The notes below the pieces were generated by a model. The model worked only from the letters and a program-made list of their open reading frames with translations, was not told where the DNA came from and did not search any database. Source: an uncultured Cyclobacteriaceae bacterium (GTDB taxonomy: Bacteria; Bacteroidota; Bacteroidia; Cytophagales; Cyclobacteriaceae). From it: 64,000 nt of DNA. Positions 1-64,000 of this stretch are shown in pieces. The number at the start of each line of letters is the position of its first letter. Position 1 is the first letter of the stretch. Location of the stretch: contig CALSPM010000001.1 in NCBI GenBank assembly GCA_943788235.1, forward strand, positions 124,001 to 188,000. Reading direction: 5' to 3'. The position numbers and the translations under genes were made by a program.

Positions 1-179
1 CCAATGCCATGGGCGCTTCAGCCCTCATCTTTGCAGCCATGTTCAACAGAAAGAACATGGTTGAGTTATTGCTAGAAAATCAGGCAGATAAAACCATTCA
101 AGATGCCAAAGGGATGACTGCGCTAGCCCATGCGGAAGTCAAAAAAGCCTCAGAAATAGTCAAATTACTTCAGATTTGA
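1..179 (+). CDS. Ankyrin-repeat protein, C-terminal fragment
   Basis: This is the 3' end of a gene that begins before the window; it reads in frame from base 3 to a TGA at 177-179. The 58 visible residues show an ankyrin-repeat pattern (GASALIFAAMF, then VELLLENQADKTIQD, then GMTALAHAE). Ankyrin repeats usually mediate protein-protein contacts. Nothing of the N-terminus is visible, so export, localisation and total length cannot be judged. The reading frame is clean. A 107-base gap separates it from the next gene on the same strand. Confidence 0.75.
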   Translation, partial: NAMGASALIFAAMFNRKNMVELLLENQADKTIQDAKGMTALAHAEVKKASEIVKLLQI

Positions 180-286
180 ATTATAAAAATGGGCACGTGT
201 ATTTTGCCTTTTTTACTTCTATCAATTCAAAATCTTGAAACCAAGATTTTCTTCAACGTCATTTTTGTTCTAGCTTCGCTGCTGAA

Positions 287-1531
287 GTGAAATTATTATA
301 CGATTTAACGATATACATTTATTTTTTCTTGTTGAGGTGCGTAGCCCCTTTCAATGAGAAGGCTTCCGCTTTTCTTTCGGGTCGTCAGCATTTCTTTTGG
401 CTGGAGATTCCAGAAAAGGACTCTCAAACTATGAGGTACTGGTTCCATGTGTCATCACTTGGAGAATTTGAGCAATGCCGACCCGTCATAGAGGCCCTTA
501 AAAAAGAGCAGCTTCCTATTGAAATTATCTTGACTTTTTTTTCGCCCTCTGGGTATGAAGTTCAAAAAAATTATGAGAAGGCTGATTGGGTTGGCTATAT
601 ACCCATAGACCAATACCCATTGGCTTTTCAATTTATTCAACAAATAAACCCTGATCAGGCGATTTTCGTAAAGTATGAATTTTGGCTCAATCACCTCCAA
701 GCCTGCTTTGATCTTCAAATACCTGTCGTTTTCTTTTCAGTCATTTTTAGAACCAACCATATCTATTTTGGTATCGCTCGTAAGTTGTATGAAAAGTATT
801 TTAGATCGGTGACCCAATTTTTTGTTCAAGATCAGAAATCTGCAGATTTACTACTTCAACTAGGGGTAAGTCAGGTTAATGTGGTAGGAGATACGCGTTT
901 TGATCGGGTGATAACCATAGCCGACCAAGCCAAGTCATTACCTTTGATCGAACGCTTTGCTCAGCAAGAGCAGGTATGGGTGTTGGGCAGTGTGTGGCCG
1001 GCCGATATGGATGTTTTGTCGTCTTTCATTCTGAAAGAAGCAGCTAAGAACACCCAATTTATCTTGGCACCTCACAGTATCAGTGCTGACAGCATTGATT
1101 ATTTTCAAAAACGCTTTCCAAAAGCGATCCGCTATTCCCAGATTGCTGATAGGGTCGATTTGAAGGAGTCGAGCATATTGATTTTAGACACAATAGGGCT
1201 CTTGTCAGCGACCTATAAGTATGCCAACTATGCCTATGTGGGAGGGGCCTTTGGCGCAGGTTTACACAATACGATCGAGGCTGCTGTGTTTGGGATTCCC
1301 ATTTTCTTTGGTCGCAGTCCTCGAAACCTTAAATTTAATGAATGCCAAGAATTGATTTTTGAAGGGGCAGCTTTTGATTTTGATGATTTACCAGAGTTTA
1401 TGTCTCATTTCGAGTTACTTAATTCAGATCCATTAAATCATCAAAAAGCCGCAGATGCGGCATTTACCTATACGCGTTCCCGCCAGGGGGCAACAGCGCG
1501 TATTGTTGACTATATAACGAAAAGATTTTAA
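287..1531 (+). CDS. waaA: 3-deoxy-D-manno-octulosonic acid (Kdo) transferase
   Basis: WaaA/KdtA transfers Kdo from CMP-Kdo to lipid A precursor at the inner membrane, the step linking lipid A to the LPS core. The 414-residue protein has the family's usual length. A hydrophobic N-terminal anchor (about residues 4-20) is followed by the N-terminal glycosyltransferase domain with HVSSLGEFEQCRP near residue 55. The C-terminal half carries APHSIS and the glycine-rich YVGGAFGAGLHNTIEAA stretch typical of nucleotide-sugar binding in this family. The start is GTG at 287; no ATG fits the N-terminal anchor. The stop abuts the GTG of rsgA with no intervening base, so the two are probably co-transcribed and translationally coupled. 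Confidence 0.93.
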   Translation: MKLLYDLTIYIYFFLLRCVAPFNEKASAFLSGRQHFFWLEIPEKDSQTMRYWFHVSSLGEFEQCRPVIEALKKEQLPIEIILTFFSPSGYEVQKNYEKADWVGYIPIDQYPLAFQFIQQINPDQAIFVKYEFWLNHLQACFDLQIPVVFFSVIFRTNHIYFGIARKLYEKYFRSVTQFFVQDQKSADLLLQLGVSQVNVVGDTRFDRVITIADQAKSLPLIERFAQQEQVWVLGSVWPADMDVLSSFILKEAAKNTQFILAPHSISADSIDYFQKRFPKAIRYSQIADRVDLKESSILILDTIGLLSATYKYANYAYVGGAFGAGLHNTIEAAVFGIPIFFGRSPRNLKFNECQELIFEGAAFDFDDLPEFMSHFELLNSDPLNHQKAADAAFTYTRSRQGATARIVDYITKRF

Positions 1532-2443
1532 GTGGACGGAGTCATTATCAAATCAACAGGTTCTTGGTATTTAGTGCGCTTGCAGGATGGCAAAGAAGTG
1601 AAGGCCCGACTACTTGGTAGATTCAAACTTGAAAATAAAAAGATTTCTAATCCCATTGCGGTAGGGGATAAAGTTGAACTGCTTCCTGAAGCTGAAAATT
1701 TCATCATTGAGGTCATTACACCTAGAAAAAACTACATCGTCAGAAAGTCACCTAAAAAGAAACATTTCGCACACATGATCGCAGCCAATGTAGACCAGGC
1801 TGTTTTGATTGCGTCTCAAAAACGACCGAGGACCAGTTTAGGTTTCATTGATCGTTTTCTAGTGACTTTGGAGGCTTTTCGAATACCTGGTTATCTCTTG
1901 ATTAATAAGTCTGATTTGTATTCAAAAGAAGAGCAAGTGGCATTGCGAGGCATTATGGAATTATATGAATCCATCGGTTATCAAACGATGATGACTTCTT
2001 TTATCGAGGGGTTGCCGGATCGAGTAGGAGATTGGCTTCAAGCTAAAACCACACTGTTATCAGGTCATTCAGGGTCTGGAAAATCTACTTTGATCAATCT
2101 ATTACAACCTAATGCCCATCAACAAATTGGTGAAATTTCAGATTTTGCCGATAAAGGGGTGCACACGACTACTTTTGCCGAAATGTTTTCACTCGATGCT
2201 GATACACATGTCATTGATACTCCGGGTATAAAAGAATTGGGACTGGCCGAAATTACGGCTGAAGAATTATCTCATTATTTCCCTGAAATGAGGAACCTAA
2301 TGGGCCAATGTAAATTCAATAATTGCCGGCATGTAGATGAGCCCTCCTGTGCAGTACAGGAAGCTGTACAATCAGGCCATATTGCCTTGAGTAGATTTGA
2401 AAGTTATTTAAGTATGATGCAAGAGGATGACAATAGGCGCTAA
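1532..2443 (+). CDS. rsgA: Ribosome small-subunit-dependent GTPase RsgA
   Basis: RsgA (YjeQ) is a circularly permuted GTPase that helps late 30S maturation. At 303 residues it is of usual length. An OB-fold N-terminus is followed by the permuted motif order: NKSDL (G4, about residue 128) precedes the P-loop GHSGSGKST (about residue 182) and DTPGIKELGL (G3). The C-terminal zinc-binding motif is present as CKFNNCRHVDEPSC. The start is a GTG directly after the waaA stop codon. All catalytic motifs are intact. The frame ends at TAA 2441-2443 and a gap of about 200 bases with no recognisable feature follows. Confidence 0.95.
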   Translation: MDGVIIKSTGSWYLVRLQDGKEVKARLLGRFKLENKKISNPIAVGDKVELLPEAENFIIEVITPRKNYIVRKSPKKKHFAHMIAANVDQAVLIASQKRPRTSLGFIDRFLVTLEAFRIPGYLLINKSDLYSKEEQVALRGIMELYESIGYQTMMTSFIEGLPDRVGDWLQAKTTLLSGHSGSGKSTLINLLQPNAHQQIGEISDFADKGVHTTTFAEMFSLDADTHVIDTPGIKELGLAEITAEELSHYFPEMRNLMGQCKFNNCRHVDEPSCAVQEAVQSGHIALSRFESYLSMMQEDDNRR

Positions 2444-2646
2444 TGGTTAAAATAAAAGAGATGACCACCTATATTGATTTGGATGTATAAACGAGGTCTT
2501 TATATTTTATGGTGATATTTTATGATACGGTGACCGTTTCATTGACATATTTACAGCTGTTACTTTTATACTAATGCAATGTTGTCAAAATTTGTTTGAC
2601 CTGTTCAAATAATTCACAAAGACTTCTGAAGGGATTTATATGACTG

Positions 2647-3818
2647 TTATTGGGAAGCAGCAACGATGGCAGTGGCAATGTCAGCCAAGTCCCAGCTGAG
2701 GTCATTGCGATTGAGTAATCTAAAATTACCCCCATCATCTCACACAATGGTCAGCAGTCCTCGTACGGAAGCTTCCTTTGCATATAAGTGGGCGTAATTA
2801 ATCCTACTTTGGAGGGGGTTGGCCTCTATGGTGCTCCATTCTCCCAATATTACGGGTCGATCCCGCTCGATGATCCATTTTTGTTTGATTTTGTCCAATT
2901 CAGCGGTCAGTTCAGATTTATCCCTTTCAGATCCCCAAGTGACGGTATCTTCTCCGGCAAATTGCCAAGGGAAATAGCTATGTAAAGAAATGATTATTTT
3001 CTTATCATCATTGGGGAGGGTCAATTCTTCCATCGCAATGGGAACGGTACTTGCAGCCCAAGTTGTGATCAGGATGTGCCTCTTTTCGTTATTTCCGCCC
3101 GTGGCTCTAATGGCATCTACGGCTGCTTTGTGAAAATCGTTTATTTAGCCACGGCCCTCAAATTTTCCCCAGACCATTCCTCAGTAATACCTTCAATTCG
3201 GGGCTCATTCAGGGTTTCAAAAATTAATGAATCGTTGTAATCTTGAAAGGAGTTGGCTACTTGGGTCCAAAGACTACTCAATATATCTGCATTCTCTTGT
3301 CCTTTTGAAGCCATTGGTTTTATCCAGCTATTGTCATGATTCACGTCAATTGTGAAATCCATTTTATTTTGAAAATCAAAATCTACTACTCTTTTTATTT
3401 CTGTGAGATAATGGGGATTTATTGTATGAGGGTCCATTTCAACTTGATTTGGACTCCACGTGATGGCTATTCTTAAAGTTGAAAATCCCATAGCTTTTAC
3501 CTCGTCAATCATCGCCTTAGAGGTAATGGGATTGCCCCAATAGGTCTGGTCTTTTGATTCTATATCAAAGCTATTTCCTAAATTCCAACCTACCCCCATT
3601 TCGGCAACTAAATCAAAGGAGCTGATATCACGAGCCGGTCCAATTCCTGGCAGTTGTGCTCCCGCCTTCTCAGATAGTTGCTCTGTGGATTCATTTAGAT
3701 CAAGAGATTTATTTTCATTATTGCAGGCCGCCAATTGCACCAAGAATAAAAGTGAAAGTATGTTAATGGCGAATGATTTTGGATCAAACGTATTTTGATG
3801 AAAAATAAAAGGGTTCAT
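2647..3818 (-). pseudogene. GH5-family endoglucanase-like lipoprotein, disrupted
   Basis: The gene would encode an exported beta-glycanase of glycoside hydrolase family 5. The first frame (3818-3141) starts at ATG with a signal peptide and lipoprotein-like box ending LAAC, then GWNLGN and the acid/base motif FETLNEP. It ends at TAA 3141-3143. Restoring one A to the AAA at 3144-3146 gives AKINDFHKAAVDAIRATGGN and continues in the lower frame through HSYFPWQFAGED and the nucleophile motif PVILGEWS. That frame then meets TGA at 2740-2742 where the family has Trp (TIV-stop-DDGG). Beyond it the homology continues (DDGGNFRLLNRNDLSWDL) to a TAA at 2647-2649. So there are two independent lesions: a homopolymer deletion and a TGG-to-TGA nonsense change. 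Loss of function is likely. The family assignment is firm; the substrate is not known. Confidence 0.88.
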
Positions 3819-4188
3819 ATTTCTTTATGTATTTTGATTATTGCCTTTTGAGAGTGGAATTCTATTTAAGCTAAACTACACTTTAGTAGGGGATAAAAAA
3901 TATTAGTTTCTGAAAACATCTTATTATGTAACGAACAATTAAACTGTTGATTTTAAATAGGAACTCATTTAATCATTTTTTTGGTTTAAATAATTAAGAA
4001 ATTTCCACTTATCCCAATCGATATTCAATCGATATGATTTCAGCTTTTGATTAATAGTTTACTTAGTCTATCGCATTTTTGCAATTTCTCAATGAAGGTT
4101 TTTATGGTGTAAGATCCTTTCCTTAAGATTTAAGGGTTGATCTTTTTATTTCGAATAATGCGGTGTTTATTTGCTCATAATTTCCTCT
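3819..4188. other. AT-rich intergenic region
   Basis: This 370-base gap lies between the divergent GH5 pseudogene and the TPR-like gene. It is AT-rich and has no open frame of note, no tRNA-like fold and no clear terminator hairpin. It presumably holds the promoters of both neighbours, but I see no full TTTG/TAnnTTTG pair that I would defend. Confidence 0.5.
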
Positions 4189-5316
4189 ATGCATCTTATT
4201 AAAGTTTTTTTTATTGCCTTATTTTTTCATGCAACCTTTCAAGCGAACAGTCAACATGAACTGTTTGATCATCCTGAAGCCATGAAGTTAGTGAGTAAAG
4301 GAACTGAAAAGATCTATCAACTCGATATGGATTCAGCTTTGTATTATATAAGGAAACTACATCAATTAATACCTAATCATCCTGTTATTCCTTCAATGGA
4401 GGCTTTTTTAATTCAATGGGAAAATATACCCATCATAGAAGGACAAATATTTGTTCGGTTCGAAGCAAAACTCAGAGAAGCGATTGCAGCAGCCGAAAAT
4501 CTTAACCCTTTAGACCCCTACGATGAAGAGGCCGTTTTTTTTGAATTGGCTACTCGGGGATTACTAGCAGAACATTATGCTGAAAACAACAAATATTTCG
4601 ATGCCATTAATCAAGCCAATAAAATGTACGGTTTGATTAAAAAAGGGTTTGACTTGGTTGACGATAATGCAGAGTTTTTATTCACAACGGGGCTCTACAA
4701 TTATTTTAGAATAATGTATCCTGAGAGGCATCCCATTTTTGCCCCAGTAGCTATTTTTTTTAAAAAAGGGGATAAAGAGTTGGGACTAGAACAGATGGTC
4801 ATGTCCACCGAGAAAGCCATAATTTCTCAGATCGAGGCCTCTGTTTATCTGTCTTATATTTATTTACGTTATGAGCAAACCCCAGAAAAAGCATTTATCT
4901 TGCTTCAAGGTCTGATCAAAAAATACCCAAACAATTCCTATCTTCTATCCAAATTTTTAGAAGCTGCTTACGCTACGCGACAATACGATCAAATCATGCC
5001 TTGGATAATTGATGCGCTGATCAATACAGATCAGATATATTATAAAATGATAGGTCACATCTTCAGAGGGACCTATCTTGAATTTGTAGAGAAAGAGACA
5101 AAAGAGGCTTATATTTATTATGGAATGGGAGTGAGATTTGGTAATGAAATATTAAATCACGGGGAATACTTTAAAAGTGTAGGCTATTTAGGACTTGGAC
5201 GGCTCAGTCAACAATTTGGCAATGTAAATACAGCTAAATCCTATTTTAATTTATGTTTGAAGTATGCCGAAACTGAGGATATTGAAAAGGCAGCTTATTT
5301 GGGCTTAAATCCATGA
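4189..5316 (+). CDS. Exported tetratricopeptide-like protein
   Basis: The function is unknown. The ATG at 4189 is preferred over an upstream TTG at 4171 because it gives a clean signal peptide (MHLIKVFFIALFFHATFQANS). The mature region of about 350 residues is helical and has TPR-like helix pairs rich in alternating Tyr/Ala/Leu, for example around residues 20-60 (MDSALYYIRKLHQLIPNHP) and near the C-terminus (GRLSQQFGNVNTAKSYFNL). The protein is likely periplasmic or outer-membrane associated. Its stop overlaps the start of the next gene by four bases (ATGA), so the two are coupled. No catalytic motif is seen. Confidence 0.75.
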   Translation: MHLIKVFFIALFFHATFQANSQHELFDHPEAMKLVSKGTEKIYQLDMDSALYYIRKLHQLIPNHPVIPSMEAFLIQWENIPIIEGQIFVRFEAKLREAIAAAENLNPLDPYDEEAVFFELATRGLLAEHYAENNKYFDAINQANKMYGLIKKGFDLVDDNAEFLFTTGLYNYFRIMYPERHPIFAPVAIFFKKGDKELGLEQMVMSTEKAIISQIEASVYLSYIYLRYEQTPEKAFILLQGLIKKYPNNSYLLSKFLEAAYATRQYDQIMPWIIDALINTDQIYYKMIGHIFRGTYLEFVEKETKEAYIYYGMGVRFGNEILNHGEYFKSVGYLGLGRLSQQFGNVNTAKSYFNLCLKYAETEDIEKAAYLGLNP

Positions 5317-5909
5317 AATATCTATTGATTTCTAATCAAGGTGAAGGGTTATATAAAGAGAAGGGGAGTAAATTTTTGAGTTTTGCCTATCTGCTTACTC
5401 ATGCGGGTCATACCAAAGATCTTATAGATGAAATAAAGACCCTCCATTTTGATGCCAATCATTGTTGTTACGCTTATTCATATGGTTTAGAGTCACCCAT
5501 GTTCGGAATTCATGATGATGGTGAACCCAAGCACAGCGCAGGAGATTCCATTTTAGGTCAGATAAAGTCTTTCAATGTATCCAATGCACTGGTCGTTGTA
5601 GTACGCTATTTTGGAGGGACTAAACTGGGCTTAGGGGGATTATCAAATGCTTATCGACAGGCGGCAGCGGCAGCACTTACCCAAGCGGCATTGGCGCCTT
5701 ATATTGAAAAGCGACAGTTTAAAATTTTTTACGATTATAATCAAACTAAATTATTATTATGTTTATTTAGAGATTTTGATATCGAGATTATAGAAAAGAA
5801 GTATTTGCAAAAATGTTGGATGCTGGTAGACGTGAAAAAGGAAGAAGCTATGGCATTTGAGGATCGCTTACGTCGTAATGCATTCCAATTAAACACTGAA
5901 ATTAAATAA
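5313..5909 (+). CDS. YigZ/IMPACT family protein
   Basis: This 198-residue protein belongs to the UPF0029/IMPACT family. The bacterial members (YigZ) have an N-terminal IMPACT fold and a C-terminal ferredoxin-like domain. The diagnostic motif DDGEPKHSAGDSIL is at about residue 68, followed by VVVVRYFGGTKLGLGGLS, both typical of the family. The molecular role of bacterial members is unsettled; the eukaryotic homologue regulates the eIF2 kinase GCN2. The start ATG overlaps the upstream TPR-like gene. The 3' end overlaps the convergent cupin gene by eight bases. Confidence 0.88.
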   Translation: MKYLLISNQGEGLYKEKGSKFLSFAYLLTHAGHTKDLIDEIKTLHFDANHCCYAYSYGLESPMFGIHDDGEPKHSAGDSILGQIKSFNVSNALVVVVRYFGGTKLGLGGLSNAYRQAAAAALTQAALAPYIEKRQFKIFYDYNQTKLLLCLFRDFDIEIIEKKYLQKCWMLVDVKKEEAMAFEDRLRRNAFQLNTEIK

Positions 5910-6243
5910 GGGAATTGCGGAGTTGTATATAGTCCTCTCTTGCGGGGGTAAAAGTATCTATAACTGAACATGGGGTGAGCGCTTTCCCGGAGTGTAGCTC
6001 ATTGGCATCAATGACCACGAGTTCTCCAGCATTGAATACTCTTGTTACGCCACTAATACACAATTCGAGTTGACCAGAAACTACATGCGTAGTTTGAGTA
6101 TTTAGATGTTTATGTAGCGGCAAAACGGATTCTTTATCTATTTCCCAATATGCGATGGTTAAGTCGGGAGTGTGTACCATACGACCCCTGAACCCATCCA
6201 TAGGGGAGAGCACTTTTATTTTATCAATAGTATAGCTTTGCAT
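5902..6243 (-). CDS. Cupin-domain protein
   Basis: This is a small (113-residue) single-domain cupin. The first cupin motif is visible as LPLHKHLNTQTTHVVSGQLE (two His and a later Glu as possible metal ligands), and the second as GELVVIDANELHSGKAL. The C-terminal TPAREDY resembles other short Bacteroidota cupins. The substrate cannot be inferred. It lies five bases downstream of the exonuclease gene on the same strand and is probably the last gene of an nhaC-exonuclease-cupin run. Its stop overlaps the convergent YigZ-family gene. Confidence 0.85.
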   Translation of the reverse strand: MQSYTIDKIKVLSPMDGFRGRMVHTPDLTIAYWEIDKESVLPLHKHLNTQTTHVVSGQLELCISGVTRVFNAGELVVIDANELHSGKALTPCSVIDTFTPAREDYIQLRNSLI

Positions 6244-6248
6244 TTCAC

Positions 6249-6833
6249 CTAAATATATCCTTTTTTTAATAATAATACATACATTTCATAGCAGACCCAG
6301 GCGTCTGTAGCAGCATATTGCTGTTGACCTTGAGTCAATACTGTGTTTTCCCAGTTTGAAACTTGCTGATTTTTTGAAACACGTTTCTCAAGAAGAATAC
6401 CAACCAGATTTCTGACACCAATTTTTTCAACTCCTAGGGTAGGCATCAGATCATTTAAGTCGATACAGTTGTGTTGAGTAAAAGGTTGAATTTGTTTAAG
6501 TTCGAGAAAATCATCGCGCATACCTACTCCAATTTTTGCAATTCTAACAGATTCAAAAAGAGCAATAAGATCGTCATGAAGGCCTATTTTATTGATTCGA
6601 AATAAAAAGACTTCTGTAGCTGTGCTCAATTGAATCAATGCCGTTGGATGGTATTGCCCTTTTTTAAAAGTGGGTTTTTTCTCTGTATCAAAACCGATTA
6701 TGTCTTGACTACTTAATTTCTTTATCGCTTGAAACATTGATTTGTGATTATTGATCACGTGAATGGGACCTTCGAATTTGATGAGGGGAAGTTGTGCAAT
6801 TCTCTCCTTGGTTATCGATAATGGAAAGGTCAT
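6249..6833 (-). CDS. 3'-5' exonuclease, DEDD (RNase D-like) family
   Basis: The 194-residue protein consists of the DnaQ/RNase D-type nuclease domain only. Exo I is DTEKKP (Asp/Glu at about residue 47), Exo II lies around KIGVGMRDD and CIDLNDL, and Exo III is YAATDAWVCYEMY. The Tyr four residues before the last Asp makes it DEDDy type. There is no HRDC domain, so it is a minimal nuclease of the kind often annotated as 3'-5' exonuclease in Bacteroidota; whether the substrate is RNA or DNA is open. Its ATG overlaps the nhaC stop by four bases, indicating coupling. Confidence 0.88.
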   Translation of the reverse strand: MTFPLSITKERIAQLPLIKFEGPIHVINNHKSMFQAIKKLSSQDIIGFDTEKKPTFKKGQYHPTALIQLSTATEVFLFRINKIGLHDDLIALFESVRIAKIGVGMRDDFLELKQIQPFTQHNCIDLNDLMPTLGVEKIGVRNLVGILLEKRVSKNQQVSNWENTVLTQGQQQYAATDAWVCYEMYVLLLKKGYI

Positions 6834-8275
6834 AATGGACGATCTGGTGAAGTTAATTTTCTAAGTTTAATATTGGCATAGGCAAAAATGATACTCATGA
6901 CGGGACTGATGATGTTGAAAAAACAAAAGGGTAGATACGTCAATGTAGCTACACCCAAGACATTGGCATGGTAAGCACCACAGGTATTCCAAGGAACCAA
7001 TACACTGGTAACCGTTCCTGAATCTTCCAAGGTACGACTTAAATTCTCTGGGGCCAATCCCTTTTTTTTGTAGGTATCGGCATACATTCTTCCAGGGATT
7101 ACGATAGCTAAATATTGATCTGATGCCGTGATATTGAAAAACACACAAGTTCCGACGGTGGAGGATACTAAAGATCCAACGGAGCTGACTAAGGTTAATA
7201 CCATTTCTGCAATTTTTTTGAGGAAACCGGCCTTTTCCATCACGCCACCAAAAACCATCGCAGAAAGAATGAGCCAAATGGTTCCAAGCATGCCCGACAT
7301 ACCTTTTGAATGTAAAAGTTCGGTGACTATGTTGTTGCTGGTCACAATAGATAAACTTCCATAAAGGGCTTTCATAATGCCTATATACATGGCACGCATA
7401 TCGGTACCACCCCCAATTTCTGCTACCATGTTGGGTTGAAAAATTAAGGCAAAGACACCCCCCATTAATGCACCGGTAAGTAAGGCGGGGAGGGCATTTA
7501 CTTTTTTAACAATTAAAAAAATAACCGTTATCGGAACTAAAAAGAGCCATTCACTGATTTCGAATTTCTCAGTAATGGCACTAAGAATTAAGTCGGTTTG
7601 CGCAGTTTCAAGTTGACCATCAAACCTCAATCCAATGGTCAGGAAAATAACAAGGGTAATGGTGATTGAAGGAACAGTGGTATAAACCATGTATTTGATG
7701 TGGGTGAAAAGATCTGTTCCGGCCATGGCAGGTGCTAAGTTGGTCGTGTCTGATAATGGAGACATCTTGTCACCAAAATAAGCTCCTGATAAAACGGCTC
7801 CAGCGATCATTCCTTCTTGAATGCCCATTGCTTTACCTATACCAATCAAAGCAATACCGACCGTAGCCGCAGTGGTCCAGCTGCTACCTGTGGCCATAGA
7901 AACAATTATGCACACGATGCACGCCGCAAAAAGAAAAATATTTGGATTCAATATTTGAAGGCCATAATAGATCATCGCTGGTACGACACCACTCAGTAAC
8001 CAGGTCCCTGTGAGTGCACCGATCATCAGCAATATGAGCATTGAGCTCATGGCTGAGCTGATACTTTCAACAATCCCCGCACGTAAATCAAGCCACTTAA
8101 AACCATTCTGACCAGCTACGATGGCGGCAACTGCTGCAGAGAGAATTAATATAATCTGGTTAGATCCGTCTAAAGCGCTGTCACCAAATATGAAGACGTT
8201 TATAGAGATAAAAATGACTAAAAATACTACGGGTATAAAAGCTTGGACGATGGTCGGATCTTTAGATTGAAGCAT
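6830..8275 (-). CDS. nhaC: NhaC-family Na+/H+ antiporter
   Basis: This 481-residue integral membrane protein has about a dozen hydrophobic segments and belongs to the NhaC ion-transporter family, which exchanges Na+ for H+ across the inner membrane. The characteristic stretches AGAVLSGAYFGDKMSPLSDT (about residue 155) and LEDSGTVTSVLVPWNTCGAY (near residue 420) are intact. It starts at an ATG with a 167-base upstream gap and is the first gene of a three-gene minus-strand run with the exonuclease and cupin. Coupling an antiporter to a nuclease is not obviously functional and may only reflect shared expression. Confidence 0.92.
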   Translation of the reverse strand: MLQSKDPTIVQAFIPVVFLVIFISINVFIFGDSALDGSNQIILILSAAVAAIVAGQNGFKWLDLRAGIVESISSAMSSMLILLMIGALTGTWLLSGVVPAMIYYGLQILNPNIFLFAACIVCIIVSMATGSSWTTAATVGIALIGIGKAMGIQEGMIAGAVLSGAYFGDKMSPLSDTTNLAPAMAGTDLFTHIKYMVYTTVPSITITLVIFLTIGLRFDGQLETAQTDLILSAITEKFEISEWLFLVPITVIFLIVKKVNALPALLTGALMGGVFALIFQPNMVAEIGGGTDMRAMYIGIMKALYGSLSIVTSNNIVTELLHSKGMSGMLGTIWLILSAMVFGGVMEKAGFLKKIAEMVLTLVSSVGSLVSSTVGTCVFFNITASDQYLAIVIPGRMYADTYKKKGLAPENLSRTLEDSGTVTSVLVPWNTCGAYHANVLGVATLTYLPFCFFNIISPVMSIIFAYANIKLRKLTSPDRPL

Positions 8276-8442
8276 AAATTAAATTTGATCAGCGTACAAA
8301 TTAACAAAAATCTTTAGAAGAATAGCCTAAATGGGTCAATACCCGTATTTTTAAAGGCTGATTGAGGCTATTTGTAGCTTTAAGATCATATTTAGCTGTT
8401 TAGACCTGTTTTTACTTGTTTCAAATAAAAGTCATCAATGTG

Positions 8443-10098
8443 CTAGAGGCTCTTTTTTCTTGGGGTTCCAGTTCTATAATTGACTCTAATGATCTCGGCA
8501 TGGATACCGTTCGATTGCATAAAATTTAACCAAAACAATTGCTGAGAAGATAGGTGATCATTGGGAGACTTAATTTCATACAAATGATATTCGTCTTTTT
8601 TCCAGATAAATAAATCTGGAAAGCCGGTAGCATGATCTTTTAAGTTTTTAGACATTTCGATCAGGATATTTTTAAGTGCCAGGAAAGGGAGTTGTAAAAT
8701 CAATTGAATTAAATGGGGTTTGATTTTTGGGTTCCAATAGACCATTGGATTGGCAATACCATATTTTTCTTCAAACCTTTCTTCGAGGGATGTGATCATT
8801 AATTTTTTACTACGATAAGACTTTAAAATTTTCAGAATCTCCCCTTTTCTTTTCTCATAAAAAGATTTGGTGTAAAGATCTGATGCTCTCCTTTGAATGG
8901 GGTTGTGATAATCTCCATGGGTTTGATCAAAAAGCTGATTCCATAAAAGCAAGCCGAACAGACTTTTCCAAAAGTAATTTTCACCATGAATACCTTGAAA
9001 GCCTAATTTTTCGTAATACTGCAGCGCGGAATACTCTACGCTCTGATCAGTATTTAAAGAAACTTCAATGGAGGATGCTTCACTTAATTTTTTTGAAGTA
9101 CTGCGTGCGATACGGAGATTTTTTTTGTCAAGGAAATCTTTGGCAAACAGGTATTCGCTGGGATTCCAATGCTGTTCCATAATATCGAGCGCTAGGCTTT
9201 TGGCCTTTTCAACTTCACCTAGTCGATGGAAAATTCTTATTTGACGTTCCCTTGCAGGATGTTTAGTGGCTAACTGATAATAGCTTAAGGCCAATTCATA
9301 GGCTGTTTCACGCTCCAATTGTTTACCCATCAAGAGGAACAATCGATCACCAATATGGTGTGTTGTTGGACTCATTAAATATTTTTCCCAGGGGATGAAC
9401 GTGAGGGCATCATGTATGGCTCGCGCCTTAATTTCTGAAAGAGCGCCTCTCACTAAACTACTTAATTTATACAATTCGAAAGCGGCTAAGGCTTCTTGAC
9501 GGTTTTCAAACCAAGGGGTAAATTGGTTTTCATCCAATGTTTCGAGCTTAATATAGCCGATATCCCTGATGACAAATTCAGTCATTTGTTTTTTGTATCG
9601 GCCAAAATAGAGCATTTTTAGAAATTCCAGTGCTTCTTGACGTACTACTTCTATCAAAGGAAATTGAGTTAAAATAGGGGTATAATCTTGGGCTTTTTTT
9701 AATTGAAGAATGGCTTCGTCTTTGGTTTGTTTGCTCCAATCAAGGTGGGCATAAGTCTCTTTCAGTTCTACTTTGGTAAAAGTCTTAAAGATTTTTTCAT
9801 CAGGATCTAATGCTCTAGATATGAATCTCGATAATTCCAATTCCTTGGTCGCTGATTCCAGGGATGATATTTCATTATACTTCAGTTTATCTAGTCTGAA
9901 ATAAGGCCCTCTGCGATTGCTTAAACGGATGAAGAGGCACTGTGCGTCTATACTAAGTTTAAAGAAATCATGGATGAATAATTCTTCAGCAGCGCTCATC
10001 AAATGCCATGAGTATTTTTGGACGAATAATAGGAGTTCTATGAAATATTGGTGATAATATTTTTCGGGAAGAATAATTGGTGATTTTTTTTTAGACAT
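8443..10098 (-). CDS. FAN1-like VRR-NUC structure-specific nuclease
   Basis: This 551-residue protein ends in a VRR-NUC nuclease domain. The PD-(D/E)xK signature is visible as GFPDLFIW, then YEIKSPNDHLSSQQLFWL and HAEIIRV, with the catalytic Asp, Glu and Lys present. The N-terminal 250 residues fit the SAP/DNA-binding-like region and the middle fits the TPR-like region of FAN1. FAN1 enzymes cleave 5' flaps and help unhook interstrand crosslinks; bacterial versions are known but patchily distributed. The gene stands next to the UvrD/PcrA helicase on the same strand with a 127-base gap, a reasonable repair context. All nuclease residues look intact. Confidence 0.85.
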   Translation of the reverse strand: MSKKKSPIILPEKYYHQYFIELLLFVQKYSWHLMSAAEELFIHDFFKLSIDAQCLFIRLSNRRGPYFRLDKLKYNEISSLESATKELELSRFISRALDPDEKIFKTFTKVELKETYAHLDWSKQTKDEAILQLKKAQDYTPILTQFPLIEVVRQEALEFLKMLYFGRYKKQMTEFVIRDIGYIKLETLDENQFTPWFENRQEALAAFELYKLSSLVRGALSEIKARAIHDALTFIPWEKYLMSPTTHHIGDRLFLLMGKQLERETAYELALSYYQLATKHPARERQIRIFHRLGEVEKAKSLALDIMEQHWNPSEYLFAKDFLDKKNLRIARSTSKKLSEASSIEVSLNTDQSVEYSALQYYEKLGFQGIHGENYFWKSLFGLLLWNQLFDQTHGDYHNPIQRRASDLYTKSFYEKRKGEILKILKSYRSKKLMITSLEERFEEKYGIANPMVYWNPKIKPHLIQLILQLPFLALKNILIEMSKNLKDHATGFPDLFIWKKDEYHLYEIKSPNDHLSSQQLFWLNFMQSNGIHAEIIRVNYRTGTPRKKSL

Positions 10099-10225
10099 AG
10101 ATGTCCGCCTTTCTTTAACTTCAATAAGTCAATTTTTTTCAAATTGGGCACATTCGGTAAGTGCCATGGTGACACACAATTTTAAAGATTTATGTTATTT
10201 ATTTATTTTCTTGCTGCACTAATAT

Positions 10226-12487
10226 TTAGATAATACGAAGCTTAGCGAAGGACAATAATAATGTCTTTTGACCATGCACATCAAAATCAATATTAGCTTT
10301 TTTACTGGTCCCGTTGATCTCAACATCGATGACTTTTCCGAATCCAAACTTGGGATGCTCGACTTTCATACCACTGCCAAGATCAGACACATCACTGGGT
10401 TTAAAATTAGCAGAGGGTTTGTGATCGGGTACTTTCTTTGCTTTTCCGGGAGCTGTATTTGAATTTTGCTTGACAAAGTTACGTACATATTGTGGATTTG
10501 AACTGGGAACAGCGGTCTCACTTACGAACTTCCTATTGACATGAATGAGATTAGGATTAATTTCTTGGAGAAAACGACTGGGTTCACAATTTTTTAACCT
10601 TCCATATCGGTACCGGTTCAACGCATAACTTAGGTGGAGTTTTTTTTCTGCACGGGTGATGGCGACATAAAAAAGACGGCGCTCTTCCTCAAGATCAGCT
10701 CGGCTGCTTAACATCATTTGAGAAGGAAATAGTTCTTCTTCTATCCCCACGATATAGACATAAGGGAATTCTAAGCCTTTTGCCATATGAATGGTCATTA
10801 AGGTTACCGCATCCTCATTATTCTTGTTTCGATCTTCATCTGTCAGGAGGGCGACATCTTGTAAAAATGAAGCGAGAGATTTATCTTCGCGGTCTTGGTC
10901 ATCTACAAATTCTTTGATGGCATTGAGTAATTCCTGAACATTTTCAAATCGATTCAGTCCTTCTACAGTTTTATCATCGTAGAGTTCTTTGAGTAAACCT
11001 GAATTTTTAGCAATAATGGAGGCCGACTCATATCCATCTTTATTTTTTATGGCTATTTTGAAGTTCTTAATTAAATCTACAAATTCTTCAATTTGGTTTG
11101 CCGCTCGGCCCCCTAGGAGTTCATGAGCATGGCAGAGTATATCCCAAATATCAGCGCCTTGCTCTTCAGCCGCTACAAATAATTTCTCTACTGTTCCGAG
11201 CCCTATGCCACGTTTGGGTAGGTTAATGATTCTTCTCAATGCAGTTTCATCATCGGGATTGATGATGAAACGGATGTAAGCAATTAAATCTTTTATTTCC
11301 CTTCGTTGGTAGAAGGAAACTCCTCCTATTACACGGTATTTAATGTTCATCCTTCTCAAAGCCTCTTCCATAGCTCTAGATTGGCTATTGGTTCGATATA
11401 AAATAGCAAAATGGGCATTTAATGCATGATTTTGCATCTTGGTCTCAAAGATGGAGGAAGCAACTAATTTACCTTCTTCATTATCGGAGGCTGATTTAAT
11501 GAGCTCAATCAGTTCACCTGATTCATTTTTGGTCCAGACGTCTTTTTTCAGTTGCGCTGTATTTTTGTCAATTAATGAGTTGGCGGCTTGGACAATATTT
11601 TTTGTAGAACGGTAATTTTGTTCCAGCTTGATGAGCTGAAGGTCTGGATAGTCCCTTTCAAAGTTTAAAATATTTTGAATATCAGCTCCGCGAAAGGCAT
11701 AGATACTTTGTGCATCGTCACCGACTACACATATATTTTGTCTTACAGCACCCAACTTTTTAGCGATCATGTATTGTGAAATATTGGTATCTTGAAACTC
11801 ATCAATCATCACATAATGAAACCGCTGCTGGTATTTATTAAGTACGGCGAGATGTTCCTGAAATAATACATTCGTGTTGAACAACAAATCGTCAAAATCC
11901 ATGGCATTGGCCTTGAAACACCGTTGGGCATAAATGCGATAAATACGTCCCATTTCAGGCCGACCATTGATCTCATCGTCATCTTTATATATGGGATTTT
12001 CATTATACTCTTTCCAACTTACTAATCTGTTTTTAGCACCCGAGATTCTATTATAAACGATATTGGCTTTGTATAACTTATCATCAAGATTAAGACTTTT
12101 GACAATGGCTTTGATCAGTGATTTAGAATCTTCTGTATCGTATATGGTGAAATTGGTTGTATAACCTATATATGTAGCTTCCGTACGCAGGATGCGTGCA
12201 AAAACGGCATGAAAGGTTCCCATCCAGATATTACGCGCCTCTGGACCGATCAGTTTTTCAATACGATCTCGCATCTCTTTAGATGCTTTATTGGTAAAAG
12301 TCAGGGATAAAATATTGAAAGGATCGACATTGTGCTGATCCATTAAGTAGGCTATTCGAGTAGTAAGCACTCTTGTTTTCCCAGACCCAGCTCCGGCGAT
12401 AATCATCGTGGGACCTTTCACATTGATTACTCCTTCATTTTGGGCAGGATTGAGGTCTTTTAGGTAGGAATATTCTCCAGTTGACAT
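10226..12487 (-). CDS. pcrA: UvrD/PcrA-type superfamily 1 DNA helicase
   Basis: This 753-residue ATP-dependent 3'-5' DNA helicase acts in nucleotide excision and mismatch repair. All SF1A motifs are visible: Walker A GAGSGKTR (about residue 33), DEFQDT (motif II, about residue 229), GDDAQSIYAFRGA (III), QNYRSTKNI (IV), TIHMAKGLEFPYV (V) and VAITRAEKKLHLSYA (VI). The C-terminal tail after a low-complexity linker has HPKFGFGKVIDVE, the Tudor-like domain of PcrA. The ATG at 12487 lies only four bases after a TAGTTTTG promoter element. UvrD and PcrA cannot be separated by sequence alone. Confidence 0.95.
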   Translation of the reverse strand: MSTGEYSYLKDLNPAQNEGVINVKGPTMIIAGAGSGKTRVLTTRIAYLMDQHNVDPFNILSLTFTNKASKEMRDRIEKLIGPEARNIWMGTFHAVFARILRTEATYIGYTTNFTIYDTEDSKSLIKAIVKSLNLDDKLYKANIVYNRISGAKNRLVSWKEYNENPIYKDDDEINGRPEMGRIYRIYAQRCFKANAMDFDDLLFNTNVLFQEHLAVLNKYQQRFHYVMIDEFQDTNISQYMIAKKLGAVRQNICVVGDDAQSIYAFRGADIQNILNFERDYPDLQLIKLEQNYRSTKNIVQAANSLIDKNTAQLKKDVWTKNESGELIELIKSASDNEEGKLVASSIFETKMQNHALNAHFAILYRTNSQSRAMEEALRRMNIKYRVIGGVSFYQRREIKDLIAYIRFIINPDDETALRRIINLPKRGIGLGTVEKLFVAAEEQGADIWDILCHAHELLGGRAANQIEEFVDLIKNFKIAIKNKDGYESASIIAKNSGLLKELYDDKTVEGLNRFENVQELLNAIKEFVDDQDREDKSLASFLQDVALLTDEDRNKNNEDAVTLMTIHMAKGLEFPYVYIVGIEEELFPSQMMLSSRADLEEERRLFYVAITRAEKKLHLSYALNRYRYGRLKNCEPSRFLQEINPNLIHVNRKFVSETAVPSSNPQYVRNFVKQNSNTAPGKAKKVPDHKPSANFKPSDVSDLGSGMKVEHPKFGFGKVIDVEINGTSKKANIDFDVHGQKTLLLSFAKLRII

Positions 12488-12491
12488 GGTA

Positions 12492-12499
12492 CAAAACTA
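12492..12499 (-). promoter_or_regulatory. Putative -7 promoter element of the helicase gene
   Basis: The minus strand reads TAGTTTTG, matching the Bacteroidota -7 consensus TAnnTTTG, and is followed after exactly four bases by the ATG of the helicase gene. A TTG -33 element at the usual distance is not evident. If used, transcription would start at or next to the start codon, giving a leaderless mRNA. Confidence 0.45.
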
Positions 12500-12646
12500 A
12501 GCCATCGAATGTTTTCATCCTTATTGAATGAAATAAAAGATCACGGTCAATCATTCAAAAAGAAGTACTCGACTTATGCATGATAATAATCAAATTTTAT
12601 CCAAAGGTTAATGGGATAGTTTAAATAAATTACTCAATGAAATGAA

Positions 12647-12654
12647 TAAATTTG
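12647..12654 (+). promoter_or_regulatory. Putative -7 promoter element of the sulfotransferase gene
   Basis: TAAATTTG matches the Bacteroidota -7 consensus and is followed by four bases and the ATG at 12659. The same four-base spacing occurs at the helicase and OsmC genes. No convincing -33 element is seen. Confidence 0.42.
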
Positions 12655-12658
12655 TAGT

Positions 12659-13480
12659 ATGAATGAGCCAGAGATATATTTTCATGTTGGTCTAGGAAAA
12701 GTTGCTTCAACTTATTTGCAAAACAAGGTATTTAATAATCTAGAGGGAATTCATTACATCCCAAAAAACAAGTACCGAAGCAGTATAGAGATCATTAAAA
12801 AAATGGGTCCAAAAAAGTATTTAGTCTCTTGTGAGATGGACAGACAGTTTAATGATGAAGTAGCACGGTTTACATCACATTTCTCTAATGTTAAAATCAT
12901 TATTTTATTTAGAGAACATGGGGGTTGGATTGCTTCTCAATATCGTAGATATGTTAAGAATGGTTGGCATCATAACTTTGAAGAATTTGTTACGCTAGAT
13001 TCTCATCAGCAGGGGATGTGGGACAAAAAGCATTTGAATTTTTATTCAAAACTTGAAGTCATTGAAAAACACACCCAACAAAAACCTTTAGTTTTATTTC
13101 ATAACGAATTAAAGGAAGATCCTTGGGTTTTTTTCGATAAAATATCGCAATTTTCGGGTACAAGTTACACCAAAGAAAATATTTCCTTGAGCAAGGTTCA
13201 CACCTCTTATTCAGAAAAGCAATTGTTAGTTCTGAGGTTTTTTTGTCGAAATTTTGTAGGATACATACCTAGGGGAAGAAGTAATAGATTAATGAATTGG
13301 TTACTCTTTAGACCCTGGTGGGCATTTTTTCATTTGGTCATGTACGTGGCTATAATACTTCCTAAGTCTTGGATTCCCAAAGGATCACTTATAGCACCTG
13401 ATTACCTCAAAAAAGTCAATGATCTATATCTCGATGATTGGAATAAAATAACCCAATACGCACAAAATAATAATCCTTAA
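12659..13480 (+). CDS. Sulfotransferase-family protein
   Basis: This 273-residue protein looks like a P-loop sulfotransferase that would use PAPS. The N-terminal HVGLGKVASTYLQNKVF corresponds to the 5'-phosphosulfate-binding loop, and ILFREHGGWIASQYRRYV (about residue 82) to the 3'-phosphate-binding region with its Arg and Ser. The C-terminal part has a hydrophobic stretch (LVMYVAIILPKSW) that could associate with membrane. The acceptor is unknown; cell-surface sugars or lipids are plausible. The gene is monocistronic, and its TAA overlaps the stop codon of the convergent DAHP synthase gene. Confidence 0.75.
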   Translation: MNEPEIYFHVGLGKVASTYLQNKVFNNLEGIHYIPKNKYRSSIEIIKKMGPKKYLVSCEMDRQFNDEVARFTSHFSNVKIIILFREHGGWIASQYRRYVKNGWHHNFEEFVTLDSHQQGMWDKKHLNFYSKLEVIEKHTQQKPLVLFHNELKEDPWVFFDKISQFSGTSYTKENISLSKVHTSYSEKQLLVLRFFCRNFVGYIPRGRSNRLMNWLLFRPWWAFFHLVMYVAIILPKSWIPKGSLIAPDYLKKVNDLYLDDWNKITQYAQNNNP

Positions 13481-14526
13481 TTACCAGTGAGTACGGTTCT
13501 ATTTTTTATCGCCCAAATCGCTTCAATGTCAGTAATTAATTGTTTTAAAACTGCAGGCTTGATCGACTGCTTTGGATCATCTCCAATACCTCTTTGTGGA
13601 TCTAAATGACTCTCAATGATTACGCCATCAGCTCCGTATGAGATGGCAGCTAACGCAGCGGAAGGTACATATTTAGCTCTACCGACGGAGTGACAAGGAT
13701 CCACGATGACAGGTGCCCATGTTTTTTCTTTCAGCAGTGGTGTGATGGACTCATCAGGATAATTACGGTAGCCATCCATCGTTGGGTTGGTGCCCCTTGG
13801 ACACAGCATAATATCTGGATTCCCTGCTGCTGCAATGTATTCTGCTGCTGCAATAAATTCGTTTATCGGTCCCATTCCCATAGACCTTTTTAGTAATATG
13901 GCAATTTTCTTATTTTGAGTCATCTGGCCTATGCTTTTCAGCAATGAATAATTTAAGGCATTTCTTGCGCCGACTTGCAAAATATCAACTCCGGCTTCCA
14001 CGGCGATTCTTAATTGATGTTCATCCATCACTTCAGTATCTACTGGCAGACCTGTTTGGGATCGGGCTTCCATAAGTATTTTCACTGACGCATCATCTCC
14101 TTGGAAAGAGTAGGGCATGGTTCGAGGCTTCCAAACACCGCCTCGTATGGCCTTTGCACCTGCTTCCTTTACTGCATGAGCAGATTCAATAAATAAATTT
14201 GGATTTTTAGGATCGATAGTACAATGTCCTGCAATGACAAAAGGTCCTTCCCCTACAATGTGATTTCCCAGAACTATTTTGTGTTGTGCCAATTCAGAAC
14301 TGCTGTCCATTAATTTAAAGGGAGAATCTACAGCATCAAAACGATCTATAAAGTCGAGTCCTAATATTCTATTTACCATTACTGTTTTTCTTTCTTCACC
14401 CACGACGGCATAAACACTTCTATGATGTCCTACAATTGCTTGAAGTTTACAATCATATTCTTCTACAATTGCGGTGACGGTTGAAAGTTGTTCGACGGTT
14501 AGTTTAGACTCTTTTGGAATGATCAT
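13477..14526 (-). CDS. 3-deoxy-7-phosphoheptulonate (DAHP) synthase, type I-beta
   Basis: The enzyme condenses phosphoenolpyruvate with erythrose 4-phosphate, the first step of the shikimate pathway. With the ATG at 14526 (chosen over an upstream TTG, giving MIIPKESKLTVEQLS) it is 349 residues. A ferredoxin-like N-terminal regulatory domain (about residues 1-75) precedes the TIM barrel with RGGVWKPRTMPYSFQG, QVGARNALNY, ILLKRSMG, LCPRGTNP and VIVDPCHSVGRA. This domain order matches the Thermotoga-type I-beta enzymes, where the N-terminal domain gives feedback control. There is no chorismate mutase domain, which some Bacteroidota homologues carry as a fusion. The gene stands alone, convergent with the sulfotransferase gene. 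Confidence 0.92.
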   Translation of the reverse strand: MIIPKESKLTVEQLSTVTAIVEEYDCKLQAIVGHHRSVYAVVGEERKTVMVNRILGLDFIDRFDAVDSPFKLMDSSSELAQHKIVLGNHIVGEGPFVIAGHCTIDPKNPNLFIESAHAVKEAGAKAIRGGVWKPRTMPYSFQGDDASVKILMEARSQTGLPVDTEVMDEHQLRIAVEAGVDILQVGARNALNYSLLKSIGQMTQNKKIAILLKRSMGMGPINEFIAAAEYIAAAGNPDIMLCPRGTNPTMDGYRNYPDESITPLLKEKTWAPVIVDPCHSVGRAKYVPSAALAAISYGADGVIIESHLDPQRGIGDDPKQSIKPAVLKQLITDIEAIWAIKNRTVLTGN

Positions 14527-14547
14527 AATCAATGCTATAAAAAAGTG

Positions 14548-14555
14548 CAAATTTA
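14548..14555 (-). promoter_or_regulatory. Putative -7 promoter element of the DAHP synthase gene
   Basis: The minus strand reads TAAATTTG 21 bases upstream of the ATG at 14526, which would leave a short untranslated leader. It matches the Bacteroidota consensus TAnnTTTG. No clear -33 TTG is seen at 19-base spacing. Confidence 0.4.
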
Positions 14556-14705
14556 CAATGATCTCATGATTTAGGTTATTGTTTTTCTCTTTTTATTCTT
14601 TTTTGGAGGTAATTTTTTTTGGATGAAACGAAAAATTTGTGTTGGATCATAGAGGGTTTTGATTAAATTTTGATTTCAAACCATATTAAATGAGAATTAT
14701 GAGAG

Positions 14706-14713
14706 TAAATTTG
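14706..14713 (+). promoter_or_regulatory. Putative -7 promoter element of the OsmC gene
   Basis: TAAATTTG is followed by four bases and the ATG of the OsmC-family gene, the same layout as at the helicase and sulfotransferase genes. Use as a promoter would give an essentially leaderless transcript. Confidence 0.42.
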
Positions 14714-14717
14714 GAAA

Positions 14718-15131
14718 ATGGAAATGGAAGTAGTCTTAGGATTTAAATCCGATGAAGAGTTTTATACAGTAAATAGTACGCAAAATCGTGTAGAGATTGA
14801 TATGTATGGGCCAGAAAAAAAACAAGCCCAATCCCCCATGGAATTATTACTGTCTGGTATCATTGCGTGTGCTGCGGTTGATATTGTTTCAATGATTAAA
14901 AAGAAGCGTAAGGTACTTAATGATTTATCGGGAAAAGCGAGCGGTCAGCGTAGAGCGCGGGCTCCAAGATCCTTCACTGACGTGCACATTCATTATGAAA
15001 TTAATTCACCTGATCTGACGGATCAAGAGGCTGAAAAAATAATATCTTTGGCGGTAGATAAATATTGTTCCGTAGCTTCATCCATAAGCAGCGATATTCA
15101 TTTATCACATGGATTTGAAATTAGGCGATAG
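14718..15131 (+). CDS. OsmC-family peroxide-reducing protein
   Basis: OsmC/Ohr proteins reduce organic hydroperoxides with two cysteines. The 137-residue protein has the family core SPMELLLSGIIACAAVDIV with the first Cys near residue 51, and the second in KYCSVASSIS near residue 114. The length is normal for the YhfA-like subgroup. The start ATG is fixed by the nearby promoter-like element and by the typical N-terminal beta strand (VVLGFKSDEEF). It is monocistronic and converges on the cystathionine gamma-synthase gene with a 9-base gap. The substrate is unproven. Confidence 0.88.
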   Translation: MEMEVVLGFKSDEEFYTVNSTQNRVEIDMYGPEKKQAQSPMELLLSGIIACAAVDIVSMIKKKRKVLNDLSGKASGQRRARAPRSFTDVHIHYEINSPDLTDQEAEKIISLAVDKYCSVASSISSDIHLSHGFEIRR

Positions 15132-15140
15132 CTCTTTTTT

Positions 15141-16283
15141 TTAGACTTCGATAGCTTGGGCTAAATCAGCAATTAAATCATCTATGTCTTCAATGCCCAC
15201 ACTCAACCGGATCAGTGAGTCGGTCAGTCCAGATTTCAGCCTTTCTTCTTTTGGAATAGAGGCATGGGTCATACTGGCAGGATGTCCAATCAAAGACTCT
15301 ACGCCACCTAAGGACTCCGCAAGGCTAAAGAATTTAAGCTTTTCCATCAACTTGAAAGCAACATTAATGTGATCCTCTTTTAGGGTAAATGAGATCATTC
15401 CTCCAAATTGACGCATCTGTTTCTTGGCAACTTGATGATTGGGATGTTCTTTGAATCCAGGCCAAAAGACTTCGTCGACCGAAGGATGATCTTTAAGAAA
15501 GTGGGCTACTTTGCTCCCATTTTCACAATGTCTATCCATTCTTATGTGTAAGGTTTTGATTCCTCTGAGGACCAAGAAGCAATCATTTGGGCCTGGAATG
15601 GCACCCGCTGAATTTTGAATATATCCAATTTTATCATCGAGGGCTTTATCATCGGTGATGACTGCACCCATGACCACATCGGAGTGGCCAGAGATATACT
15701 TAGTTACAGAGTGAACGACAATATCGGCACCTATGTCAATCGGATTTTGTAAATACGGTGTGGCAAAAGTATTGTCAACACAGACCCAACTATGGTAGGT
15801 TTTGGCGATGTTTACCATAGCGTTGATGTCTACAATGCGCATCATGGGATTTGTTGGAGATTCAATCCAAATCATTTTGGTCTTTGGGTTGAAGGCTTTT
15901 TTTACTGCTTCGACGTCTTGAAGGTCAACGAATTTAAAAACGATACCATAGTTTCGATAGATGGTAGTGAAGAGGCGATAGGTTCCTCCATAAAGGTCAT
16001 GTGTACAAATGACTTCATCTCCAGGGGTTAATAACTTAATAACGGCATCTGTGGCACCCATACCTGATGAAAAACAGCGCCCATATTTTGCGTTTTCCAA
16101 GGCAGCTAGATTTTCTTCTAATACCGTCCTTGTGGGATTTTGAGTGCGTGCGTATTCGAATCCTTTGTGTTTTCCAGGAGTTTCTTGTACGTAGGTAGAG
16201 GTTTGGAAAATGGGTGTCATGATGGCACCTGTCGAAGGATCGGGAGCAATACCTGCATGTAAGACTTTAGTTCCGAATTTCAT
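15141..16283 (-). CDS. Cystathionine gamma-synthase / gamma-lyase family PLP enzyme
   Basis: This 380-residue PLP enzyme of the Cys/Met metabolism family is full length and intact. Visible motifs are SSGMGATDAVIKLL, the cofactor region IWIESPTNPMMRIVDI, the Schiff-base lysine in HSVTKYISGHSDVVMG (about residue 195), and the C-terminal SLGGVESLIGHPASMTHAS. Members may act as gamma-synthase (O-acylhomoserine plus Cys) or as gamma-lyase (cystathionine to Cys). A cystathionine beta-synthase gene lies 3.7 kb away, which favours reverse transsulfuration, though sequence alone cannot decide. It is followed upstream by the LOG-peptidase group on the same strand with a 52-base gap. Confidence 0.9.
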   Translation of the reverse strand: MKFGTKVLHAGIAPDPSTGAIMTPIFQTSTYVQETPGKHKGFEYARTQNPTRTVLEENLAALENAKYGRCFSSGMGATDAVIKLLTPGDEVICTHDLYGGTYRLFTTIYRNYGIVFKFVDLQDVEAVKKAFNPKTKMIWIESPTNPMMRIVDINAMVNIAKTYHSWVCVDNTFATPYLQNPIDIGADIVVHSVTKYISGHSDVVMGAVITDDKALDDKIGYIQNSAGAIPGPNDCFLVLRGIKTLHIRMDRHCENGSKVAHFLKDHPSVDEVFWPGFKEHPNHQVAKKQMRQFGGMISFTLKEDHINVAFKLMEKLKFFSLAESLGGVESLIGHPASMTHASIPKEERLKSGLTDSLIRLSVGIEDIDDLIADLAQAIEV

Positions 16284-16335
16284 TTTTTTGTTTTTTCTTT
16301 AATATCGTTGCAATGATAATACAATGGTTAATGAA

Positions 16336-16881
16336 TCAGTTATTTAATGGCATTTTAGCTAGTAAATCATCGATATTTGATTCAATAATAATTAAATTTC
16401 TACTTTTAGCATCCAAAAACCCTTGGGTGACCATTTGGTCTAAGAAAGTGATAAATGCATTGTAATAACCAGCAATATTCAAAATGCCGCAAGGTTTTTG
16501 ATGATAACCTAATTGTAGCCAAGTGGTTATTTCTGTTATTTCTTCGAGCGTTCCAATGCCTCCAGGTAGGGCGATGAAACCATCTGATAATTGAGCCATC
16601 ATGGCTTTTCTTTCATGCATGGTCTTTACTATGTGCAGTTGCGTTAAGCCATTGTGCCCCACTTCCCATGCATACAGTTTTTCTGTTATAACGCCCGTCA
16701 CTTGACCTTTCAATGAAAGTACTTCATCCGCAACTACGCCCATCAGGCCAACGGATCCACCTCCATACACGAGATCATATTTATGGGCCACTAATTTACG
16801 TCCAACTGCTTGAGCCGATGATTGATAAATGGGATCAAAACCCATAGATGAGCCACAAAAAATAGCGATCTGCTTATTCAT
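16336..16881 (-). CDS. LOG-family nucleotide 5'-monophosphate phosphoribohydrolase
   Basis: LOG (TIGR00730) proteins hydrolyse nucleoside 5'-monophosphates, including cytokinin ribotides, to base and ribose 5-phosphate. The 181-residue protein has the Rossmann-type start FCGSSMGFDPIY, the YGGGSVGLMG turn, and the signature PGGIGTLEEITEITTWLQLG (about residue 107) with the catalytic Glu. In bacteria the physiological role is mostly unknown. The ATG overlaps the end of the M20 peptidase gene by eight bases, so it is translationally coupled to it. Confidence 0.9.
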   Translation of the reverse strand: MNKQIAIFCGSSMGFDPIYQSSAQAVGRKLVAHKYDLVYGGGSVGLMGVVADEVLSLKGQVTGVITEKLYAWEVGHNGLTQLHIVKTMHERKAMMAQLSDGFIALPGGIGTLEEITEITTWLQLGYHQKPCGILNIAGYYNAFITFLDQMVTQGFLDAKSRNLIIIESNIDDLLAKMPLNN

Positions 16882-18037
16882 TGATGAGTCGGTATATCAG
16901 TACCGCCGCGCGTTGGGTAAGTACCTCAAAGGTAGCTAGATCAATGGTTTCATCAGGTGTATGAGCCCCAGCTCCCATAGCACCCAATCCATCGATACAA
17001 GCCACATACTGTGCAACAAAAGAGACGTCTGCTGCGCCACGCTTTGAAGGATCCCATGCTTCTACAGGCCCATGTCCCAAATCTATGCTGACCTTACTGA
17101 ATTTTTTTAAGAGATCTTTATTTTCTTGAGTGGGGGGCATGGCAGGATAGCTATCGAAAAACGTTATTTTAGCTGAGGTTTCAGGTAGATTATTTGCTAC
17201 AATGGCTCGCATTTTTGCCCGAGTTATTTCTTTTTGTTCTTCTGAAATGAATCTTAGGTCTCCGTCAATGATCACTGATTGTGCCACAACATTGGTTTTT
17301 CCAAAGGCATTTCCGGTATTACTTGGCTCATCATAACCAATTTCAGTCCCTCCAACGATGATTCCAGGGTTAAATGTAAGATAAGTTTCACCTTTTAAGG
17401 TTTCATAGAAATCATTTAATATTCTTCCGGATTCAAAAACAGCACCAGCACCGACACCGGTCAAAAATATCCCAGCGGAATGCCTTCTTTTTCCTTTGAT
17501 TTCAACTTTCCAACCTGAAGAACCTCTCCGTGCCAGGGTAACATTATCAAATCCTGTTGAGTTTTCAAATCCCAGAGCAATGTCACTTCGCTGGCCTGCT
17601 TCAATCAGATCTTTACGGCTTAAAGAAATGGGTTTTCCTGTCAATTCTTCATCCCCAGTGAGAGCTACAATAATTTGAGCATCTGTCAATTCCCCTGCTT
17701 CATGAAGCGCTTTCAAGGCAAAAAGTAGGATGACATTGCCACCTTTCATATCGTTGGTTCCAGGACCTTTAACGGCACCATCGGGGAGTCGTTCCATTTT
17801 TTGAAAAGGGCTATTTTCAGGAAATACCGTATCCAAATGACCGATCAATAAAACTCTTTTCCCTTTATTTCCTTTGGTTTCAGCAAATAAATGTCCCGCC
17901 CGATTCAGGTTGGACAAATCAACCCACTTGGTATCCATCCGTATTTCATCAAATTGACCTTTAAAAAGCATTCCAACCTTTTTGACTCCCTCAAGATTCA
18001 TGGTGCCACTATTGATATTTACAGCTTCCTCAAGCAA
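16874..18037 (-). CDS. M20-family metallopeptidase, signal peptide lost by frameshift
   Basis: The open frame (387 residues from a TTG at 18037) holds a complete M20/CPG2-type zinc peptidase: LLIGHLDTVF and GTNDMKGG (metal ligands), TGDEELTG with the catalytic Glu, the dimerisation domain with RRHSAGIF, and the C-terminal GLGAMGAGAHTPDETID with the last His. Upstream the same frame continues without a start codon through KLSKKEKEIISLVHKNNDAA and a hydrophobic stretch SLIICFLLVQFLENPAQ, clearly the original signal peptide. The only ATG (18164-18162) is in another frame, so a one-base shift near 18150 separates the start from the gene. Translation from the internal TTG would give a cytoplasmic, possibly truncated enzyme. 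It lies between the M24 pseudogene and the LOG gene. Confidence 0.8.
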   Translation of the reverse strand: MLEEAVNINSGTMNLEGVKKVGMLFKGQFDEIRMDTKWVDLSNLNRAGHLFAETKGNKGKRVLLIGHLDTVFPENSPFQKMERLPDGAVKGPGTNDMKGGNVILLFALKALHEAGELTDAQIIVALTGDEELTGKPISLSRKDLIEAGQRSDIALGFENSTGFDNVTLARRGSSGWKVEIKGKRRHSAGIFLTGVGAGAVFESGRILNDFYETLKGETYLTFNPGIIVGGTEIGYDEPSNTGNAFGKTNVVAQSVIIDGDLRFISEEQKEITRAKMRAIVANNLPETSAKITFFDSYPAMPPTQENKDLLKKFSKVSIDLGHGPVEAWDPSKRGAADVSFVAQYVACIDGLGAMGAGAHTPDETIDLATFEVLTQRAAVLIYRLINE

Positions 18038-18188
18038 CTCGATGGCCGCATCATTATTTTTATGAACGAGTGAAATTATTTCTTTTTCTTTTTTTGATAG
18101 CTTTTGCGCTGGGTTCTCTAAAAACTGAACGAGTAAAAAGCAAATGATAAGTGATTCGAAGCATGCGTCTTAGATTTTAGATAAGTGA

Positions 18189-19542
18189 TCAGTCGTTGGG
18201 TGTAAGTATTCTTGGGATGGTCATTAGTTCTGTCTGTCTACCGTCAATGTAACGCACTGCATCACCATCAAAATAGGCATCTTCTTCCAGCATAATTCTG
18301 ATTTCTTTATTCCACTTCTTTTATGAAAGAGGCATTGTTGAGTTCTATTGAATAAGCCGTATGGGGATAAAGTGGATAATCTCCTGCAATCGGCACTCCC
18401 TCTTGCTGATCCCACATCCCGATGGTGGGACCGGCGGCATGTCCATGATAGCCTATAGGATGGGTGTAGATCGTAGGTTTTAATCCGATATTTTGAGCTT
18501 CAGTGAGAGATTTTTGCAAAATCTCATTTCCAGTTCTTCCAGTTTTAAAGTTATTTAAGAAAATATCTTGGACTTGATTCCCTTGTGCAAATGCTTTCAC
18601 CAAAAAATCAGGAGGGTTTGTTTCTCCTGATTTAAGAACGTATGCGTGTTGCTGGGTATCTGTATTAAGTCTCAAATAAGTGATTCCAAAATCAACATGA
18701 AGCAGATCACCTGGAAGAATAATTTCATCTTGAGGTCGATCAGAAAAAGATCTGAGGTGCTCAAAAGAGGCCTCATCTTTTCTTTGAATAGAGACCGAGG
18801 GATGAAACCAAGTGGTATAGCCCGCAGATCTTATTTTGTCTCGGTACCACCAGACTACATCATCCGTGGTGGTGACGCCTGGTTGTATCACTTTTTCTGA
18901 AAAACCTTCCGCAATGATTTGATGAGCCATCCTTACGATATTGGGATATACGATCATTTCGCTTTCCGTTCTTGTCTCAAGCCATCCAACGCCTAACGAC
19001 TCAGCACTGGTCAATCTTTTTACGTACTTATCTTCTAAGTTAGAGGTCAGCATATCATAGTGGGTCGCACTTAAGCCATCTGCATGACCAAAAGTGACCG
19101 ATTTATTGATCCCGATTTTTTTGGGATCTTTTTCTTTGATCAAAGCAGCCAATGCTTTCCACTGGTCAGGCTGAGTTTCCTTATCCCAGACTTTGCGAAA
19201 GAGGTCTCCAACAGCATACCTTGCCATAGCCATGGTTTCCAAAGGTTTTTGATCGCCGGGATCATAAATGACTAAAATCGTTGTACGTCTGGCCGATTGC
19301 CATGTGGAGGGGAGCATGGTTCTTAAAATGGGGTCTTCATTGTATTCACGTGCGATGATTAACCACATATCGATGCCCGTTCTTTTCATCAAATCTGGGA
19401 GTACTGTGGCCATGCGTTCTTGAAGCCAACGATCGACAATCACTGCCCGCTCTTTCATATCCAATGTTTTGGGCATATAACTGTTTTGGGCGTATGATGT
19501 AAAAAAAAGGGTTAGAATCAGGCTAAAAATTAATACTCTCAT
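18189..19542 (-). pseudogene. M24-family (Xaa-Pro aminopeptidase-like) exported peptidase, C-terminal frameshift
   Basis: The ATG at 19542 gives a signal peptide (MRVLIFSLILTLFFTSYAQ) and a creatinase-type N-terminal domain, then the M24 pita-bread fold with HVDFGITYLRLNTD, HPIGYHGHAAGPTIGMWDQQ and SIELNNAS. The frame ends early at TAA 18307-18309 after FIKEVE. Dropping one base at about 18313-18315 gives FIKEWNKEIRIMLEEDA and then YFDGDAVRYIDGRQTELMTI, ending at TGA 18189-18191, as expected for the family's C-terminus. A one-base insertion has therefore removed about 40 residues, including the conserved EDA segment that normally contributes to the active-site region. Function is probably lost or reduced. 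The gene begins a run with the M20 and LOG genes. Confidence 0.8.
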
Positions 19543-19964
19543 ATCTGTAGACAAGGTTTAAGATGTGGTTAAAATTGCATTATTAATTTCAATTGAAGAA
19601 ATAAATAACATCAAAATGAAATTTAAGGTAAGATAAGTTAGGAAAATGATTTTCTTGATTTTTGAGAGATCCATTCAAAGACTTAGTAATTTAATCACTG
19701 AGCATGAAATAGGATCTGTTTTTTTGGATTTAGTTTTAGAGATGAAGGTAGTGCAGCCCTCTTCAAAAAAAGTGGACTAAATTCATCACTATTCTTCGGC
19801 ATGATCCATTTCGTGAACACCAGAAATTTTGTCGAAGCAGGATTCTCGAAGATTTTCCCAAACCCCAAAAAAGAAGTATAATTTTTTTATTTAAAGAAGG
19901 AGATTCAAGGATTCTTTTTAGATAGATTTTTTGGCTATTTTTGTAATTTCTTGATTGTATAAAT
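19543..19964. other. Intergenic region with possible gene remnants
   Basis: No intact gene is seen in this 420-base gap. Two short coding-like plus-strand frames occur: an ATG frame at about 19646-19777 (43 codons, begins MIFLIFERSIQRL) and an overlapping frame ending at TAA 19879-19881 that reads DEGSAALFKKSGLNSSLFFG and onwards for about 45 codons without an ATG at its start. I cannot assign either to a family. Together they could be pieces of one degraded gene. The promoter of the cystathionine beta-synthase gene probably lies at the right edge. Confidence 0.3.
19936..19943 (+). promoter_or_regulatory. Putative -7 promoter element of the CBS gene
   Basis: TATTTTTG matches TAnnTTTG and ends 21 bases before the ATG at 19965, leaving a short leader. 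A -33 TTG at 19-base spacing is not evident, so this is a single-element call. Confidence 0.4.
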
Positions 19965-21338
19965 ATGAAATATTACAACAGTATTGTGGACACTATTGGC
20001 AACACGCCACTGGTAAAGTTGAATCACGTATCCAAGGGTGTCCAAGGTACGATCCTTGCGAAAGTTGAATATTTTAATCCGGGCAATTCAATAAAGGATC
20101 GAATTGCTGTTAAAATGATTGATAATGCTGAACAAGAGGGATTATTAAAACCTGGAGGCACCATTATTGAAGGAACTTCGGGCAATACAGGGATGGGCTT
20201 GGCACTCGTGGCACAATCAAAAGGGTATAAGTGTATTTTTACCTTAGCGGATAAGCAATCACAAGAAAAAATTGATATCTTGAGAGCCGTGGGTGCAGAG
20301 GTGATTGTTTGCCCCACCAATGTTGAGCCTTCAGATCCCCGCTCTTACTATTCGGTTGCTAAAAAGTTAAATGAAGAAATTCCCAATTCTTTCTATCCCA
20401 ATCAATATGATAACCCTGGGAACTGGACGGCCCATTACGAAACGACGGGTCCGGAAATATGGTTGGATACCGAGGGTAAGGTTACCGTCTATGCTGCGGG
20501 TATGGGTACTGGAGGAACCATCAGTGGGACCTCAAAATATTTGAAAGAACAAAACCCATCCATAACTACCTTAGGTATTGATTCATATGGATCTGTATTC
20601 AAAAAATTTAAGGAAACAGGAACCTTTGACGAAAGTGAGATTTATCCCTATTTAACTGAAGGTATCGGAGAAGATATCTTACCCGAGAACGTTGATTTTA
20701 GTATGGTGGATCAAATTGTTAAAGTGACCGATAAAGATGCGGCGATCATGACCAGGAGATTGGCTAGAGAAGAAGGATTGTTTGTAGGATGGTCGTGTGG
20801 TTCTGCTGCTTTTGGAGCCATAGAATGGGCCAAAAGTAATCTTAAAGAAAATGATGTTATGGTGATTATTTTACCTGATCACGGTACCCGGTATTTAGGT
20901 AAAATATACAATGATAACTGGATGAAAGATCATGGATTCATTGAGTCAAGAAAATTTGCCTCTGCCAAGGATATTATTAAGAACAGGGATTATCCTGTAA
21001 ATCTTTCAACGATTGACAAAAACATTACTGTCGGTGAAGCCATTGTTCAGATGAATGAGAAGGGAATAGATCAAATACCGGTGACTGAAAATGGGAACTT
21101 TGTGGGAAGCCTGATCGACTCAAAAGTTCTAAAGCAACTAATTGAGAATCCAGATATCAAGAACAAATCCGTTGGGCAGGTGATGGATCCCTCTTTTCAG
21201 TTTGTGTCGATGAATAACACTTTAGATGTGTTATCATCATTAATTTCAAAGGAAAATCGAGCACTTCTCATCAGAGATGAATTGCAAAAAGTCCATATCA
21301 TTACACAAAGTGATTTATTAATGGCTATGAGCCATTAA
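19965..21338 (+). CDS. Cystathionine beta-synthase
   Basis: This 457-residue protein has a PLP-dependent fold type II domain followed by a CBS-domain pair. The cofactor lysine is in NPGNSIKDRIAVKM (about residue 42), the substrate loop is EGTSGNTGMGLALVA, and the glycine-rich phosphate loop is AAGMGTGGTISGTSKYLK. The last 120 residues (VGEAIVQMNEKGIDQIPVTE; VGQVMDPSFQFV) form two CBS motifs that in homologues regulate activity through adenosyl ligands. The enzyme would condense serine and homocysteine into cystathionine. Together with the gamma-synthase/lyase at 15.1-16.3 kb it supplies a transsulfuration route. The large surface-protein gene starts about 30 bases downstream. Confidence 0.92.
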   Translation: MKYYNSIVDTIGNTPLVKLNHVSKGVQGTILAKVEYFNPGNSIKDRIAVKMIDNAEQEGLLKPGGTIIEGTSGNTGMGLALVAQSKGYKCIFTLADKQSQEKIDILRAVGAEVIVCPTNVEPSDPRSYYSVAKKLNEEIPNSFYPNQYDNPGNWTAHYETTGPEIWLDTEGKVTVYAAGMGTGGTISGTSKYLKEQNPSITTLGIDSYGSVFKKFKETGTFDESEIYPYLTEGIGEDILPENVDFSMVDQIVKVTDKDAAIMTRRLAREEGLFVGWSCGSAAFGAIEWAKSNLKENDVMVIILPDHGTRYLGKIYNDNWMKDHGFIESRKFASAKDIIKNRDYPVNLSTIDKNITVGEAIVQMNEKGIDQIPVTENGNFVGSLIDSKVLKQLIENPDIKNKSVGQVMDPSFQFVSMNNTLDVLSSLISKENRALLIRDELQKVHIITQSDLLMAMSH

Positions 21339-21367
21339 GCTGATTGGAAGTACTTGAAGGAATGATA

Positions 21368-24300
21368 ATGTTTAGAAATTTTTTATTAATTTTCTTATTG
21401 ACATCTATACCTTTTTTGTCTGGTGCACAATTGAGAATAAGTGAATTTATGGCCTCTAATCTAAGTGGTATTGAAGATCCTATGATGGGTCAAACCAGTG
21501 ATTGGATTGAGCTTTACAATGGTGGAACAACGACCCTTAATTTGTCTGGTTATTACCTTACAGATAACTTAAGTAAACCAGATAAATGGCCATTGCCAGC
21601 AGGTACGGTGATTGAATCAGGGGGCTATTTATTGTTTTGGGCAGATGGGGAAGCCGTTGTTGATCATACCAATTTTAAACTTTCTGCCAGTGGAGAATTC
21701 ATAGGAGTTTTCAACGTGGAATTTGATGTTGTTGATTCTATTACTTATCCGGAGCAGCGATCAGACATTTCTTATGGCAGAAATAATGATGAGTGGGTGT
21801 TCTTATGAAACCCCAACCCCAGGGGCCCAAAATGAAGCGATCTTTTATTCAGATTATGTAATGAGCGTACCTTTTTTTTCAAAACCAGGAGGTCTCATGG
21901 TGGGTGCCCAATCGGTCAAATTAAGCACAGATTTTGGAGGAGATATTAGATATACCCTTGATGGATCATGGCCTAATGAGCGTTCATTTCTTTATGAAGT
22001 ACCGATTATTTTTGAAGAAAACACCATTATTAGAGCAGCCATTTTTAAGTCTAATCAGCTTCCAGGACCCGTGAAAACACATTCTTATTTTGTAGATCCT
22101 GAATTCTATGAAAATGAGTTACCCGTCATCTCAATAGCAGGAGATCCCGGTGATTTTTGGGATAAAGACAAAGGGATTTATGTACAAGATTTTAAGCCTG
22201 ACTGGGAAATACCCATCAATATTGAGTTTTTTGAAAATTTCGGCGAAGATCGAGCCGTTTTTAATGAATTGGCAGGAACTAAAATTAACGGATTGATGTC
22301 CTGGCAGCTGCCTCAAAGGATGCTTGGTATTTATTTTAAAAATAAATACGGCAACAATAGTTTAGATTATCAACTTTTTGCGGATCGGTCGCGTAATGAG
22401 TTTCAAAATTTTGCTTTGCGTGCGAGTGGGAGCGATTGGGGGAAGGCATTTTTACGTGATCCTTTGAGTGCACGTGTATCTGAAGTGAATATGAAGCTAG
22501 CAAACAGTGGTTATCGTCCTGTAATCCTCACCATTAATGGGGAATATATGGGGATTCATAATATTAGATCTAAAATTAATAGTTCTTTTATCTCAGAACG
22601 ATTGGATCTTTCAGAGGATGAATTTGATATGATCGAGCATGGAGACTATGCTGAAGTGGGCGATTTAATTGCTTATAACTACTTGTTGGAAGTTTTGAGT
22701 CAAGATCTTTCTGATGAATCCAATTTTGATCAAGTCGAAGACCTTGTCAATATTGAAAACTATACTGATTATGTCATTATGCAGATGTTCTTGGTAAATA
22801 TATCTTTTAATCACAATGTCATGGCATGGAAGCCCAAATCAAGTGGGAAATGGGAATGGATTATGGCAGATTTCGATCGTGGTTTTCAAAATCAACATTT
22901 TTTATTAGAATGGTTTATTGAAGAAAATAATCTACTAATAGACCGCATGCTTACCAACGATGGGTTTAAAGCGTATTTTTTTAAAAGGTTTGCGGATCAT
23001 TTATACACTACTTTCAGCGCAGACAGGGTAAGTGAAATTGTGGCTGATTACAAGGGTGTCATTGACAAAGAAATGCCTAGGCATATTGAAAAATGGAAGG
23101 GGACACGTTCTGATTATTACGGAGAGGCTTTGTCTTCCTATGAGACATGGATTAAAGAAGTCGAAGATTTGAACAAATTTGTTGTTCAAAGAAGAGAAAA
23201 CGTTTGGCAAGATTTTGAAAATTATGGGTTTAGTGCTGGTGTCGAATTAGGAATAGGCGTATATCCAGAGGACGCAGGTACGGTCACACTAAACGGTATG
23301 CCTGTAGAAACCAACGAAGCCCTTTCTCGATATCTCGAAAATGTACCTTTTAATTTAGAAGCCACTCCCAAATTGGGTTTTGAATTTGTGGGATGGTCGC
23401 ATACTTCGGGGGGAGTCATTATCGATGCTAAAACTAATATTGAGGCGATTGCTACCGAAAACGTCAATTATTATGCCGTATTTGAGGCTAATGAAGTTTG
23501 CTTGATACCTTCATTAATAGATGGCACCACCGTGCTCAATAAAGAATGTAGTCCATACTACATGAATACGGACGTATGGATAAAAGAAGCGGCTGTTTTG
23601 ATGATTGAGCCGGGCGTGGAGATACGCATTGCAGAGGGTACTAATTTCATCGTTAATGGAGCCATCATTGCCGAGGGAAATTTGGAGGATGGGATTGTCT
23701 TTAAGGGCTTGGTAGATCAAGAGGCCTGGGGGGCTATTACTTTACTTAATACTACTGATACTTCTATTTTTAATTACGTGACGATTAAAGATGCTTCTGT
23801 AGGATCGGTTCCTACCCGAGACAAGGGAGCCTTGTCTTTATTTAAAGCCAATGTAAAGCTGAATCACTTGAACATTACCGATGTTCATAACAATCCTATT
23901 TTTGCGCAATATTCATGGGTCTCAATGGACAATAGTATTTTACAATCCAAAATCACAGGTGATTTAATTAATGTTAAGTACGGTAATGCTTTTATTCAAA
24001 ATACGACTTTTGTAGGGAATCTACAACCTGATACGGATGGTATTGACTACGATGAAATTTATGATGGAGAGATTAAGAATTGTGAGTTTTACGATTTTAT
24101 GGGATTCAATAGTGACGGTATTGATATTGGAGAAGGCTGTAAAAACATTAAAATTGACAGCGTTATCATTTATAATATTACTGATAAAGGTATTTCTGTA
24201 GGTCAAAAGTCTAGCGTTTCCATAAATCAAGCTTTAATATTTAATACAGGAATAGGAGTCGCGGTTAAGGATTCTAGCTGGGCGAGGATTAAAAATAGCA

Positions 24301-25299
24301 CTTTTTACAATAATCGTCAGGGTGTGGCGAGTTATGAGAAAAACCCAGGTATGGGCGGGGGAAATATGGTAGTCAATCAGAGCATTATTTCTAATGCGGC
24401 AAATACGCCTTTTTTGGTAGATGTATTTTCTACTTTAGTCATCAATAATAGTATTTCAGATACCGATGTAATGCCGGGCACTGATAACAGCCTAACCAAT
24501 CCCCAATTCAAAGCTCCTGGAGATCATGATTTTAGTTTGATGCCGAGCTCTCCTGCGCTGCTATATAACCCAACGAATGATCGAATTGGGGCACCGGATT
24601 ATGTGGTTGATGCGCTGAAGAATATTCTAATGGTACAAATCTATAACGATACTACAGGAATAGGTACACCAGAATTTATTGCTTTGTTTAATCCAAACTT
24701 GGAGCCGGTTGACTTGAATGGTTATCAATTTACAGATGGTATAACACATATTATCGAGGGAGCTCCTCTTGCTTGAACCTCAGGATACTATGTGGATTTC
24801 CGCACTTGAATCAGGGTTATATTGGCCGAGTACAACCAATGTCCAAGCTTGGTCGTCAGGTAAGCTGGCAGATGATGGGGAAAAAATTACTTTAGAAAAT
24901 AGCTATGGTATCGTGATAGACCATGTGGATTTAAGGTCTAATAATGGATGGCCTGTCTATGAAAATGAAGAAATACTATCTCTCAAAGAGGTATCAATGG
25001 ACAATCATATTGGGTCGCATTGGTACTATATAGAAAATAAAGCGGAGGTCATAGCTGGAGTTTCTACAATCGGTGTTTCTAATATCTATCCAAATCCTGC
25101 CAGAGATCGGGTAGACATCTTTTTGACATCATCTGAACCCCTTGAAATCGTCATTTATTCATTAGATGGTGCCATAGTAGATATCAAATTCACTCAGAAA
25201 GCTGATAAGGGTGAGGTACGCATTCCGTTAACGGGATATCCAAAAGGACTCTTAATATTTCAAATAGGTAATGAATACCGCCGGATCATTCATCGTTAA
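21368..25299 (+). pseudogene. Giant T9SS-secreted CotH/lamin-tail/beta-helix surface protein, broken by two frameshifts
   Basis: This gene of about 1,300 codons is now in three frames. Part 1 has a signal peptide (MFRNFLLIFLLTSIPFLSGA) and a lamin-tail domain (ISEFMASN, DWIELYNGG). It stops at TGA 21806-21808; removing one T at about 21803 continues as EWVFYETPTPGAQNE. Part 2 carries a chitobiase-type segment (YTLDGSWPNERS), a CotH kinase-like domain (GEYMGIHNIRSKI, WIMADFDRGF), a right-handed beta-helix region rich in N and I turns, and a second lamin-tail start. It ends at TGA 24774-24776, where a tandem CTTGCTTG at 24768-24775 looks like a four-base duplication; collapsing it gives GAPLEPQDTMWIS. 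Part 3 ends in a T9SS type A sorting domain (IYPNPARDRVDIFLTSSEP). It was probably a cell-surface or secreted protein and is now very likely inactive. Its partner genes are not evident. Confidence 0.88.
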
Positions 25300-25335
25300 T
25301 CCATAGTTTTTTTACCTTCTCATTTATCAATTAAA

Positions 25336-25366
25336 CTTGTATCTAATGGAATCATGTTTACATTTG
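25336..25366 (+). promoter_or_regulatory. Promoter upstream of murI (TTG / TACATTTG)
   Basis: A CTTG at 25336-25339 and TACATTTG at 25359-25366 are separated by exactly 19 bases, a good match to the Bacteroidota sigma-A consensus TTTG-N19-TAnnTTTG. Transcription would begin near 25372, about 60 bases before the murI ATG and just before the leader hairpin at 25399-25432. Confidence 0.6.
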
Positions 25367-25398
25367 ATACAAATAAATTTCGAACTCTTTGCTTGCAG

Positions 25399-25432
25399 AA
25401 GAGGCCATTTTATAAGTGGCCTCTTTCTTTTT
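25399..25432 (+). terminator. Terminator-like hairpin in the murI leader
   Basis: AAGAGGCCA (25399-25407), a nine-base loop, and TGGCCTCTT (25417-25425) form a perfect nine-pair stem followed by a T-rich tail (25424-25432). It ends only three bases before the murI ATG at 25436. It lies downstream of a good promoter, so it is placed like an attenuator. It could equally be a leftover terminator of the surface-protein gene ending at 25299. Confidence 0.65.
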
Positions 25433-25435
25433 AAA

Positions 25436-26275
25436 ATGAATGAAGCAGGACCTATTGGTGTTTTTGACTCGGGATATGGTGGTTTGACCGTCCTCAAAGG
25501 ACTTGTCAAAAACCTTCCCAAACACGATTTTCTGTATCTTGGAGATAATGCGCGTGCCCCCTATGGACCGCGGTCTTTTGAGCGTATTTATGAATTCACC
25601 CTCGAAGGAGTAAAACATCTGTTTGATCAAGGTTGTTCTCTTGTTGTTTTAGCCTGTAATACAGCCTCTGCAGAGGCCTTAAGAACCATTCAGCAGAAAG
25701 ACCTTCCCTATTTGGGAGCCCATAAAAGAGTATTGGGCGTTCTGCGGCCAACTACAGAAAGTGTTTTAGATTATACCCAAACGAAAGAGATTGGTATTTT
25801 AGGGACCCATGGAACGATTCGATCCAAGTCTTACCTAATCGAAATTAAAAAATTCTTTCCGCAAATTCAAGTACATCAACAGGCCTGTCCCATGTGGGTA
25901 CCCTTAGTTGAAAATGGAGAGTTATTGGGCACAGGAGCAGCCTATTTTGTGGAAAAAGAAATTCAATCTTTATTACAAAAGGGGCCAAGTATAGATGCTA
26001 TTTTTCTTGCGTGCACCCATTATCCGTTGCTGTATGATTTGATTCGTAGTAGAGTACCAGAACATATAAACATCTATGGTCAAGCTGAGATGGTGGGTCC
26101 AAAATTGGCAACTTATTTATCGAGGCATCCTGAAATGGACATAAAATGTCTCAAAAACAGCAAAGTGAGTTTTAGAACAACGGATGACCCTGAAAATTTT
26201 GAAAGTCATGCGCAATTATTTTATGGTCAAACCCTTCATGCACAACGAGTAATTTTAGGCGTTAAACAAAGCTAA
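25436..26275 (+). CDS. murI: Glutamate racemase
   Basis: MurI converts L- to D-glutamate for peptidoglycan. With the ATG at 25436 the protein is 279 residues, normal length. Motifs seen are GVFDSGYGGLTVLKGL (first catalytic Asp region), GDNARAPYG, VLACNTASAEALR with the first catalytic Cys, GTHGTIRSKSY, and ACTHYPLL with the second catalytic Cys. An upstream in-frame TTG would add 33 residues encoded through the leader hairpin, which is unlikely. The gene is single, followed by the nuoH-N block after a 125-base gap. Confidence 0.94.
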   Translation: MNEAGPIGVFDSGYGGLTVLKGLVKNLPKHDFLYLGDNARAPYGPRSFERIYEFTLEGVKHLFDQGCSLVVLACNTASAEALRTIQQKDLPYLGAHKRVLGVLRPTTESVLDYTQTKEIGILGTHGTIRSKSYLIEIKKFFPQIQVHQQACPMWVPLVENGELLGTGAAYFVEKEIQSLLQKGPSIDAIFLACTHYPLLYDLIRSRVPEHINIYGQAEMVGPKLATYLSRHPEMDIKCLKNSKVSFRTTDDPENFESHAQLFYGQTLHAQRVILGVKQS

Positions 26276-26369
26276 ATGATCCAAAGTAACCATTTTAATT
26301 GAAAATTATGCGCGCCGAACTACTCCTTAATTATAGCCTGAATTTAATCAAATTTGACCGTCATAATGC

Positions 26370-26377
26370 TATCTTTG
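26370..26377 (+). promoter_or_regulatory. Putative -7 promoter element of the nuo operon
   Basis: TATCTTTG matches TAnnTTTG and lies 23 bases before the GTG of nuoH. The nearest upstream TTTG (26353-26356) is only 13 bases away, shorter than the usual 19, so the -33 part is doubtful. Confidence 0.42.
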
Positions 26378-26400
26378 TAGTCAATTAAAAGGTTTCTCAC

Positions 26401-27462
26401 GTGCATACTTTTTTATTTTATTTACCTTTTTTGCTTTTTTTTGTGTTGGTAGCAGTATACGGTGAAAGAAAGATTGCAGCCTTTATTCAAAGCCGATTCG
26501 GTCCCATGGATGTGGGTCCGAAAGGAATATTTCAAACTTTGGCAGACCTTCTTAAAATGATGCAGAAGGAAGATATTGTCCCAAAGGCAGCTGATAAACC
26601 TATCTTTCTTTTAGGACCTATCCTTGTGTTTACTGCTATTTTTGCTGGTTTTTCGATGCTGCCGTTAAATGCCAACGTAGCTGGAGCGGCCGTCGAATCA
26701 GGAGTTTTGTTGCTCATGGCAGTGGTCTCATTGGATGTATTGGGTATTTTAATGGCAGGCTGGGGTTCCAATAATAAATTCTCCTTGTACGGGGCGGTTC
26801 GTGCAATTGCTCAAATTGTTTCATTCGAGATTCCTTTGGGATTAAGTGTGCTCTGTGTAGTCATGCTTGGTCAGTCGATGGACCTACAAGAAATCACTCG
26901 ACAGCAGGGTCTTTATACGATTGATCCCATATTTCTTTTTGGGTTGAAAGGTATGGATATTGAAGTGACTCAAATGGGAGGGATACTTTCATGGAACGTG
27001 GTGAAAAGTCCACTTTTATTATTTAGCTTTTTCATATTTTTTATCGCTGGGTTAGCCGAGGCCAACCGAGCACCTTTTGATTTGCCTGAGTCCGAATCAG
27101 AATTGATAGGGGGATACCATACCGAGTACAGTGGATTCCGATGGGGAATATTCATGCTGGCAGAATATGGGATTATGCTTTTGATTTCCTTTTTAGCAGT
27201 AATTTTATTTTTTGGGGGTTGGAACACACCCTTCATTAATATAGGATCGTTTCATTGGGCAAATTGGACGATGGGAAACTTTTGGGAAGTTTTTTGGTTA
27301 CTCTCCAAAACTTTGATTTTGGTATTTGTACAAATGTGGGTTCGTTGGACCTACCCGAGGTTGAGGGTCGATCAATTGATGACACTTTCGTGGAAATATT
27401 TGACCCCTTTTGGTTTGATATTGGTATTTTTATGTGGACTTTGGAAACTCATGATGCTTTGA
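26401..27462 (+). CDS. nuoH: NADH-quinone oxidoreductase subunit H
   Basis: NuoH is the membrane subunit at the junction of complex I arms, lining the quinone chamber. This 353-residue copy has about eight transmembrane helices and the conserved YGERKIAAFIQSRFGPMDVGP at its first cytoplasmic loop, plus EANRAPFDLPESESELIGGY in the quinone-site loop. The start is GTG at 26401. It is the first gene of a compact nuoH-N block; nuoA-G are not in the window, so the complex is encoded in at least two places. It overlaps nuoI by 31 bases. Confidence 0.95.
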   Translation: MHTFLFYLPFLLFFVLVAVYGERKIAAFIQSRFGPMDVGPKGIFQTLADLLKMMQKEDIVPKAADKPIFLLGPILVFTAIFAGFSMLPLNANVAGAAVESGVLLLMAVVSLDVLGILMAGWGSNNKFSLYGAVRAIAQIVSFEIPLGLSVLCVVMLGQSMDLQEITRQQGLYTIDPIFLFGLKGMDIEVTQMGGILSWNVVKSPLLLFSFFIFFIAGLAEANRAPFDLPESESELIGGYHTEYSGFRWGIFMLAEYGIMLLISFLAVILFFGGWNTPFINIGSFHWANWTMGNFWEVFWLLSKTLILVFVQMWVRWTYPRLRVDQLMTLSWKYLTPFGLILVFLCGLWKLMML

Positions 27463-28106
27463 CAAAATACTTCTCAAATATTACTCATTCAGTACAAACG
27501 CTAAGTAATGGTCTGAAGCTCACCTTAAAATATTTATGGGAAGCCAGGACGGAAAGGGATCCGATGGGAATTGCAGATGAAGATTATTTCTTAAAGAATA
27601 AAGGCATTGCTACTTTACAATACCCAAAAGAATCATTACCAGTCCCTGATCATGGGCGTTACAAACTACACAATGAGATAGATGACTGTATTGTATGTGA
27701 TATGTGTGTTAAAGTTTGTCCCGTCAATTGCATTGAAATTGAGCCCATTAGGGCCACAGATATCATCGGTAAAACCTCAGATGGGACCAATAAAAGAATC
27801 CATGCAGCTAAATTTGATATCGATATGTCTAAGTGTTGTTTTTGTGGATTATGTACCACTGTTTGCCCTACGGAATGCTTAACGATGACCAAGTCGTATG
27901 ATTTCAGCACTTTTGATCGTGCAGACCATGTATACGAATTTGCTGAAATGACACCCCTCCAGATATTGAAAGCCAAACAAGTATTCGAAGAAAAGCAAAA
28001 AACAAAGCCCGCTGCTTCGGTGCAGTTTATGAAATCGAGTGGAGATAAGGTCGTTTTTAAACCTAAAATGCTTAAACCTAAATTACCGAAGAAAAAGGAT
28101 GATTGA
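27432..28106 (+). CDS. nuoI: NADH-quinone oxidoreductase subunit I (2x[4Fe-4S])
   Basis: NuoI carries clusters N6a and N6b, which pass electrons toward quinone. With the ATG at 27432 (giving MWTLETHDALTKYF) it is 224 residues. The two ferredoxin motifs are CIVCDMCVKVCPVNCI and CCFCGLCTTVCPTECL, with all eight cysteines present. A lysine- and proline-rich C-terminal tail (FKPKMLKPKLPKKKDD) extends past the common core. The start overlaps the nuoH 3' end by 31 bases, and the stop overlaps nuoJ by eight. Confidence 0.93.
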   Translation: MWTLETHDALTKYFSNITHSVQTLSNGLKLTLKYLWEARTERDPMGIADEDYFLKNKGIATLQYPKESLPVPDHGRYKLHNEIDDCIVCDMCVKVCPVNCIEIEPIRATDIIGKTSDGTNKRIHAAKFDIDMSKCCFCGLCTTVCPTECLTMTKSYDFSTFDRADHVYEFAEMTPLQILKAKQVFEEKQKTKPAASVQFMKSSGDKVVFKPKMLKPKLPKKKDD

Positions 28107-28593
28107 GGTATGGATGTATTTCTTTGGGTTGCTGATTTTAGTATCGGGTATAACTTTGATTTTCACAGAAAATCTCATTTATGCCGCTTTTTTGCTGGCT
28201 TTGTGTTTGTTGAGTATTGTGGGTTTTTATATCATATATAACGCAAGTTTTCTGGCAGTTATTCAAATATTGATTTATGCCGGTGGAATATTGATTTTAA
28301 TCGCTTTTGGCATTATGCTGACGAAAAGATCTCCTGAGGGTAAAGTCATAGTAGGATATCACTTACTTTTTTTTGGATTTTTGGTCACATTGGGTATGAT
28401 CCTACTCATTTATGCATTAGTGGTAAGTTCGACGATCGGACCCCGAGAGATTCTTCAAACTACAGGTCAAGCAAGGGAGATTGGTATACGCTTTTTGACC
28501 CAGTATATTTTGGCATTTGAACTTATCGCTTTTCTATTGTTGGTAGTATTGGTAGGCGCTTCATATTCAGGTAAAAAATCGCAACATGCTTGA
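28099..28593 (+). CDS. nuoJ: NADH-quinone oxidoreductase subunit J
   Basis: This 164-residue subunit has five predicted transmembrane helices, typical for NuoJ. It contains the conserved FYIIYNASFLAVIQILIYAG segment, including the TM3 pi-bulge region that helps gate proton movement. The ATG at 28099 fits the family N-terminus (MIEVWMYFFGLLIL) and overlaps the nuoI stop. The end overlaps nuoK by eight bases. Confidence 0.93.
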   Translation: MIEVWMYFFGLLILVSGITLIFTENLIYAAFLLALCLLSIVGFYIIYNASFLAVIQILIYAGGILILIAFGIMLTKRSPEGKVIVGYHLLFFGFLVTLGMILLIYALVVSSTIGPREILQTTGQAREIGIRFLTQYILAFELIAFLLLVVLVGASYSGKKSQHA

Positions 28594-28891
28594 TCCCATT
28601 ATCTTCGGGTTGATGATAGGTGCTTTTTTGTTTTGTACTGGAATTTTGATTGTTATTATAAAGAAGAATGCCATTTTTGTTATGATAGGTATCGAACTCA
28701 TGCTGAATGGAGCCAATGTGAATTTCGTTGTATTTTCGGGATCTGATCCTAATATTCAAGGGCAATTGATGGGAATTTTTGTGGTCGTATTGGCGGCGGC
28801 AGAGTCTGTAGTTGCTTTGGCTATTATGCTTAATATTTTCAGACATTTCCAAACCTTGGATCTCAATTCATTAAAAAAATTGAAGCATTGA
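28586..28891 (+). CDS. nuoK: NADH-quinone oxidoreductase subunit K
   Basis: NuoK has three transmembrane helices. This 101-residue copy shows the conserved glutamate in GIELMLNGANVNFV (about residue 36) and a second in AAAESVVALAIML, both parts of the proton channel. Length and start are standard. It sits between nuoJ (overlap eight bases) and nuoL (two-base gap). Confidence 0.94.
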   Translation: MLDPIIFGLMIGAFLFCTGILIVIIKKNAIFVMIGIELMLNGANVNFVVFSGSDPNIQGQLMGIFVVVLAAAESVVALAIMLNIFRHFQTLDLNSLKKLKH

Positions 28892-28893
28892 TC

Positions 28894-30819
28894 ATGGAGG
28901 ACTACCTATTGGCTTTTATATTGTTGTTGCCTTTATTGGGTGGTATAATGGCCTATACTTTTCCTTCGAAATCCGGAATTATCGCTAGTATTTTTTTATC
29001 AATAACTACTATTTTGGCGGGTTACCATCTCAATTTCGTTGAAGGGAAGCTTTGGATCTTTCAGTTTGAATGGTTACCTGGATTTGTAATGAGTTTTGCT
29101 GTAGACAGATCCTCAGCAGTCCTTATTTTAATGGTGAGCTTGATTTCTTTTCTAGTGCACCTCTTTTCAATATTTTATTTATCAGGAGATGGCTACAAGG
29201 ATCGTTATTATCTAAAATTGGGATTTTTTACTTTTTCTATGTTAGGTCTCCTGATGTCGGATCACTTAATATTGCTCTTTATTTTTTGGGAATTGGTAGG
29301 CTTTTCATCTTATATGTTGATTATTTTTTGGTTCCAAGATGTTAAAAATGCGATTGCTGGAAGGATTGCTTTTATGACTAACAGGATCGCAGATTTGATA
29401 TTATTCATGGGTTTATTGATGCTTCTGGGATCTGGAAATGATGGTTTTCTTTCCAGCTTGGGTCCATTGCCACAGAATGACAGTAGCACAGCGATAGGAA
29501 TTTGTTTATTGATTGGCATTTTGGGTAAATCGGCTCAATTCCCATTTTTCACTTGGCTGCCGCGCGCTATGGTCGGCCCTACGCCTGTATCGGCCTTGAT
29601 CCATGCGGCAACTATGGTAGCGGCAGGAGTATATTTATTATTTCGCCTATTCATTGTATTTGATCCCTATTTATTGGATTGGATTGCTTCTTTGGGAATC
29701 ATTACTGCCTTTTTGGGAGCATTGATTGCCGCTTGTCAAACAGATATGAAGGCGGTATTGGCTTATTCTACTATTTCCCAGTTAGGTTATATGGTCATGG
29801 GCATGAGTGTAGGTGCTTACGATATGGCTTTATTTCACCTTTGGACTCATGCTTTTTTTAAGGCAGGTCTTTTTTTATGTGCGGGATCGGTAATGCATTA
29901 TTTAAGTATCCAAAATCCTGCAGATCCTACGCAAGATATGCGCAGAATGGGTGGATTGAAAGGCTATTTACCCATCACATTCTGGTCCTATTTAGTTTGT
30001 ATGATGGCCTTGGTAGGCTTGCCTTTTTTCTCGGGATTTATTTCGAAGGAAGGCATTACATTAGGTGCATTTTCTTGGGCAATGCAAAGAGAAAATGGGC
30101 TGGCTTTTGCTCTTCCCATGACAGCGTTAGGGATTTCTTTTATCACAGCTTATTATATGGGAAAACAATTAATATTGGTCTTTTTGGGTTCTTACCGAGG
30201 AGAAAAATTGCTTAAAATGCCTCAAAAATCATGGATTGAAAGGGCGCCCATATTAGTTTTAGCCATCCTTTCATTTGGTATTTTTTATCGTATTCATCCG
30301 TTGGGCGGGGATTTGAGTTTTCTAGAATATTGGTTGGGGACCCAACCCAAGGTAGAAGGGAATTGGGTGACGCCAATTATGGGATCTTCAATTCTATTGG
30401 TGTTATTAGGTTTGGGTTTTAGCTATTGGAAATATGGTAGGCAAGGGATGCGCGAAGTGAAATCATTTAATTCCTCAAGGTTGTCTATTTTTGTTCAAAA
30501 CGGGTTTTATTTAGATAAGTTCTATATGGGGATATTGGTGCCTTCTTTCGATTGGCTGGCATTCAAGACTTCCAAGGTAGATACGGTTTTGATCAATCCT
30601 TTTTTTAATAAAATAGCAATTTCTACAGTGGTGTTGAGTAAAGTGACAGATTTATTTGACAGACTCATAGTCGATGGATTGATTTCCTTAATAAAAAGTG
30701 TGGTGCAAATACTGGGATCAATGTTTACAAAATTTCATCCAACGCGTGTTCAAATGCATTTTGTTTCTGCGATTGTTGGATTAGTAATAATACTGGTTTG
30801 GTTAAAATTTGCTTTATAA
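28894..30819 (+). CDS. nuoL: NADH-quinone oxidoreductase subunit L
   Basis: NuoL is the distal antiporter-like proton pump with a long lateral helix. The ATG at 28894 is preferred over a TTG two codons earlier. The protein is 641 residues with about 16 helices. Visible core motifs are FIFWELVGFSSYMLI (TM5 Glu), AQFPFFTWLPRAMVGPTPVSALIHAATMVAA read across residues 215-245, and LAYSTISQLGYMVMG. The C-terminal lateral-helix region is present (SLIKSVVQILGSMF and beyond). The reading frame is intact. Confidence 0.95.
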   Translation: MEDYLLAFILLLPLLGGIMAYTFPSKSGIIASIFLSITTILAGYHLNFVEGKLWIFQFEWLPGFVMSFAVDRSSAVLILMVSLISFLVHLFSIFYLSGDGYKDRYYLKLGFFTFSMLGLLMSDHLILLFIFWELVGFSSYMLIIFWFQDVKNAIAGRIAFMTNRIADLILFMGLLMLLGSGNDGFLSSLGPLPQNDSSTAIGICLLIGILGKSAQFPFFTWLPRAMVGPTPVSALIHAATMVAAGVYLLFRLFIVFDPYLLDWIASLGIITAFLGALIAACQTDMKAVLAYSTISQLGYMVMGMSVGAYDMALFHLWTHAFFKAGLFLCAGSVMHYLSIQNPADPTQDMRRMGGLKGYLPITFWSYLVCMMALVGLPFFSGFISKEGITLGAFSWAMQRENGLAFALPMTALGISFITAYYMGKQLILVFLGSYRGEKLLKMPQKSWIERAPILVLAILSFGIFYRIHPLGGDLSFLEYWLGTQPKVEGNWVTPIMGSSILLVLLGLGFSYWKYGRQGMREVKSFNSSRLSIFVQNGFYLDKFYMGILVPSFDWLAFKTSKVDTVLINPFFNKIAISTVVLSKVTDLFDRLIVDGLISLIKSVVQILGSMFTKFHPTRVQMHFVSAIVGLVIILVWLKFAL

Positions 30820-30820
30820 A

Positions 30821-32443
30821 ATGAGTAGCTATCTACTTTCTTTGATCATTTGGATGCCCCTCTTGGGTGCTTTTACCCTGCTTTTTTTTAATGAGCGGCA
30901 AACCTCAGGGATCAAAATAGTGGCTTTGATATTTTCTTTGATTCAATTGTTATTCTCCATCGGATTGGTTTGGAGATTTGATCCCAACTATGGAGATCAT
31001 CTTTTGACCTCATTTCAATTTGTTGAAAAGGTTTCATGGATTTCAATGAGCCTTGGCTCATTTGGAAGCTTCAATATTGATTACCATCTAGGGGTAGACG
31101 GTATTAGTCTTTGGCTGGTCGTGCTTTCGTCCTTAATCACAGTCCTTGGGGTACTCGCTTCTTGGAAGTTAAAGCAACAAGTGAGAAGCTATTTCATGTT
31201 GTATTTATTGCTCAGCACCAGTATCGTTGGCTGCTTTCTAGCCCTTGATTTTTTCTTATTTTATTTATTTTTTGAGTTGGTGCTTTTACCCATGTTTTTC
31301 CTTATTGGACTTTGGGGTGGGCCAAGAAGATCTTATGCTTCGATTAAATTTTTCATTTATACCCTGGTAGGCTCGTTACTTATTTTGGTAGTTATGATCG
31401 CCCTTTACCTAAGTGTTGGGGTACTAGACCCTTCCAGTGAAATGATGATTCATAGTTTTAATCTGCTGCACATGATGGATTCCAATTATTTCATAGAAGG
31501 CAGTAGTTTGGCCAAAGATTCAGTGTTGACTTTTATGGGTATGCCTCTAAGAGCGGTGGCTTTTCTTGCTTTATTTTTAGGGTTTGCCATCAAGTTACCT
31601 ATCGTACCTTTTCATACATGGTTACCGGATGCCCATGTGGAAGCAGCCACACCTATATCTGTGATTTTGGCAGCATTGCTTTTGAAGTTGGGTGGCTATG
31701 GTCTCTTTCGAATAGTCTTTTCTATTTTCCCTGATGCAGCACTTCATTTTGGTTATTATATTGCCATTTTTGGGGTTTTAGCTATCATTTATGGGGGACT
31801 GAATGCGATGACGCAAAATGATTTGAAACGAATGATCGCCTACAGCTCTATATCACACATGGGATTCGTATTGATCGGCTTAGGTTCCTTTACGGTTGAG
31901 GGTGCTGCAGGAGGCATGTTTCAAATGATTGCGCATGGATTCATTTCAGCAGCGTTATTTCTCATTGTGGGTGTGCTCTATGATCGAACTCAGAACAGAA
32001 AGATCGAAAATTTCAGTGGATTGGCCACAAAATTACCCGGCTATAGTTTCGTGGTAATGATCGTATTTTTTGCTTCCCTTGGATTACCTGGTTTAGCGGG
32101 TTTTGTGGGAGAATTATTGGTATTGATGGGTGCTTTTAATGTAAGTGCAGTTGATGGGATGTTACCGAACTGGATAGGAATCGTCGCTGTAATAGGCTTG
32201 TTGATTACGGCTGCTTATTATCTGTGGACGATACAGCGCATGTTTTTGGGGAAATATTGGGTACGGGAGTACAGTTGGGAGCCGAAAATGAAAGATTTAG
32301 AAATAAGAGAATGGTTGATTTTCACACTATTGATATTGGGTATCGTTGTTTTAGGCATGTATCCAAAGATCATTTTAGATACGATGAACCACAGCATTGA
32401 ACTGTTCATAGCCCATGTAGGAGATTTAAAAATTAAACCATAA
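30821..32443 (+). CDS. nuoM: NADH-quinone oxidoreductase subunit M
   Basis: This antiporter-like subunit of complex I has 540 residues and about 14 transmembrane helices from the ATG at 30821, one base after the nuoL stop. Conserved motifs are FFELVLLPMFFLIGLWGG (TM5 Glu), VPFHTWLPDAHVEAATPISV and MIAYSSISHMGFVLIG, with the key Lys residues between them. Nothing unusual is seen. Confidence 0.95.
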   Translation: MSSYLLSLIIWMPLLGAFTLLFFNERQTSGIKIVALIFSLIQLLFSIGLVWRFDPNYGDHLLTSFQFVEKVSWISMSLGSFGSFNIDYHLGVDGISLWLVVLSSLITVLGVLASWKLKQQVRSYFMLYLLLSTSIVGCFLALDFFLFYLFFELVLLPMFFLIGLWGGPRRSYASIKFFIYTLVGSLLILVVMIALYLSVGVLDPSSEMMIHSFNLLHMMDSNYFIEGSSLAKDSVLTFMGMPLRAVAFLALFLGFAIKLPIVPFHTWLPDAHVEAATPISVILAALLLKLGGYGLFRIVFSIFPDAALHFGYYIAIFGVLAIIYGGLNAMTQNDLKRMIAYSSISHMGFVLIGLGSFTVEGAAGGMFQMIAHGFISAALFLIVGVLYDRTQNRKIENFSGLATKLPGYSFVVMIVFFASLGLPGLAGFVGELLVLMGAFNVSAVDGMLPNWIGIVAVIGLLITAAYYLWTIQRMFLGKYWVREYSWEPKMKDLEIREWLIFTLLILGIVVLGMYPKIILDTMNHSIELFIAHVGDLKIKP

Positions 32444-32451
32444 ATGGCATT

Positions 32452-33855
32452 TTGAAGATCAACGAGCAACTTATAGAAATCCAAGAACACTTTGGAGTGA
32501 TTTCCTCCGAAATAATTTTGATTATAGGTTCTATAATCTTGTTGATATTGGGCATACTGAGGTTGCCCTTATTTTGGATCAAAGTATTCGCTGCTGTTGT
32601 ATTGTTAGGTTCTTTTCTTTTTGCACAGCAGGTATCCGGTTTTTTTTTCACACGAACCATCATCAGAGATGATTTGAGTTACCTAATGACCCAATTATTG
32701 CCTTTGGTTACCCTAGGTGTATTGTGCTTTAAAAGGCAAACGTACCAGTCCTATGAATTCTATTTTTTGTTGATGAGTGTACTGATAGGATCTCTTTTCA
32801 TGGTAGGCTCCCATAATTTATTGATACTTTATTTAGCTATTGAATTGACTTCATATGCTAGCTATTTGCTGACCGGCTTCCATTTCAATGAAAAAGGCAG
32901 TGAAGCCGCGATGAAATATTTATTATTTGGAGGCGTAAGTTCTGCAGTGATGTTATTTGGAATTTCACTTTTGTATGGGGCACATGATTCGCTCTATTTT
33001 GATACCCTAAAATTTTCGTTATTGGGTGCAACGGGATTGTTTTTTTTCTTATCTGGTTTATTTTTCAAAACTTCTATTGTTCCCTTTCATATTTGGGTAC
33101 CGGCGACCTATGAAGGCGCGCCAACGGATGCAGTCGCATTTTTTTCCACGGTACCTAAAATTGGGGGATTTGCCGCACTTTATCATGTCTTCAAGTGGAC
33201 CAATGGATTATTTAATCCCTTTTTAGAGCAACTTATTTTGCTCTTGGCCATTTTGAGCATTGTTTGGGGTACTTTGGCTGCTTTAAGGCAAACAGATGTT
33301 AAAAGAATGCTGTCTTTAGGGGCGGTAGCACATTCTGGATTCATACTTCCATTGTGCTTTGTTATGGATACTTATTCTATATTTAAATATTACGTCATTA
33401 TTTATGCGCTCATGAATATTTTGGCCTTTCTTTTTGTCCAGCTTCATGAAAAAAAAGGGAAGAACTTATTGATAAGTGATGTATCTGGTTTAGGTATAAA
33501 ATTTCCATTATTAGGTGTGATAAGTGTGGTCTGGGCTGTTGCTTTGGTGGGACTTCCACCGACAGGCGGATTTATGGCAAAATTTTTTCTTTTTTCTAGT
33601 GCATGGCAGCATTATGAATCGATGGACTCGATATACTGGTTGACCTTTATTTTTGCGGGTGTTTTGAGTTCGGCGGCTTCTCTTTATTTCTATTTAAGGG
33701 TCCCTTATTTTTACTTTTTTAAAGAGGATCAGAGCAAAAAAATAAAAATAAGCAAGAGGCATTTTCTCATTTTAACTTTGTTGGCATTTACTTTAATTCT
33801 TCTGTTTATTCAACCCAATATTTTTGATAGATTTGCACCAATGATAAACCCATGA
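32452..33855 (+). CDS. nuoN: NADH-quinone oxidoreductase subunit N
   Basis: NuoN is the third antiporter-like subunit: 467 residues, about 14 helices. Motifs are LAIELTSYASYLLTGF (TM5 Glu), SIVPFHIWVPATYEGAPTDA and KRMLSLGAVAHSGFIL. The start is a TTG at 32452; the nearby ATG at 32444 is out of frame and stops after three codons. The final ATGA overlaps the start of the following amidotransferase gene, an unexpected neighbour for a respiratory operon. Confidence 0.93.
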   Translation: MKINEQLIEIQEHFGVISSEIILIIGSIILLILGILRLPLFWIKVFAAVVLLGSFLFAQQVSGFFFTRTIIRDDLSYLMTQLLPLVTLGVLCFKRQTYQSYEFYFLLMSVLIGSLFMVGSHNLLILYLAIELTSYASYLLTGFHFNEKGSEAAMKYLLFGGVSSAVMLFGISLLYGAHDSLYFDTLKFSLLGATGLFFFLSGLFFKTSIVPFHIWVPATYEGAPTDAVAFFSTVPKIGGFAALYHVFKWTNGLFNPFLEQLILLLAILSIVWGTLAALRQTDVKRMLSLGAVAHSGFILPLCFVMDTYSIFKYYVIIYALMNILAFLFVQLHEKKGKNLLISDVSGLGIKFPLLGVISVVWAVALVGLPPTGGFMAKFFLFSSAWQHYESMDSIYWLTFIFAGVLSSAASLYFYLRVPYFYFFKEDQSKKIKISKRHFLILTLLAFTLILLFIQPNIFDRFAPMINP

Positions 33856-35738
33856 GTGACGCCATCAAACACGAATGCGGCATAGTCCTTCTAAGATTGA
33901 GGAAGCCGCTACAGTATTATATAGATAAGTACAAAACACCAAGTTATGCGGTAAATAAGATGTACTTACTTATGCAAAAACAGCTCAACCGAGGTCAGGA
34001 TGGAGTAGGGATTGCCAACATTAAGTTAGATATGAAGCCGGGCTATCGCTATATCAGTCGGTATAGAACCATCGATTCTCAACCTATTGAAACACTTTTT
34101 CAAAAAATTGGTAGGAAATATCAAAAAGCGCTCAAAGAGGGGGAAGAAAAATACATGGATGGTGCATGGCTCAAACACAATGTAGCTTTTTCGGGAGAAG
34201 TTTGGATGGGACATTTACGCTATGGTACGCATGGAAAAAACAATATTGAGAATTGTCACCCCTTTCTAAGGCAAAATAACTGGCGGAGTCGTAATTTGGT
34301 TGTGGCCGGTAATTTTAATATGACCAATGTAGATGAGCTTTTTGAAAAATTAATCGAATTGGGTCAGCACCCCAAGGAAAAAGTGGATACCGTGACGGCT
34401 ATGGAGAAAATAGGACATTTTCTTGATGAAGAAAACGAACTTATTTTTCGAAAACACAAAAAAGTACACAGTAAAGCAGATCTCAGGCAGCTGATAGAAG
34501 ATAAAATTGATTTGCAAAGAGTTTTGAATAGATCTTGTAAAGATTTTGATGGTGGATATGCCATTACGGGTATGGTAGGTTACGGAGCTGCTTTTGTGGC
34601 TAGAGATCCTGTAGGAATACGGCCGGCCTATTATTATGCCGATGACGAGGTGATCGTGGTGGCTTCAGAAAAGCCAGCCATAAAAACAGCCTTTGAATGT
34701 AATTATGAGGATATTAAGGAAGTTAGTCCAGGCCATGCTTTAATCATTGACAAGCAGGGTAATTATGAGCACAAACAGTTTCTTGAGCCCCAAGAGAAAA
34801 AGGCCTGTAGTTTTGAGCGCATTTATTTTTCTAGAGGAACAGACCCAGATATTTATCGGGAGCGCAAAGAACTAGGTAGATTGATGGTTCCCCAAGTCTT
34901 GAAATCGATCAATTTTGATTTAAAAAATACTGTTTTTTCTTATATACCCAATACTGCCGAAATTTCATTTTTGGGCATGATGTCAGGGGTTGAAGATTAC
35001 TTAATAAGTAAGCGCAAGGAGATCATTATCGATGATAAGCCCACTGCGGACTCATTGGAAGATTTATTGACATTCAAGCCAAGAATAGAAAAATTAGTAT
35101 TGAAAGATGCCAAGTTAAGAACTTTCATAGCGGATTCTTCACACAGGGATGAATTGGTAGCCCATGTCTATGATACCACTTTTGAAGTCATCCAAAAGGA
35201 TAGAGATTCATTGGTCATTATTGATGACAGTATTGTCCGGGGTACCACGCTCGAGAAAAGTATCTTGACCTTGCTGGACAACTTGAATCCTAAAAAAATT
35301 GTGATTATTTCATCTGCTCCTCAGATTAGATTTCCTGATTGTTATGGTATTGACATGAGTAAAATGAAGGATTTTGTAGCCTTTAGGGCGGTATTGGCCT
35401 TACTCATTGATGAGGGGAAAGAATATTTGTTGGAAGACGTATTAGAAAAATGTTTATTGGATAAAGATAAGGTAAACGAGGAAAATTATGTGAAGGAACT
35501 CTATGCCCCTTTCTCTTATGATCAAGTATCTCAAAAGATTGGTGAGATTGTTAAACCTAAAAAGATGAAAGCCGCACTTGAAGTGGTTTTTCAAACGGTT
35601 GAGGGTCTACGCAAAGCATGTCCTGATCATCTTGGAGATTGGTACTTTACAGGTGATTATCCTACCAAAGGAGGAAATAGTGTTGTAAATACTGCTTTTA
35701 TTAATTTCATGAAGGGAGTAGAGGTCAGGGCTTACTAA
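33852..35738 (+). CDS. PurF-like class II glutamine amidotransferase (amidophosphoribosyltransferase family), long form
   Basis: Amidophosphoribosyltransferase makes 5-phosphoribosylamine from PRPP and glutamine. This protein is 628 residues, clearly longer than the usual 450-510 of PurF. The Ntn glutaminase domain has its nucleophile Cys at position 9 (KHECGI), which would need processing of an eight-residue propeptide, and motifs HLRYGTHG and GNFNMTN. The PRPP-binding loop VIIDDSIVRGTTLEKS is at about residue 455. Extra sequence lies within the glutaminase domain (about residues 90-110 and 160-195) and at the C-terminus. Bacteroidota often carry such a long paralogue besides a normal PurF; its true role is not settled. 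It is coupled to nuoN by ATGA. Confidence 0.8.
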   Translation: MSDAIKHECGIVLLRLRKPLQYYIDKYKTPSYAVNKMYLLMQKQLNRGQDGVGIANIKLDMKPGYRYISRYRTIDSQPIETLFQKIGRKYQKALKEGEEKYMDGAWLKHNVAFSGEVWMGHLRYGTHGKNNIENCHPFLRQNNWRSRNLVVAGNFNMTNVDELFEKLIELGQHPKEKVDTVTAMEKIGHFLDEENELIFRKHKKVHSKADLRQLIEDKIDLQRVLNRSCKDFDGGYAITGMVGYGAAFVARDPVGIRPAYYYADDEVIVVASEKPAIKTAFECNYEDIKEVSPGHALIIDKQGNYEHKQFLEPQEKKACSFERIYFSRGTDPDIYRERKELGRLMVPQVLKSINFDLKNTVFSYIPNTAEISFLGMMSGVEDYLISKRKEIIIDDKPTADSLEDLLTFKPRIEKLVLKDAKLRTFIADSSHRDELVAHVYDTTFEVIQKDRDSLVIIDDSIVRGTTLEKSILTLLDNLNPKKIVIISSAPQIRFPDCYGIDMSKMKDFVAFRAVLALLIDEGKEYLLEDVLEKCLLDKDKVNEENYVKELYAPFSYDQVSQKIGEIVKPKKMKAALEVVFQTVEGLRKACPDHLGDWYFTGDYPTKGGNSVVNTAFINFMKGVEVRAY

Positions 35739-35769
35739 AAGTGCTGAATGTTCAAGTGATCTTAAGACC

Positions 35770-36096
35770 TCAGATTGAGAAACTTTCGCCACATCCACAA
35801 GTGCGGCTTGCATTGGGATTTACAAATTGAAAACCTTTACCGTTCAATCCATCCGAAAATTCAAGCGTGGTCCCTAATAAATACAACAAACTTTTTCTGT
35901 CGACGATGACTTTGACTCCTTGATCTTCAAAAACATCATCTTGCGCTGTAACCGTATCGTCAAAAGCAATGTCATACATAAGACCAGAACAACCACCACC
36001 TTTTACTGAAACACGCAAGTTATGAGCATCACTGTAACCTTCAGTGGTGCGTAAAACGCTTATTTGATCTTTGGCTTTCTCGCTTACATTTATCAT
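35770..36096 (-). CDS. Iron-sulfur cluster assembly A-type carrier (IscA/SufA/ErpA)
   Basis: The 108-residue protein is an A-type Fe-S carrier. The three ligand cysteines are present: GGGCSGLMYDI (about residue 35) and the C-terminal SRTCGCGESF. It presumably passes clusters to apo-proteins; the subtype cannot be told from sequence alone. It is monocistronic, lies in the opposite direction to its neighbours, and its ATG is 90 bases from the divergent methylmalonyl-CoA epimerase gene. Confidence 0.92.
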   Translation of the reverse strand: MINVSEKAKDQISVLRTTEGYSDAHNLRVSVKGGGCSGLMYDIAFDDTVTAQDDVFEDQGVKVIVDRKSLLYLLGTTLEFSDGLNGKGFQFVNPNASRTCGCGESFSI

Positions 36097-36186
36097 TGAT
36101 ACAAAAATAGTGTATTATCCGTCATTAAAAATGATAAAACTGAGAAAAGTTCTTGTTTCTTTGTGAGGATAAATACTTGGATTTAG

Positions 36187-36597
36187 ATGATAAAAGTAGA
36201 ACACATAGGCATTGCAGTAAAAAATATTGAGCAAGTAAATGCACTTTATACCAAGCTATTCAATCAAGGGCCATATAAGGAAGAGCGAGTGGATCAGCAG
36301 TCTGTGGACATCTCTTTTTTTCAGATAGGACAAACAAAAATCGAATTTTTGGCATCTGAAACCCCTGAAAGTGCCATTGGTAAGTATGTGCAAAAAAATG
36401 GATCAGGCATTCATCATATTGCTTTTGAAGTGGATGACATTCAATCAGAGATCAATCGATTGGAAGCAGAAGGATTTGATATGATATATAATCCAGCACG
36501 AAGTGGCGCTGATAATAAACTCGTGACCTTTATCCACCCAAAGGGCACAGATGGCATACTTATTGAGCTCTGCCAAGAAATTCATAACTCCGAATAA
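36187..36597 (+). CDS. mce: Methylmalonyl-CoA epimerase
   Basis: Mce interconverts (R)- and (S)-methylmalonyl-CoA in propionate metabolism. The 136-residue protein is a vicinal-oxygen-chelate fold of two modules: VEHIGIAVKNIEQVNALYTK (metal-binding His) and GIHHIAFEVDDIQSEINRLE, and the C-terminal FIHPKGTDGILIELCQ with the last ligand Glu. Length and motifs are standard. The gene is alone; the next gene starts 157 bases later behind its own regulatory region. Confidence 0.93.
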   Translation: MIKVEHIGIAVKNIEQVNALYTKLFNQGPYKEERVDQQSVDISFFQIGQTKIEFLASETPESAIGKYVQKNGSGIHHIAFEVDDIQSEINRLEAEGFDMIYNPARSGADNKLVTFIHPKGTDGILIELCQEIHNSE

Positions 36598-36628
36598 TCT
36601 TCGAAAAATAGCTAATTCTAGCTTTATT

Positions 36629-36642
36629 CACTAGTACTAGTG
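36629..36642. promoter_or_regulatory. 14-bp perfect palindrome upstream of the iron operon
   Basis: CACTAGTACTAGTG is fully self-complementary. ACTAGTG recurs at 36661-36667 in the same region. It lies about 115 bases upstream of the DUF4856 gene and about 70 bases upstream of its putative -7 element, a location suited to a regulator-binding site. Which regulator binds cannot be told. Confidence 0.5.
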
Positions 36643-36713
36643 GACGTATCAATTACTATTACTAGTGATACATTTGACCAATTTTAGCCATATGGAAACG
36701 ACAGTACCATCTC

Positions 36714-36735
36714 TAAATTTGTAATAGTATTACAA
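36714..36735 (+). promoter_or_regulatory. -7 element TAAATTTG overlapped by a 17-bp inverted repeat
   Basis: TAAATTTG (36714-36721) fits the Bacteroidota -7 consensus. Overlapping it, TTGTAATA-G-TATTACAA (36719-36735) is a perfect eight-pair inverted repeat with a one-base centre, covering the expected transcription start. Such a site would let a dimeric repressor block the promoter of the iron operon. The Fe link comes from the genes, not from a recognised Fur or DtxR box. Confidence 0.5.
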
Positions 36736-36754
36736 ACCAATAATAGAAACTAGA

Positions 36755-38065
36755 ATGAAATTACTAAAACAAATATTTATTTTCGGAGGAACCGTAAGCT
36801 TAATTTTTCTTCTGAGTTGCGAGGAAGAAACAGTTACTGTAACTGAGGAAGTTATTGTTACAGATACTGTTACTGTCACAGAAACAGATACTGTTACAGT
36901 AATAGATACTATTACAGTAATAGATACAGATACTGTCTTAATTGGATTTGCTGTTCCGGAAACATATCTCTTCACTCGTGACGGAGACACGACGGTATCG
37001 TATTCAGGTCAAACCATAAGATTAAAAATGGCCAAAGAAATGGTAAATGCTCTTAAAGACAATACAACGACAATAGCTCAATTGTTAGCAATGTTTGATC
37101 ATCAGGAGGGAGGGAGCGATTTTAGTGATGCTGATCTGAACGCATCTTCTAAGCAAGTGAAGAATAAAATAGGAAATAACGGAACGGCTACAAATGCTGC
37201 AGCGATAAGAGCAGATTTAGAGACTTGGATGACAAATCAAGTTGATTCTGTATTTCCGGCATGGACTGATGAAGCTTCAAAAGGTTTAGCGGGGTACATT
37301 CAAGAGGCTGGTGGAGGATCTACTCGATACGTAAATCAGAACGGATTGGAGAATAACCAAGCTGTTAACAAAGCACTGATTGGTGCCCTAGTCGCCGATC
37401 AAGTTTTAAATGGTTATTTAACACCAGCGAAACTTAATAGTGGCACAAATGAGGCAGATCAAGCCGCACAAACAAAAGTTGATGGAAAAAGCTACACGAA
37501 TATGGAACATTATTGGGATGAAGGTTATGGTTACATATATGGATTAGCAGCAGATGGTATAGATCCCGTTACTACTCCTGGAAGTAATGATATATTTATG
37601 TTGAAATATATAGGTAAGGTCGATAGTGATCCTGACTTTGCCGAGACTGCCGATGAGTTACATCGTGCCTTCAGAGAAGGTAGGGCTGCAGTTGTCGAGG
37701 CAGAGTTTGAGGCACGGGATGCTGCTGCACAGCATATCGCAAAGACAGCTTCTTTGGTAATAGGCGTTAGAGCGGCACATTACTTGAAATCAGGTCAAAT
37801 TGGATTAGCAGCGACGACTCCAGATATGGCTGGCGTTTTTCATGATCTTTCAGAAGGTTTTGGATTTGTCTATAGCCTTCAATTTACTTTAAATCCAGAA
37901 ACAGGTGCACCGTATTTTTCAAGAGAAGAAGTAATGGAAATGTTGAGTAAAATTTATCCAACTTCTGGTGGAATGAGAGGCTTTTGGGATGTCACCCAAT
38001 CTGATTTAGAAGAAGCAGCAACAACAATTGCAACAGCTTTTGGTTTTACTTATGAAAATGCTTAA
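36755..38065 (+). CDS. DUF4856-family lipoprotein with TV-rich stalk
   Basis: The 436-residue protein starts with a lipoprotein signal (MKLLKQIFIFGGTVSLIFLLSC). After the lipidated Cys comes a low-complexity stalk of alternating Thr/Val with Asp (about residues 27-66), then the DUF4856 domain (VPETYLFTRDGDTTVSYSGQ; NMEHYWDEGYGYIYGLAADG). DUF4856 proteins are known mainly as neighbours of imelysin-like and TonB-receptor genes and are thought to be surface or outer-membrane lipoproteins in iron acquisition; no biochemical role is established. This one is the first gene of such a cluster, behind palindromic operator-like sites. A hairpin separates it from the imelysin gene. Confidence 0.85.
   Translation: MKLLKQIFIFGGTVSLIFLLSCEEETVTVTEEVIVTDTVTVTETDTVTVIDTITVIDTDTVLIGFAVPETYLFTRDGDTTVSYSGQTIRLKMAKEMVNALKDNTTTIAQLLAMFDHQEGGSDFSDADLNASSKQVKNKIGNNGTATNAAAIRADLETWMTNQVDSVFPAWTDEASKGLAGYIQEAGGGSTRYVNQNGLENNQAVNKALIGALVADQVLNGYLTPAKLNSGTNEADQAAQTKVDGKSYTNMEHYWDEGYGYIYGLAADGIDPVTTPGSNDIFMLKYIGKVDSDPDFAETADELHRAFREGRAAVVEAEFEARDAAAQHIAKTASLVIGVRAAHYLKSGQIGLAATTPDMAGVFHDLSEGFGFVYSLQFTLNPETGAPYFSREEVMEMLSKIYPTSGGMRGFWDVTQSDLEEAATTIATAFGFTYENA
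36830..36936. repeat. Internal degenerate repeat encoding the (T-V/I)-rich stalk
   Basis: Short, imperfect tandem units of the type ACTGTTACAGTAATAGAT repeat across about 107 bases inside the DUF4856 gene. Because ACAGTTACTGTAAC-like units are nearly self-complementary, several small hairpins are possible, for example the inverted repeat at 36831-36845. The encoded stalk has regular Thr-Val and Asp-Thr pairs. Copy number may vary between strains by slippage. Confidence 0.7.
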
Positions 38066-38105
38066 TCACATAGAACTAACATAGACCATTGTCTGTTAAA
38101 AGAAT

Positions 38106-38135
38106 GAGGTCTTTTCTATTGAAGTGGCCTCTTTT
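38106..38135 (+). terminator. Intercistronic hairpin between DUF4856 and imelysin genes
   Basis: GAGGTCTTTTC (38106-38116), loop TATT, and GAAGTGGCCTC (38121-38131) form an 11-pair stem with one T-T mismatch and two G-T pairs, followed by TTTT. It starts 40 bases after the DUF4856 stop and ends 13 bases before the imelysin ATG. Because the genes likely form one operon, it may act as a partial terminator lowering downstream expression, or protect the upstream mRNA end. Confidence 0.55.
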
Positions 38136-38148
38136 AATAAAAAATAAA

Positions 38149-39372
38149 ATGAAAAACAATTTATTAACCCTTTGCTGTTTTACTACTCTATCTATCTCTG
38201 CTCTTTTTCTCTCTTGCTCTGAAGATGATAATGTCAGGCTGGATGAAGGGAGTTTAATAAATCAAAATGATTTTACTGATGATCAAATCGATGGAGATAC
38301 TTCCGATTCTGTTGATACAACTGCCAATGATGCTGGGGTAGGAGAAGCATTTACCAGGGGTGCTATGCTTGTTAATTGGGCTGATAAAATAATTATACCT
38401 GCTTTCGAATCTTTAGTAAAAAATATGGATTCACTTTCTTTAGCGGCTAATGAATTTACAGATACACCGAACCAAGAAAACCTCATCAATTTGAAGCAAT
38501 CTTGGTTAAATGCTTATCTCGCATGGCAAACTGTGGATATGTTTGATATAGGTATGGCAGAAGAAATTACTTTAAGGAATTTTATAAACGTTTATCCGCT
38601 AGATGCTCAAGGAATGACAACTACGCTCTTGGCTGGTAATTATGATCTTACTTCCATAAATAGGCAAGATGAGCAAGGTTTTTCAGCCTTAGATTACCTT
38701 TTACACGGATTAGGAAATACAGATGAAGAAATCATAGCTTTTTATACGGATGAGACTAACGGAGGTAAGTACAAGACTTTCTTAACTGATGTTGTTGATA
38801 GAATGCATTCGTTGACTTCTATTGTTCTGGCAGATTGGAAAGAGAGTTATAGAGATGAATTTATAGAACGCGACGGAAATGCTGCTACAGAGTCTGTGAA
38901 CTCAATGGTTAATGATTATATATATTATTATGAAAAGTTTTTGCGAGCAGGAAAAGTAGGAATACCGGCAGGTGTATTTTCAAATTCTTCCTTAAGTAAC
39001 CGAGTTGAAGCTAGATATAGAGGAGGTGTTTCAAAAGAATTATTAATAAAAGCATTAAATTCAGTTCAAGATTTCTTCAATGGAGTTCATTTTAGTCAAG
39101 AAGATTCAGGTATGAGTCTTAAAGGCTGGATCAATTATCTTGAAGCTTCGGGATCGACTAATAACCTTGATTCACTCATCAATAACCAATTTGAATTGAT
39201 ACATTTACAATTAGAAAATTTGAATTTGGATTTAGCTCAACAGGTGGAGATTGATAATATTAAAATGCTTGAGACTTATGATATATTACAAAAAAATGTA
39301 GTTTTTATGAAAGTTGATATGCTTCAATTATTAGATATTACTGTTGATTATGTGGATGCCGATGGTGACTAA
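38149..39372 (+). CDS. Imelysin-family (M75/IrpA-like) lipoprotein
   Basis: The ATG at 38149 gives a lipoprotein signal ending ALFLSC, so an upstream in-frame TTG at 38089 is rejected. The 407-residue protein contains the imelysin helical-bundle fold: WADKIIIPAFESLVKNM, WLNAYLAWQTVDMFDIG, and GFSALDYLLHGLG at about residue 180, where classical imelysins have GxHxxE. The missing His and Glu suggest a non-peptidase, IrpA-like role in iron uptake, as in many Bacteroidota copies. Its stop overlaps the ATG of the HTTM gene (TAATG). The gene is intact. Confidence 0.85.
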   Translation: MKNNLLTLCCFTTLSISALFLSCSEDDNVRLDEGSLINQNDFTDDQIDGDTSDSVDTTANDAGVGEAFTRGAMLVNWADKIIIPAFESLVKNMDSLSLAANEFTDTPNQENLINLKQSWLNAYLAWQTVDMFDIGMAEEITLRNFINVYPLDAQGMTTTLLAGNYDLTSINRQDEQGFSALDYLLHGLGNTDEEIIAFYTDETNGGKYKTFLTDVVDRMHSLTSIVLADWKESYRDEFIERDGNAATESVNSMVNDYIYYYEKFLRAGKVGIPAGVFSNSSLSNRVEARYRGGVSKELLIKALNSVQDFFNGVHFSQEDSGMSLKGWINYLEASGSTNNLDSLINNQFELIHLQLENLNLDLAQQVEIDNIKMLETYDILQKNVVFMKVDMLQLLDITVDYVDADGD

Positions 39373-40722
39373 TGTTGATCAAGGTCTCATATTTTTCAAA
39401 AACGACATCAAGTGCGCCTCTAGCCTGTCTTGAGAATTTTTTTTGGCCTTTTAATGTTCATCAGCATCATCAGGTTTTGGGCATTGGGTTGGATAGATAA
39501 ACTGTATATTCAGCCAATTTTTTTTTTCTCATACCACGGATTTGAATGGATCAAGCCGCTGGGTAGCCTGACTTACCTTTTATTTTTCATTTGTGGGATA
39601 TCCGCACTGTTCGTAGCTGTAGGTCTTAGGTACAAGTGGGCGATAATTACTTTTTTCCTTTCCTTCACTTATATCGAGCTGATGGATAAAACAACTTACC
39701 TCAACCATTATTATTTTGTCAGTGTACTGAGTTTTTTGTTGATTTTTTTGCCTGCAGGCAACTACTTTTCATGGGACACCCTTAAAAAACCCAGGAAGTT
39801 ATTTTTGCAGATTCCTCAGTGGAACATCGACGCCATTAAACTGCTGCTATGTATAGTCTATTTATATGCTGGATTGGCTAAATTAAATTCAGAATGGTTG
39901 TTTCAAGGGATGCCACTAAAGATTTGGTTGCCTACCAAAGACTATCTCCCAATGATTGGATTTTTATTTCGCTATGATTGGATGATCTATTTATTTGCGT
40001 GGGGGGGAGCATTATATGATTTAATTATTCCATTTTTACTTTTAAACAGAAAAACTAGAGGTTTTGGGTTTATGATGGTTGTTTTTTTTCACTTACTAAC
40101 TGCGATTCTTTTTCCCATTGGGATGTTTCCTTACCTCATGATCTTTAGTGCATTGATCTTTTTTAATTACCAATTTCATCAAAAAATCATTGATAGACTG
40201 CTTGAGATCTTGAATATTAAAAATCGTAAAATTCATCCAATCCAAGATACATCTTTTCGGCACTCACTGATAAACACAGCTAAAATAATCATTTTAGCCT
40301 TGTTTTTTTTAATTCAAATAGGCCTTCCTCTTCGATATGTACTTTATCCAGGTAATCTTTTTTGGACCGAGGAGGGATATCGTTGGTCTTGGCGGGTAAT
40401 GCTTATGGAGAAGGCGGGATTGGCGCAGTTTAAGATTGTTGACAATGCATCTGGAAGTTGGTTTTATGTTAATAATGAAGATTTTTTAACTTCTTTTCAG
40501 GAAAAACAAATGGCAACACAGCCAGATTTCATACTCCAATATGCCCATTTTTTAAATGAATATTTTTCTCAACAGGGCATGACAGATCTTAGCATATTTG
40601 TAGATTGCTTTGTAGCTTTGAATGGTAGAAAAAGTACCAGATACATAGATCCCAAATTTGATTTAACGAAAGGATACGAGTCTTTTGCACACAAGTCATG
40701 GATATTGCCTTTCAATGAATAG
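39372..40722 (+). pseudogene. HTTM-domain membrane protein (gamma-carboxylase-like), frameshifted near its start
   Basis: The real start is the ATG at 39372 within TAATG, reading MLIKVSYFSKTTSSAPLACL. One base too many at about 39431 then shifts the frame, and the protein resumes as RIFFGLLMFISIIRFWALGW in the frame open from a TTG at 39430 to 40722. The 430-residue main part is intact: about seven membrane helices, the vitamin-K-carboxylase-like HTTM region (NHYYFVSVLSFLLIFLPAGN; FSWD), and a soluble C-terminus. HTTM proteins regularly accompany imelysin and TonB receptors; their reaction is unknown. The TTG could still restart translation, so partial function is possible. The end overlaps the receptor gene by eight bases. 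Confidence 0.75.
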
Positions 40723-43189
40723 TTTTCGGCGTATTAAGTTGATATTGTTTTTATGTTGCATGGGTCATTTCAGTTGGTCACAAATTGCAGTTTCCGGTAT
40801 CATATATGATGAAAAAAGAAATCCCAAAGGGGCAGTAGAAATACAAATTGAAGACACTAATTTGAACGAAAGGGCCGATGCTTCAGGTCGGTATAGACTG
40901 GAGGTCACTGAAAAGGGAATCTACAAGTTGATAGCTTTTGCTTATGGTTATCAAATCTTTGAAAAAGTAATACAAATTTCTCGTGATACCCTTATTGATA
41001 TCTCACTGGTTAAATTAAGTCGAGACTTGTCCGAGGTAGTAATTTTGGATCAAAAACAACGCATATTCAATTTGGGTAGATTAAATACCATTGAGGGTAC
41101 CCGAATTTATGCGGGTAAAAAGAATGAAGTTATTTTGGTCGATCAAATGGTGGGAAATAAGGCAAGCAATAATGCCAGACAAGTTTATTCACAAATTGTA
41201 GGACTCAATATATATGAAAGTGGTGATGGTGGATTACAATTAAGCATCGGTGGTCGTGGTTTAGATCCCAATAGGTCTGCGAATTTTAATACCCGACAGA
41301 ATGGATATGACATTAGTCCAGATGTACTAGGATATCCTGAAAGTTATTATACGCCGCCTGCAGAGGCTTTGTCACAAATTCAAGTAGTTCGAGGTGCCGC
41401 AGCCCTACAGTATGGGACTCAGTTCGGGGGATTGATTAATTTCAAAATGCATCAACCTGTCCCTGACAAAAAATTAGAACTTATCGCCCGTCAGTCCGTG
41501 GGGAGCTTTAATTTTTTCTCTTCTTTCAATAGTTTGAGTGGTACCGTAGGCAAGCTAAGCTATTATACCTATTATCATCATAAGCAGAGCGATGGATTCA
41601 GACCCAATTCGGGTTATAATTCAAATAATACTTTCACTTACTTGAACTACCAATTTAATCCGGAAACTAGGATATCTTTTGAGTATACCTACCTCAATTA
41701 TTTGGCCCAGCAGTCAGGAGGATTGACAGATACGCAGTTTGACTTAGATCCGATCTACAGTAATCGTACTAGAAATTGGTTCGAAATAAATTGGAATTTA
41801 GCCGCGCTCAATTTTAATCATAATTTTTCTTCAAAAACGAAGTTATCTGCGATGATTTTTGGTTTGGTCGCTGAGAGAAATTCACTAGGCTACAGAGGAA
41901 ATCCCATCAACTTGAATAGTAATCCAGTGGCTGAAGATGATTATAAAGACCAAAATGGAGATTTTATTTATAACAGGGATTTGATTGCAGGAGTTTTTCG
42001 GAATTACGGTACCGAACTTAGATTGTTATCTAGATACAAATTAAAAGGAACAGCGGGTGTTTTTTTATTAGGAACCAAATTTTATAAATCGCGAAATATG
42101 GCAAAACAAGGTCCGGGAAGTATAGGGATTGATGCTGATTTTAATTTCAATTATGAACGATATCCAGACTATCCCAATCAATCGAACTTTACTTTTCCCA
42201 ATCTTAATTTTTCATTATTTGGTGAAAATATATTTTTCATTAATGAGAAATTTGCGGTCACACCTGGGTTTAGATTTGAACATATCTTCACTGAGAGTGA
42301 AGGTGTTTACAGTGAAGTTCTTTTTGATATTGCCCAGAATCCCATAAGTAATGTTGAGCAAATAGATGATCGCTCTTTCAACCGCTCTTTTATGCTTTTT
42401 GGCTTGGGATTAAGCTATACTATAGGACCTAAAGCTGAAGGGTATGTCAATATTTCTCAAAATTACAGATCGGTCACTTTCAGTGATATTCGCACGGTAA
42501 GTCCCACTTTTATTGTGGATCCCGATATCACCGATGAGCAAGGCTATACCGTAGATCTTGGTATTAGGAGTTTGACTGCAAAGATGCTTAATTTCGATGT
42601 CAGTATTTTTGGATTGTTGTATGATGATCGAATTGGAATTATTTTGGATGATCGTGCCAATAGAGTAAGAAAAAATATTGGAGAAGCTTTTATTTATGGG
42701 ATTGAGATCTTTGGAGATCTTAACTTGGTCAGTTCCCTCAATAAAGATTGGAAAGAGGTTAAATGGAATGTTTTTATCAATACGGCATTTACTGAATCAA
42801 GTTATCGAGCTTCTGAAGAAAACAATGTGAAAGGTAAAAAAGTGGAGTTCATTCCCATGCTTAACTTTAAAACTGGTGTAAATTTCGGTTTCCGAAATTT
42901 GATGGGGAGTTTGCAATGGATTTATCTTAGTGAACAATTTACGGATGTCGAAAATTCTACCATTGCTGTGGATGGAGATAATAGAAATGGACTCATTGGT
43001 GAAATACCTAGCTACCATGTCATGGACCTTTCCTTTGCCCATAGTTTTAAAAATTTTAAAATAGAATCAGGAATCAATAACCTCACGAATATCTCTTATT
43101 TTACCCGAAGGGCTACTTCTTATCCAGGCCCAGGGATCATTCCTTCGGAGTCCCGAAGTTTCTATATAACCCTCCAAGTTAAATTTTAA
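40715..43189 (+). CDS. TonB-dependent outer-membrane receptor (FecA-like)
   Basis: With the ATG at 40715 this is an 824-residue receptor. It has a signal peptide (MNSFRRIKLILFLCCMGHF), a carboxypeptidase-like domain (VSGIIYDEKRNPKGAVEIQI), a plug (VLDQKQ to VVRGAAALQYGTQFGGLINF), and a 22-strand barrel ending in the terminal strand ITLQVKF with its C-terminal Phe. It resembles receptors annotated as Fe(3+)-dicitrate or siderophore transporters. It is the last gene of the DUF4856-imelysin-HTTM operon, which suggests that the lipoproteins collect iron or haem-like ligands for it. The ligand is not determined. Confidence 0.9.
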   Translation: MNSFRRIKLILFLCCMGHFSWSQIAVSGIIYDEKRNPKGAVEIQIEDTNLNERADASGRYRLEVTEKGIYKLIAFAYGYQIFEKVIQISRDTLIDISLVKLSRDLSEVVILDQKQRIFNLGRLNTIEGTRIYAGKKNEVILVDQMVGNKASNNARQVYSQIVGLNIYESGDGGLQLSIGGRGLDPNRSANFNTRQNGYDISPDVLGYPESYYTPPAEALSQIQVVRGAAALQYGTQFGGLINFKMHQPVPDKKLELIARQSVGSFNFFSSFNSLSGTVGKLSYYTYYHHKQSDGFRPNSGYNSNNTFTYLNYQFNPETRISFEYTYLNYLAQQSGGLTDTQFDLDPIYSNRTRNWFEINWNLAALNFNHNFSSKTKLSAMIFGLVAERNSLGYRGNPINLNSNPVAEDDYKDQNGDFIYNRDLIAGVFRNYGTELRLLSRYKLKGTAGVFLLGTKFYKSRNMAKQGPGSIGIDADFNFNYERYPDYPNQSNFTFPNLNFSLFGENIFFINEKFAVTPGFRFEHIFTESEGVYSEVLFDIAQNPISNVEQIDDRSFNRSFMLFGLGLSYTIGPKAEGYVNISQNYRSVTFSDIRTVSPTFIVDPDITDEQGYTVDLGIRSLTAKMLNFDVSIFGLLYDDRIGIILDDRANRVRKNIGEAFIYGIEIFGDLNLVSSLNKDWKEVKWNVFINTAFTESSYRASEENNVKGKKVEFIPMLNFKTGVNFGFRNLMGSLQWIYLSEQFTDVENSTIAVDGDNRNGLIGEIPSYHVMDLSFAHSFKNFKIESGINNLTNISYFTRRATSYPGPGIIPSESRSFYITLQVKF

Positions 43190-43752
43190 GTGTCCTTTTA
43201 TGCGATGAGGGGAGATTAGGAACTCATTATGACAAAGCGAGTACCCAATTGGTATTAAAAAGTCCATTTAATAGGTGTCTTACTTAGGAGATTCCATTGC
43301 CCATTTTGTGTTCTGCAGGCCAAGCCTAGTAGTCAATTATTACATAACTCTGTGCTCTTAGCGTTACAGGTTTTTGCTTTTTAAGTGTCATTCCTTACTT
43401 TACTCATATAAAAAATACACTACTATTATTTGATGTCTTTAGCTTCCTTTACTTGTCAAAGTTATTAAAAGATTTGAAGTACTATTTTCATTGAGATCCA
43501 TAGTCAGGAATGCAGCTATGCTTAAATCAATTTCTAGTGCCTTAAGTTCTTTGATATGTCTTTGTTGGGAAAGTGATGTTGAGGATATTTCAAAAGGGTT
43601 TCGGTATTATCAAGAATTTTTATTTATCTTAAACAAGGGTACATTCTTACATTATTTTTTTTCATTTAAATAATATTTACCGTCCTAAATATTCATGAGA
43701 AACTATTACATGGACACATTTGTTAAAGATAAATAAAGATTAGGTTAAGTTC
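43190..43752. other. Intergenic region, no gene recognised
   Basis: The gap is 563 bases. It has one short plus-strand frame (43491-43673, 60 codons) whose composition does not resemble a known family; I do not call it. No tRNA, terminator hairpin or clear promoter pair was seen. It may hold the promoter of the BspA-like gene. Confidence 0.45.
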
Positions 43753-44511
43753 ATGAGGTTATTTAAAAGAATTTTGCTGTTGTGTCAATTATGGGCTATG
43801 GCCATTTTTTTTAACTGTAGGGAAAGTGAATTAAATCCTGATATATATTTTAATACTCTTGAGACTCCGGTATATCTATCAGTAAATGAAGTTACCATCA
43901 AAGCGTCTGATGCCGCCGTTGTTGGACAGACTTACCTATTAAATAACGTTAGTTATGTCGTGGTAGATTCAGTTATGCTCTATAGTATGGTCAAAAACTA
44001 TGTTGATAGCATTATACCTGTTACGACTTTTATTACAAATATGAATCAACTCTTCATCAGAGAAGAAAGATTACTAGCTAATGAGTTTCCAATAATGGAT
44101 ATCAGCTCATGGGACGTGAGCAACGTAACCGATATGTCTTTTATGTTTTCTGGCATTGGTCTTAATAGTTTTGTTGGAGATATCAACGATTGGAATGTTA
44201 GTGGTGTAGCTAATATGTCGTTCATGTTTGATGATAATGAAAAATTTAATCAAGACATTAGCAATTGGAATGTTCAAAATGTAATCAACATGCAAAGAAT
44301 GTTCAGTCAAGCCAATGCCTTTAATCAAGATATTAGCAAATGGAATGTCAGTAAAGTAATAAATATGGAAAGTATGTTTAAAAGAGCCACTTCTTTTAAT
44401 CAAAATCTTAATCCATGGGAGGTCGGAAATGTAATTGAATGTAATAATTTCAGCTTGCATGCCGATAAATGGATAGGAAAGAAGCCCATTTTTATCAATT
44501 GCTCAGAATAA
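43753..44511 (+). CDS. BspA-like (DUF285) repeat lipoprotein
   Basis: This 252-residue protein starts with a lipoprotein signal (ending IFFNC). The second half consists of DUF285/BspA-type leucine-rich-like repeats of about 32 residues: WDVSNVTDMSFMF, WNVSGVANMSFMF, WNVQNVINMQRMF, WNVSKVINMESMF and a degenerate WEVGNV. BspA-like proteins mediate adhesion or protein contacts on the cell surface. It is shorter than most and ends without a T9SS domain. It is monocistronic. Confidence 0.85.
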   Translation: MRLFKRILLLCQLWAMAIFFNCRESELNPDIYFNTLETPVYLSVNEVTIKASDAAVVGQTYLLNNVSYVVVDSVMLYSMVKNYVDSIIPVTTFITNMNQLFIREERLLANEFPIMDISSWDVSNVTDMSFMFSGIGLNSFVGDINDWNVSGVANMSFMFDDNEKFNQDISNWNVQNVINMQRMFSQANAFNQDISKWNVSKVINMESMFKRATSFNQNLNPWEVGNVIECNNFSLHADKWIGKKPIFINCSE

Positions 44512-44758
44512 ATTTCATAATAAAGATATTTATTTGAATGAGTATCTACATTCGCTTAATTTATACTTGAAATTGTGCACTTTTATTTGACGACATACAA
44601 ATCGATATGCGTATGATTCCATATAATCCTTGTTATTTTTGCTTGGTAGATCACATAAACTTAAACGAGAAAGTTGCAGTTTATGTGCTAACACATAATA
44701 ATGATGGTCTCTTAAAGGGAGCGTGATAGGACAACTAACACTCAAAAATAATAACATC

Positions 44759-45793
44759 ATGGATACATCAAATCGTACAGAAATCGGAGCTATAGGAGAG
44801 TTTGGGCTTATAGATAAAATTAATCAGCGTGTAGTCCTTCAACATGCTTCAACACTAAAAGGCATTGGAGATGATGCTGCGATCATTGATGGCGGATCTG
44901 ATCATAAAAAATTGATCAGTACCGATATGCTATTGGAGGGCGTCCATTTTGATTTGAGCTATATGCCATTGACACATCTTGGATATAAGGCGGTAACGGT
45001 AAACGTTTCGGATATTGCGGCTATGAACGGAATACCCAAACAAATGACGATCAGTCTTGGCTTGAGTAATCGTATGTCTGTGGAGGCTGTGGAAGCTCTT
45101 TATGAGGGGATTTATGCAGCAGCAAAAGACTATCAGATTGATATAATAGGAGGAGATACTACCTCTTCGAGATCTGGTTTGGTCATTTCGATTACCCTCA
45201 TCGGTGAATCGGCACCAGACAACATTGCCTATAGAAATGGCGCCAAAGAGGGAGATATATTATGTCTTTCAGGAGACATTGGCGGTGCCTATATGGGTTT
45301 GCAAATTTTAGAACGTGAAAAAGAAGTTTTTAAAGTAGATCCAAAAATGCAACCCCAATTAGATAAATATTCCTATATAGTGGGCCGGCAATTGCGTCCA
45401 AAAGCTCGGATGGATGTCATTCATGAATTACGAGACTTGGGCATTTTACCTACTTCAATGATTGATATTTCGGATGGGCTTGCCTCTGAAATTTTTCATT
45501 TATGCGAGCAATCCCAAAAAGGAGCTTGTATTTATGAGGACAAGTTACCCATTGCAAAGCAAACCTTTGAAACCGCTGCTGAGTTCAGTATGGATCCTAA
45601 CACCGCAGCGCTCAATGGGGGCGAAGATTATGAACTCCTTTTCACCATTGATCAAAAGGATTTTGAAAAAATGAAAAATCATGATGACATCAACACAATT
45701 GGTTACATGCATGCGCCCGATTTAGGTAAGGTTATGGTGACCAACAATAAAAACACCATTGAATTGACTGCGCAAGGCTGGATTCATTTCTAA
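44759..45793 (+). CDS. thiL: Thiamine-monophosphate kinase
   Basis: ThiL phosphorylates thiamine monophosphate to thiamine diphosphate. From the ATG at 44759 it is 344 residues. Motifs include the nucleotide/Mg site GIGDDAAI and STDMLLEGVHFD near the start, IIGGDTTSSRSGLVIS in the middle, DISDGLASEIFHLCEQS and the C-terminal NGGEDYELLF. All catalytic residues are present. The gene stands alone; the other thi genes are not in the window. Confidence 0.95.
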   Translation: MDTSNRTEIGAIGEFGLIDKINQRVVLQHASTLKGIGDDAAIIDGGSDHKKLISTDMLLEGVHFDLSYMPLTHLGYKAVTVNVSDIAAMNGIPKQMTISLGLSNRMSVEAVEALYEGIYAAAKDYQIDIIGGDTTSSRSGLVISITLIGESAPDNIAYRNGAKEGDILCLSGDIGGAYMGLQILEREKEVFKVDPKMQPQLDKYSYIVGRQLRPKARMDVIHELRDLGILPTSMIDISDGLASEIFHLCEQSQKGACIYEDKLPIAKQTFETAAEFSMDPNTAALNGGEDYELLFTIDQKDFEKMKNHDDINTIGYMHAPDLGKVMVTNNKNTIELTAQGWIHF

Positions 45794-46110
45794 GCGCCTT
45801 TTTTTAATATTTTCTAGAGTGTTGATACATAGAGAAGTGAGAACTGCTCAGTATTGATAAGATTCTGTTCAATGAAAGGCATTTATGAGGCAATTAATTT
45901 TAAATAGAGAGGTGATAGCTTTGGTTTTATCTCCATTGATTTCATGGGGAAAAGGCTCTTTTGCTAAGTTAATGCTATAAATATATTCAATATTCTAGTA
46001 ATAGAAATCTATTTGAGTAAAGGCAAAAAATAAGCGGTTGACTTTTTGATCAACTGCTTAACAATTCTAGAATATGTAAACATCTCTTTCAAATAGACCC
46101 TCTTTTAAAT
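45794..46110. other. Intergenic region between convergent thiL and YceI genes
   Basis: This 317-base AT-rich gap has no gene. It holds one clear inverted repeat at 46031-46060, described separately. Confidence 0.5.
46031..46060. terminator. Inverted repeat, possible bidirectional terminator
   Basis: TAAGCGGTTGA (46031-46041) and TCAACTGCTTA (46050-46060) pair over 11 positions with one G-T pair and an eight-base loop. It lies between two convergent genes. The T-run expected after a terminator is weak on both strands, so this is a moderate call. Confidence 0.45.
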
Positions 46111-46680
46111 TTAGTTTTGGGTAATTACAGAGATGACTACTTTTATTTCATCATAAATCAATTTATCACCTAAGTCCATGAAAAAACTTCCTGATCGATG
46201 CTTTACTCCATATTCCGAACGGTCAAAAGTGAAGTTGGCCGATGCTGTATAACCATTTTCAGTAGGTGTTAAGGAGGCATCAAATTCAAGAGATTTTGTA
46301 ATATCTCTAACGGTAAAATCAGCGACGATTCGGTATAGATTATCTTTTTCTTCCGTGGCTTTCACAATGATCAACTGTGCGGTTGGAAATGCATTGGCAT
46401 CAAAGAAATCTTCAGATTTGAGATGATTTTCTAATTTACTGCGATAGGCCTCTGAAACATCTAAATTTGCGATGGATGTCATATCAACTTCAAAAGCACC
46501 CCCGGTCAATTGTCCATCCGAGATCTCTAGAGTACCAGATTTTAAACTTATAAGTCCATTGTGAGTGGTAGTAGCACTGCCCCCTTCCCATTCAATAGTA
46601 CTTTTTTGAGTATTTACAGGCACCGTTTCAAGCGGGGATAGATTTAAGGTCAGTAAGGATAAAATAATTGTTAAGGACAT
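46111..46680 (-). CDS. YceI-family lipocalin-like protein
   Basis: YceI proteins are periplasmic barrels that bind isoprenoid-type lipids. This 189-residue protein has a short N-terminal signal region (MSLTIILSLLTLNLSPLET) and the YceI core: STIEWEG, GTLEISDGQLTGGAFEVDMT, YRSKLENHLKSEDFFDAN, the DFTVRDITKSLEFDA strand, and DRSEYGVKHRSGSFF. The length is normal. The ligand is unknown. It is monocistronic. Confidence 0.9.
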   Translation of the reverse strand: MSLTIILSLLTLNLSPLETVPVNTQKSTIEWEGGSATTTHNGLISLKSGTLEISDGQLTGGAFEVDMTSIANLDVSEAYRSKLENHLKSEDFFDANAFPTAQLIIVKATEEKDNLYRIVADFTVRDITKSLEFDASLTPTENGYTASANFTFDRSEYGVKHRSGSFFMDLGDKLIYDEIKVVISVITQN

Positions 46681-46988
46681 AAGATATTTTTCTAAGTAAT
46701 GATAAATTATTTTTCTATTTGAGCAATGTAATTGATAAGTTCTAATTTCTGGGTTAATCTAAATTAATAAATAACAAATAATAAATTTTTATTTTGTGGT
46801 TAGTTTTTTTGGAGAGTAGTAGGTGTTAGAGCCACCCTAAGGTTCTATTCGATCAGCGTAATGTTTGGAATTTCCAATTCTTTATATCGTCAGTAACTAT
46901 TTCTATAATACGACCATGAACCAAAATTCAAAACAGTTGAAGATTATTGAGGCTTATTGGTTAATTTTAATGTTTTAATGCAAAGGGC
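46681..46988. other. Intergenic region with a tiny frame
   Basis: The 308-base gap between divergent genes has no called gene. A 20-codon ATG frame (46917-46979, MNQNSKQLKIIEAYWLILMF) lies just upstream of the DUF3109 gene; it could be a leader peptide or chance. No hairpin or promoter pair was convincing. Confidence 0.35.
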
Positions 46989-47573
46989 ATGATCATAATA
47001 GACAAAACCGTAATTTCTTCAGATATTTATCAGGAACAGTTCATCTGTGACTTAGACAAATGCAAAGGAGCTTGTTGCGTAGAAGGAGATCTTGGAGCTC
47101 CTTTGGGTCTAGATGAGCTACCACTGATTGAAGGTGCTGTCGAAGAAGCAAAAACTTATTTATCCCAAGAATCGAAAGAAATATTAGATAAAGAAGGCGC
47201 CTATATCTTAGATGAAGAGGGGGATTTCTCCACGACCACCCTGAAGGGTAAGGAATGTAGTTTTGCCTTTTATGATGAGGAGAAAACTTTAAAATGTAGT
47301 CTTGAACAGGCATGGATTCATGGTAAATCAAACTTCCAAAAGCCCATAAGTTGCCATTTATATCCCATAAGGATTGCCCAATTGCAAGAATATGAAACCC
47401 TCAATTATGATCGATGGAGTATTTGTGAATGCGCCAGGATCTTAGGTAAGAACAAGGGCGTAGCGATTTATAAATTTTTAAAGGAACCACTTATTAGGAA
47501 ATATGGCGAGGATTGGTATCAAAAGTTGTGTAATGAAATCGATTTACTGAAGTCGGATACGCCCAAGGCATAA
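46989..47573 (+). CDS. DUF3109-family cysteine-rich protein
   Basis: This 194-residue protein fits DUF3109, common in Bacteroidota and of unknown function. It has conserved cysteines in CDLDKCKGACCVEGDLGAPL (residues about 19-38), GKECSFAF, LKCSLEQAW, ISCHLYPIRI and SICECARIL, a pattern suggestive of metal or Fe-S binding, resembling YkgJ/CxxCxxCC proteins. No membrane segment is visible. It stands alone with a long downstream gap. Confidence 0.85.
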   Translation: MIIIDKTVISSDIYQEQFICDLDKCKGACCVEGDLGAPLGLDELPLIEGAVEEAKTYLSQESKEILDKEGAYILDEEGDFSTTTLKGKECSFAFYDEEKTLKCSLEQAWIHGKSNFQKPISCHLYPIRIAQLQEYETLNYDRWSICECARILGKNKGVAIYKFLKEPLIRKYGEDWYQKLCNEIDLLKSDTPKA

Positions 47574-48235
47574 AAATAAAGAGAGGTGAAAGGAACTCAA
47601 GGAATAAGATACGATCAAATAGCAAACTTTCTGGGGGCCAAAAAAACCCTAGTTATGGGCAAACTTATGATGAAGATGAGATGGATGATCAAACTAAATC
47701 CGACAAGATAAAGGAGCTTATTTGGGTAGACTTCGGAGATTCCAAAGGGCTGAAAAGTGAGTAAAAATAAAAAAATAAAGAGTCCAAAAACGAAGGAAAC
47801 TATTTATTTTATTTCAGATGATTCAAAAAATGGGAAAGGAGCTAAAATCCATTGATTCATTTTGTTAAATGACATAGTTACGTATTGATTGATCGTCTTT
47901 TGAGGAAATGAAAAGGGAGGTAATTGGTGAATAATGACTCTGGGCTTATCAAACAAGGCATCACCTATTCTAGGTAACGAGTGCTATTAAAAATGGACTA
48001 AAAAGAAATTGAGTTAAAGTATTATTTTGCCTAAAGTGTACCTTTGATGGTTGAATTTCTGTGATTGATCCATAAAAAAGATATTATTACTGGGCTATTA
48101 GTTTAAGAGATTGATCTTTCTTTTTTTTCCAAATATATTGGTGGTTATATGCCTATTCGGCATCTCTTGTAGTACAGCGATTACTTGCAGAATCCTATAA
48201 CCATTAAATTCAGAACAATTTATTACAGTCATTGG
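47574..48235. other. Intergenic region with coding-like fragments
   Basis: This 662-base gap has no intact gene. On the plus strand a 60-codon frame without a clear start (about 47577-47762) is rich in charged residues (SGGQKNPSYGQTYDEDEMDD, then KELIWVDFGDSKGLKSE). It is followed by a 32-codon GTG frame (47758 onward, VSKNKKIKSPKTKETIYF). I do not recognise either. They may be relics of a lost gene. The right half seems non-coding. Confidence 0.3.
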
Positions 48236-49177
48236 TTAGGTTAATTTCAGCTTAAAAAAATCGTAGGGTTGATTATGTGCGTCATTTGCCAGAGACTGTA
48301 AGGCTTTATAATGATCGTTTAGATTTAATTCTGGATGGATAAAATTGAAATTCTTGTGTCTCCAAAATGACATGGAGGCGCCAGCGTAGGCAGTAAAGGC
48401 ACCCAGCCCCTTTTGTTCAATTGCCGTGAAGGTAACTTGCTTTGAATAACCTCTTAAAAAACCTTGTACTTTATTGGCGTTGAGACGACCTTCTTCGGAG
48501 CAAAGCCCAATAATAGCCATGCCGACATCAAATATGCGATAATAATGAGCAGCTTCCTCGAAATCCATTAGGGTCACCTTCTGTTCGTCTGGGCTAATAA
48601 GCACATTATCACAGAACAGATCACTATGTATGAAAGCCCGTGGAAGTTCATCAGATAAGTGAGGTACTAACTCTGAGACGATGTTTGTAAGCCAAGTTCC
48701 AAAAGGATCTTTTGGCGCATAATCATTTAATAGATCAAAATGCTCTTTTCCAAAGTTGAGAACATTTGGCAGATAATCAGGGGGAGATATTCGATGAAGT
48801 TTACCTACCTGAAATCCTGCCAACTCGATCAGCGGCAGTGTTAAATAGGGCTTGATTCCTCCCGAGATGAATCTTTTGATCATGACAGGTTTTTGGCGCC
48901 AAAGCGTGATCGGCATCCCGTTTTTGGCAGAGACTATTTTTGAGGTCTCAAAACGATTATTTTCTAGGTATTGAAGGAGTTGACTTAGGGCCAGAACCTC
49001 TTCCCAAGTTTTTTGCTCAAAGAGACTGATGACGTAGTTCTCTTCCTTGAGAGTGACTTGGTAATTGGTATTTTCAATACCCCCACTTAATACGCTAAAG
49101 GAATCAAAGGGTTCTAATTCATAGGGTGTCAAAATCTCGAAAAGGTCTGGAGTAGTTAGCGTTGTATAAGGGTCCAT
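48236..49177 (-). CDS. Homoserine kinase, phosphotransferase (ThrB2/APH-fold) type
   Basis: This 313-residue protein of the APH/choline-kinase fold sits directly after thrC, so homoserine kinase is the likely activity. Motifs are GGIENTNYQVTLKEENYVI (glycine-rich loop), PKAFIHSDLF-like AFIHSDLFCDNVLI with the catalytic Asp at about residue 185, and VTLMDFEEAAHYYRIFDVG with the Mg-binding Asp. It is unrelated to the GHMP-type ThrB and belongs to type II. The 13-base gap to thrC suggests co-transcription. Confidence 0.85.
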   Translation of the reverse strand: MDPYTTLTTPDLFEILTPYELEPFDSFSVLSGGIENTNYQVTLKEENYVISLFEQKTWEEVLALSQLLQYLENNRFETSKIVSAKNGMPITLWRQKPVMIKRFISGGIKPYLTLPLIELAGFQVGKLHRISPPDYLPNVLNFGKEHFDLLNDYAPKDPFGTWLTNIVSELVPHLSDELPRAFIHSDLFCDNVLISPDEQKVTLMDFEEAAHYYRIFDVGMAIIGLCSEEGRLNANKVQGFLRGYSKQVTFTAIEQKGLGAFTAYAGASMSFWRHKNFNFIHPELNLNDHYKALQSLANDAHNQPYDFFKLKLT

Positions 49178-49190
49178 TTTTTGAAAAAAA

Positions 49191-50642
49191 TTAAGAAGGG
49201 TGATGTAAATCCCAATGGGTATTCATGGTTTCTTTAAAGGCGCTGTGTAAGTGGGAATAGTGACAGGTATAATTTTTTTGGCATTTTACTTTTGCTTCCT
49301 CAATAGAAGGATGCCTAGCGGCTCGAGAGATTTGATCAGCACCCAATAAACGTTCCAACGTCTCAGAAAACTTGGCCGGATGGGCGGTAGCGAGACAAAT
49401 CAATGGATGCCCGCCCAATTGTGCTTTTAATTGATCTGCTGCGGCTACCGCCACTGCTCCATGTGGATCCAATAAATAATTTTCCTTGTCGAAGACATTT
49501 TTAATGGTTTTTAATGTCTGCTCATCGGAGATACTTTTGGATAAAAACCCTTTTCGGTATTCGGCCATCGTTTCTGCGTCAAAAATGACCTGTCCTGTTC
49601 GCTCAAAGGTTTCCATCCATTCCTTAATTTTTGTCGAATCTCTCTCCACATTAAAATACAAAAAACGCCAAAAATTGATAGGAACCAATATATCTATAGC
49701 AGATGAAACGGTTTCGTGAATGGGTTGCTTTGAAAACACACCTTGTGTAAAAATTCGGTTTAGGCAGGCGTTTTGATTGTTCGCTACTACCAAATAATGA
49801 ATTGGCAATCCCATCTTTCTAGCCAATCCTCCAGCACATAAATTACCAAAGCCACCAGAAGGTACGGCCATGTTTACGGGAGCGCCAACTTCTTTCGCAA
49901 TGCGCAGGTACCCATAGAAATAATGGACGGTCTGCATCATGATCCGTCCCCAATTAAGGGAGTTGACACTAGACAGGTTAAGTTTATTTTTAAAAGTATC
50001 ATCAGCATAAAGTTGGCTAATGACGACATCAAGATCATCACTCCCCTCCGGACAATTAAAAACACCCACGGGGTGAACATTGGTATGAGGTAGGGTGGTC
50101 ATTTGTCTTTCTTGTGCCTTAGTAATGAGTCCTTTCGGATACAAAATCCAAGCATCTAAATTAGATTTTCCGGCAACAAAATGCGCTGCGGCGGGGCCCG
50201 TATCTCCTGTGGTCGCTACGATCACCGAGAGATGTTCGCTTTTTCTTTTAAGAAAAAAATTAACCAAATTAACCATAAAAGACATGCCTACGTCCTTAAA
50301 GGAAAGGGTAGGGCCATAAAACAATTCCATGATGTAGGTCTCATCCCGAGTTTCCAACTGATGAAGGGGAATGACTTCTTTGGTTTCAAAAGTGTCATAA
50401 CATTCATCAAGGAGCAGACGCAGCTCAACAGCAGAGACAATACTACGATCAATAAACAATGATAATACTTCGAATGCCAGTGCTTTGTAGCTCAGGGATT
50501 TCCATTGATTTAAATCAGAATGCGTCACTTTTGGTAAATATGCGGGCACATATAATCCGCCATCTGATGCGTAGCCATCCATAATAGCTTTTTCAAAGTC
50601 AACGGTAGGACCACCTCCTTTGTTGCTTTTATAATTGAGCAT
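49191..50642 (-). CDS. thrC: Threonine synthase
   Basis: ThrC converts O-phosphohomoserine to threonine with PLP. The 483-residue protein begins MLNYKSNKGGGPTVDFEKAI and shows DGGLYVP, the PLP lysine in GPTLSFKDVGMSFM (about residue 115), the phosphate-contacting TTGDTGPAAAHFVAG, and AVPSGGFGNLCAGGLARKMG. It is intact and of usual length for the long family. It overlaps the upstream OCD-family gene by 14 bases and is followed by the homoserine kinase gene. Homoserine dehydrogenase is not in the window. Confidence 0.94.
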   Translation of the reverse strand: MLNYKSNKGGGPTVDFEKAIMDGYASDGGLYVPAYLPKVTHSDLNQWKSLSYKALAFEVLSLFIDRSIVSAVELRLLLDECYDTFETKEVIPLHQLETRDETYIMELFYGPTLSFKDVGMSFMVNLVNFFLKRKSEHLSVIVATTGDTGPAAAHFVAGKSNLDAWILYPKGLITKAQERQMTTLPHTNVHPVGVFNCPEGSDDLDVVISQLYADDTFKNKLNLSSVNSLNWGRIMMQTVHYFYGYLRIAKEVGAPVNMAVPSGGFGNLCAGGLARKMGLPIHYLVVANNQNACLNRIFTQGVFSKQPIHETVSSAIDILVPINFWRFLYFNVERDSTKIKEWMETFERTGQVIFDAETMAEYRKGFLSKSISDEQTLKTIKNVFDKENYLLDPHGAVAVAAADQLKAQLGGHPLICLATAHPAKFSETLERLLGADQISRAARHPSIEEAKVKCQKNYTCHYSHLHSAFKETMNTHWDLHHPS

Positions 50643-51597
50643 CTTGCTGGGTCAATAGATGTTGCAAATAAACTGATTTGGCAATCATGATGTCTTGCAC
50701 TGCCACACCTGTTAAATCTACTATTGTTATTTGATGATCATTTTTACGTTGTAATTTAGGGTCTTGGATAGCAGCACCCAATTCGTATATGTCATCAGTT
50801 TGGATAAATCCCCCTCTGGTCGCTTGATGAATTTCACCCCTACTTTTGCTTTGGGGCAGGCTATCGGCAATGATCAGATCGGCTTTTTTTAGTAGGTCTC
50901 CTGATAATTCTTGCTTGGTAGCGGTATCGGATCCTACGGCCGTAATGTGGGTACCTGCTTGAATGTCATCGGCATGCAATAGCGCTATTTCTGAAGGGGT
51001 GGTGGTAACTATAAGTTGACAATATTGGGCCACTTGTGAAGGAGAAGTTGCTATGTGTATATTCCAATTTGAATCTAAGTCGTGCTTCAATTTTTTGGCA
51101 TGGCGTTCATTTCGACCCCACAGCCATACGTCACGGCATGTTAAGATTTTTTGAAGATGTTGTAGTTGAAGTTTAGCTTGAATCCCTGTGCCTATGATGC
51201 CAATGGCCCTTACATTTTTAGGTGCAAAATAGTGGGCTGCAAGTGCTCCCGTGGCTGCCGTACGAATATCAGTGAGATAGCCGCCATCCAATAACAAGGT
51301 CATCAGCTGGCCTGTTTGCTGTTTAAATAAGAGCATTAAACCTTGACCTGAGGCGATACCTAATTTTGGATTTTCATAGAAACCTGAGGCGATCTTAATG
51401 ACGTAATAATCATCATCAAAGATATAGCCATATTTTATATGAACATCGCCTGGGGGATTATTGAAAAGAAGTTCTCCAACTGGTGGCACTATACTTTGAC
51501 CATTACTAAAGGCCTTAAAGCCTATTTCCATCGCATGGATTATGTCAACTTCCTTGAGCAGAGATTTGATTTCATTGATTTTGAGAATTGTAGGCAT
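50629..51597 (-). CDS. Ornithine cyclodeaminase / mu-crystallin family dehydrogenase
   Basis: With the ATG at 51597 (an upstream TTG is rejected) this is a 322-residue NAD(P)-binding enzyme. It shows DGGYLTDIRTAATGALAA with the conserved Arg, the Rossmann loop GIIGTGIQAKLQLQHL, and ITAVGSDTATKQEL with the catalytic Asp. Family members include ornithine cyclodeaminase, alanine dehydrogenase, ketimine reductases and siderophore-precursor enzymes, so the substrate is open. The 14-base overlap with thrC places it first in a threonine-synthesis run, an unusual and unexplained association. Confidence 0.82.
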   Translation of the reverse strand: MPTILKINEIKSLLKEVDIIHAMEIGFKAFSNGQSIVPPVGELLFNNPPGDVHIKYGYIFDDDYYVIKIASGFYENPKLGIASGQGLMLLFKQQTGQLMTLLLDGGYLTDIRTAATGALAAHYFAPKNVRAIGIIGTGIQAKLQLQHLQKILTCRDVWLWGRNERHAKKLKHDLDSNWNIHIATSPSQVAQYCQLIVTTTPSEIALLHADDIQAGTHITAVGSDTATKQELSGDLLKKADLIIADSLPQSKSRGEIHQATRGGFIQTDDIYELGAAIQDPKLQRKNDHQITIVDLTGVAVQDIMIAKSVYLQHLLTQQDAQL

Positions 51598-51714
51598 GAG
51601 TTTCCGTTTGTTCAAACTTAGGAATTTTGCTGTTAAACAGCTAATGCTGGCACCTTATTAATTAATGAATTTTAAGGGGCGGAAAAAAAACTATAGTAAA
51701 AAGAAAAGACCTGA

Positions 51715-53160
51715 CTAGTTGGAGATCCCGTTGAGGTACATCTCAAACATGAAGGGATTTTTAAGGGGTTCATTAATGATTGGATGAGGCGAGAAAGGTG
51801 CGATTCTACCCAGTCCGTTTCTACCCGTGATTTCATCAATGGCGATGCTTAACAATAATTCATCATCAGCTCCAAGGGGTCTCATGAATTCTAAATAATC
51901 AGTTTCTTTGGCTTCAATATCGGGTAAAAATCCTGTAGAATAATCACTAAAATCTAATGAATTAGCCAATTTGCTTATGATGGGTTGGACAGCATAGGTG
52001 TGATTGGGATTGAGATTACCGTCTTTTTCTGTAAAATCTGATTGTGGAGAGTCATATAAAGTTCTTGATCCTTCATTTTTACCTACCGTTTGATCTCCAA
52101 TGATTCGGACTTCCATATATGGCAATAGTCCAGCTATCAGGAGTTCGCTTGCAGATGCAGATCGATTACTAACCAAGATATAAATTCGTTCAATATTTAA
52201 CTCATTCAATGTACGGGTTGAGACGCTCTCATATTCGGCATCTACTACGTCCAAATCATCCACAAAAAAAAGGGCGCGGGTATTGCCTCCGTGCTTTTCA
52301 TTATATAATATCTTACCAAAGACATCTGCCCGAGTTGCTTTACCGTAAATCATGCTGGCCAAATGCATGGTGGTATAAATAGATCCTCCACCGTTATATC
52401 TCAAATCTAAAACTAATTCTGTAACATTTTCATTTTTGAACAGTCCGAAGGCATCATTAAGTTGCTCATGAAAAGTATGTCTAAAGCCATTGTACATGAG
52501 ATAGCCAATTTTGTGTCCTTCAATTTCTAAAACTTTTTCGAGAAAGACGGGGTTTTCTGTCAATTGTCGAGCAAAAAAAGAGGTCGTCGTACGGGTAGGT
52601 ATGAGCACATTATCTTCAATTTTAGCGACGTCGAGCGTGTAGCTTGCTTGATTTTGCAATAATTCCTGATAATTGTCCATAGTCATGAGGCTACCATTGA
52701 TGCCATAAAATAATTCACCACGTATTAAGTCTACCTCAGAGGCAGGCGAGTCGGGCAACACATACCTAACATAGCCAACGACACTATCTCCCAACCATCT
52801 TACCAGACCATATTTGAAGCCAAAAGTGGTAGTTATGCCTGCAAAATATTCGTCTTGAGCATTGTAATCATCGGTAATCCATGAAAATCGATCATCAGCA
52901 TATCTCAATGACTCAAATAAGAGATTGGGATCATCGAATTGATTCAAAAAAGTATTTCTTTCGCTACTAGTGGCAAATTGCTCATCTTTCAAGTCATCCA
53001 CGTCTTCTTGCCAATAATACCAAGAATTCATGGCTCCCCAAAGGAAGGCGTTGACTTCATTTTCGGCAGCAATGCCTGGGTCATCATCTTTATTGCAACT
53101 CGTGAAAAAAAACAAAGAATTGAGGACAAAAAGCATCGGTATTAAATTCAAATAGCGCAT
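51715..53160 (-). CDS. S41-family C-terminal processing-like peptidase, lipoprotein
   Basis: The ATG at 53160 gives a lipoprotein signal (MRYLNLIPMLFVLNSLFFFT, then SC) and a 481-residue protein. After an N-terminal helical region come a PDZ-like segment (VLPDSPASEVDLIRGELFYG) and the S41 catalytic domain: LVLDLRYNGGGSIYT, the Ser nucleophile in SNRSASASELLIAG, and the Lys in GDQTVGKNEGS. All catalytic residues are present. It probably acts in the cell envelope; substrates are unknown. It is alone, 85 bases downstream of galE on the same strand. Confidence 0.88.
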   Translation of the reverse strand: MRYLNLIPMLFVLNSLFFFTSCNKDDDPGIAAENEVNAFLWGAMNSWYYWQEDVDDLKDEQFATSSERNTFLNQFDDPNLLFESLRYADDRFSWITDDYNAQDEYFAGITTTFGFKYGLVRWLGDSVVGYVRYVLPDSPASEVDLIRGELFYGINGSLMTMDNYQELLQNQASYTLDVAKIEDNVLIPTRTTTSFFARQLTENPVFLEKVLEIEGHKIGYLMYNGFRHTFHEQLNDAFGLFKNENVTELVLDLRYNGGGSIYTTMHLASMIYGKATRADVFGKILYNEKHGGNTRALFFVDDLDVVDAEYESVSTRTLNELNIERIYILVSNRSASASELLIAGLLPYMEVRIIGDQTVGKNEGSRTLYDSPQSDFTEKDGNLNPNHTYAVQPIISKLANSLDFSDYSTGFLPDIEAKETDYLEFMRPLGADDELLLSIAIDEITGRNGLGRIAPFSPHPIINEPLKNPFMFEMYLNGISN

Positions 53161-53245
53161 GAAAAATTTTTTATTGAGAAACTGAGGTATGAAAATGAAT
53201 TCTTCCTCGCTTAGTATATGTTCTTTAATTTTCATGGCTAATATA

Positions 53246-54265
53246 TCAAGAAATGAGGGTTTTTTGCCATTTCCACGCTGATTTCATCATGTCATCTAAA
53301 TTGAGTTGAGCCTTCCAGTTCAGTTCATGATTGGCCCGTGTCGTATCAGCATAGATCTTTACGATGTCTCCAGTTCTCCGATCCACTACTTCATAGGGTA
53401 CTTTGGTGTGATTGATCCTTTCAAAGGCTTGAATGACTTCAAGTACAGAGCTCCCTTTGCCCGTTCCGATGTTGAAATATTCATAGGATTTTTTTTGTTC
53501 ATTGTTTAGCATACGTTCAATTGCACGGACATGTGCTTTGGCAAGGTCTACCACATGGATATAATCTCGTATGGCTGTTCCGTCGGGTGTATTATAGTCA
53601 TTTCCATATACTTTCAATTTGGATCGTAGCCCAGCTACTGTCTGAGTAATAAAAGGAACCAGATTGGCTGGAGTTCCAACCGGCAATTCACCGATCAAGG
53701 CAGAAGGGTGTGCCCCTACAGGATTGAAATACCTTAATGACAAGGCTTGGAGTTGCCCATTAGTTCGGGTCGTATGATTGAGAATATCTTCTCCTATTTG
53801 TTTGGTGTGCCCATAGGGTGATTCGGCCAAAGCAAATGGTGTATCCTCAGTTACTGGAAGCCGAGAGGGTTGACCATAAACGGTACAACTAGAAGAAAAA
53901 ACAAGATTTGAAACTTTATATAATTCCATTAATTTCAATAAATTAAGCATGGAATTTAAGTTTACATCATAATATAAAAGAGGTTTCTCTACGGATTCGC
54001 CGACTGCCTTTTTCGCAGCAAAATGAATAATACCATCGAATTTATTGTCCTTGAAGAGTTTCTCTAAGGAGGGAGAATTTCTCAAATCAAACTGATGAAA
54101 TTCAGGTTTTGTACCTATTATTTTTTCGATGCTCTCAATTGTACGATGCTCAGAATTAGACAAGTCATCCACGATAATGACCTCATAACCTTGATGAATG
54201 AGTTCAACAGCCGTATGTGATCCTATGTATCCAGTACCTCCAGTTAACAATATTCTTTTAGCCAT
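53246..54265 (-). CDS. galE: UDP-glucose 4-epimerase
   Basis: GalE interconverts UDP-glucose and UDP-galactose, feeding LPS and polysaccharide synthesis. The 339-residue SDR enzyme has the NAD loop GGTGYIGSHTAVEL, the catalytic SSSCTVYG and YGHTKQ (Tyr-x-x-x-Lys) motifs at about residues 125 and 150, RYFNPVGAHPS, and GTAIRDYIHVVDLAKAH. It is full length and intact. Confidence 0.95.
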   Translation of the reverse strand: MAKRILLTGGTGYIGSHTAVELIHQGYEVIIVDDLSNSEHRTIESIEKIIGTKPEFHQFDLRNSPSLEKLFKDNKFDGIIHFAAKKAVGESVEKPLLYYDVNLNSMLNLLKLMELYKVSNLVFSSSCTVYGQPSRLPVTEDTPFALAESPYGHTKQIGEDILNHTTRTNGQLQALSLRYFNPVGAHPSALIGELPVGTPANLVPFITQTVAGLRSKLKVYGNDYNTPDGTAIRDYIHVVDLAKAHVRAIERMLNNEQKKSYEYFNIGTGKGSSVLEVIQAFERINHTKVPYEVVDRRTGDIVKIYADTTRANHELNWKAQLNLDDMMKSAWKWQKTLIS

Positions 54266-54491
54266 AATACCTATGTAAAATACAAGATTAAGGTAACGAA
54301 CTTAATTTTTTTTTAAAATAGCTTAATATAATTCCAATTGTATTCATCATATTTTAGATGAAGGGGTACGCCTCAAAGGCTTGAAATAATGAAAAAGGAA
54401 TTGAAGTCAACAAAAAAACATAGTGGGACCATACTACTAAAAATCTTTTCATAATTTTTATTTTTCGGATGTAATAGGCCATTTTTGCGAA

Positions 54492-54713
54492 ATGTTTTCA
54501 TTTTTAAACAAGGAGAATTTAGCTCTATCATTGTTGTTGGCATTTGTTTGTGCAAATGTGATGAGTCATACTACTGATATTTCCCCAGTATACGGTAAGG
54601 TTGCTTTTTTCTTACTTTTCTCTCTTTGGCTCGGGATTTTATCGAAGTTGGGTAAAAGTAGCTGGATAAAGAGACTTAGAAAGAAATCAAAGAATAAAGA
54701 AGACGAGTCCTGA
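54492..54713 (+). CDS. Small predicted membrane protein
   Basis: The protein is 73 residues with two hydrophobic segments (about residues 9-25 and 35-53) and a strongly basic C-terminal tail (KSSWIKRLRKKSKNKEDES). I do not recognise a family. The ATG at 54492 follows four bases after CATTTTTG, a near match to the -7 promoter consensus, the same spacing as at three other genes, which supports the start. No neighbours share its strand closely. Confidence 0.6.
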   Translation: MFSFLNKENLALSLLLAFVCANVMSHTTDISPVYGKVAFFLLFSLWLGILSKLGKSSWIKRLRKKSKNKEDES

Positions 54714-55198
54714 ATTCAATTGATCATTTCTAAAAGCTTTGTCATTCTATAATATTCCGTTTTTACCGAAGTAAGTATTTGAGTAGCGGACTTTTGGTAA
54801 TTGTTCTTATGCTGATTCTTGGCCAATAATACTTTTCAAGTAGACTGACTTTTACATGATAAGGATAATGCTCTTGTACTAGGCTTGTGCTCCTGGTGAT
54901 TTTGTTGATCTAACGATTGTTCTTTATTACTAGGTTCATAGGCTCAGAAACGAACACTTTTATCCCATAATCCTTAATTTCTCTGGTTGCAAAAAGAAGG
55001 TCTTCAAACTAAATGGCAATTTTTCTATAATATTCCATGAAACAGCGTAGTCTTTTCATCCCTTCTAATATTCCGTAACAGCAAGTTGAGTTCCCTGAGG
55101 TCTCACAGATGGTCAGATAAATGTCATGCTATATTAAAATTTTTACTCATATTGCTGGTATGAATCATTTCTTATCCAAGAATTGTTGTTCTTGATAT
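54714..55198 (-). pseudogene. Possible degraded gene, family unknown
   Basis: No intact gene lies in this 485-base gap, but on the minus strand a frame from about 55118 down to a TAA near 54772 runs over 110 codons with only two internal TAG stops, far fewer than expected in such AT-rich DNA. Its middle reads DLLFATREIKDYGIKVF and VQEHYPYHVKVSLLEKYY. Coding-like sequence switches to another frame at the upstream end. I could not assign a family. It adjoins other clear remnants (56.0-57.8 kb), which makes a decayed gene more plausible. Confidence 0.35.
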
Positions 55199-55813
55199 AT
55201 GGATAAAATTATCAATCTCTCGGCATTAATTATGGGGGCGGGACTTTCTTCTCGCCTTCCAGGGGCCAATAAATTACTTTTGGATTGGCAAGGGAAGCCG
55301 ATTCTCCTACATACCATTTCAAATGTTTTAGCGGCAGGATTTCATGAGGTCTTGGTGGTGTTAGGGAATGATGAGGATGAATTCAAATCCGCATTGCAAG
55401 GCTTTGGTAATGAAATTAAAATAATCACTAATTCAAATTATAAAAAAGGATTGACCAGTTCTATCCAACAAGGAGTTGATGCCGCGGATGATCAGACCAA
55501 TGGGTTTATTATTTGTTTAGGGGACATGTTTGGTATCAAAGGTTTTGATTACGCAGAATTAGCCCGATATCATTTGTTAAATACTCATGAAGATGAACTC
55601 ATAACCTTACCTAAAGTAGGTGATAAAACAGGTAATCCTGTTATTTTTTCACAATCTTTTAGATTTCGAATTATGCATCACGATGATCCTGAGGGTTGTA
55701 AATTGATTGTGAAGACTGCGAGGCATTCGGTTCAATATTTTAAATCTAATAGACATCAATTTTTGCAAGATATAGATACTTGGGACGATTATTATCGTCT
55801 CAGTGAGCGCTGA
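55199..55813 (+). CDS. MobA/MocA-like nucleotidyltransferase
   Basis: This 204-residue protein is an NTP transferase of the MobA-like family. It starts with the nucleotide-binding ALIMGAGLSSRLPGANKLLL (signature GxGxSSRxxxxxK), and has ICLGDMFGIKGF where the family has the metal-binding LGDMP, then GNPVIFSQSFRF and DIDTWDDY. Members include MocA (CTP:molybdopterin) and enzymes of nucleotide-sugar pathways. Without molybdopterin genes nearby the substrate is unknown. The gene is intact although both sides are decayed sequence. Confidence 0.82.
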   Translation: MDKIINLSALIMGAGLSSRLPGANKLLLDWQGKPILLHTISNVLAAGFHEVLVVLGNDEDEFKSALQGFGNEIKIITNSNYKKGLTSSIQQGVDAADDQTNGFIICLGDMFGIKGFDYAELARYHLLNTHEDELITLPKVGDKTGNPVIFSQSFRFRIMHHDDPEGCKLIVKTARHSVQYFKSNRHQFLQDIDTWDDYYRLSER

Positions 55814-56035
55814 CTAATCAGTAAAATAAAATACTGAGTTTCGAAATAAACTTTCCTGTCGGTTACTTAAATGCAACGGTGTGCCTCAGCTTTTAAGTCG
55901 ACCCCTCGATGATAATTATGTTTTTTTTCTTATGGGGTTACCTACAATCTCAACGGGGCTCAAATATAAAGAGTCAGAAACTATGTATAAAAATATTCTC
56001 AATATAAAATAAATGGAAATTCGAAATAATTAACA

Positions 56036-57025
56036 ATGCCAAAAAATATAACAATCCTTTTTGTCGATGACGAACTTACTTCCATTGAATATTTCAAAAC
56101 ACCATTTTCATATAAGTAAAACATCTTAATTGTACAATCAGGAGAAGAGGGCTTGGATATTTTGCAGAAACACGAAAATATAGTTTTGATATTGACAGAT
56201 CACAGAATGCCGCAGATGACTGGAATTTCTTTTTTGATAAAATCCATGAAGTCATCGTCTGATAGTATGAGAATTCTAATTTGGGGTCATTCAGAAAATG
56301 AGCTGGTCATGAGGGCTATTATTGAATGACATGTTTTCTATTTTATTGTAAAACCATGGTCTTTTATTGATATGTCTGCAGCCATTAAATATGCTCTAGA
56401 AACCTTCAACTTAAGAATAACTAACAAGAAATTGAAATTATTGAATGAACAAAAGGAGCATGAAAATATTGAGGTTCAGTTAAAAAATCTTCAGACTCAA
56501 ATTAATGCTTATTTTCTCTTCAATTGTTTGACCAATTTATATGCATTGATTGTTGAGAATGAATCTGCGCAGTTTTTTGTAAAAAAGTTATCTCTTATGT
56601 ATCGGTTTATGCTCGAACAAAAGGTGGATCAGTTGTCAGATCTCGAAAATGAGCAAAGAGTAATTGAAAATTATTTTTATCTTCAAAAAGTTCGTTTTGA
56701 AGAAGGACTTTTCGTGAGTATTCAAGTTTCAGAGAATCTTAAGGAATTCAAAATGGCCGCTGGCACTTTATTACTAATGGTTGAAAATGCCATTAAGCAT
56801 AATATTATTTCCCAGAAGCATCCGTTACACGTGCTGATCAAGAGCGATCAAAATTTTTTATACGTGATCAATAATTATCAACCCAAAAAGGATGTAATCT
56901 CAATGGGCGTAGGACAGCAAAACATCATCAAGAGATATGCTTTGTTCACTGATAGATTACCTGAGTTCTAAATGAGTAAAAAGCATTATTCTGTTAAAAT
57001 TCCTTTACTAAAACAAGCGTCAACT
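56036..57025 (+). pseudogene. Degraded REC-LytS-type histidine kinase
   Basis: A single frame from ATG 56036 encodes a receiver domain (ILFVDDE; LTDHRMPQMTG with the Asp; FIVKPW with the Lys), then a His_kinase/HATPase module of the LytS/YehU type. TAA at 56117-56119 and TGA at 56327-56329 interrupt the receiver, and TAA at 56969-56971 interrupts the end (RLPEF-stop-MSKKHYSVKIPLLKQ). In the kinase signature NAYFLFN the phospho-accepting His of PHFLFN is Tyr (codon TAT at 56510-56512), a single C-to-T change. The N-box ENAIKHN is kept. No stop remains before the downstream regulator's ATG. With three stops and a lost His it cannot signal. Confidence 0.88.
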
Positions 57026-57785
57026 ATGTATAACATAGTAATTATTGATGACAAACCACTCGTTGCCAACCATAATGAAAAGCTTCTTAACTCAATGAAT
57101 ACCGATACCCAAGTGGTTGCAAACTTGGATACCGTGTTAGGTGCCATTATTGGTTTAATCAAAATACATGCGATTTGATTATTTCTGACGTGCAGTTGGG
57201 TGATGGGTTAAGTTTTGAAATTTTCCAAGCAATTAATAATATAAAACCCATCATTATGGTCACGGCATACCACCAATATGCTGTAAGAGCTTTTAAAGAA
57301 AATAGTGTTGATTATTTATTGAAGCCCGTGACGAAAGAAAAACTCCATTTAGCTATTCAGAAGTTTCAATATTCCAGAATTAAAGGATTAGATATTGAAG
57401 GAATTTTAAAGGGATATCTCTTCAACAAAAAGACTTATTAACGACGCTTTTTGGTGAATACTGGAAAAAAATTAGATTCAATAACGGAAGATGAAATAGC
57501 AAATTTTTATTCAGATGAACGTTATGCTATTTTAGCAACTCATGAAGGGAAATTCATTTTGAATCAAACTATGATGGAAATACATACAAAATTAGATCCG
57601 ACTCTTTTTTTTCGTATCAATAGAAAAATTATCACTTCTTTGCTAGCGGTGGATGACATATAACTGTTTTTTAAAAGTAAGATTCATCTTAAATTAATTC
57701 CAGCGCCTTCTTTTTCACCCTCAGTAGTTGTGACCTCATTAAAAAAGAACAGTTTTGAAAATGGCTTAATGGTCATCAAGAATAA
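57026..57785 (+). pseudogene. Degraded LytTR-family response regulator
   Basis: The partner of the kinase remnant. It starts at ATG 57026 (MYNIVIIDDKPLVANHNEKL), loses frame at about 57120-57166, resumes as TCDLIISDVQLGDGLSFEIF with the phospho-Asp and VDYLLKPV, and meets TAA at 57439-57441. The LytTR DNA-binding domain (IANFYSDERYAILATHEGKF; LFFRINRKIITSL) is ended by TAA at 57661-57663. It continues as KIHLKLIPAPSFSPSVVV, and a further shift plus TGA separate the last residues (KWLNGHQE, stop at 57783-57785). At least five lesions make loss of function certain. Confidence 0.88.
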
Positions 57786-57927
57786 AAGGCACTTTAAAAA
57801 TAAAGAAGACCTACTGCTGGTCAGCTTATTGATCCCTTGGAATTAGAGTCGAATTGGAAATACTTTTTATTTAGTCTTAGGGTTTCTTTTTTATTAGCAT
57901 AATCAACTTATTTTTACATTCTGTTTT

Positions 57928-58013
57928 GCGCACGTGGCGGAACTGGTAGACGTGCTAGGTTGAGGGCCTAGTGGCTAATTATGGCCGTGGAGGTTCGATT
58001 CCTCTCGTGCGCA
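57928..58013 (+). tRNA. tRNA-Leu (anticodon GAG)
   Basis: The 86-base sequence folds as a class II tRNA. The acceptor GCGCACG pairs with CGTGCGC (58006-58012) plus discriminator A; the anticodon stem CTAGG/CCTAG encloses loop TTGAGGG with anticodon GAG; there is a variable arm, and a T-arm GAGG-TTCGATT-CCTC. It has no encoded CCA. A strong hairpin terminator follows directly at 58019. Confidence 0.92.
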
Positions 58014-58018
58014 CACCC

Positions 58019-58056
58019 AAGGCTTTGGAAAGCAGCTGATTTTCCAAAGCCTTTTT
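58019..58056 (+). terminator. Intrinsic terminator after tRNA-Leu(GAG)
   Basis: AAGGCTTTGGAAA (58019-58031), a nine-base loop, and TTTCCAAAGCCTT (58041-58053) form a perfect 13-pair stem ending in a T-run. It lies five bases after the tRNA and 13 bases before the M42 peptidase ATG, so the peptidase gene would need its own start or read-through. Confidence 0.85.
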
Positions 58057-58068
58057 AAATTTTAGAAT

Positions 58069-59121
58069 ATGAAAATGAATATACCCCTTTTAAAAAATCT
58101 ATGCGAAACTCCCGGAACTTCCGGTTTTGAGTCTCAAATAAGAGACATTATTGAAGTAGAGATTACACCTTATTGCGATGAGATTTCCATTGATAATATG
58201 GGTAATTTAATTGCACTGGTCAAAGCCAAAAAAGTAGTATCTCCGCCAAGAATTATGCTAGCTGCCCATATGGATGAAATTGGCTTTATGGTGACACACA
58301 TTGATGATAATGGCTTTGTTCGATTTCATACATTGGGAGGCTTTGATCCAAAAACCCTCACAGCTCAACGTGTGGTGATTCATGGTCAGAAGGCAATCAT
58401 TGGAGTTATGGGTTCCAAGCCGATTCATTTAATGAAGCCAGAAGAACGAAACAAGGGGGTACAAATAGAAGATTTCTTCATTGATACAGGGATGTCTGGA
58501 ACAGAAGTAAAAAAAATCATAGCTGTAGGTGATCCGATCACTAGAGAAAGAGAGTTGATTGAAATGGGTAATTGTATCAATTGTAAATCCCTAGACAACA
58601 GGATATCAGTTTATGTATTGATCGAGATTCTTAAGCAATTAAAAAACTCTCAAATAGATGTTTATGCCGTATTTACGGTGCAAGAGGAGGTAGGTTTGAG
58701 GGGTGCCCAAGTGGCATCGCATCATATTGATCCAGATTATGGATTGGCCATAGATACGACTATTGCATTTGATTTACCCGGGGCGCAAGCCCATGAGCAA
58801 ATAACATCACTTGGGAATGGACCTGCTATTAAAATCATGGATGCTTCCACCATATGTGACCCTAGAATGGTGAAGTATTTGAAACAAACTGCTACATATT
58901 CTGAAATACCATGGCAACCAGAGGTACTTACGGCAGGAGGAACTGACACTGCGGGATTACAAAGAACTGGTAAACACGGAGCCATTGCAGGTGCCGTTTC
59001 TATTCCTACGCGTCATTTGCATCAAGTCATTGAAATGGTACATCAGGAGGATGTTCTAAATGCCATTTTGTTAATCAATCAATTTATTGAAAAAATAACA
59101 AGTTTTGATTGGAAGAGATAA
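58069..59121 (+). CDS. M42-family aminopeptidase
   Basis: M42 (glutamyl/tetrahedral aminopeptidase) enzymes are cytoplasmic dinuclear zinc peptidases. The 350-residue protein has the N-terminal LCETPGTSGFE, the metal sites AAHMDEIGF and NCKSLDNRISVYVL, the catalytic Glu pair in VQEEVGLRG, and a C-terminal GGTDTAGLQRTGKHGA with RHLHQVIEM providing the last His. It is intact. An ATG six bases downstream (58075) is an alternative start. No -7 element is seen before it, only the tRNA terminator. Confidence 0.92.
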   Translation: MKMNIPLLKNLCETPGTSGFESQIRDIIEVEITPYCDEISIDNMGNLIALVKAKKVVSPPRIMLAAHMDEIGFMVTHIDDNGFVRFHTLGGFDPKTLTAQRVVIHGQKAIIGVMGSKPIHLMKPEERNKGVQIEDFFIDTGMSGTEVKKIIAVGDPITRERELIEMGNCINCKSLDNRISVYVLIEILKQLKNSQIDVYAVFTVQEEVGLRGAQVASHHIDPDYGLAIDTTIAFDLPGAQAHEQITSLGNGPAIKIMDASTICDPRMVKYLKQTATYSEIPWQPEVLTAGGTDTAGLQRTGKHGAIAGAVSIPTRHLHQVIEMVHQEDVLNAILLINQFIEKITSFDWKR

Positions 59122-59155
59122 AGAATAGCTCTTTTCGATTCAAATCGAGATGGTA

Positions 59156-59782
59156 TTAAGAATCAAAATCATATTTAAGTAGATTTTCATCTTCTTTATT
59201 TTTTTTGATCATTTTCGACTTCATTAAATTCTTTTCATGTTGATAGCTATGGGTTATTTTTTCTGTTTGGGCCAATAATAATGCGGATAAAATAAAGACG
59301 ATATGAATGATAATTTCAATAATAATTTCTTCACTGCTCACTTTAGTTGCCGCCTCTCTGTAATCAACGAAGGTTTTTAAGAGCTGAACGCCCGTTATAG
59401 AGGCGAGGGAGGTAGCTAACTTTATTTTCAACTGACCTGCATCCAAATTATTTAGCCACAAGGGTTTATCTTCATGTAAATCGAGATCCATCCGGCTTGT
59501 AAATATCGAATATCCACCAATGGTTACAATGACCAAAAGGTTCATTACCATTGAAATATCCACAAGGTTCAAAACACTCAACATCATCTCAGTTTCTTCC
59601 CACGGACCCGACTTTGAACCAACCGGTTGATTGAGGAGCCTTGTGAACATATTGAAGAGTTCATGAAAAAAGACATAGAGATAAATAAAAGAACCAAAAA
59701 TCAATCCGCCGTACATAGGGGCCTGCACCCAACGGCTCCAAAACATAAAGCCTTCAAATAAGTTTTCTAATTTTTTTGACAT
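59156..59782 (-). CDS. UPF0114 (YqhA-like) membrane protein
   Basis: This 208-residue protein belongs to the UPF0114/TIGR00645 family. It has membrane helices at about residues 20-40, 72-95, 120-135 and 148-168, and the family motif VDISMVMNLLVIVTIGGYS followed by SRMDLDLHEDKPLWL. The C-terminal tail is highly charged (KSKMIKKNKEDENLL). The function is unknown. It is monocistronic and converges on the M42 gene. Confidence 0.85.
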   Translation of the reverse strand: MSKKLENLFEGFMFWSRWVQAPMYGGLIFGSFIYLYVFFHELFNMFTRLLNQPVGSKSGPWEETEMMLSVLNLVDISMVMNLLVIVTIGGYSIFTSRMDLDLHEDKPLWLNNLDAGQLKIKLATSLASITGVQLLKTFVDYREAATKVSSEEIIIEIIIHIVFILSALLLAQTEKITHSYQHEKNLMKSKMIKKNKEDENLLKYDFDS

Positions 59783-59965
59783 AATTACAAACGATGCACT
59801 AAAATTTGTGGAAAGATAGACAAATTATTTTTTTAATGATTTCAGTTTATCACATTAATGAGAAGGAATAATTAGGATCATTTTGAAAAGAGTATTTACT
59901 AAATTTTGGTAGGGGTATTTCTTTTATAAAAATAAAAAAATAGGCCAACTTAAAAGGACCAATAG

Positions 59966-59996
59966 TTTGCGTTGATATGAGATTTAGATATTTTTG
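59966..59996 (+). promoter_or_regulatory. Full promoter of tRNA-Leu(CAA)
   Basis: TTTG (59966-59969), a 19-base spacer, and TATTTTTG (59989-59996) match the Bacteroidota sigma-A consensus completely. The tRNA begins 12 bases later. This is the clearest promoter in the window and supports the other TAnnTTTG calls. Confidence 0.7.
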
Positions 59997-60008
59997 TAAT
60001 CACTAAAT

Positions 60009-60090
60009 GCCAAAGTGGCGGAATTGGTAGACGCGCACGACTCAAAATCGTGTTCTTTCGAGAGTGAGGGTTCGATTCCCTCCTTTGGTA
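60009..60090 (+). tRNA. tRNA-Leu (anticodon CAA)
   Basis: The class II tRNA of 82 bases has acceptor GCCAAAG pairing with CTTTGGT (60083-60089) plus discriminator A, anticodon stem CACGA/TCGTG with loop CTCAAAA (anticodon CAA), a variable arm, and T-arm GAGGG-TTCGATT-CCCTC. CCA is not encoded. It reads TTG codons. Confidence 0.92.
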
Positions 60091-60266
60091 CTTAAATTTA
60101 TCTAATTCTGTCTCAGATAAATTCTAATGTCATCAATTATCTCTAGTTATATTTTTTTCAGATCAGTTTGAAACAATTATGTTAGCTTTATGGAAATGGC
60201 AATGTAATATGGATCAATTTTGTAGTTTCAATGCTTCAGCCGATCACTTTCCTGTTCCTAGTCTTT

Positions 60267-60548
60267 TCATATTAAAGAATACGCTCGAGGCTTGTCTGCA
60301 AACCAAACTTTCACCTCGGTCTAAGTCGCTTTAAAAAACAAAGACGCTTTGTATTTATTTAAATGGTCTACCGATAGCCAATGGCTGTGCGTATAGAAAA
60401 CATTGAATTGATCTTGATCTCTATATAAATGAATAGATTCACAACCTTTAAAATCAGAAATTTTACTTTTGATATTTTTAAATAATTTCTGAAACTCTAA
60501 GACTTTTTCTTCTTGAAATTCCATACGGACAATTCTCAATAGCATCAT
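60267..60548 (-). pseudogene. Antibiotic-biosynthesis-monooxygenase-like (ABM) domain protein, nonsense mutation
   Basis: This is a small ferredoxin-like ABM-fold protein (MMLLRIVRMEFQEEKVLEFQ; GCESIHLYRDQDQFNVFYTH). The open frame ends at TAG 60321-60323 after FFKAT, but the family pattern continues in the same frame: TEVKVWFADKPRAYSL, to TGA at 60267-60269, giving 93 residues as expected. The TAG stands where homologues have Trp (TGG to TAG). About 18 C-terminal residues are lost, including the last strand. The gene overlaps the SAM hydrolase gene by four bases and was presumably translationally coupled to it. It is probably inactive. Confidence 0.8.
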
Positions 60549-61321
60549 TGAATATTGAAATTTATATAAACAGAAGCATCCATTCGGATACCTAATAGTT
60601 CTGAGGCTCGCCCCATATTGATACCAATTTGTAAGACTTTTTCTGAATTAAAAAACACAAAACACTCACCAGGATCGACGGTATCATAGCCTTCATGCAA
60701 TCGATCAAAAATCTCTCTACCTATTTGTATTTGGAAGGTCACTTGTCCGTTAATTTTCTGAATTTCAAGATAATCAGTATGCTTAATATTGGTGATTAAA
60801 TTGCCATAGTGATCTATATGAATGACATGGCCAACCATACCCTTTTTTGTAATTTTAGCGGTTCGATCAATCAGTTGCTGGTGATCAGTTATGATCCGAC
60901 CAATGTGCTCAAGACCACGTCCCATGACCAGATCGTTGACTGCTTGAGCAACTATTTTTAGATAAGTAGTTTTTGTATTAATAGGGCAAATTTCAACGAC
61001 TAGGGAGGGGTTTTCAGTGCTTATAATACTGAAAATACCAGAATCTGTGCCAACGAAGTGGTGGCCTTCCAACGTAAGTCCAATCCATCGATTTTTCAGG
61101 CTTCTGGAAGAATTCATTGTAATGAGATGAACGGTACCCTTGGGAAATTTTTTGAAAGCATTGCGCAACACGTAACCTCCATGAGCGATATCTGATAATT
61201 TAATTTCATGGCTGATATCAACGATGGTTAACTCGGGGTTGAGGTTTAGCAGCGTTCCTTTGGTAGCGGCGACATAATGGTCTTCTAATCCGTAATCAGA
61301 CATAAAAGTGATTAGGGCCAT
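60545..61321 (-). CDS. SAM hydroxide adenosyltransferase (DUF62 family)
   Basis: Members of this fluorinase/chlorinase-related family hydrolyse S-adenosylmethionine to adenosine and methionine. The 258-residue protein starts MALITFMSDYGLEDHYVAAT with the conserved Asp, followed by DISHEI, TVHLITMNSS, and VGTDSGIFSIIS in the active site, with the C-terminal domain IDHYGNLITNI and RASELLGIRMD. The gene is intact. It precedes the ABM gene with a four-base overlap. Confidence 0.9.
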   Translation of the reverse strand: MALITFMSDYGLEDHYVAATKGTLLNLNPELTIVDISHEIKLSDIAHGGYVLRNAFKKFPKGTVHLITMNSSRSLKNRWIGLTLEGHHFVGTDSGIFSIISTENPSLVVEICPINTKTTYLKIVAQAVNDLVMGRGLEHIGRIITDHQQLIDRTAKITKKGMVGHVIHIDHYGNLITNIKHTDYLEIQKINGQVTFQIQIGREIFDRLHEGYDTVDPGECFVFFNSEKVLQIGINMGRASELLGIRMDASVYINFNIQ

Positions 61322-61404
61322 GTTTGAAAAGAATATTTGTTTAATTTGTCATTGAATTTGCAATAGCAAAAATAGGCAAAGACAGATTTAAAAAGACACT
61401 TCAC

Positions 61405-62349
61405 TTGCTAGAAAAAATATTTACACTAGAAAACATACCCTTGGTTGATTTTCTTGGAACAGAAAATGCCAATATAAATGAGATTATGTCAGCCTTTCCG
61501 GACGCTAAAATTATCTCGAGGGGCAATGAGATCACTATTAAAGGTGCAGCTCCTCAATTGGTCAAGATCAATGAAATTTTGAACTCATTGATTCTTCATT
61601 ATCACAAATACGGGAATCTTACGCGGGATCATGTGATTTCATATTTGGCAGATGAAAATCATCTAAATAAGGGTGATGATTTGGTAGAAATTTTGGTTTA
61701 TGGTACCAAAGGGTTGAAAATAAGTGCAAAGACCCCAAATCAAAAAAAACTAGTAAAGGCCGTACAGAAAAATGATTTGGTCTTTGCCTTAGGACCAGCT
61801 GGAACTGGGAAGACTTATATATCTGTAGCTTTGGCTGTGATGGCGTTAAAAAATAAAGACGTAGCCAAAATAATCATTACCCGACCAGCGGTAGAGGCAG
61901 GCGAAAGTCTGGGATTTCTACCAGGAGATTTGAAGGATAAAATAGATCCTTACCTAAGACCTATTTACGATGCATTAAGTGATATGGTCCCGCCAGAGAA
62001 GTTGAAGTTTTATCAGGAAAATAATATTATTGAGATAGCCCCATTGGCTTATATGAGGGGCAGAACGCTCAATAATGCCTTTATTTTGCTGGATGAAGCC
62101 CAAAATGCGACACAAAGTCAGATCAAAATGTTTCTCACACGTATGGGTCCTAGTTCAAAGGTAATTGTGACGGGCGATAAGTCCCAAATTGATTTACCGC
62201 TAAGGCAAAAATCAGGATTGCTAGAAGTGTTAGAAGTACTTAAGGAGACCAAAAATATTGGATTTGTACACCTTGACGAGCGAGATGTACTTAGACACCG
62301 CCTGGTCAAAAGTATTATCAAAGCCTACTCTAAACATTATGAATCATAA
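61405..62349 (+). CDS. phoH: PhoH-family ATPase
   Basis: PhoH-like proteins are P-loop ATPases/RNA helicase-like proteins linked to RNA processing. The 314-residue protein begins at a TTG (61405) with a KH-like N-terminus (LVDFLGTENANINEIMSAFP), then Walker A GPAGTGKTYISVALA at about residue 133, TRPAVEAGESLGFLPGDLKDK, and Walker B FILLDEAQNATQSQIKMFL. The end is intact. The GNAT gene begins within its last 11 bases. Confidence 0.93.
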   Translation: MLEKIFTLENIPLVDFLGTENANINEIMSAFPDAKIISRGNEITIKGAAPQLVKINEILNSLILHYHKYGNLTRDHVISYLADENHLNKGDDLVEILVYGTKGLKISAKTPNQKKLVKAVQKNDLVFALGPAGTGKTYISVALAVMALKNKDVAKIIITRPAVEAGESLGFLPGDLKDKIDPYLRPIYDALSDMVPPEKLKFYQENNIIEIAPLAYMRGRTLNNAFILLDEAQNATQSQIKMFLTRMGPSSKVIVTGDKSQIDLPLRQKSGLLEVLEVLKETKNIGFVHLDERDVLRHRLVKSIIKAYSKHYES

Positions 62350-62776
62350 GATTGTAGCCGCAGATTCAGCTGTATTATTACATAAATCTTATGAAATTAG
62401 ACAATGTGTTTTCGTAAATGAACAAGGTGTTCCCGAAGCTATTGTACACGAAGATGCGAAAAGTTTGGCTCATTATTTTGTTGCGATAGATGAGGATGGC
62501 AATGCCTTGGGTACTGCACGTTGGAGGAAAACTTCTCAAGGCGTGAAGCTAGAAAGGTTCGCAGTATTGCCAGTTTATAGAAATAAAGGATTAGGTGCAG
62601 ATTTGTTAAGATCCATTTTGGTAGATATTAAAAGTAAATTCGGATCGGGAATACTTGTGTATTTAAACGCGCAATTGGAAGCCATAAATCTTTATGCCCA
62701 CCAAGGATTTTTACCGATAGGACCGAGATTTATAGAAGCAGATATTATGCATCAAAGGATGTCTCAAATAACTTGA
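62339..62776 (+). CDS. GNAT-family N-acetyltransferase
   Basis: The ATG at 62339 gives a 145-residue protein typical of the ElaA-like GNAT group. Motifs are IRQCVFVNEQGVPEAIVHED near the N-terminus, the acetyl-CoA loop LPVYRNKGLGADLLRS (Q/RxxGxG/A type, Gly-Leu-Gly kept), and LNAQLEAINLYAHQGFLPIG. The acceptor is unknown. It overlaps phoH by 11 bases in another frame and is likely co-transcribed. Confidence 0.88.
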   Translation: MNHKIVAADSAVLLHKSYEIRQCVFVNEQGVPEAIVHEDAKSLAHYFVAIDEDGNALGTARWRKTSQGVKLERFAVLPVYRNKGLGADLLRSILVDIKSKFGSGILVYLNAQLEAINLYAHQGFLPIGPRFIEADIMHQRMSQIT

Positions 62777-62866
62777 GTATTATAAGTGTCACTTCATTAC
62801 ATTCTTTAATTAAAATAACGAGATTTTTTCATTAGAGAGTTATATTGTTTAAAACTGTATAACTGA

Positions 62867-64000
62867 ATGTATCTATGGAATAACTATCCTTCTTTGCGCT
62901 ATTTATTGAGTTTGATCCTCGGCATATGGATCTATGATTTTCATTTAGAAATTACACCTTATTTTACCCTTTCAATATTTAGTGGGCTAGCGATTCTTTA
63001 CTTCTGGCTTGTTGCGAGGAAGTATTCCTTATTTCTCAGTGGCATTACTATTTTGTTAATGATTACTTTGATTGGATTGGATATGGCATGGCCTATTACA
63101 CCGATGAGCGCAAAGATGTAGATCATTTGAGTCATGTTGATATTCAGTAAATAAGTTCTTTTTCAGGTTGGATCGTAGAGAATCCTATTGAGTAAGAAAA
63201 ATATGTCAAATATATCTTTCGAATAGATTCGGTGCTCCTGGGAGTTCGATCAATTAAAAGGGAGGGAAAAATTCAACTTCATGTACGGAAAGAAATACAC
63301 AAAAAGGTTAGGTCTTATGGTTCTTATCTCTATGTATCTGGAAGTTTATTCTCCATTAAATCCTCTAAAAATCCTATGCCTTTTGATTATGCTCAATACT
63401 TAAGCCGCCAACATATCTATTATCAGGCTTATGTGGGAGATGATGACATTATGAGTATCGATAGCTCTTCGCGTTTTAGTATTCGTGCTTTGGCATTTGA
63501 AATGAGGCATAAGGCAAAAGTCTTATTTCAAAATCAAATTAGGGATGATCAGTCAAGGGCTGTAGTAGTTGCCTTAGTACTTGGGATTAAGAATTATTTA
63601 GATCAAGAACTAAAGTCAGCTTGTGCTACTTCAGGAACCACGCACGTCTTAACTGTATCAGGATTACACATGGGTATTATTTTTCTAATTTTTAGGGTTT
63701 TTTTGAAACCCTTAAGAAATATATATTTAGGTCGCTATTACTATGTTATCGGGATCATATTGGGACTATGTCTTTATGCTTTTGTCACTGGTCTCGTGCC
63801 TTCAGTAATGCGTGCAACTACCATGTTTTCTAACGTGAGTTTGAGCGAACTGAATCATCGGACTTCTAATATTTATAATTCGATCGTACTGTCCGCATTC
63901 GTATTGCTTTTGATTGATCCAAATATGATTTATGATGTTAGCTGTCAGCTTTCATTTATTGCTGTGACAGGGATTGTTATTTTTTTTCCTCTGTTCTATA
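62867..64000 (+). pseudogene. comEC: comEC/rec2 DNA-uptake channel gene, N-terminally degraded, runs off the window
   Basis: ComEC transports single-stranded DNA across the inner membrane during natural transformation. The N-terminal membrane helices read from ATG 62867 (MYLWNNYPSLRYLLSLILGI). One base (a G) is missing near 63079-63080, after which the homologous frame GYGMAYYTDERKDVDHLSH is used. That frame then meets TAA at 63148-63150 and TAA at 63193-63195. From 63196 to the window edge it is open and carries the ComEC core: THVLTVSGLHMGIIF, TGLVPSVMRATTMF and CQLSFIAVTGIVIFF. Three lesions lie in the N-terminal OB-like periplasmic region. A start within the remainder could in theory make a shorter channel. 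The 3' end is not visible. Confidence 0.85.

Follow-up and report, generated by a model that had tools for sequence, protein, structure and literature searches.

Interrupted genes in the window

The window, i.e., the whole stretch of DNA analysed here, is 64,000 nucleotides long and belongs to the genome of an uncultured Cyclobacteriaceae bacterium (G000, below the source genome), which was compared with nine relatives of the same genus (G001 to G009; n=10 genus genomes including the source genome). Several of the comparison genomes are incomplete (67-99%), some genus genomes are about 91-94% identical across the window, and the named relatives, going by their titles, look like sea-water MAGs. 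Twenty lesions interrupt nine genes at eight loci of the window (Table 1), and each of them differs from open same-genus copies. An earlier note on this DNA had listed about 19 lesions at eight loci and had proposed a search for intact orthologues in relatives; the count agrees well with ours, and open copies were found for all eight loci.

Table 1. Interrupted genes of the window and their lesions in the source genome
Feature	Position	Strand	Lesions
GH5 cellulase-family pseudogene	2650..3818	-	1 frameshift, 2 stops
M20 peptidase	16877..18163	-	one-base insertion near 18150, codon 5-6, in apparent signal peptide
M24-like peptidase	18195..19554	-	one-base insertion near 18315, last ~42 residues lost
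CotH/LTD surface protein, T9SS sorting tail	21344..25296	+	lone one-base insertions at 21805 and 24767
HTTM / vitamin-K gamma-carboxylase-like protein	39372..40719	+	one-base insertion, codon 19 (start from relatives)
LytS-type histidine kinase pseudogene	56036..57016	+	3 in-frame stops
LytTR response-regulator pseudogene	57026..57768	+	2 frameshifts, 2 stops
ABM monooxygenase-like gene	60258..60548	-	2 stops near C-terminus, first at 60321-60323
comEC pseudogene, DNA-uptake channel	62867..64000, runs to about 64952 outside the window	+	first frameshift near 63071

The lesions are of two kinds. Fifteen of them lie in GH5, the LytS/LytTR pair, ABM and comEC, and these multi-lesion genes are genuine pseudogenes. 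The other five, in the M20 leader, the M24 tail, the CotH surface protein and HTTM, are all lone one-base insertions, which are no more likely to be very recent mutations than residual sequencing errors. Both the HTTM and the M20 lesion lie close to the gene start and therefore depend on the start codon that the relatives use.

The remaining housekeeping genes were claimed in the earlier note to read cleanly, and most gene groups of the window do so beyond their start regions. The comparison covered 51 groups with a length of 120 aa or more and some overlap with the window (shorter proteins and matches touching contig ends are omitted). In 42 of them the source genome has no lesion between codon 55 and the last codon; the other nine are the lesion loci, with comEC counted as two groups and ABM too short for inclusion. 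Flags near the start of six genes within these 42 groups (FAN1 at codon 17, glyoxalase at 11, 26 and 55, DUF4856 at 16, a thrB-like gene at 17 and 32, phoH at 7 and cbs at 2) were read as uncertain start sites, and apparent lesions of S41 (53182) and of a racemase gene (25347) were dropped since their positions precede the start codon.

The further claim that decay is confined to secreted, sensing and DNA-uptake genes does not hold. ABM is presumably a small cytosolic-type enzyme, several products that are exported by family type (TonB receptor, imelysin, YceI, DUF4856, S41) are open past their start regions, and just beyond the window there are lesions in katG, coaBC and a phytoene-synthase gene. 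Nor is decay unique to the source genome: lesion-flagged groups of the shared region number 21 of 130 in G003, 18 of 153 in the source genome, 8 of 73 in G005 and 8 of 127 in G007, start-site noise included. Since these totals contain over-extended reference starts (e.g., nuoI, glyoxalase and S41), our conclusions are placed on named genes.

State of the same genes in relatives

Over its whole length the comEC gene of the source genome carries two frameshifts and three stops (one and two of them, respectively, in the window), a 5-bp insertion being among these lesions. The gene is open in synteny in G007 (699 aa) and G002 (698 aa) and broken in G003 (3 frameshifts and 4 stops), G008 (4 and 6) and G006 (1 and 1 before the contig end). 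None of the lesions is identical between genomes, and the frameshifts that G003 and G008 both have at codon 278 differ in size. The histidine kinase is open in G002 (328 aa) and lesion-free in G007, where it is spread over two contig ends; the LytTR regulator is open in G002, G003, G006 and G007. The pair lies 5 kb from comEC and is lesion-free only where comEC is open, in nine of the nine genomes judgeable for both, with G005 not judgeable for comEC and the G007 kinase split as stated. A functional tie between the pair and comEC was considered from this concordance, but physical linkage or general retention in G007 and G002 would account for it about equally well, because the intervening ABM gene has a like pattern: it is open to its normal end in G007 and G002, its frame is broken in G003, and it is also broken in G008 and G001 as judged from split tblastn matches. 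GH5 is open from stop to stop in G007 (392 aa) and G008 (406 aa), is broken in G005 too, and gave no matching stretch in G003 or G001.

As for the single-insertion genes, the CotH protein is encoded by a single ORF of 1316-1317 aa in G001, G005 and G007 and is heavily decayed in G003. G003 and G007 match the M24 ORF of the source genome at 97-98% identity and would have any odd active site of it as well; no PDB relative of M24 was found at E<=0.001, and a second insertion, at 19555, lies upstream of its start codon. Four of the five window insertions fall within one 7-kb stretch, beside two further indels that precede start codons, a clustering that speaks against the error reading.

Selection on the interrupted genes

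Private nonsynonymous and synonymous changes separate the two sets. For comEC, the kinase, the regulator, comF and comM of the source genome the ratio is 152:70 versus 618:920 for shared-region genes (Fisher p 3e-15; the comparison sets differ somewhat from gene to gene), whereas for katG, M24, M20, HTTM and CotH it is 60:98 and not raised over the rest (p 0.61). The relaxed selection proposed in the earlier note is thus borne out for the multi-lesion genes in which substitutions were counted (comEC and the LytS/LytTR pair), and it is not evident in the single-insertion genes, whose private changes look constrained. In comEC, private pN/pS is 0.49 in the source genome versus 0.16 and 0.27 in the open copies of G007 and G002; the dead copies have 0.49, 1.12 and 1.10, and dead and open copies differ in their private nonsynonymous and synonymous counts (127:45 versus 116:125, p 2e-7). 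The kinase and the regulator of the source genome reach 0.61 and 0.81. Small counts are noisy, and clean neighbours reach 1.12 (M42 of G003, with one synonymous change), 0.55 (GNAT of G003 and G008) and 0.47 (phoH of G008).

Transformation genes outside the window

According to the available text of PMC8459023, natural transformation of Riemerella, a member of the Bacteroidota, requires ComEC, DprA, ComF and RecA, and ComM is described in the accessible part of PMC11472951 as having a key role in the transformation of diderms. In the source genome comEC, dprA, comF and comM are unlinked, and all four are broken or deleted. No match to dprA was found anywhere in this genome; both flanking regions sit on a single 809-kb contig, and only a 245-bp piece of the interval is left between them. 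The gene is also absent between the flanks in G001, G005 and G009, broken in G008 (4 frameshifts and 4 stops) and G006 (1 and 1), and open in G003 and G007. Broken comF genes are present in the source genome (3 frameshifts and 4 stops), G005 (2 and 3) and G008 (1 and 2); comF was excised between its flanks in G001 and is open in G002, G006 and G007, with pN/pS of 2.29 in the source genome (three synonymous changes only) versus 0.19 in G007. The comM gene has two frameshifts and one internal stop in the source genome, is broken in G008 and is open in G003, G005 and G007. Failure to find comEC in G004, G005 and G009 and the comF locus in G003 and G009 may reflect assembly gaps, since several of the comparison genomes are incomplete. 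All four genes are seen intact in only one of the ten genus genomes, G007, and the lesions differ from lineage to lineage.

Across the family, a comEC domain was found in 188 of 196 family genomes of at least 90% completeness, and dprA is present in 192 of 195 genomes of at least 95% completeness, the source genome being one of the three that lack it. In the family genomes other than the genus, comEC has a match in 184 of 190 and dprA in 190 of 192, with no stops seen in either gene among the matches listed. No published report of comEC loss in Cyclobacteriaceae was found among the matches listed in a search that covered the open literature and few subscription papers.

Origin of the lesions

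It is highly probable, in our judgement, that the pseudogenes are real and derive from turnover of dispensable genes with loss of transformation at its core, overlaid by lone insertions in constrained genes. Decay of GH5, the LytS/LytTR pair, ABM and comEC would then be part of an ongoing turnover in this marine Cyclobacteriaceae genus. We place loss of natural transformation at the coherent core of this turnover because none of the four genes, comEC and the unlinked dprA, comF and comM, has stayed intact in the source genome, and most relatives show decay of the same four at other sites. Judging from these gene remnants, transformation appears to have been lost repeatedly in the genus, beside ordinary accessory-gene turnover. 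The firm minimum is about three separate losses, since those of the clade of the source genome, G003, G005 and G008 could share one unseen first hit. The insertions in the M20 leader, M24, CotH and HTTM would be very recent mutations or, slightly more probably, residual assembly errors.

Alternatively, all lesions may be real and recent, with the single-insertion genes lost so recently that relaxed selection would not yet show; we regard this as a lesser, somewhat unlikely possibility. It fits with the position of all five window insertions outside the 42 clean groups, with the independent decay of CotH in G003 and with a rate of private non-coding indels per private substitution that is not raised in the source genome (13/224 versus 53/488, 31/402 and 22/254 in relatives). 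However, it requires that an insertion be tolerated in coaBC, an essential CoA-synthesis gene. The sole copy of coaBC in the source genome has a one-base insertion at codon 37; a 369-codon open frame remains downstream of it, so that re-initiation is conceivable. The insertion bias of the source genome is also unlike that of its relatives: private one-base non-coding changes are 10 insertions to 2 deletions, versus 16:19 in G003, 12:14 in G007 and 8:10 in G005 (p 0.025 against G007 and G005 together), in a count that assigns the outermost 20 bases of each gene to the non-coding part and omits the alignment blocks starting at 86300-87900 of the joined stretch, where a divergent gene lies; rows of that gene are retained in the G003 count. 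It is because of the similar insertions in the only coaBC copy and in katG that we consider error at least as likely for the single-insertion genes. The insertion in coaBC and the insertion-biased one-base changes also weaken the argument of the earlier note, by which random error should affect housekeeping genes to the same extent. Error at homopolymers was considered and is unsupported: all five counted coding one-base insertions of the source genome are unlike both neighbouring bases.

A genome-wide relaxation of selection in the source genome after a change of lifestyle, for example to host association, is improbable. In its favour, there are real pseudogenes with several lesions and a raised pN/pS, and the genus genomes (1.8-3.2 Mb as assembled) are smaller than most of the family sample. 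Yet genes are broken in the same region of the relatives too, the same ones decaying there at other sites, and the region-wide private pN/pS of the source genome (0.185) lies inside the range of three relatives (0.142-0.202). Instead of being strongly reduced, the source genome exceeds all others of the genus sample in assembled size (3.25 Mb), with G001 and G008 about as large once scaled by completeness. Moreover, the clade UBA4465 is reported, in the available excerpt of PMC10877868, among the bacteria active in North Sea blooms. Host association, which the earlier note had offered as an example, is unsupported, the named relatives also looking like sea-water MAGs from their titles.

It is very improbable that every lesion is a sequencing or assembly error. 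The single insertions in coaBC and the constrained katG and the bias of one-base changes towards insertion are what error would produce, but in the multi-lesion genes there are stops made by substitution, comEC has a 5-bp insertion, and pN/pS is neutral-like wherever it was counted. Relatives that were assembled separately have these genes interrupted at different sites, and dprA is missing between conserved flanks. Programmed +1 frameshifting that would keep the single-insertion genes in use is hardly credible, for although most of the shifts agree in sign, the next stop follows anywhere from 1 to 32 codons later in the source genome, no common motif is visible and the extra base is absent from the relatives.

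Probable repeated loss of transformation in the genus

What leads bacteria to retain or give up natural transformation is still an open question, studied much in pathogens. In Piscirickettsia salmonis, comEC is reportedly interrupted by transposable elements and is inactivated across the lineage (PMC12955456); the lesions found in the marine genus are, in contrast, small indels, stops and deletions. Riemerella anatipestifer, of the same phylum, uses the same genes for transformation (ComEC, DprA and ComF, with RecA; PMC8459023, available text); ComEC, DprA, ComF and ComM are open in G007, unlike in the source genome, where they are all broken or deleted. Repeated loss in separate lineages, with competence genes broken in some strains, is known from Legionella pneumophila and Acinetobacter baumannii; as far as the accessible portion of PMC11472951 goes, changes in rate rarely depend there on core genes, and non-transformable lineages of A. 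baumannii look short-lived. In the marine genus, however, core genes are broken or deleted in most of the lineages examined, and one comEC has ten lesions. The ComEC uptake channel was lost as well in the endosymbiont Blattabacterium of the same phylum (PMC6299819, available part), unlike which the marine genus has genomes of about 3 Mb, is apparently planktonic and has been caught at intermediate stages.

Tentatively, and with rather less confidence than in the turnover itself, we propose that a free-living genus is abandoning transformation convergently, parts of the comEC-dprA-comF-comM set having been dismantled in at least three lineages separately, with single sisters keeping the set; LytS/LytTR may perhaps belong to the competence programme. 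If this is true, its causes can be tested by comparing lineages like G007 with lineages like the source genome. The single-insertion genes illustrate, in turn, how easily lone one-base insertions in an assembly can be taken for adaptive gene decay.

This uncultured marine genus presents all stages of the loss, with genes that are fully open, broken or cleanly deleted, partly at about 91-94% identity in the window, and therefore the order, rate and consequences of the loss can be read from sequence. G003 has kept dprA and comM open beside a dead comEC, a combination suggesting that the uptake channel was lost first there; in G006 comF is still open, so that the order of loss is not uniform across lineages.

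Two Classes of Lesions

Resolved against open references, the loci named in an earlier note carry 20 lesions (frameshifts or stops relative to open same-genus copies) in nine genes inside the window, and 42 of the 51 compared gene groups overlapping it are lesion-free past the start region; that note described the remaining roughly 45 kb of housekeeping genes as reading cleanly. The source genome (G000; 3.25 Mb, 14 contigs, 98.5% complete; the window spans positions 124001-188000 of its contig 1) was compared with its closest relatives, nine genomes of the same genus (G001-G009). Five relatives have 82-94% nucleotide identity to the window over much of its length; the G008 contig covers its first 7.4 kb and the G001 contig about its first 37 kb. 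At this locus the named matches are MAGs that carry the label Flammeovirgaceae or Cyclobacteriaceae, and one is designated "UBA4465" and bears a Fram Strait isolate name; from their record titles we read the remaining ones as sea-water samples. The title of G003 points to the Fram Strait project, which combined Illumina with PacBio sequencing (PMC8254474), and the SusC-expressing MAGs reported from North Sea blooms include the UBA4465 clade (PMC10877868).

Private changes set multi-lesion genes (class A) apart from genes with lone insertions (class B). Class A genes carry frameshifts in addition to stops, the kinase and ABM excepted; HTTM, M24 and M20 each read as a long open frame except at the single lesion site. 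In counts made without GH5, ABM and coaBC, private nonsynonymous to synonymous changes of G000 amount to 152:70 in comEC, the histidine kinase, the response regulator, comF and comM together versus 618:920 in all shared-region genes (p = 3e-15), and to 60:98 in katG, M24, M20, HTTM and CotH, no different from the rest (p = 0.61). The clean neighbours of comEC in G000 (M42, phoH, SAM hydrolase-like and GNAT genes) have pN/pS of 0.16-0.37. The relaxed selection by which the earlier note explained the decay is shown for the former group but is not shown for the single-insertion genes.

For the single insertions, residual sequencing or assembly error is slightly ahead of recent mutation as an explanation. 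One-base non-coding changes of G000 comprise 10 insertions to 2 deletions, versus 20:24 in G007 and G005 (p = 0.025) and 36:43 once G003 joins them (p = 0.027), and all five coding insertions counted, of which katG and CotH have two each and M24 one, belong to the non-slippage type. CoaBC is essential, and the sole coaBC copy bears one such insertion within conserved sequence; downstream of the insertion, a frame of 369 codons nonetheless remains open. Real recent mutation, slightly behind error, is favoured by the indel rate: in an alignment of four genomes with 87.9 kb of gap-free columns, the ratio of private non-coding indels to private substitutions in G000 (13/224) shows no excess over relatives (53/488, 31/402 and 22/254). 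The katG gene is open in G003 (745 aa), G005 and G007.

Features discussed in the text (plain positions are window coordinates; negative values are relative to the window)
Feature	Location	Observation
Class A: GH5, histidine kinase, LytTR regulator, ABM, comEC	window	15 lesions, at least 2 stops per gene
Class B: M20 leader, M24, CotH (twice), HTTM	window	5 lesions, lone one-base insertions
Private one-base differences	about 18150, 18315, 19555, 21805, 25347, 39426	private versus all available relatives
Private one-base difference	24767	private where alignable
Indel considered as M24 lesion	19555	harmless, upstream of start
Indel considered as racemase lesion	25347	harmless, upstream of start
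Indel considered as S41 lesion	53182	harmless, upstream of start
coaBC	G000 contig 1, about -72885 to -71688	single copy, one-base insertion at codon 37
katG	G000 contig 1, about -6510 to -4274	two one-base insertions
comF locus	G006 contig 35	present twice, inverted orientation
comM	G005 contig 28, L176	open; private changes 33 nonsynonymous, 14 synonymous
UPF0029 gene	G005 contig 16, ortholog of 5313-5906	several private frameshifts, G005 only
Asp/Glu racemase-like gene	25337-26272	99.6% identity to G007 over one block; 3 frameshifts in G003 ortholog
DUF285 repeat protein	43744-44508	stretch common to G003, missing at syntenic place in G005, G007
G000/G005 high-identity tract	about -3800 to 2000 (G000 contig 1, around 120200-126000)	about 5.8 kb, 11 successive blocks at 99.2-100% identity; median 94%

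Loss of Natural Transformation Genes

Natural transformation is the coherent part of the decay: among the ten genus genomes, only G007 shows comEC, dprA, comF and comM all open. G002 also has an open comEC; in G000, G003, G008 and, as far as its contig end, G006 the gene is a pseudogene with multiple lesions; no lesion is identical among these four, G003 and G008 having one frameshift at the same codon (278) but of different size. In G001 the match is confined to about the last 62 codons, the stretches fetched from G004 and G009 gave no match, and no copy was found in G005, whose contig ends short of the locus. Located on a different contig from comEC, dprA is open in G003 and G007, broken in G008 (four frameshifts, four stops) and G006 (one of each), and absent between conserved flanks in G000 (which retains 245 bp of the interval), G005, G001 and G009; the contigs of G002 and G004 stop before it. 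Three genomes, G002, G006 and G007, have an open comF; in G000 (three frameshifts, four stops), G005 and G008 the gene is a pseudogene, and in G001 it has been excised. The comF locus is absent from the G003 and G009 assemblies, and the G004 contig ends. The doubled comF locus of G006 is possibly an assembly artefact. For comM, open copies occur in G003, G005 and G007 and broken ones in G000 and G008; the G006 copy is divided between two contig ends, and G001, G002, G004 and G009 gave no match over the full length. The open G005 copy looks as if selection on it were already relaxed.

A tree built from seven proteins, with genes missing in several genomes, gave ((((G000,G008),G005),G003),G007), with (G001,(G004,G009)), G002 and G006 outside (support 56 and 62 at two nodes, 87-100 at the others). 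There must therefore have been losses in, at a minimum, the G000-G003 clade, the G001/G004/G009 clade and G006. In G003 comEC is dead with dprA and comM open, and no genome where both are judgeable (G002 is not) has lost dprA while keeping comEC. Since G006 keeps comF despite broken comEC and dprA, there is no single order of loss for the whole gene set.

Of 196 genomes across the family, 188 have a comEC domain, as do 184 of the 190 that lie outside the genus; for dprA the counts are 192 of 195 overall and 190 of 192 outside. comEC is not intact in 5 of 6 sampled genus genomes versus no match in 6 of 190 others (p = 1e-6, or 8e-6 if the non-intact set is widened by four weak matches from outside the genus), p-values that are descriptive because the genomes are not independent. 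The control gene rsgA was detected, free of internal stops, in 8 of the 10 genus genomes; G002 and G004, the two of 81% completeness, gave no match.

In Riemerella, also of the Bacteroidota, transformation is reported to require ComEC, DprA, ComF and RecA (PMC8459023), and a ComEC survey describes loss within Bacteroidetes in Blattabacterium endosymbionts (PMC6299819). Among the papers listed by our searches of the open literature, none reports the present case. In A. baumannii, non-transformable strains lie on shorter branches, which was read as counter-selection of loss; this pattern was not seen in L. pneumophila (PMC11472951). These lineages may have drawn little net benefit from transformation, in which case mutations in its genes would drift to fixation; losing transformation may also have been of selective advantage.

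Gene Decay in Related Genomes

Gene decay is not special to G000. Across the shared 224-kb region, interruptions affect the G003 copies of the M1-peptidase, sortilin-like, oxidoreductase, polyprenyl-synthase, racemase, CotH, histidine kinase and comEC genes, and in G005 the GH5 and UPF0029 genes are broken; part of these interruptions may again be single-base errors. Flagged groups number 18/153 in G000, 21/130 in G003, 8/73 in G005 and 8/127 in G007, with start-site noise in all counts, and region-wide private pN/pS is 0.185, 0.169, 0.202 and 0.142, respectively. The high-identity tract that G000 shares with G005 is read as the product of recent recombination between two lineages, each of which has lost genes for transformation.
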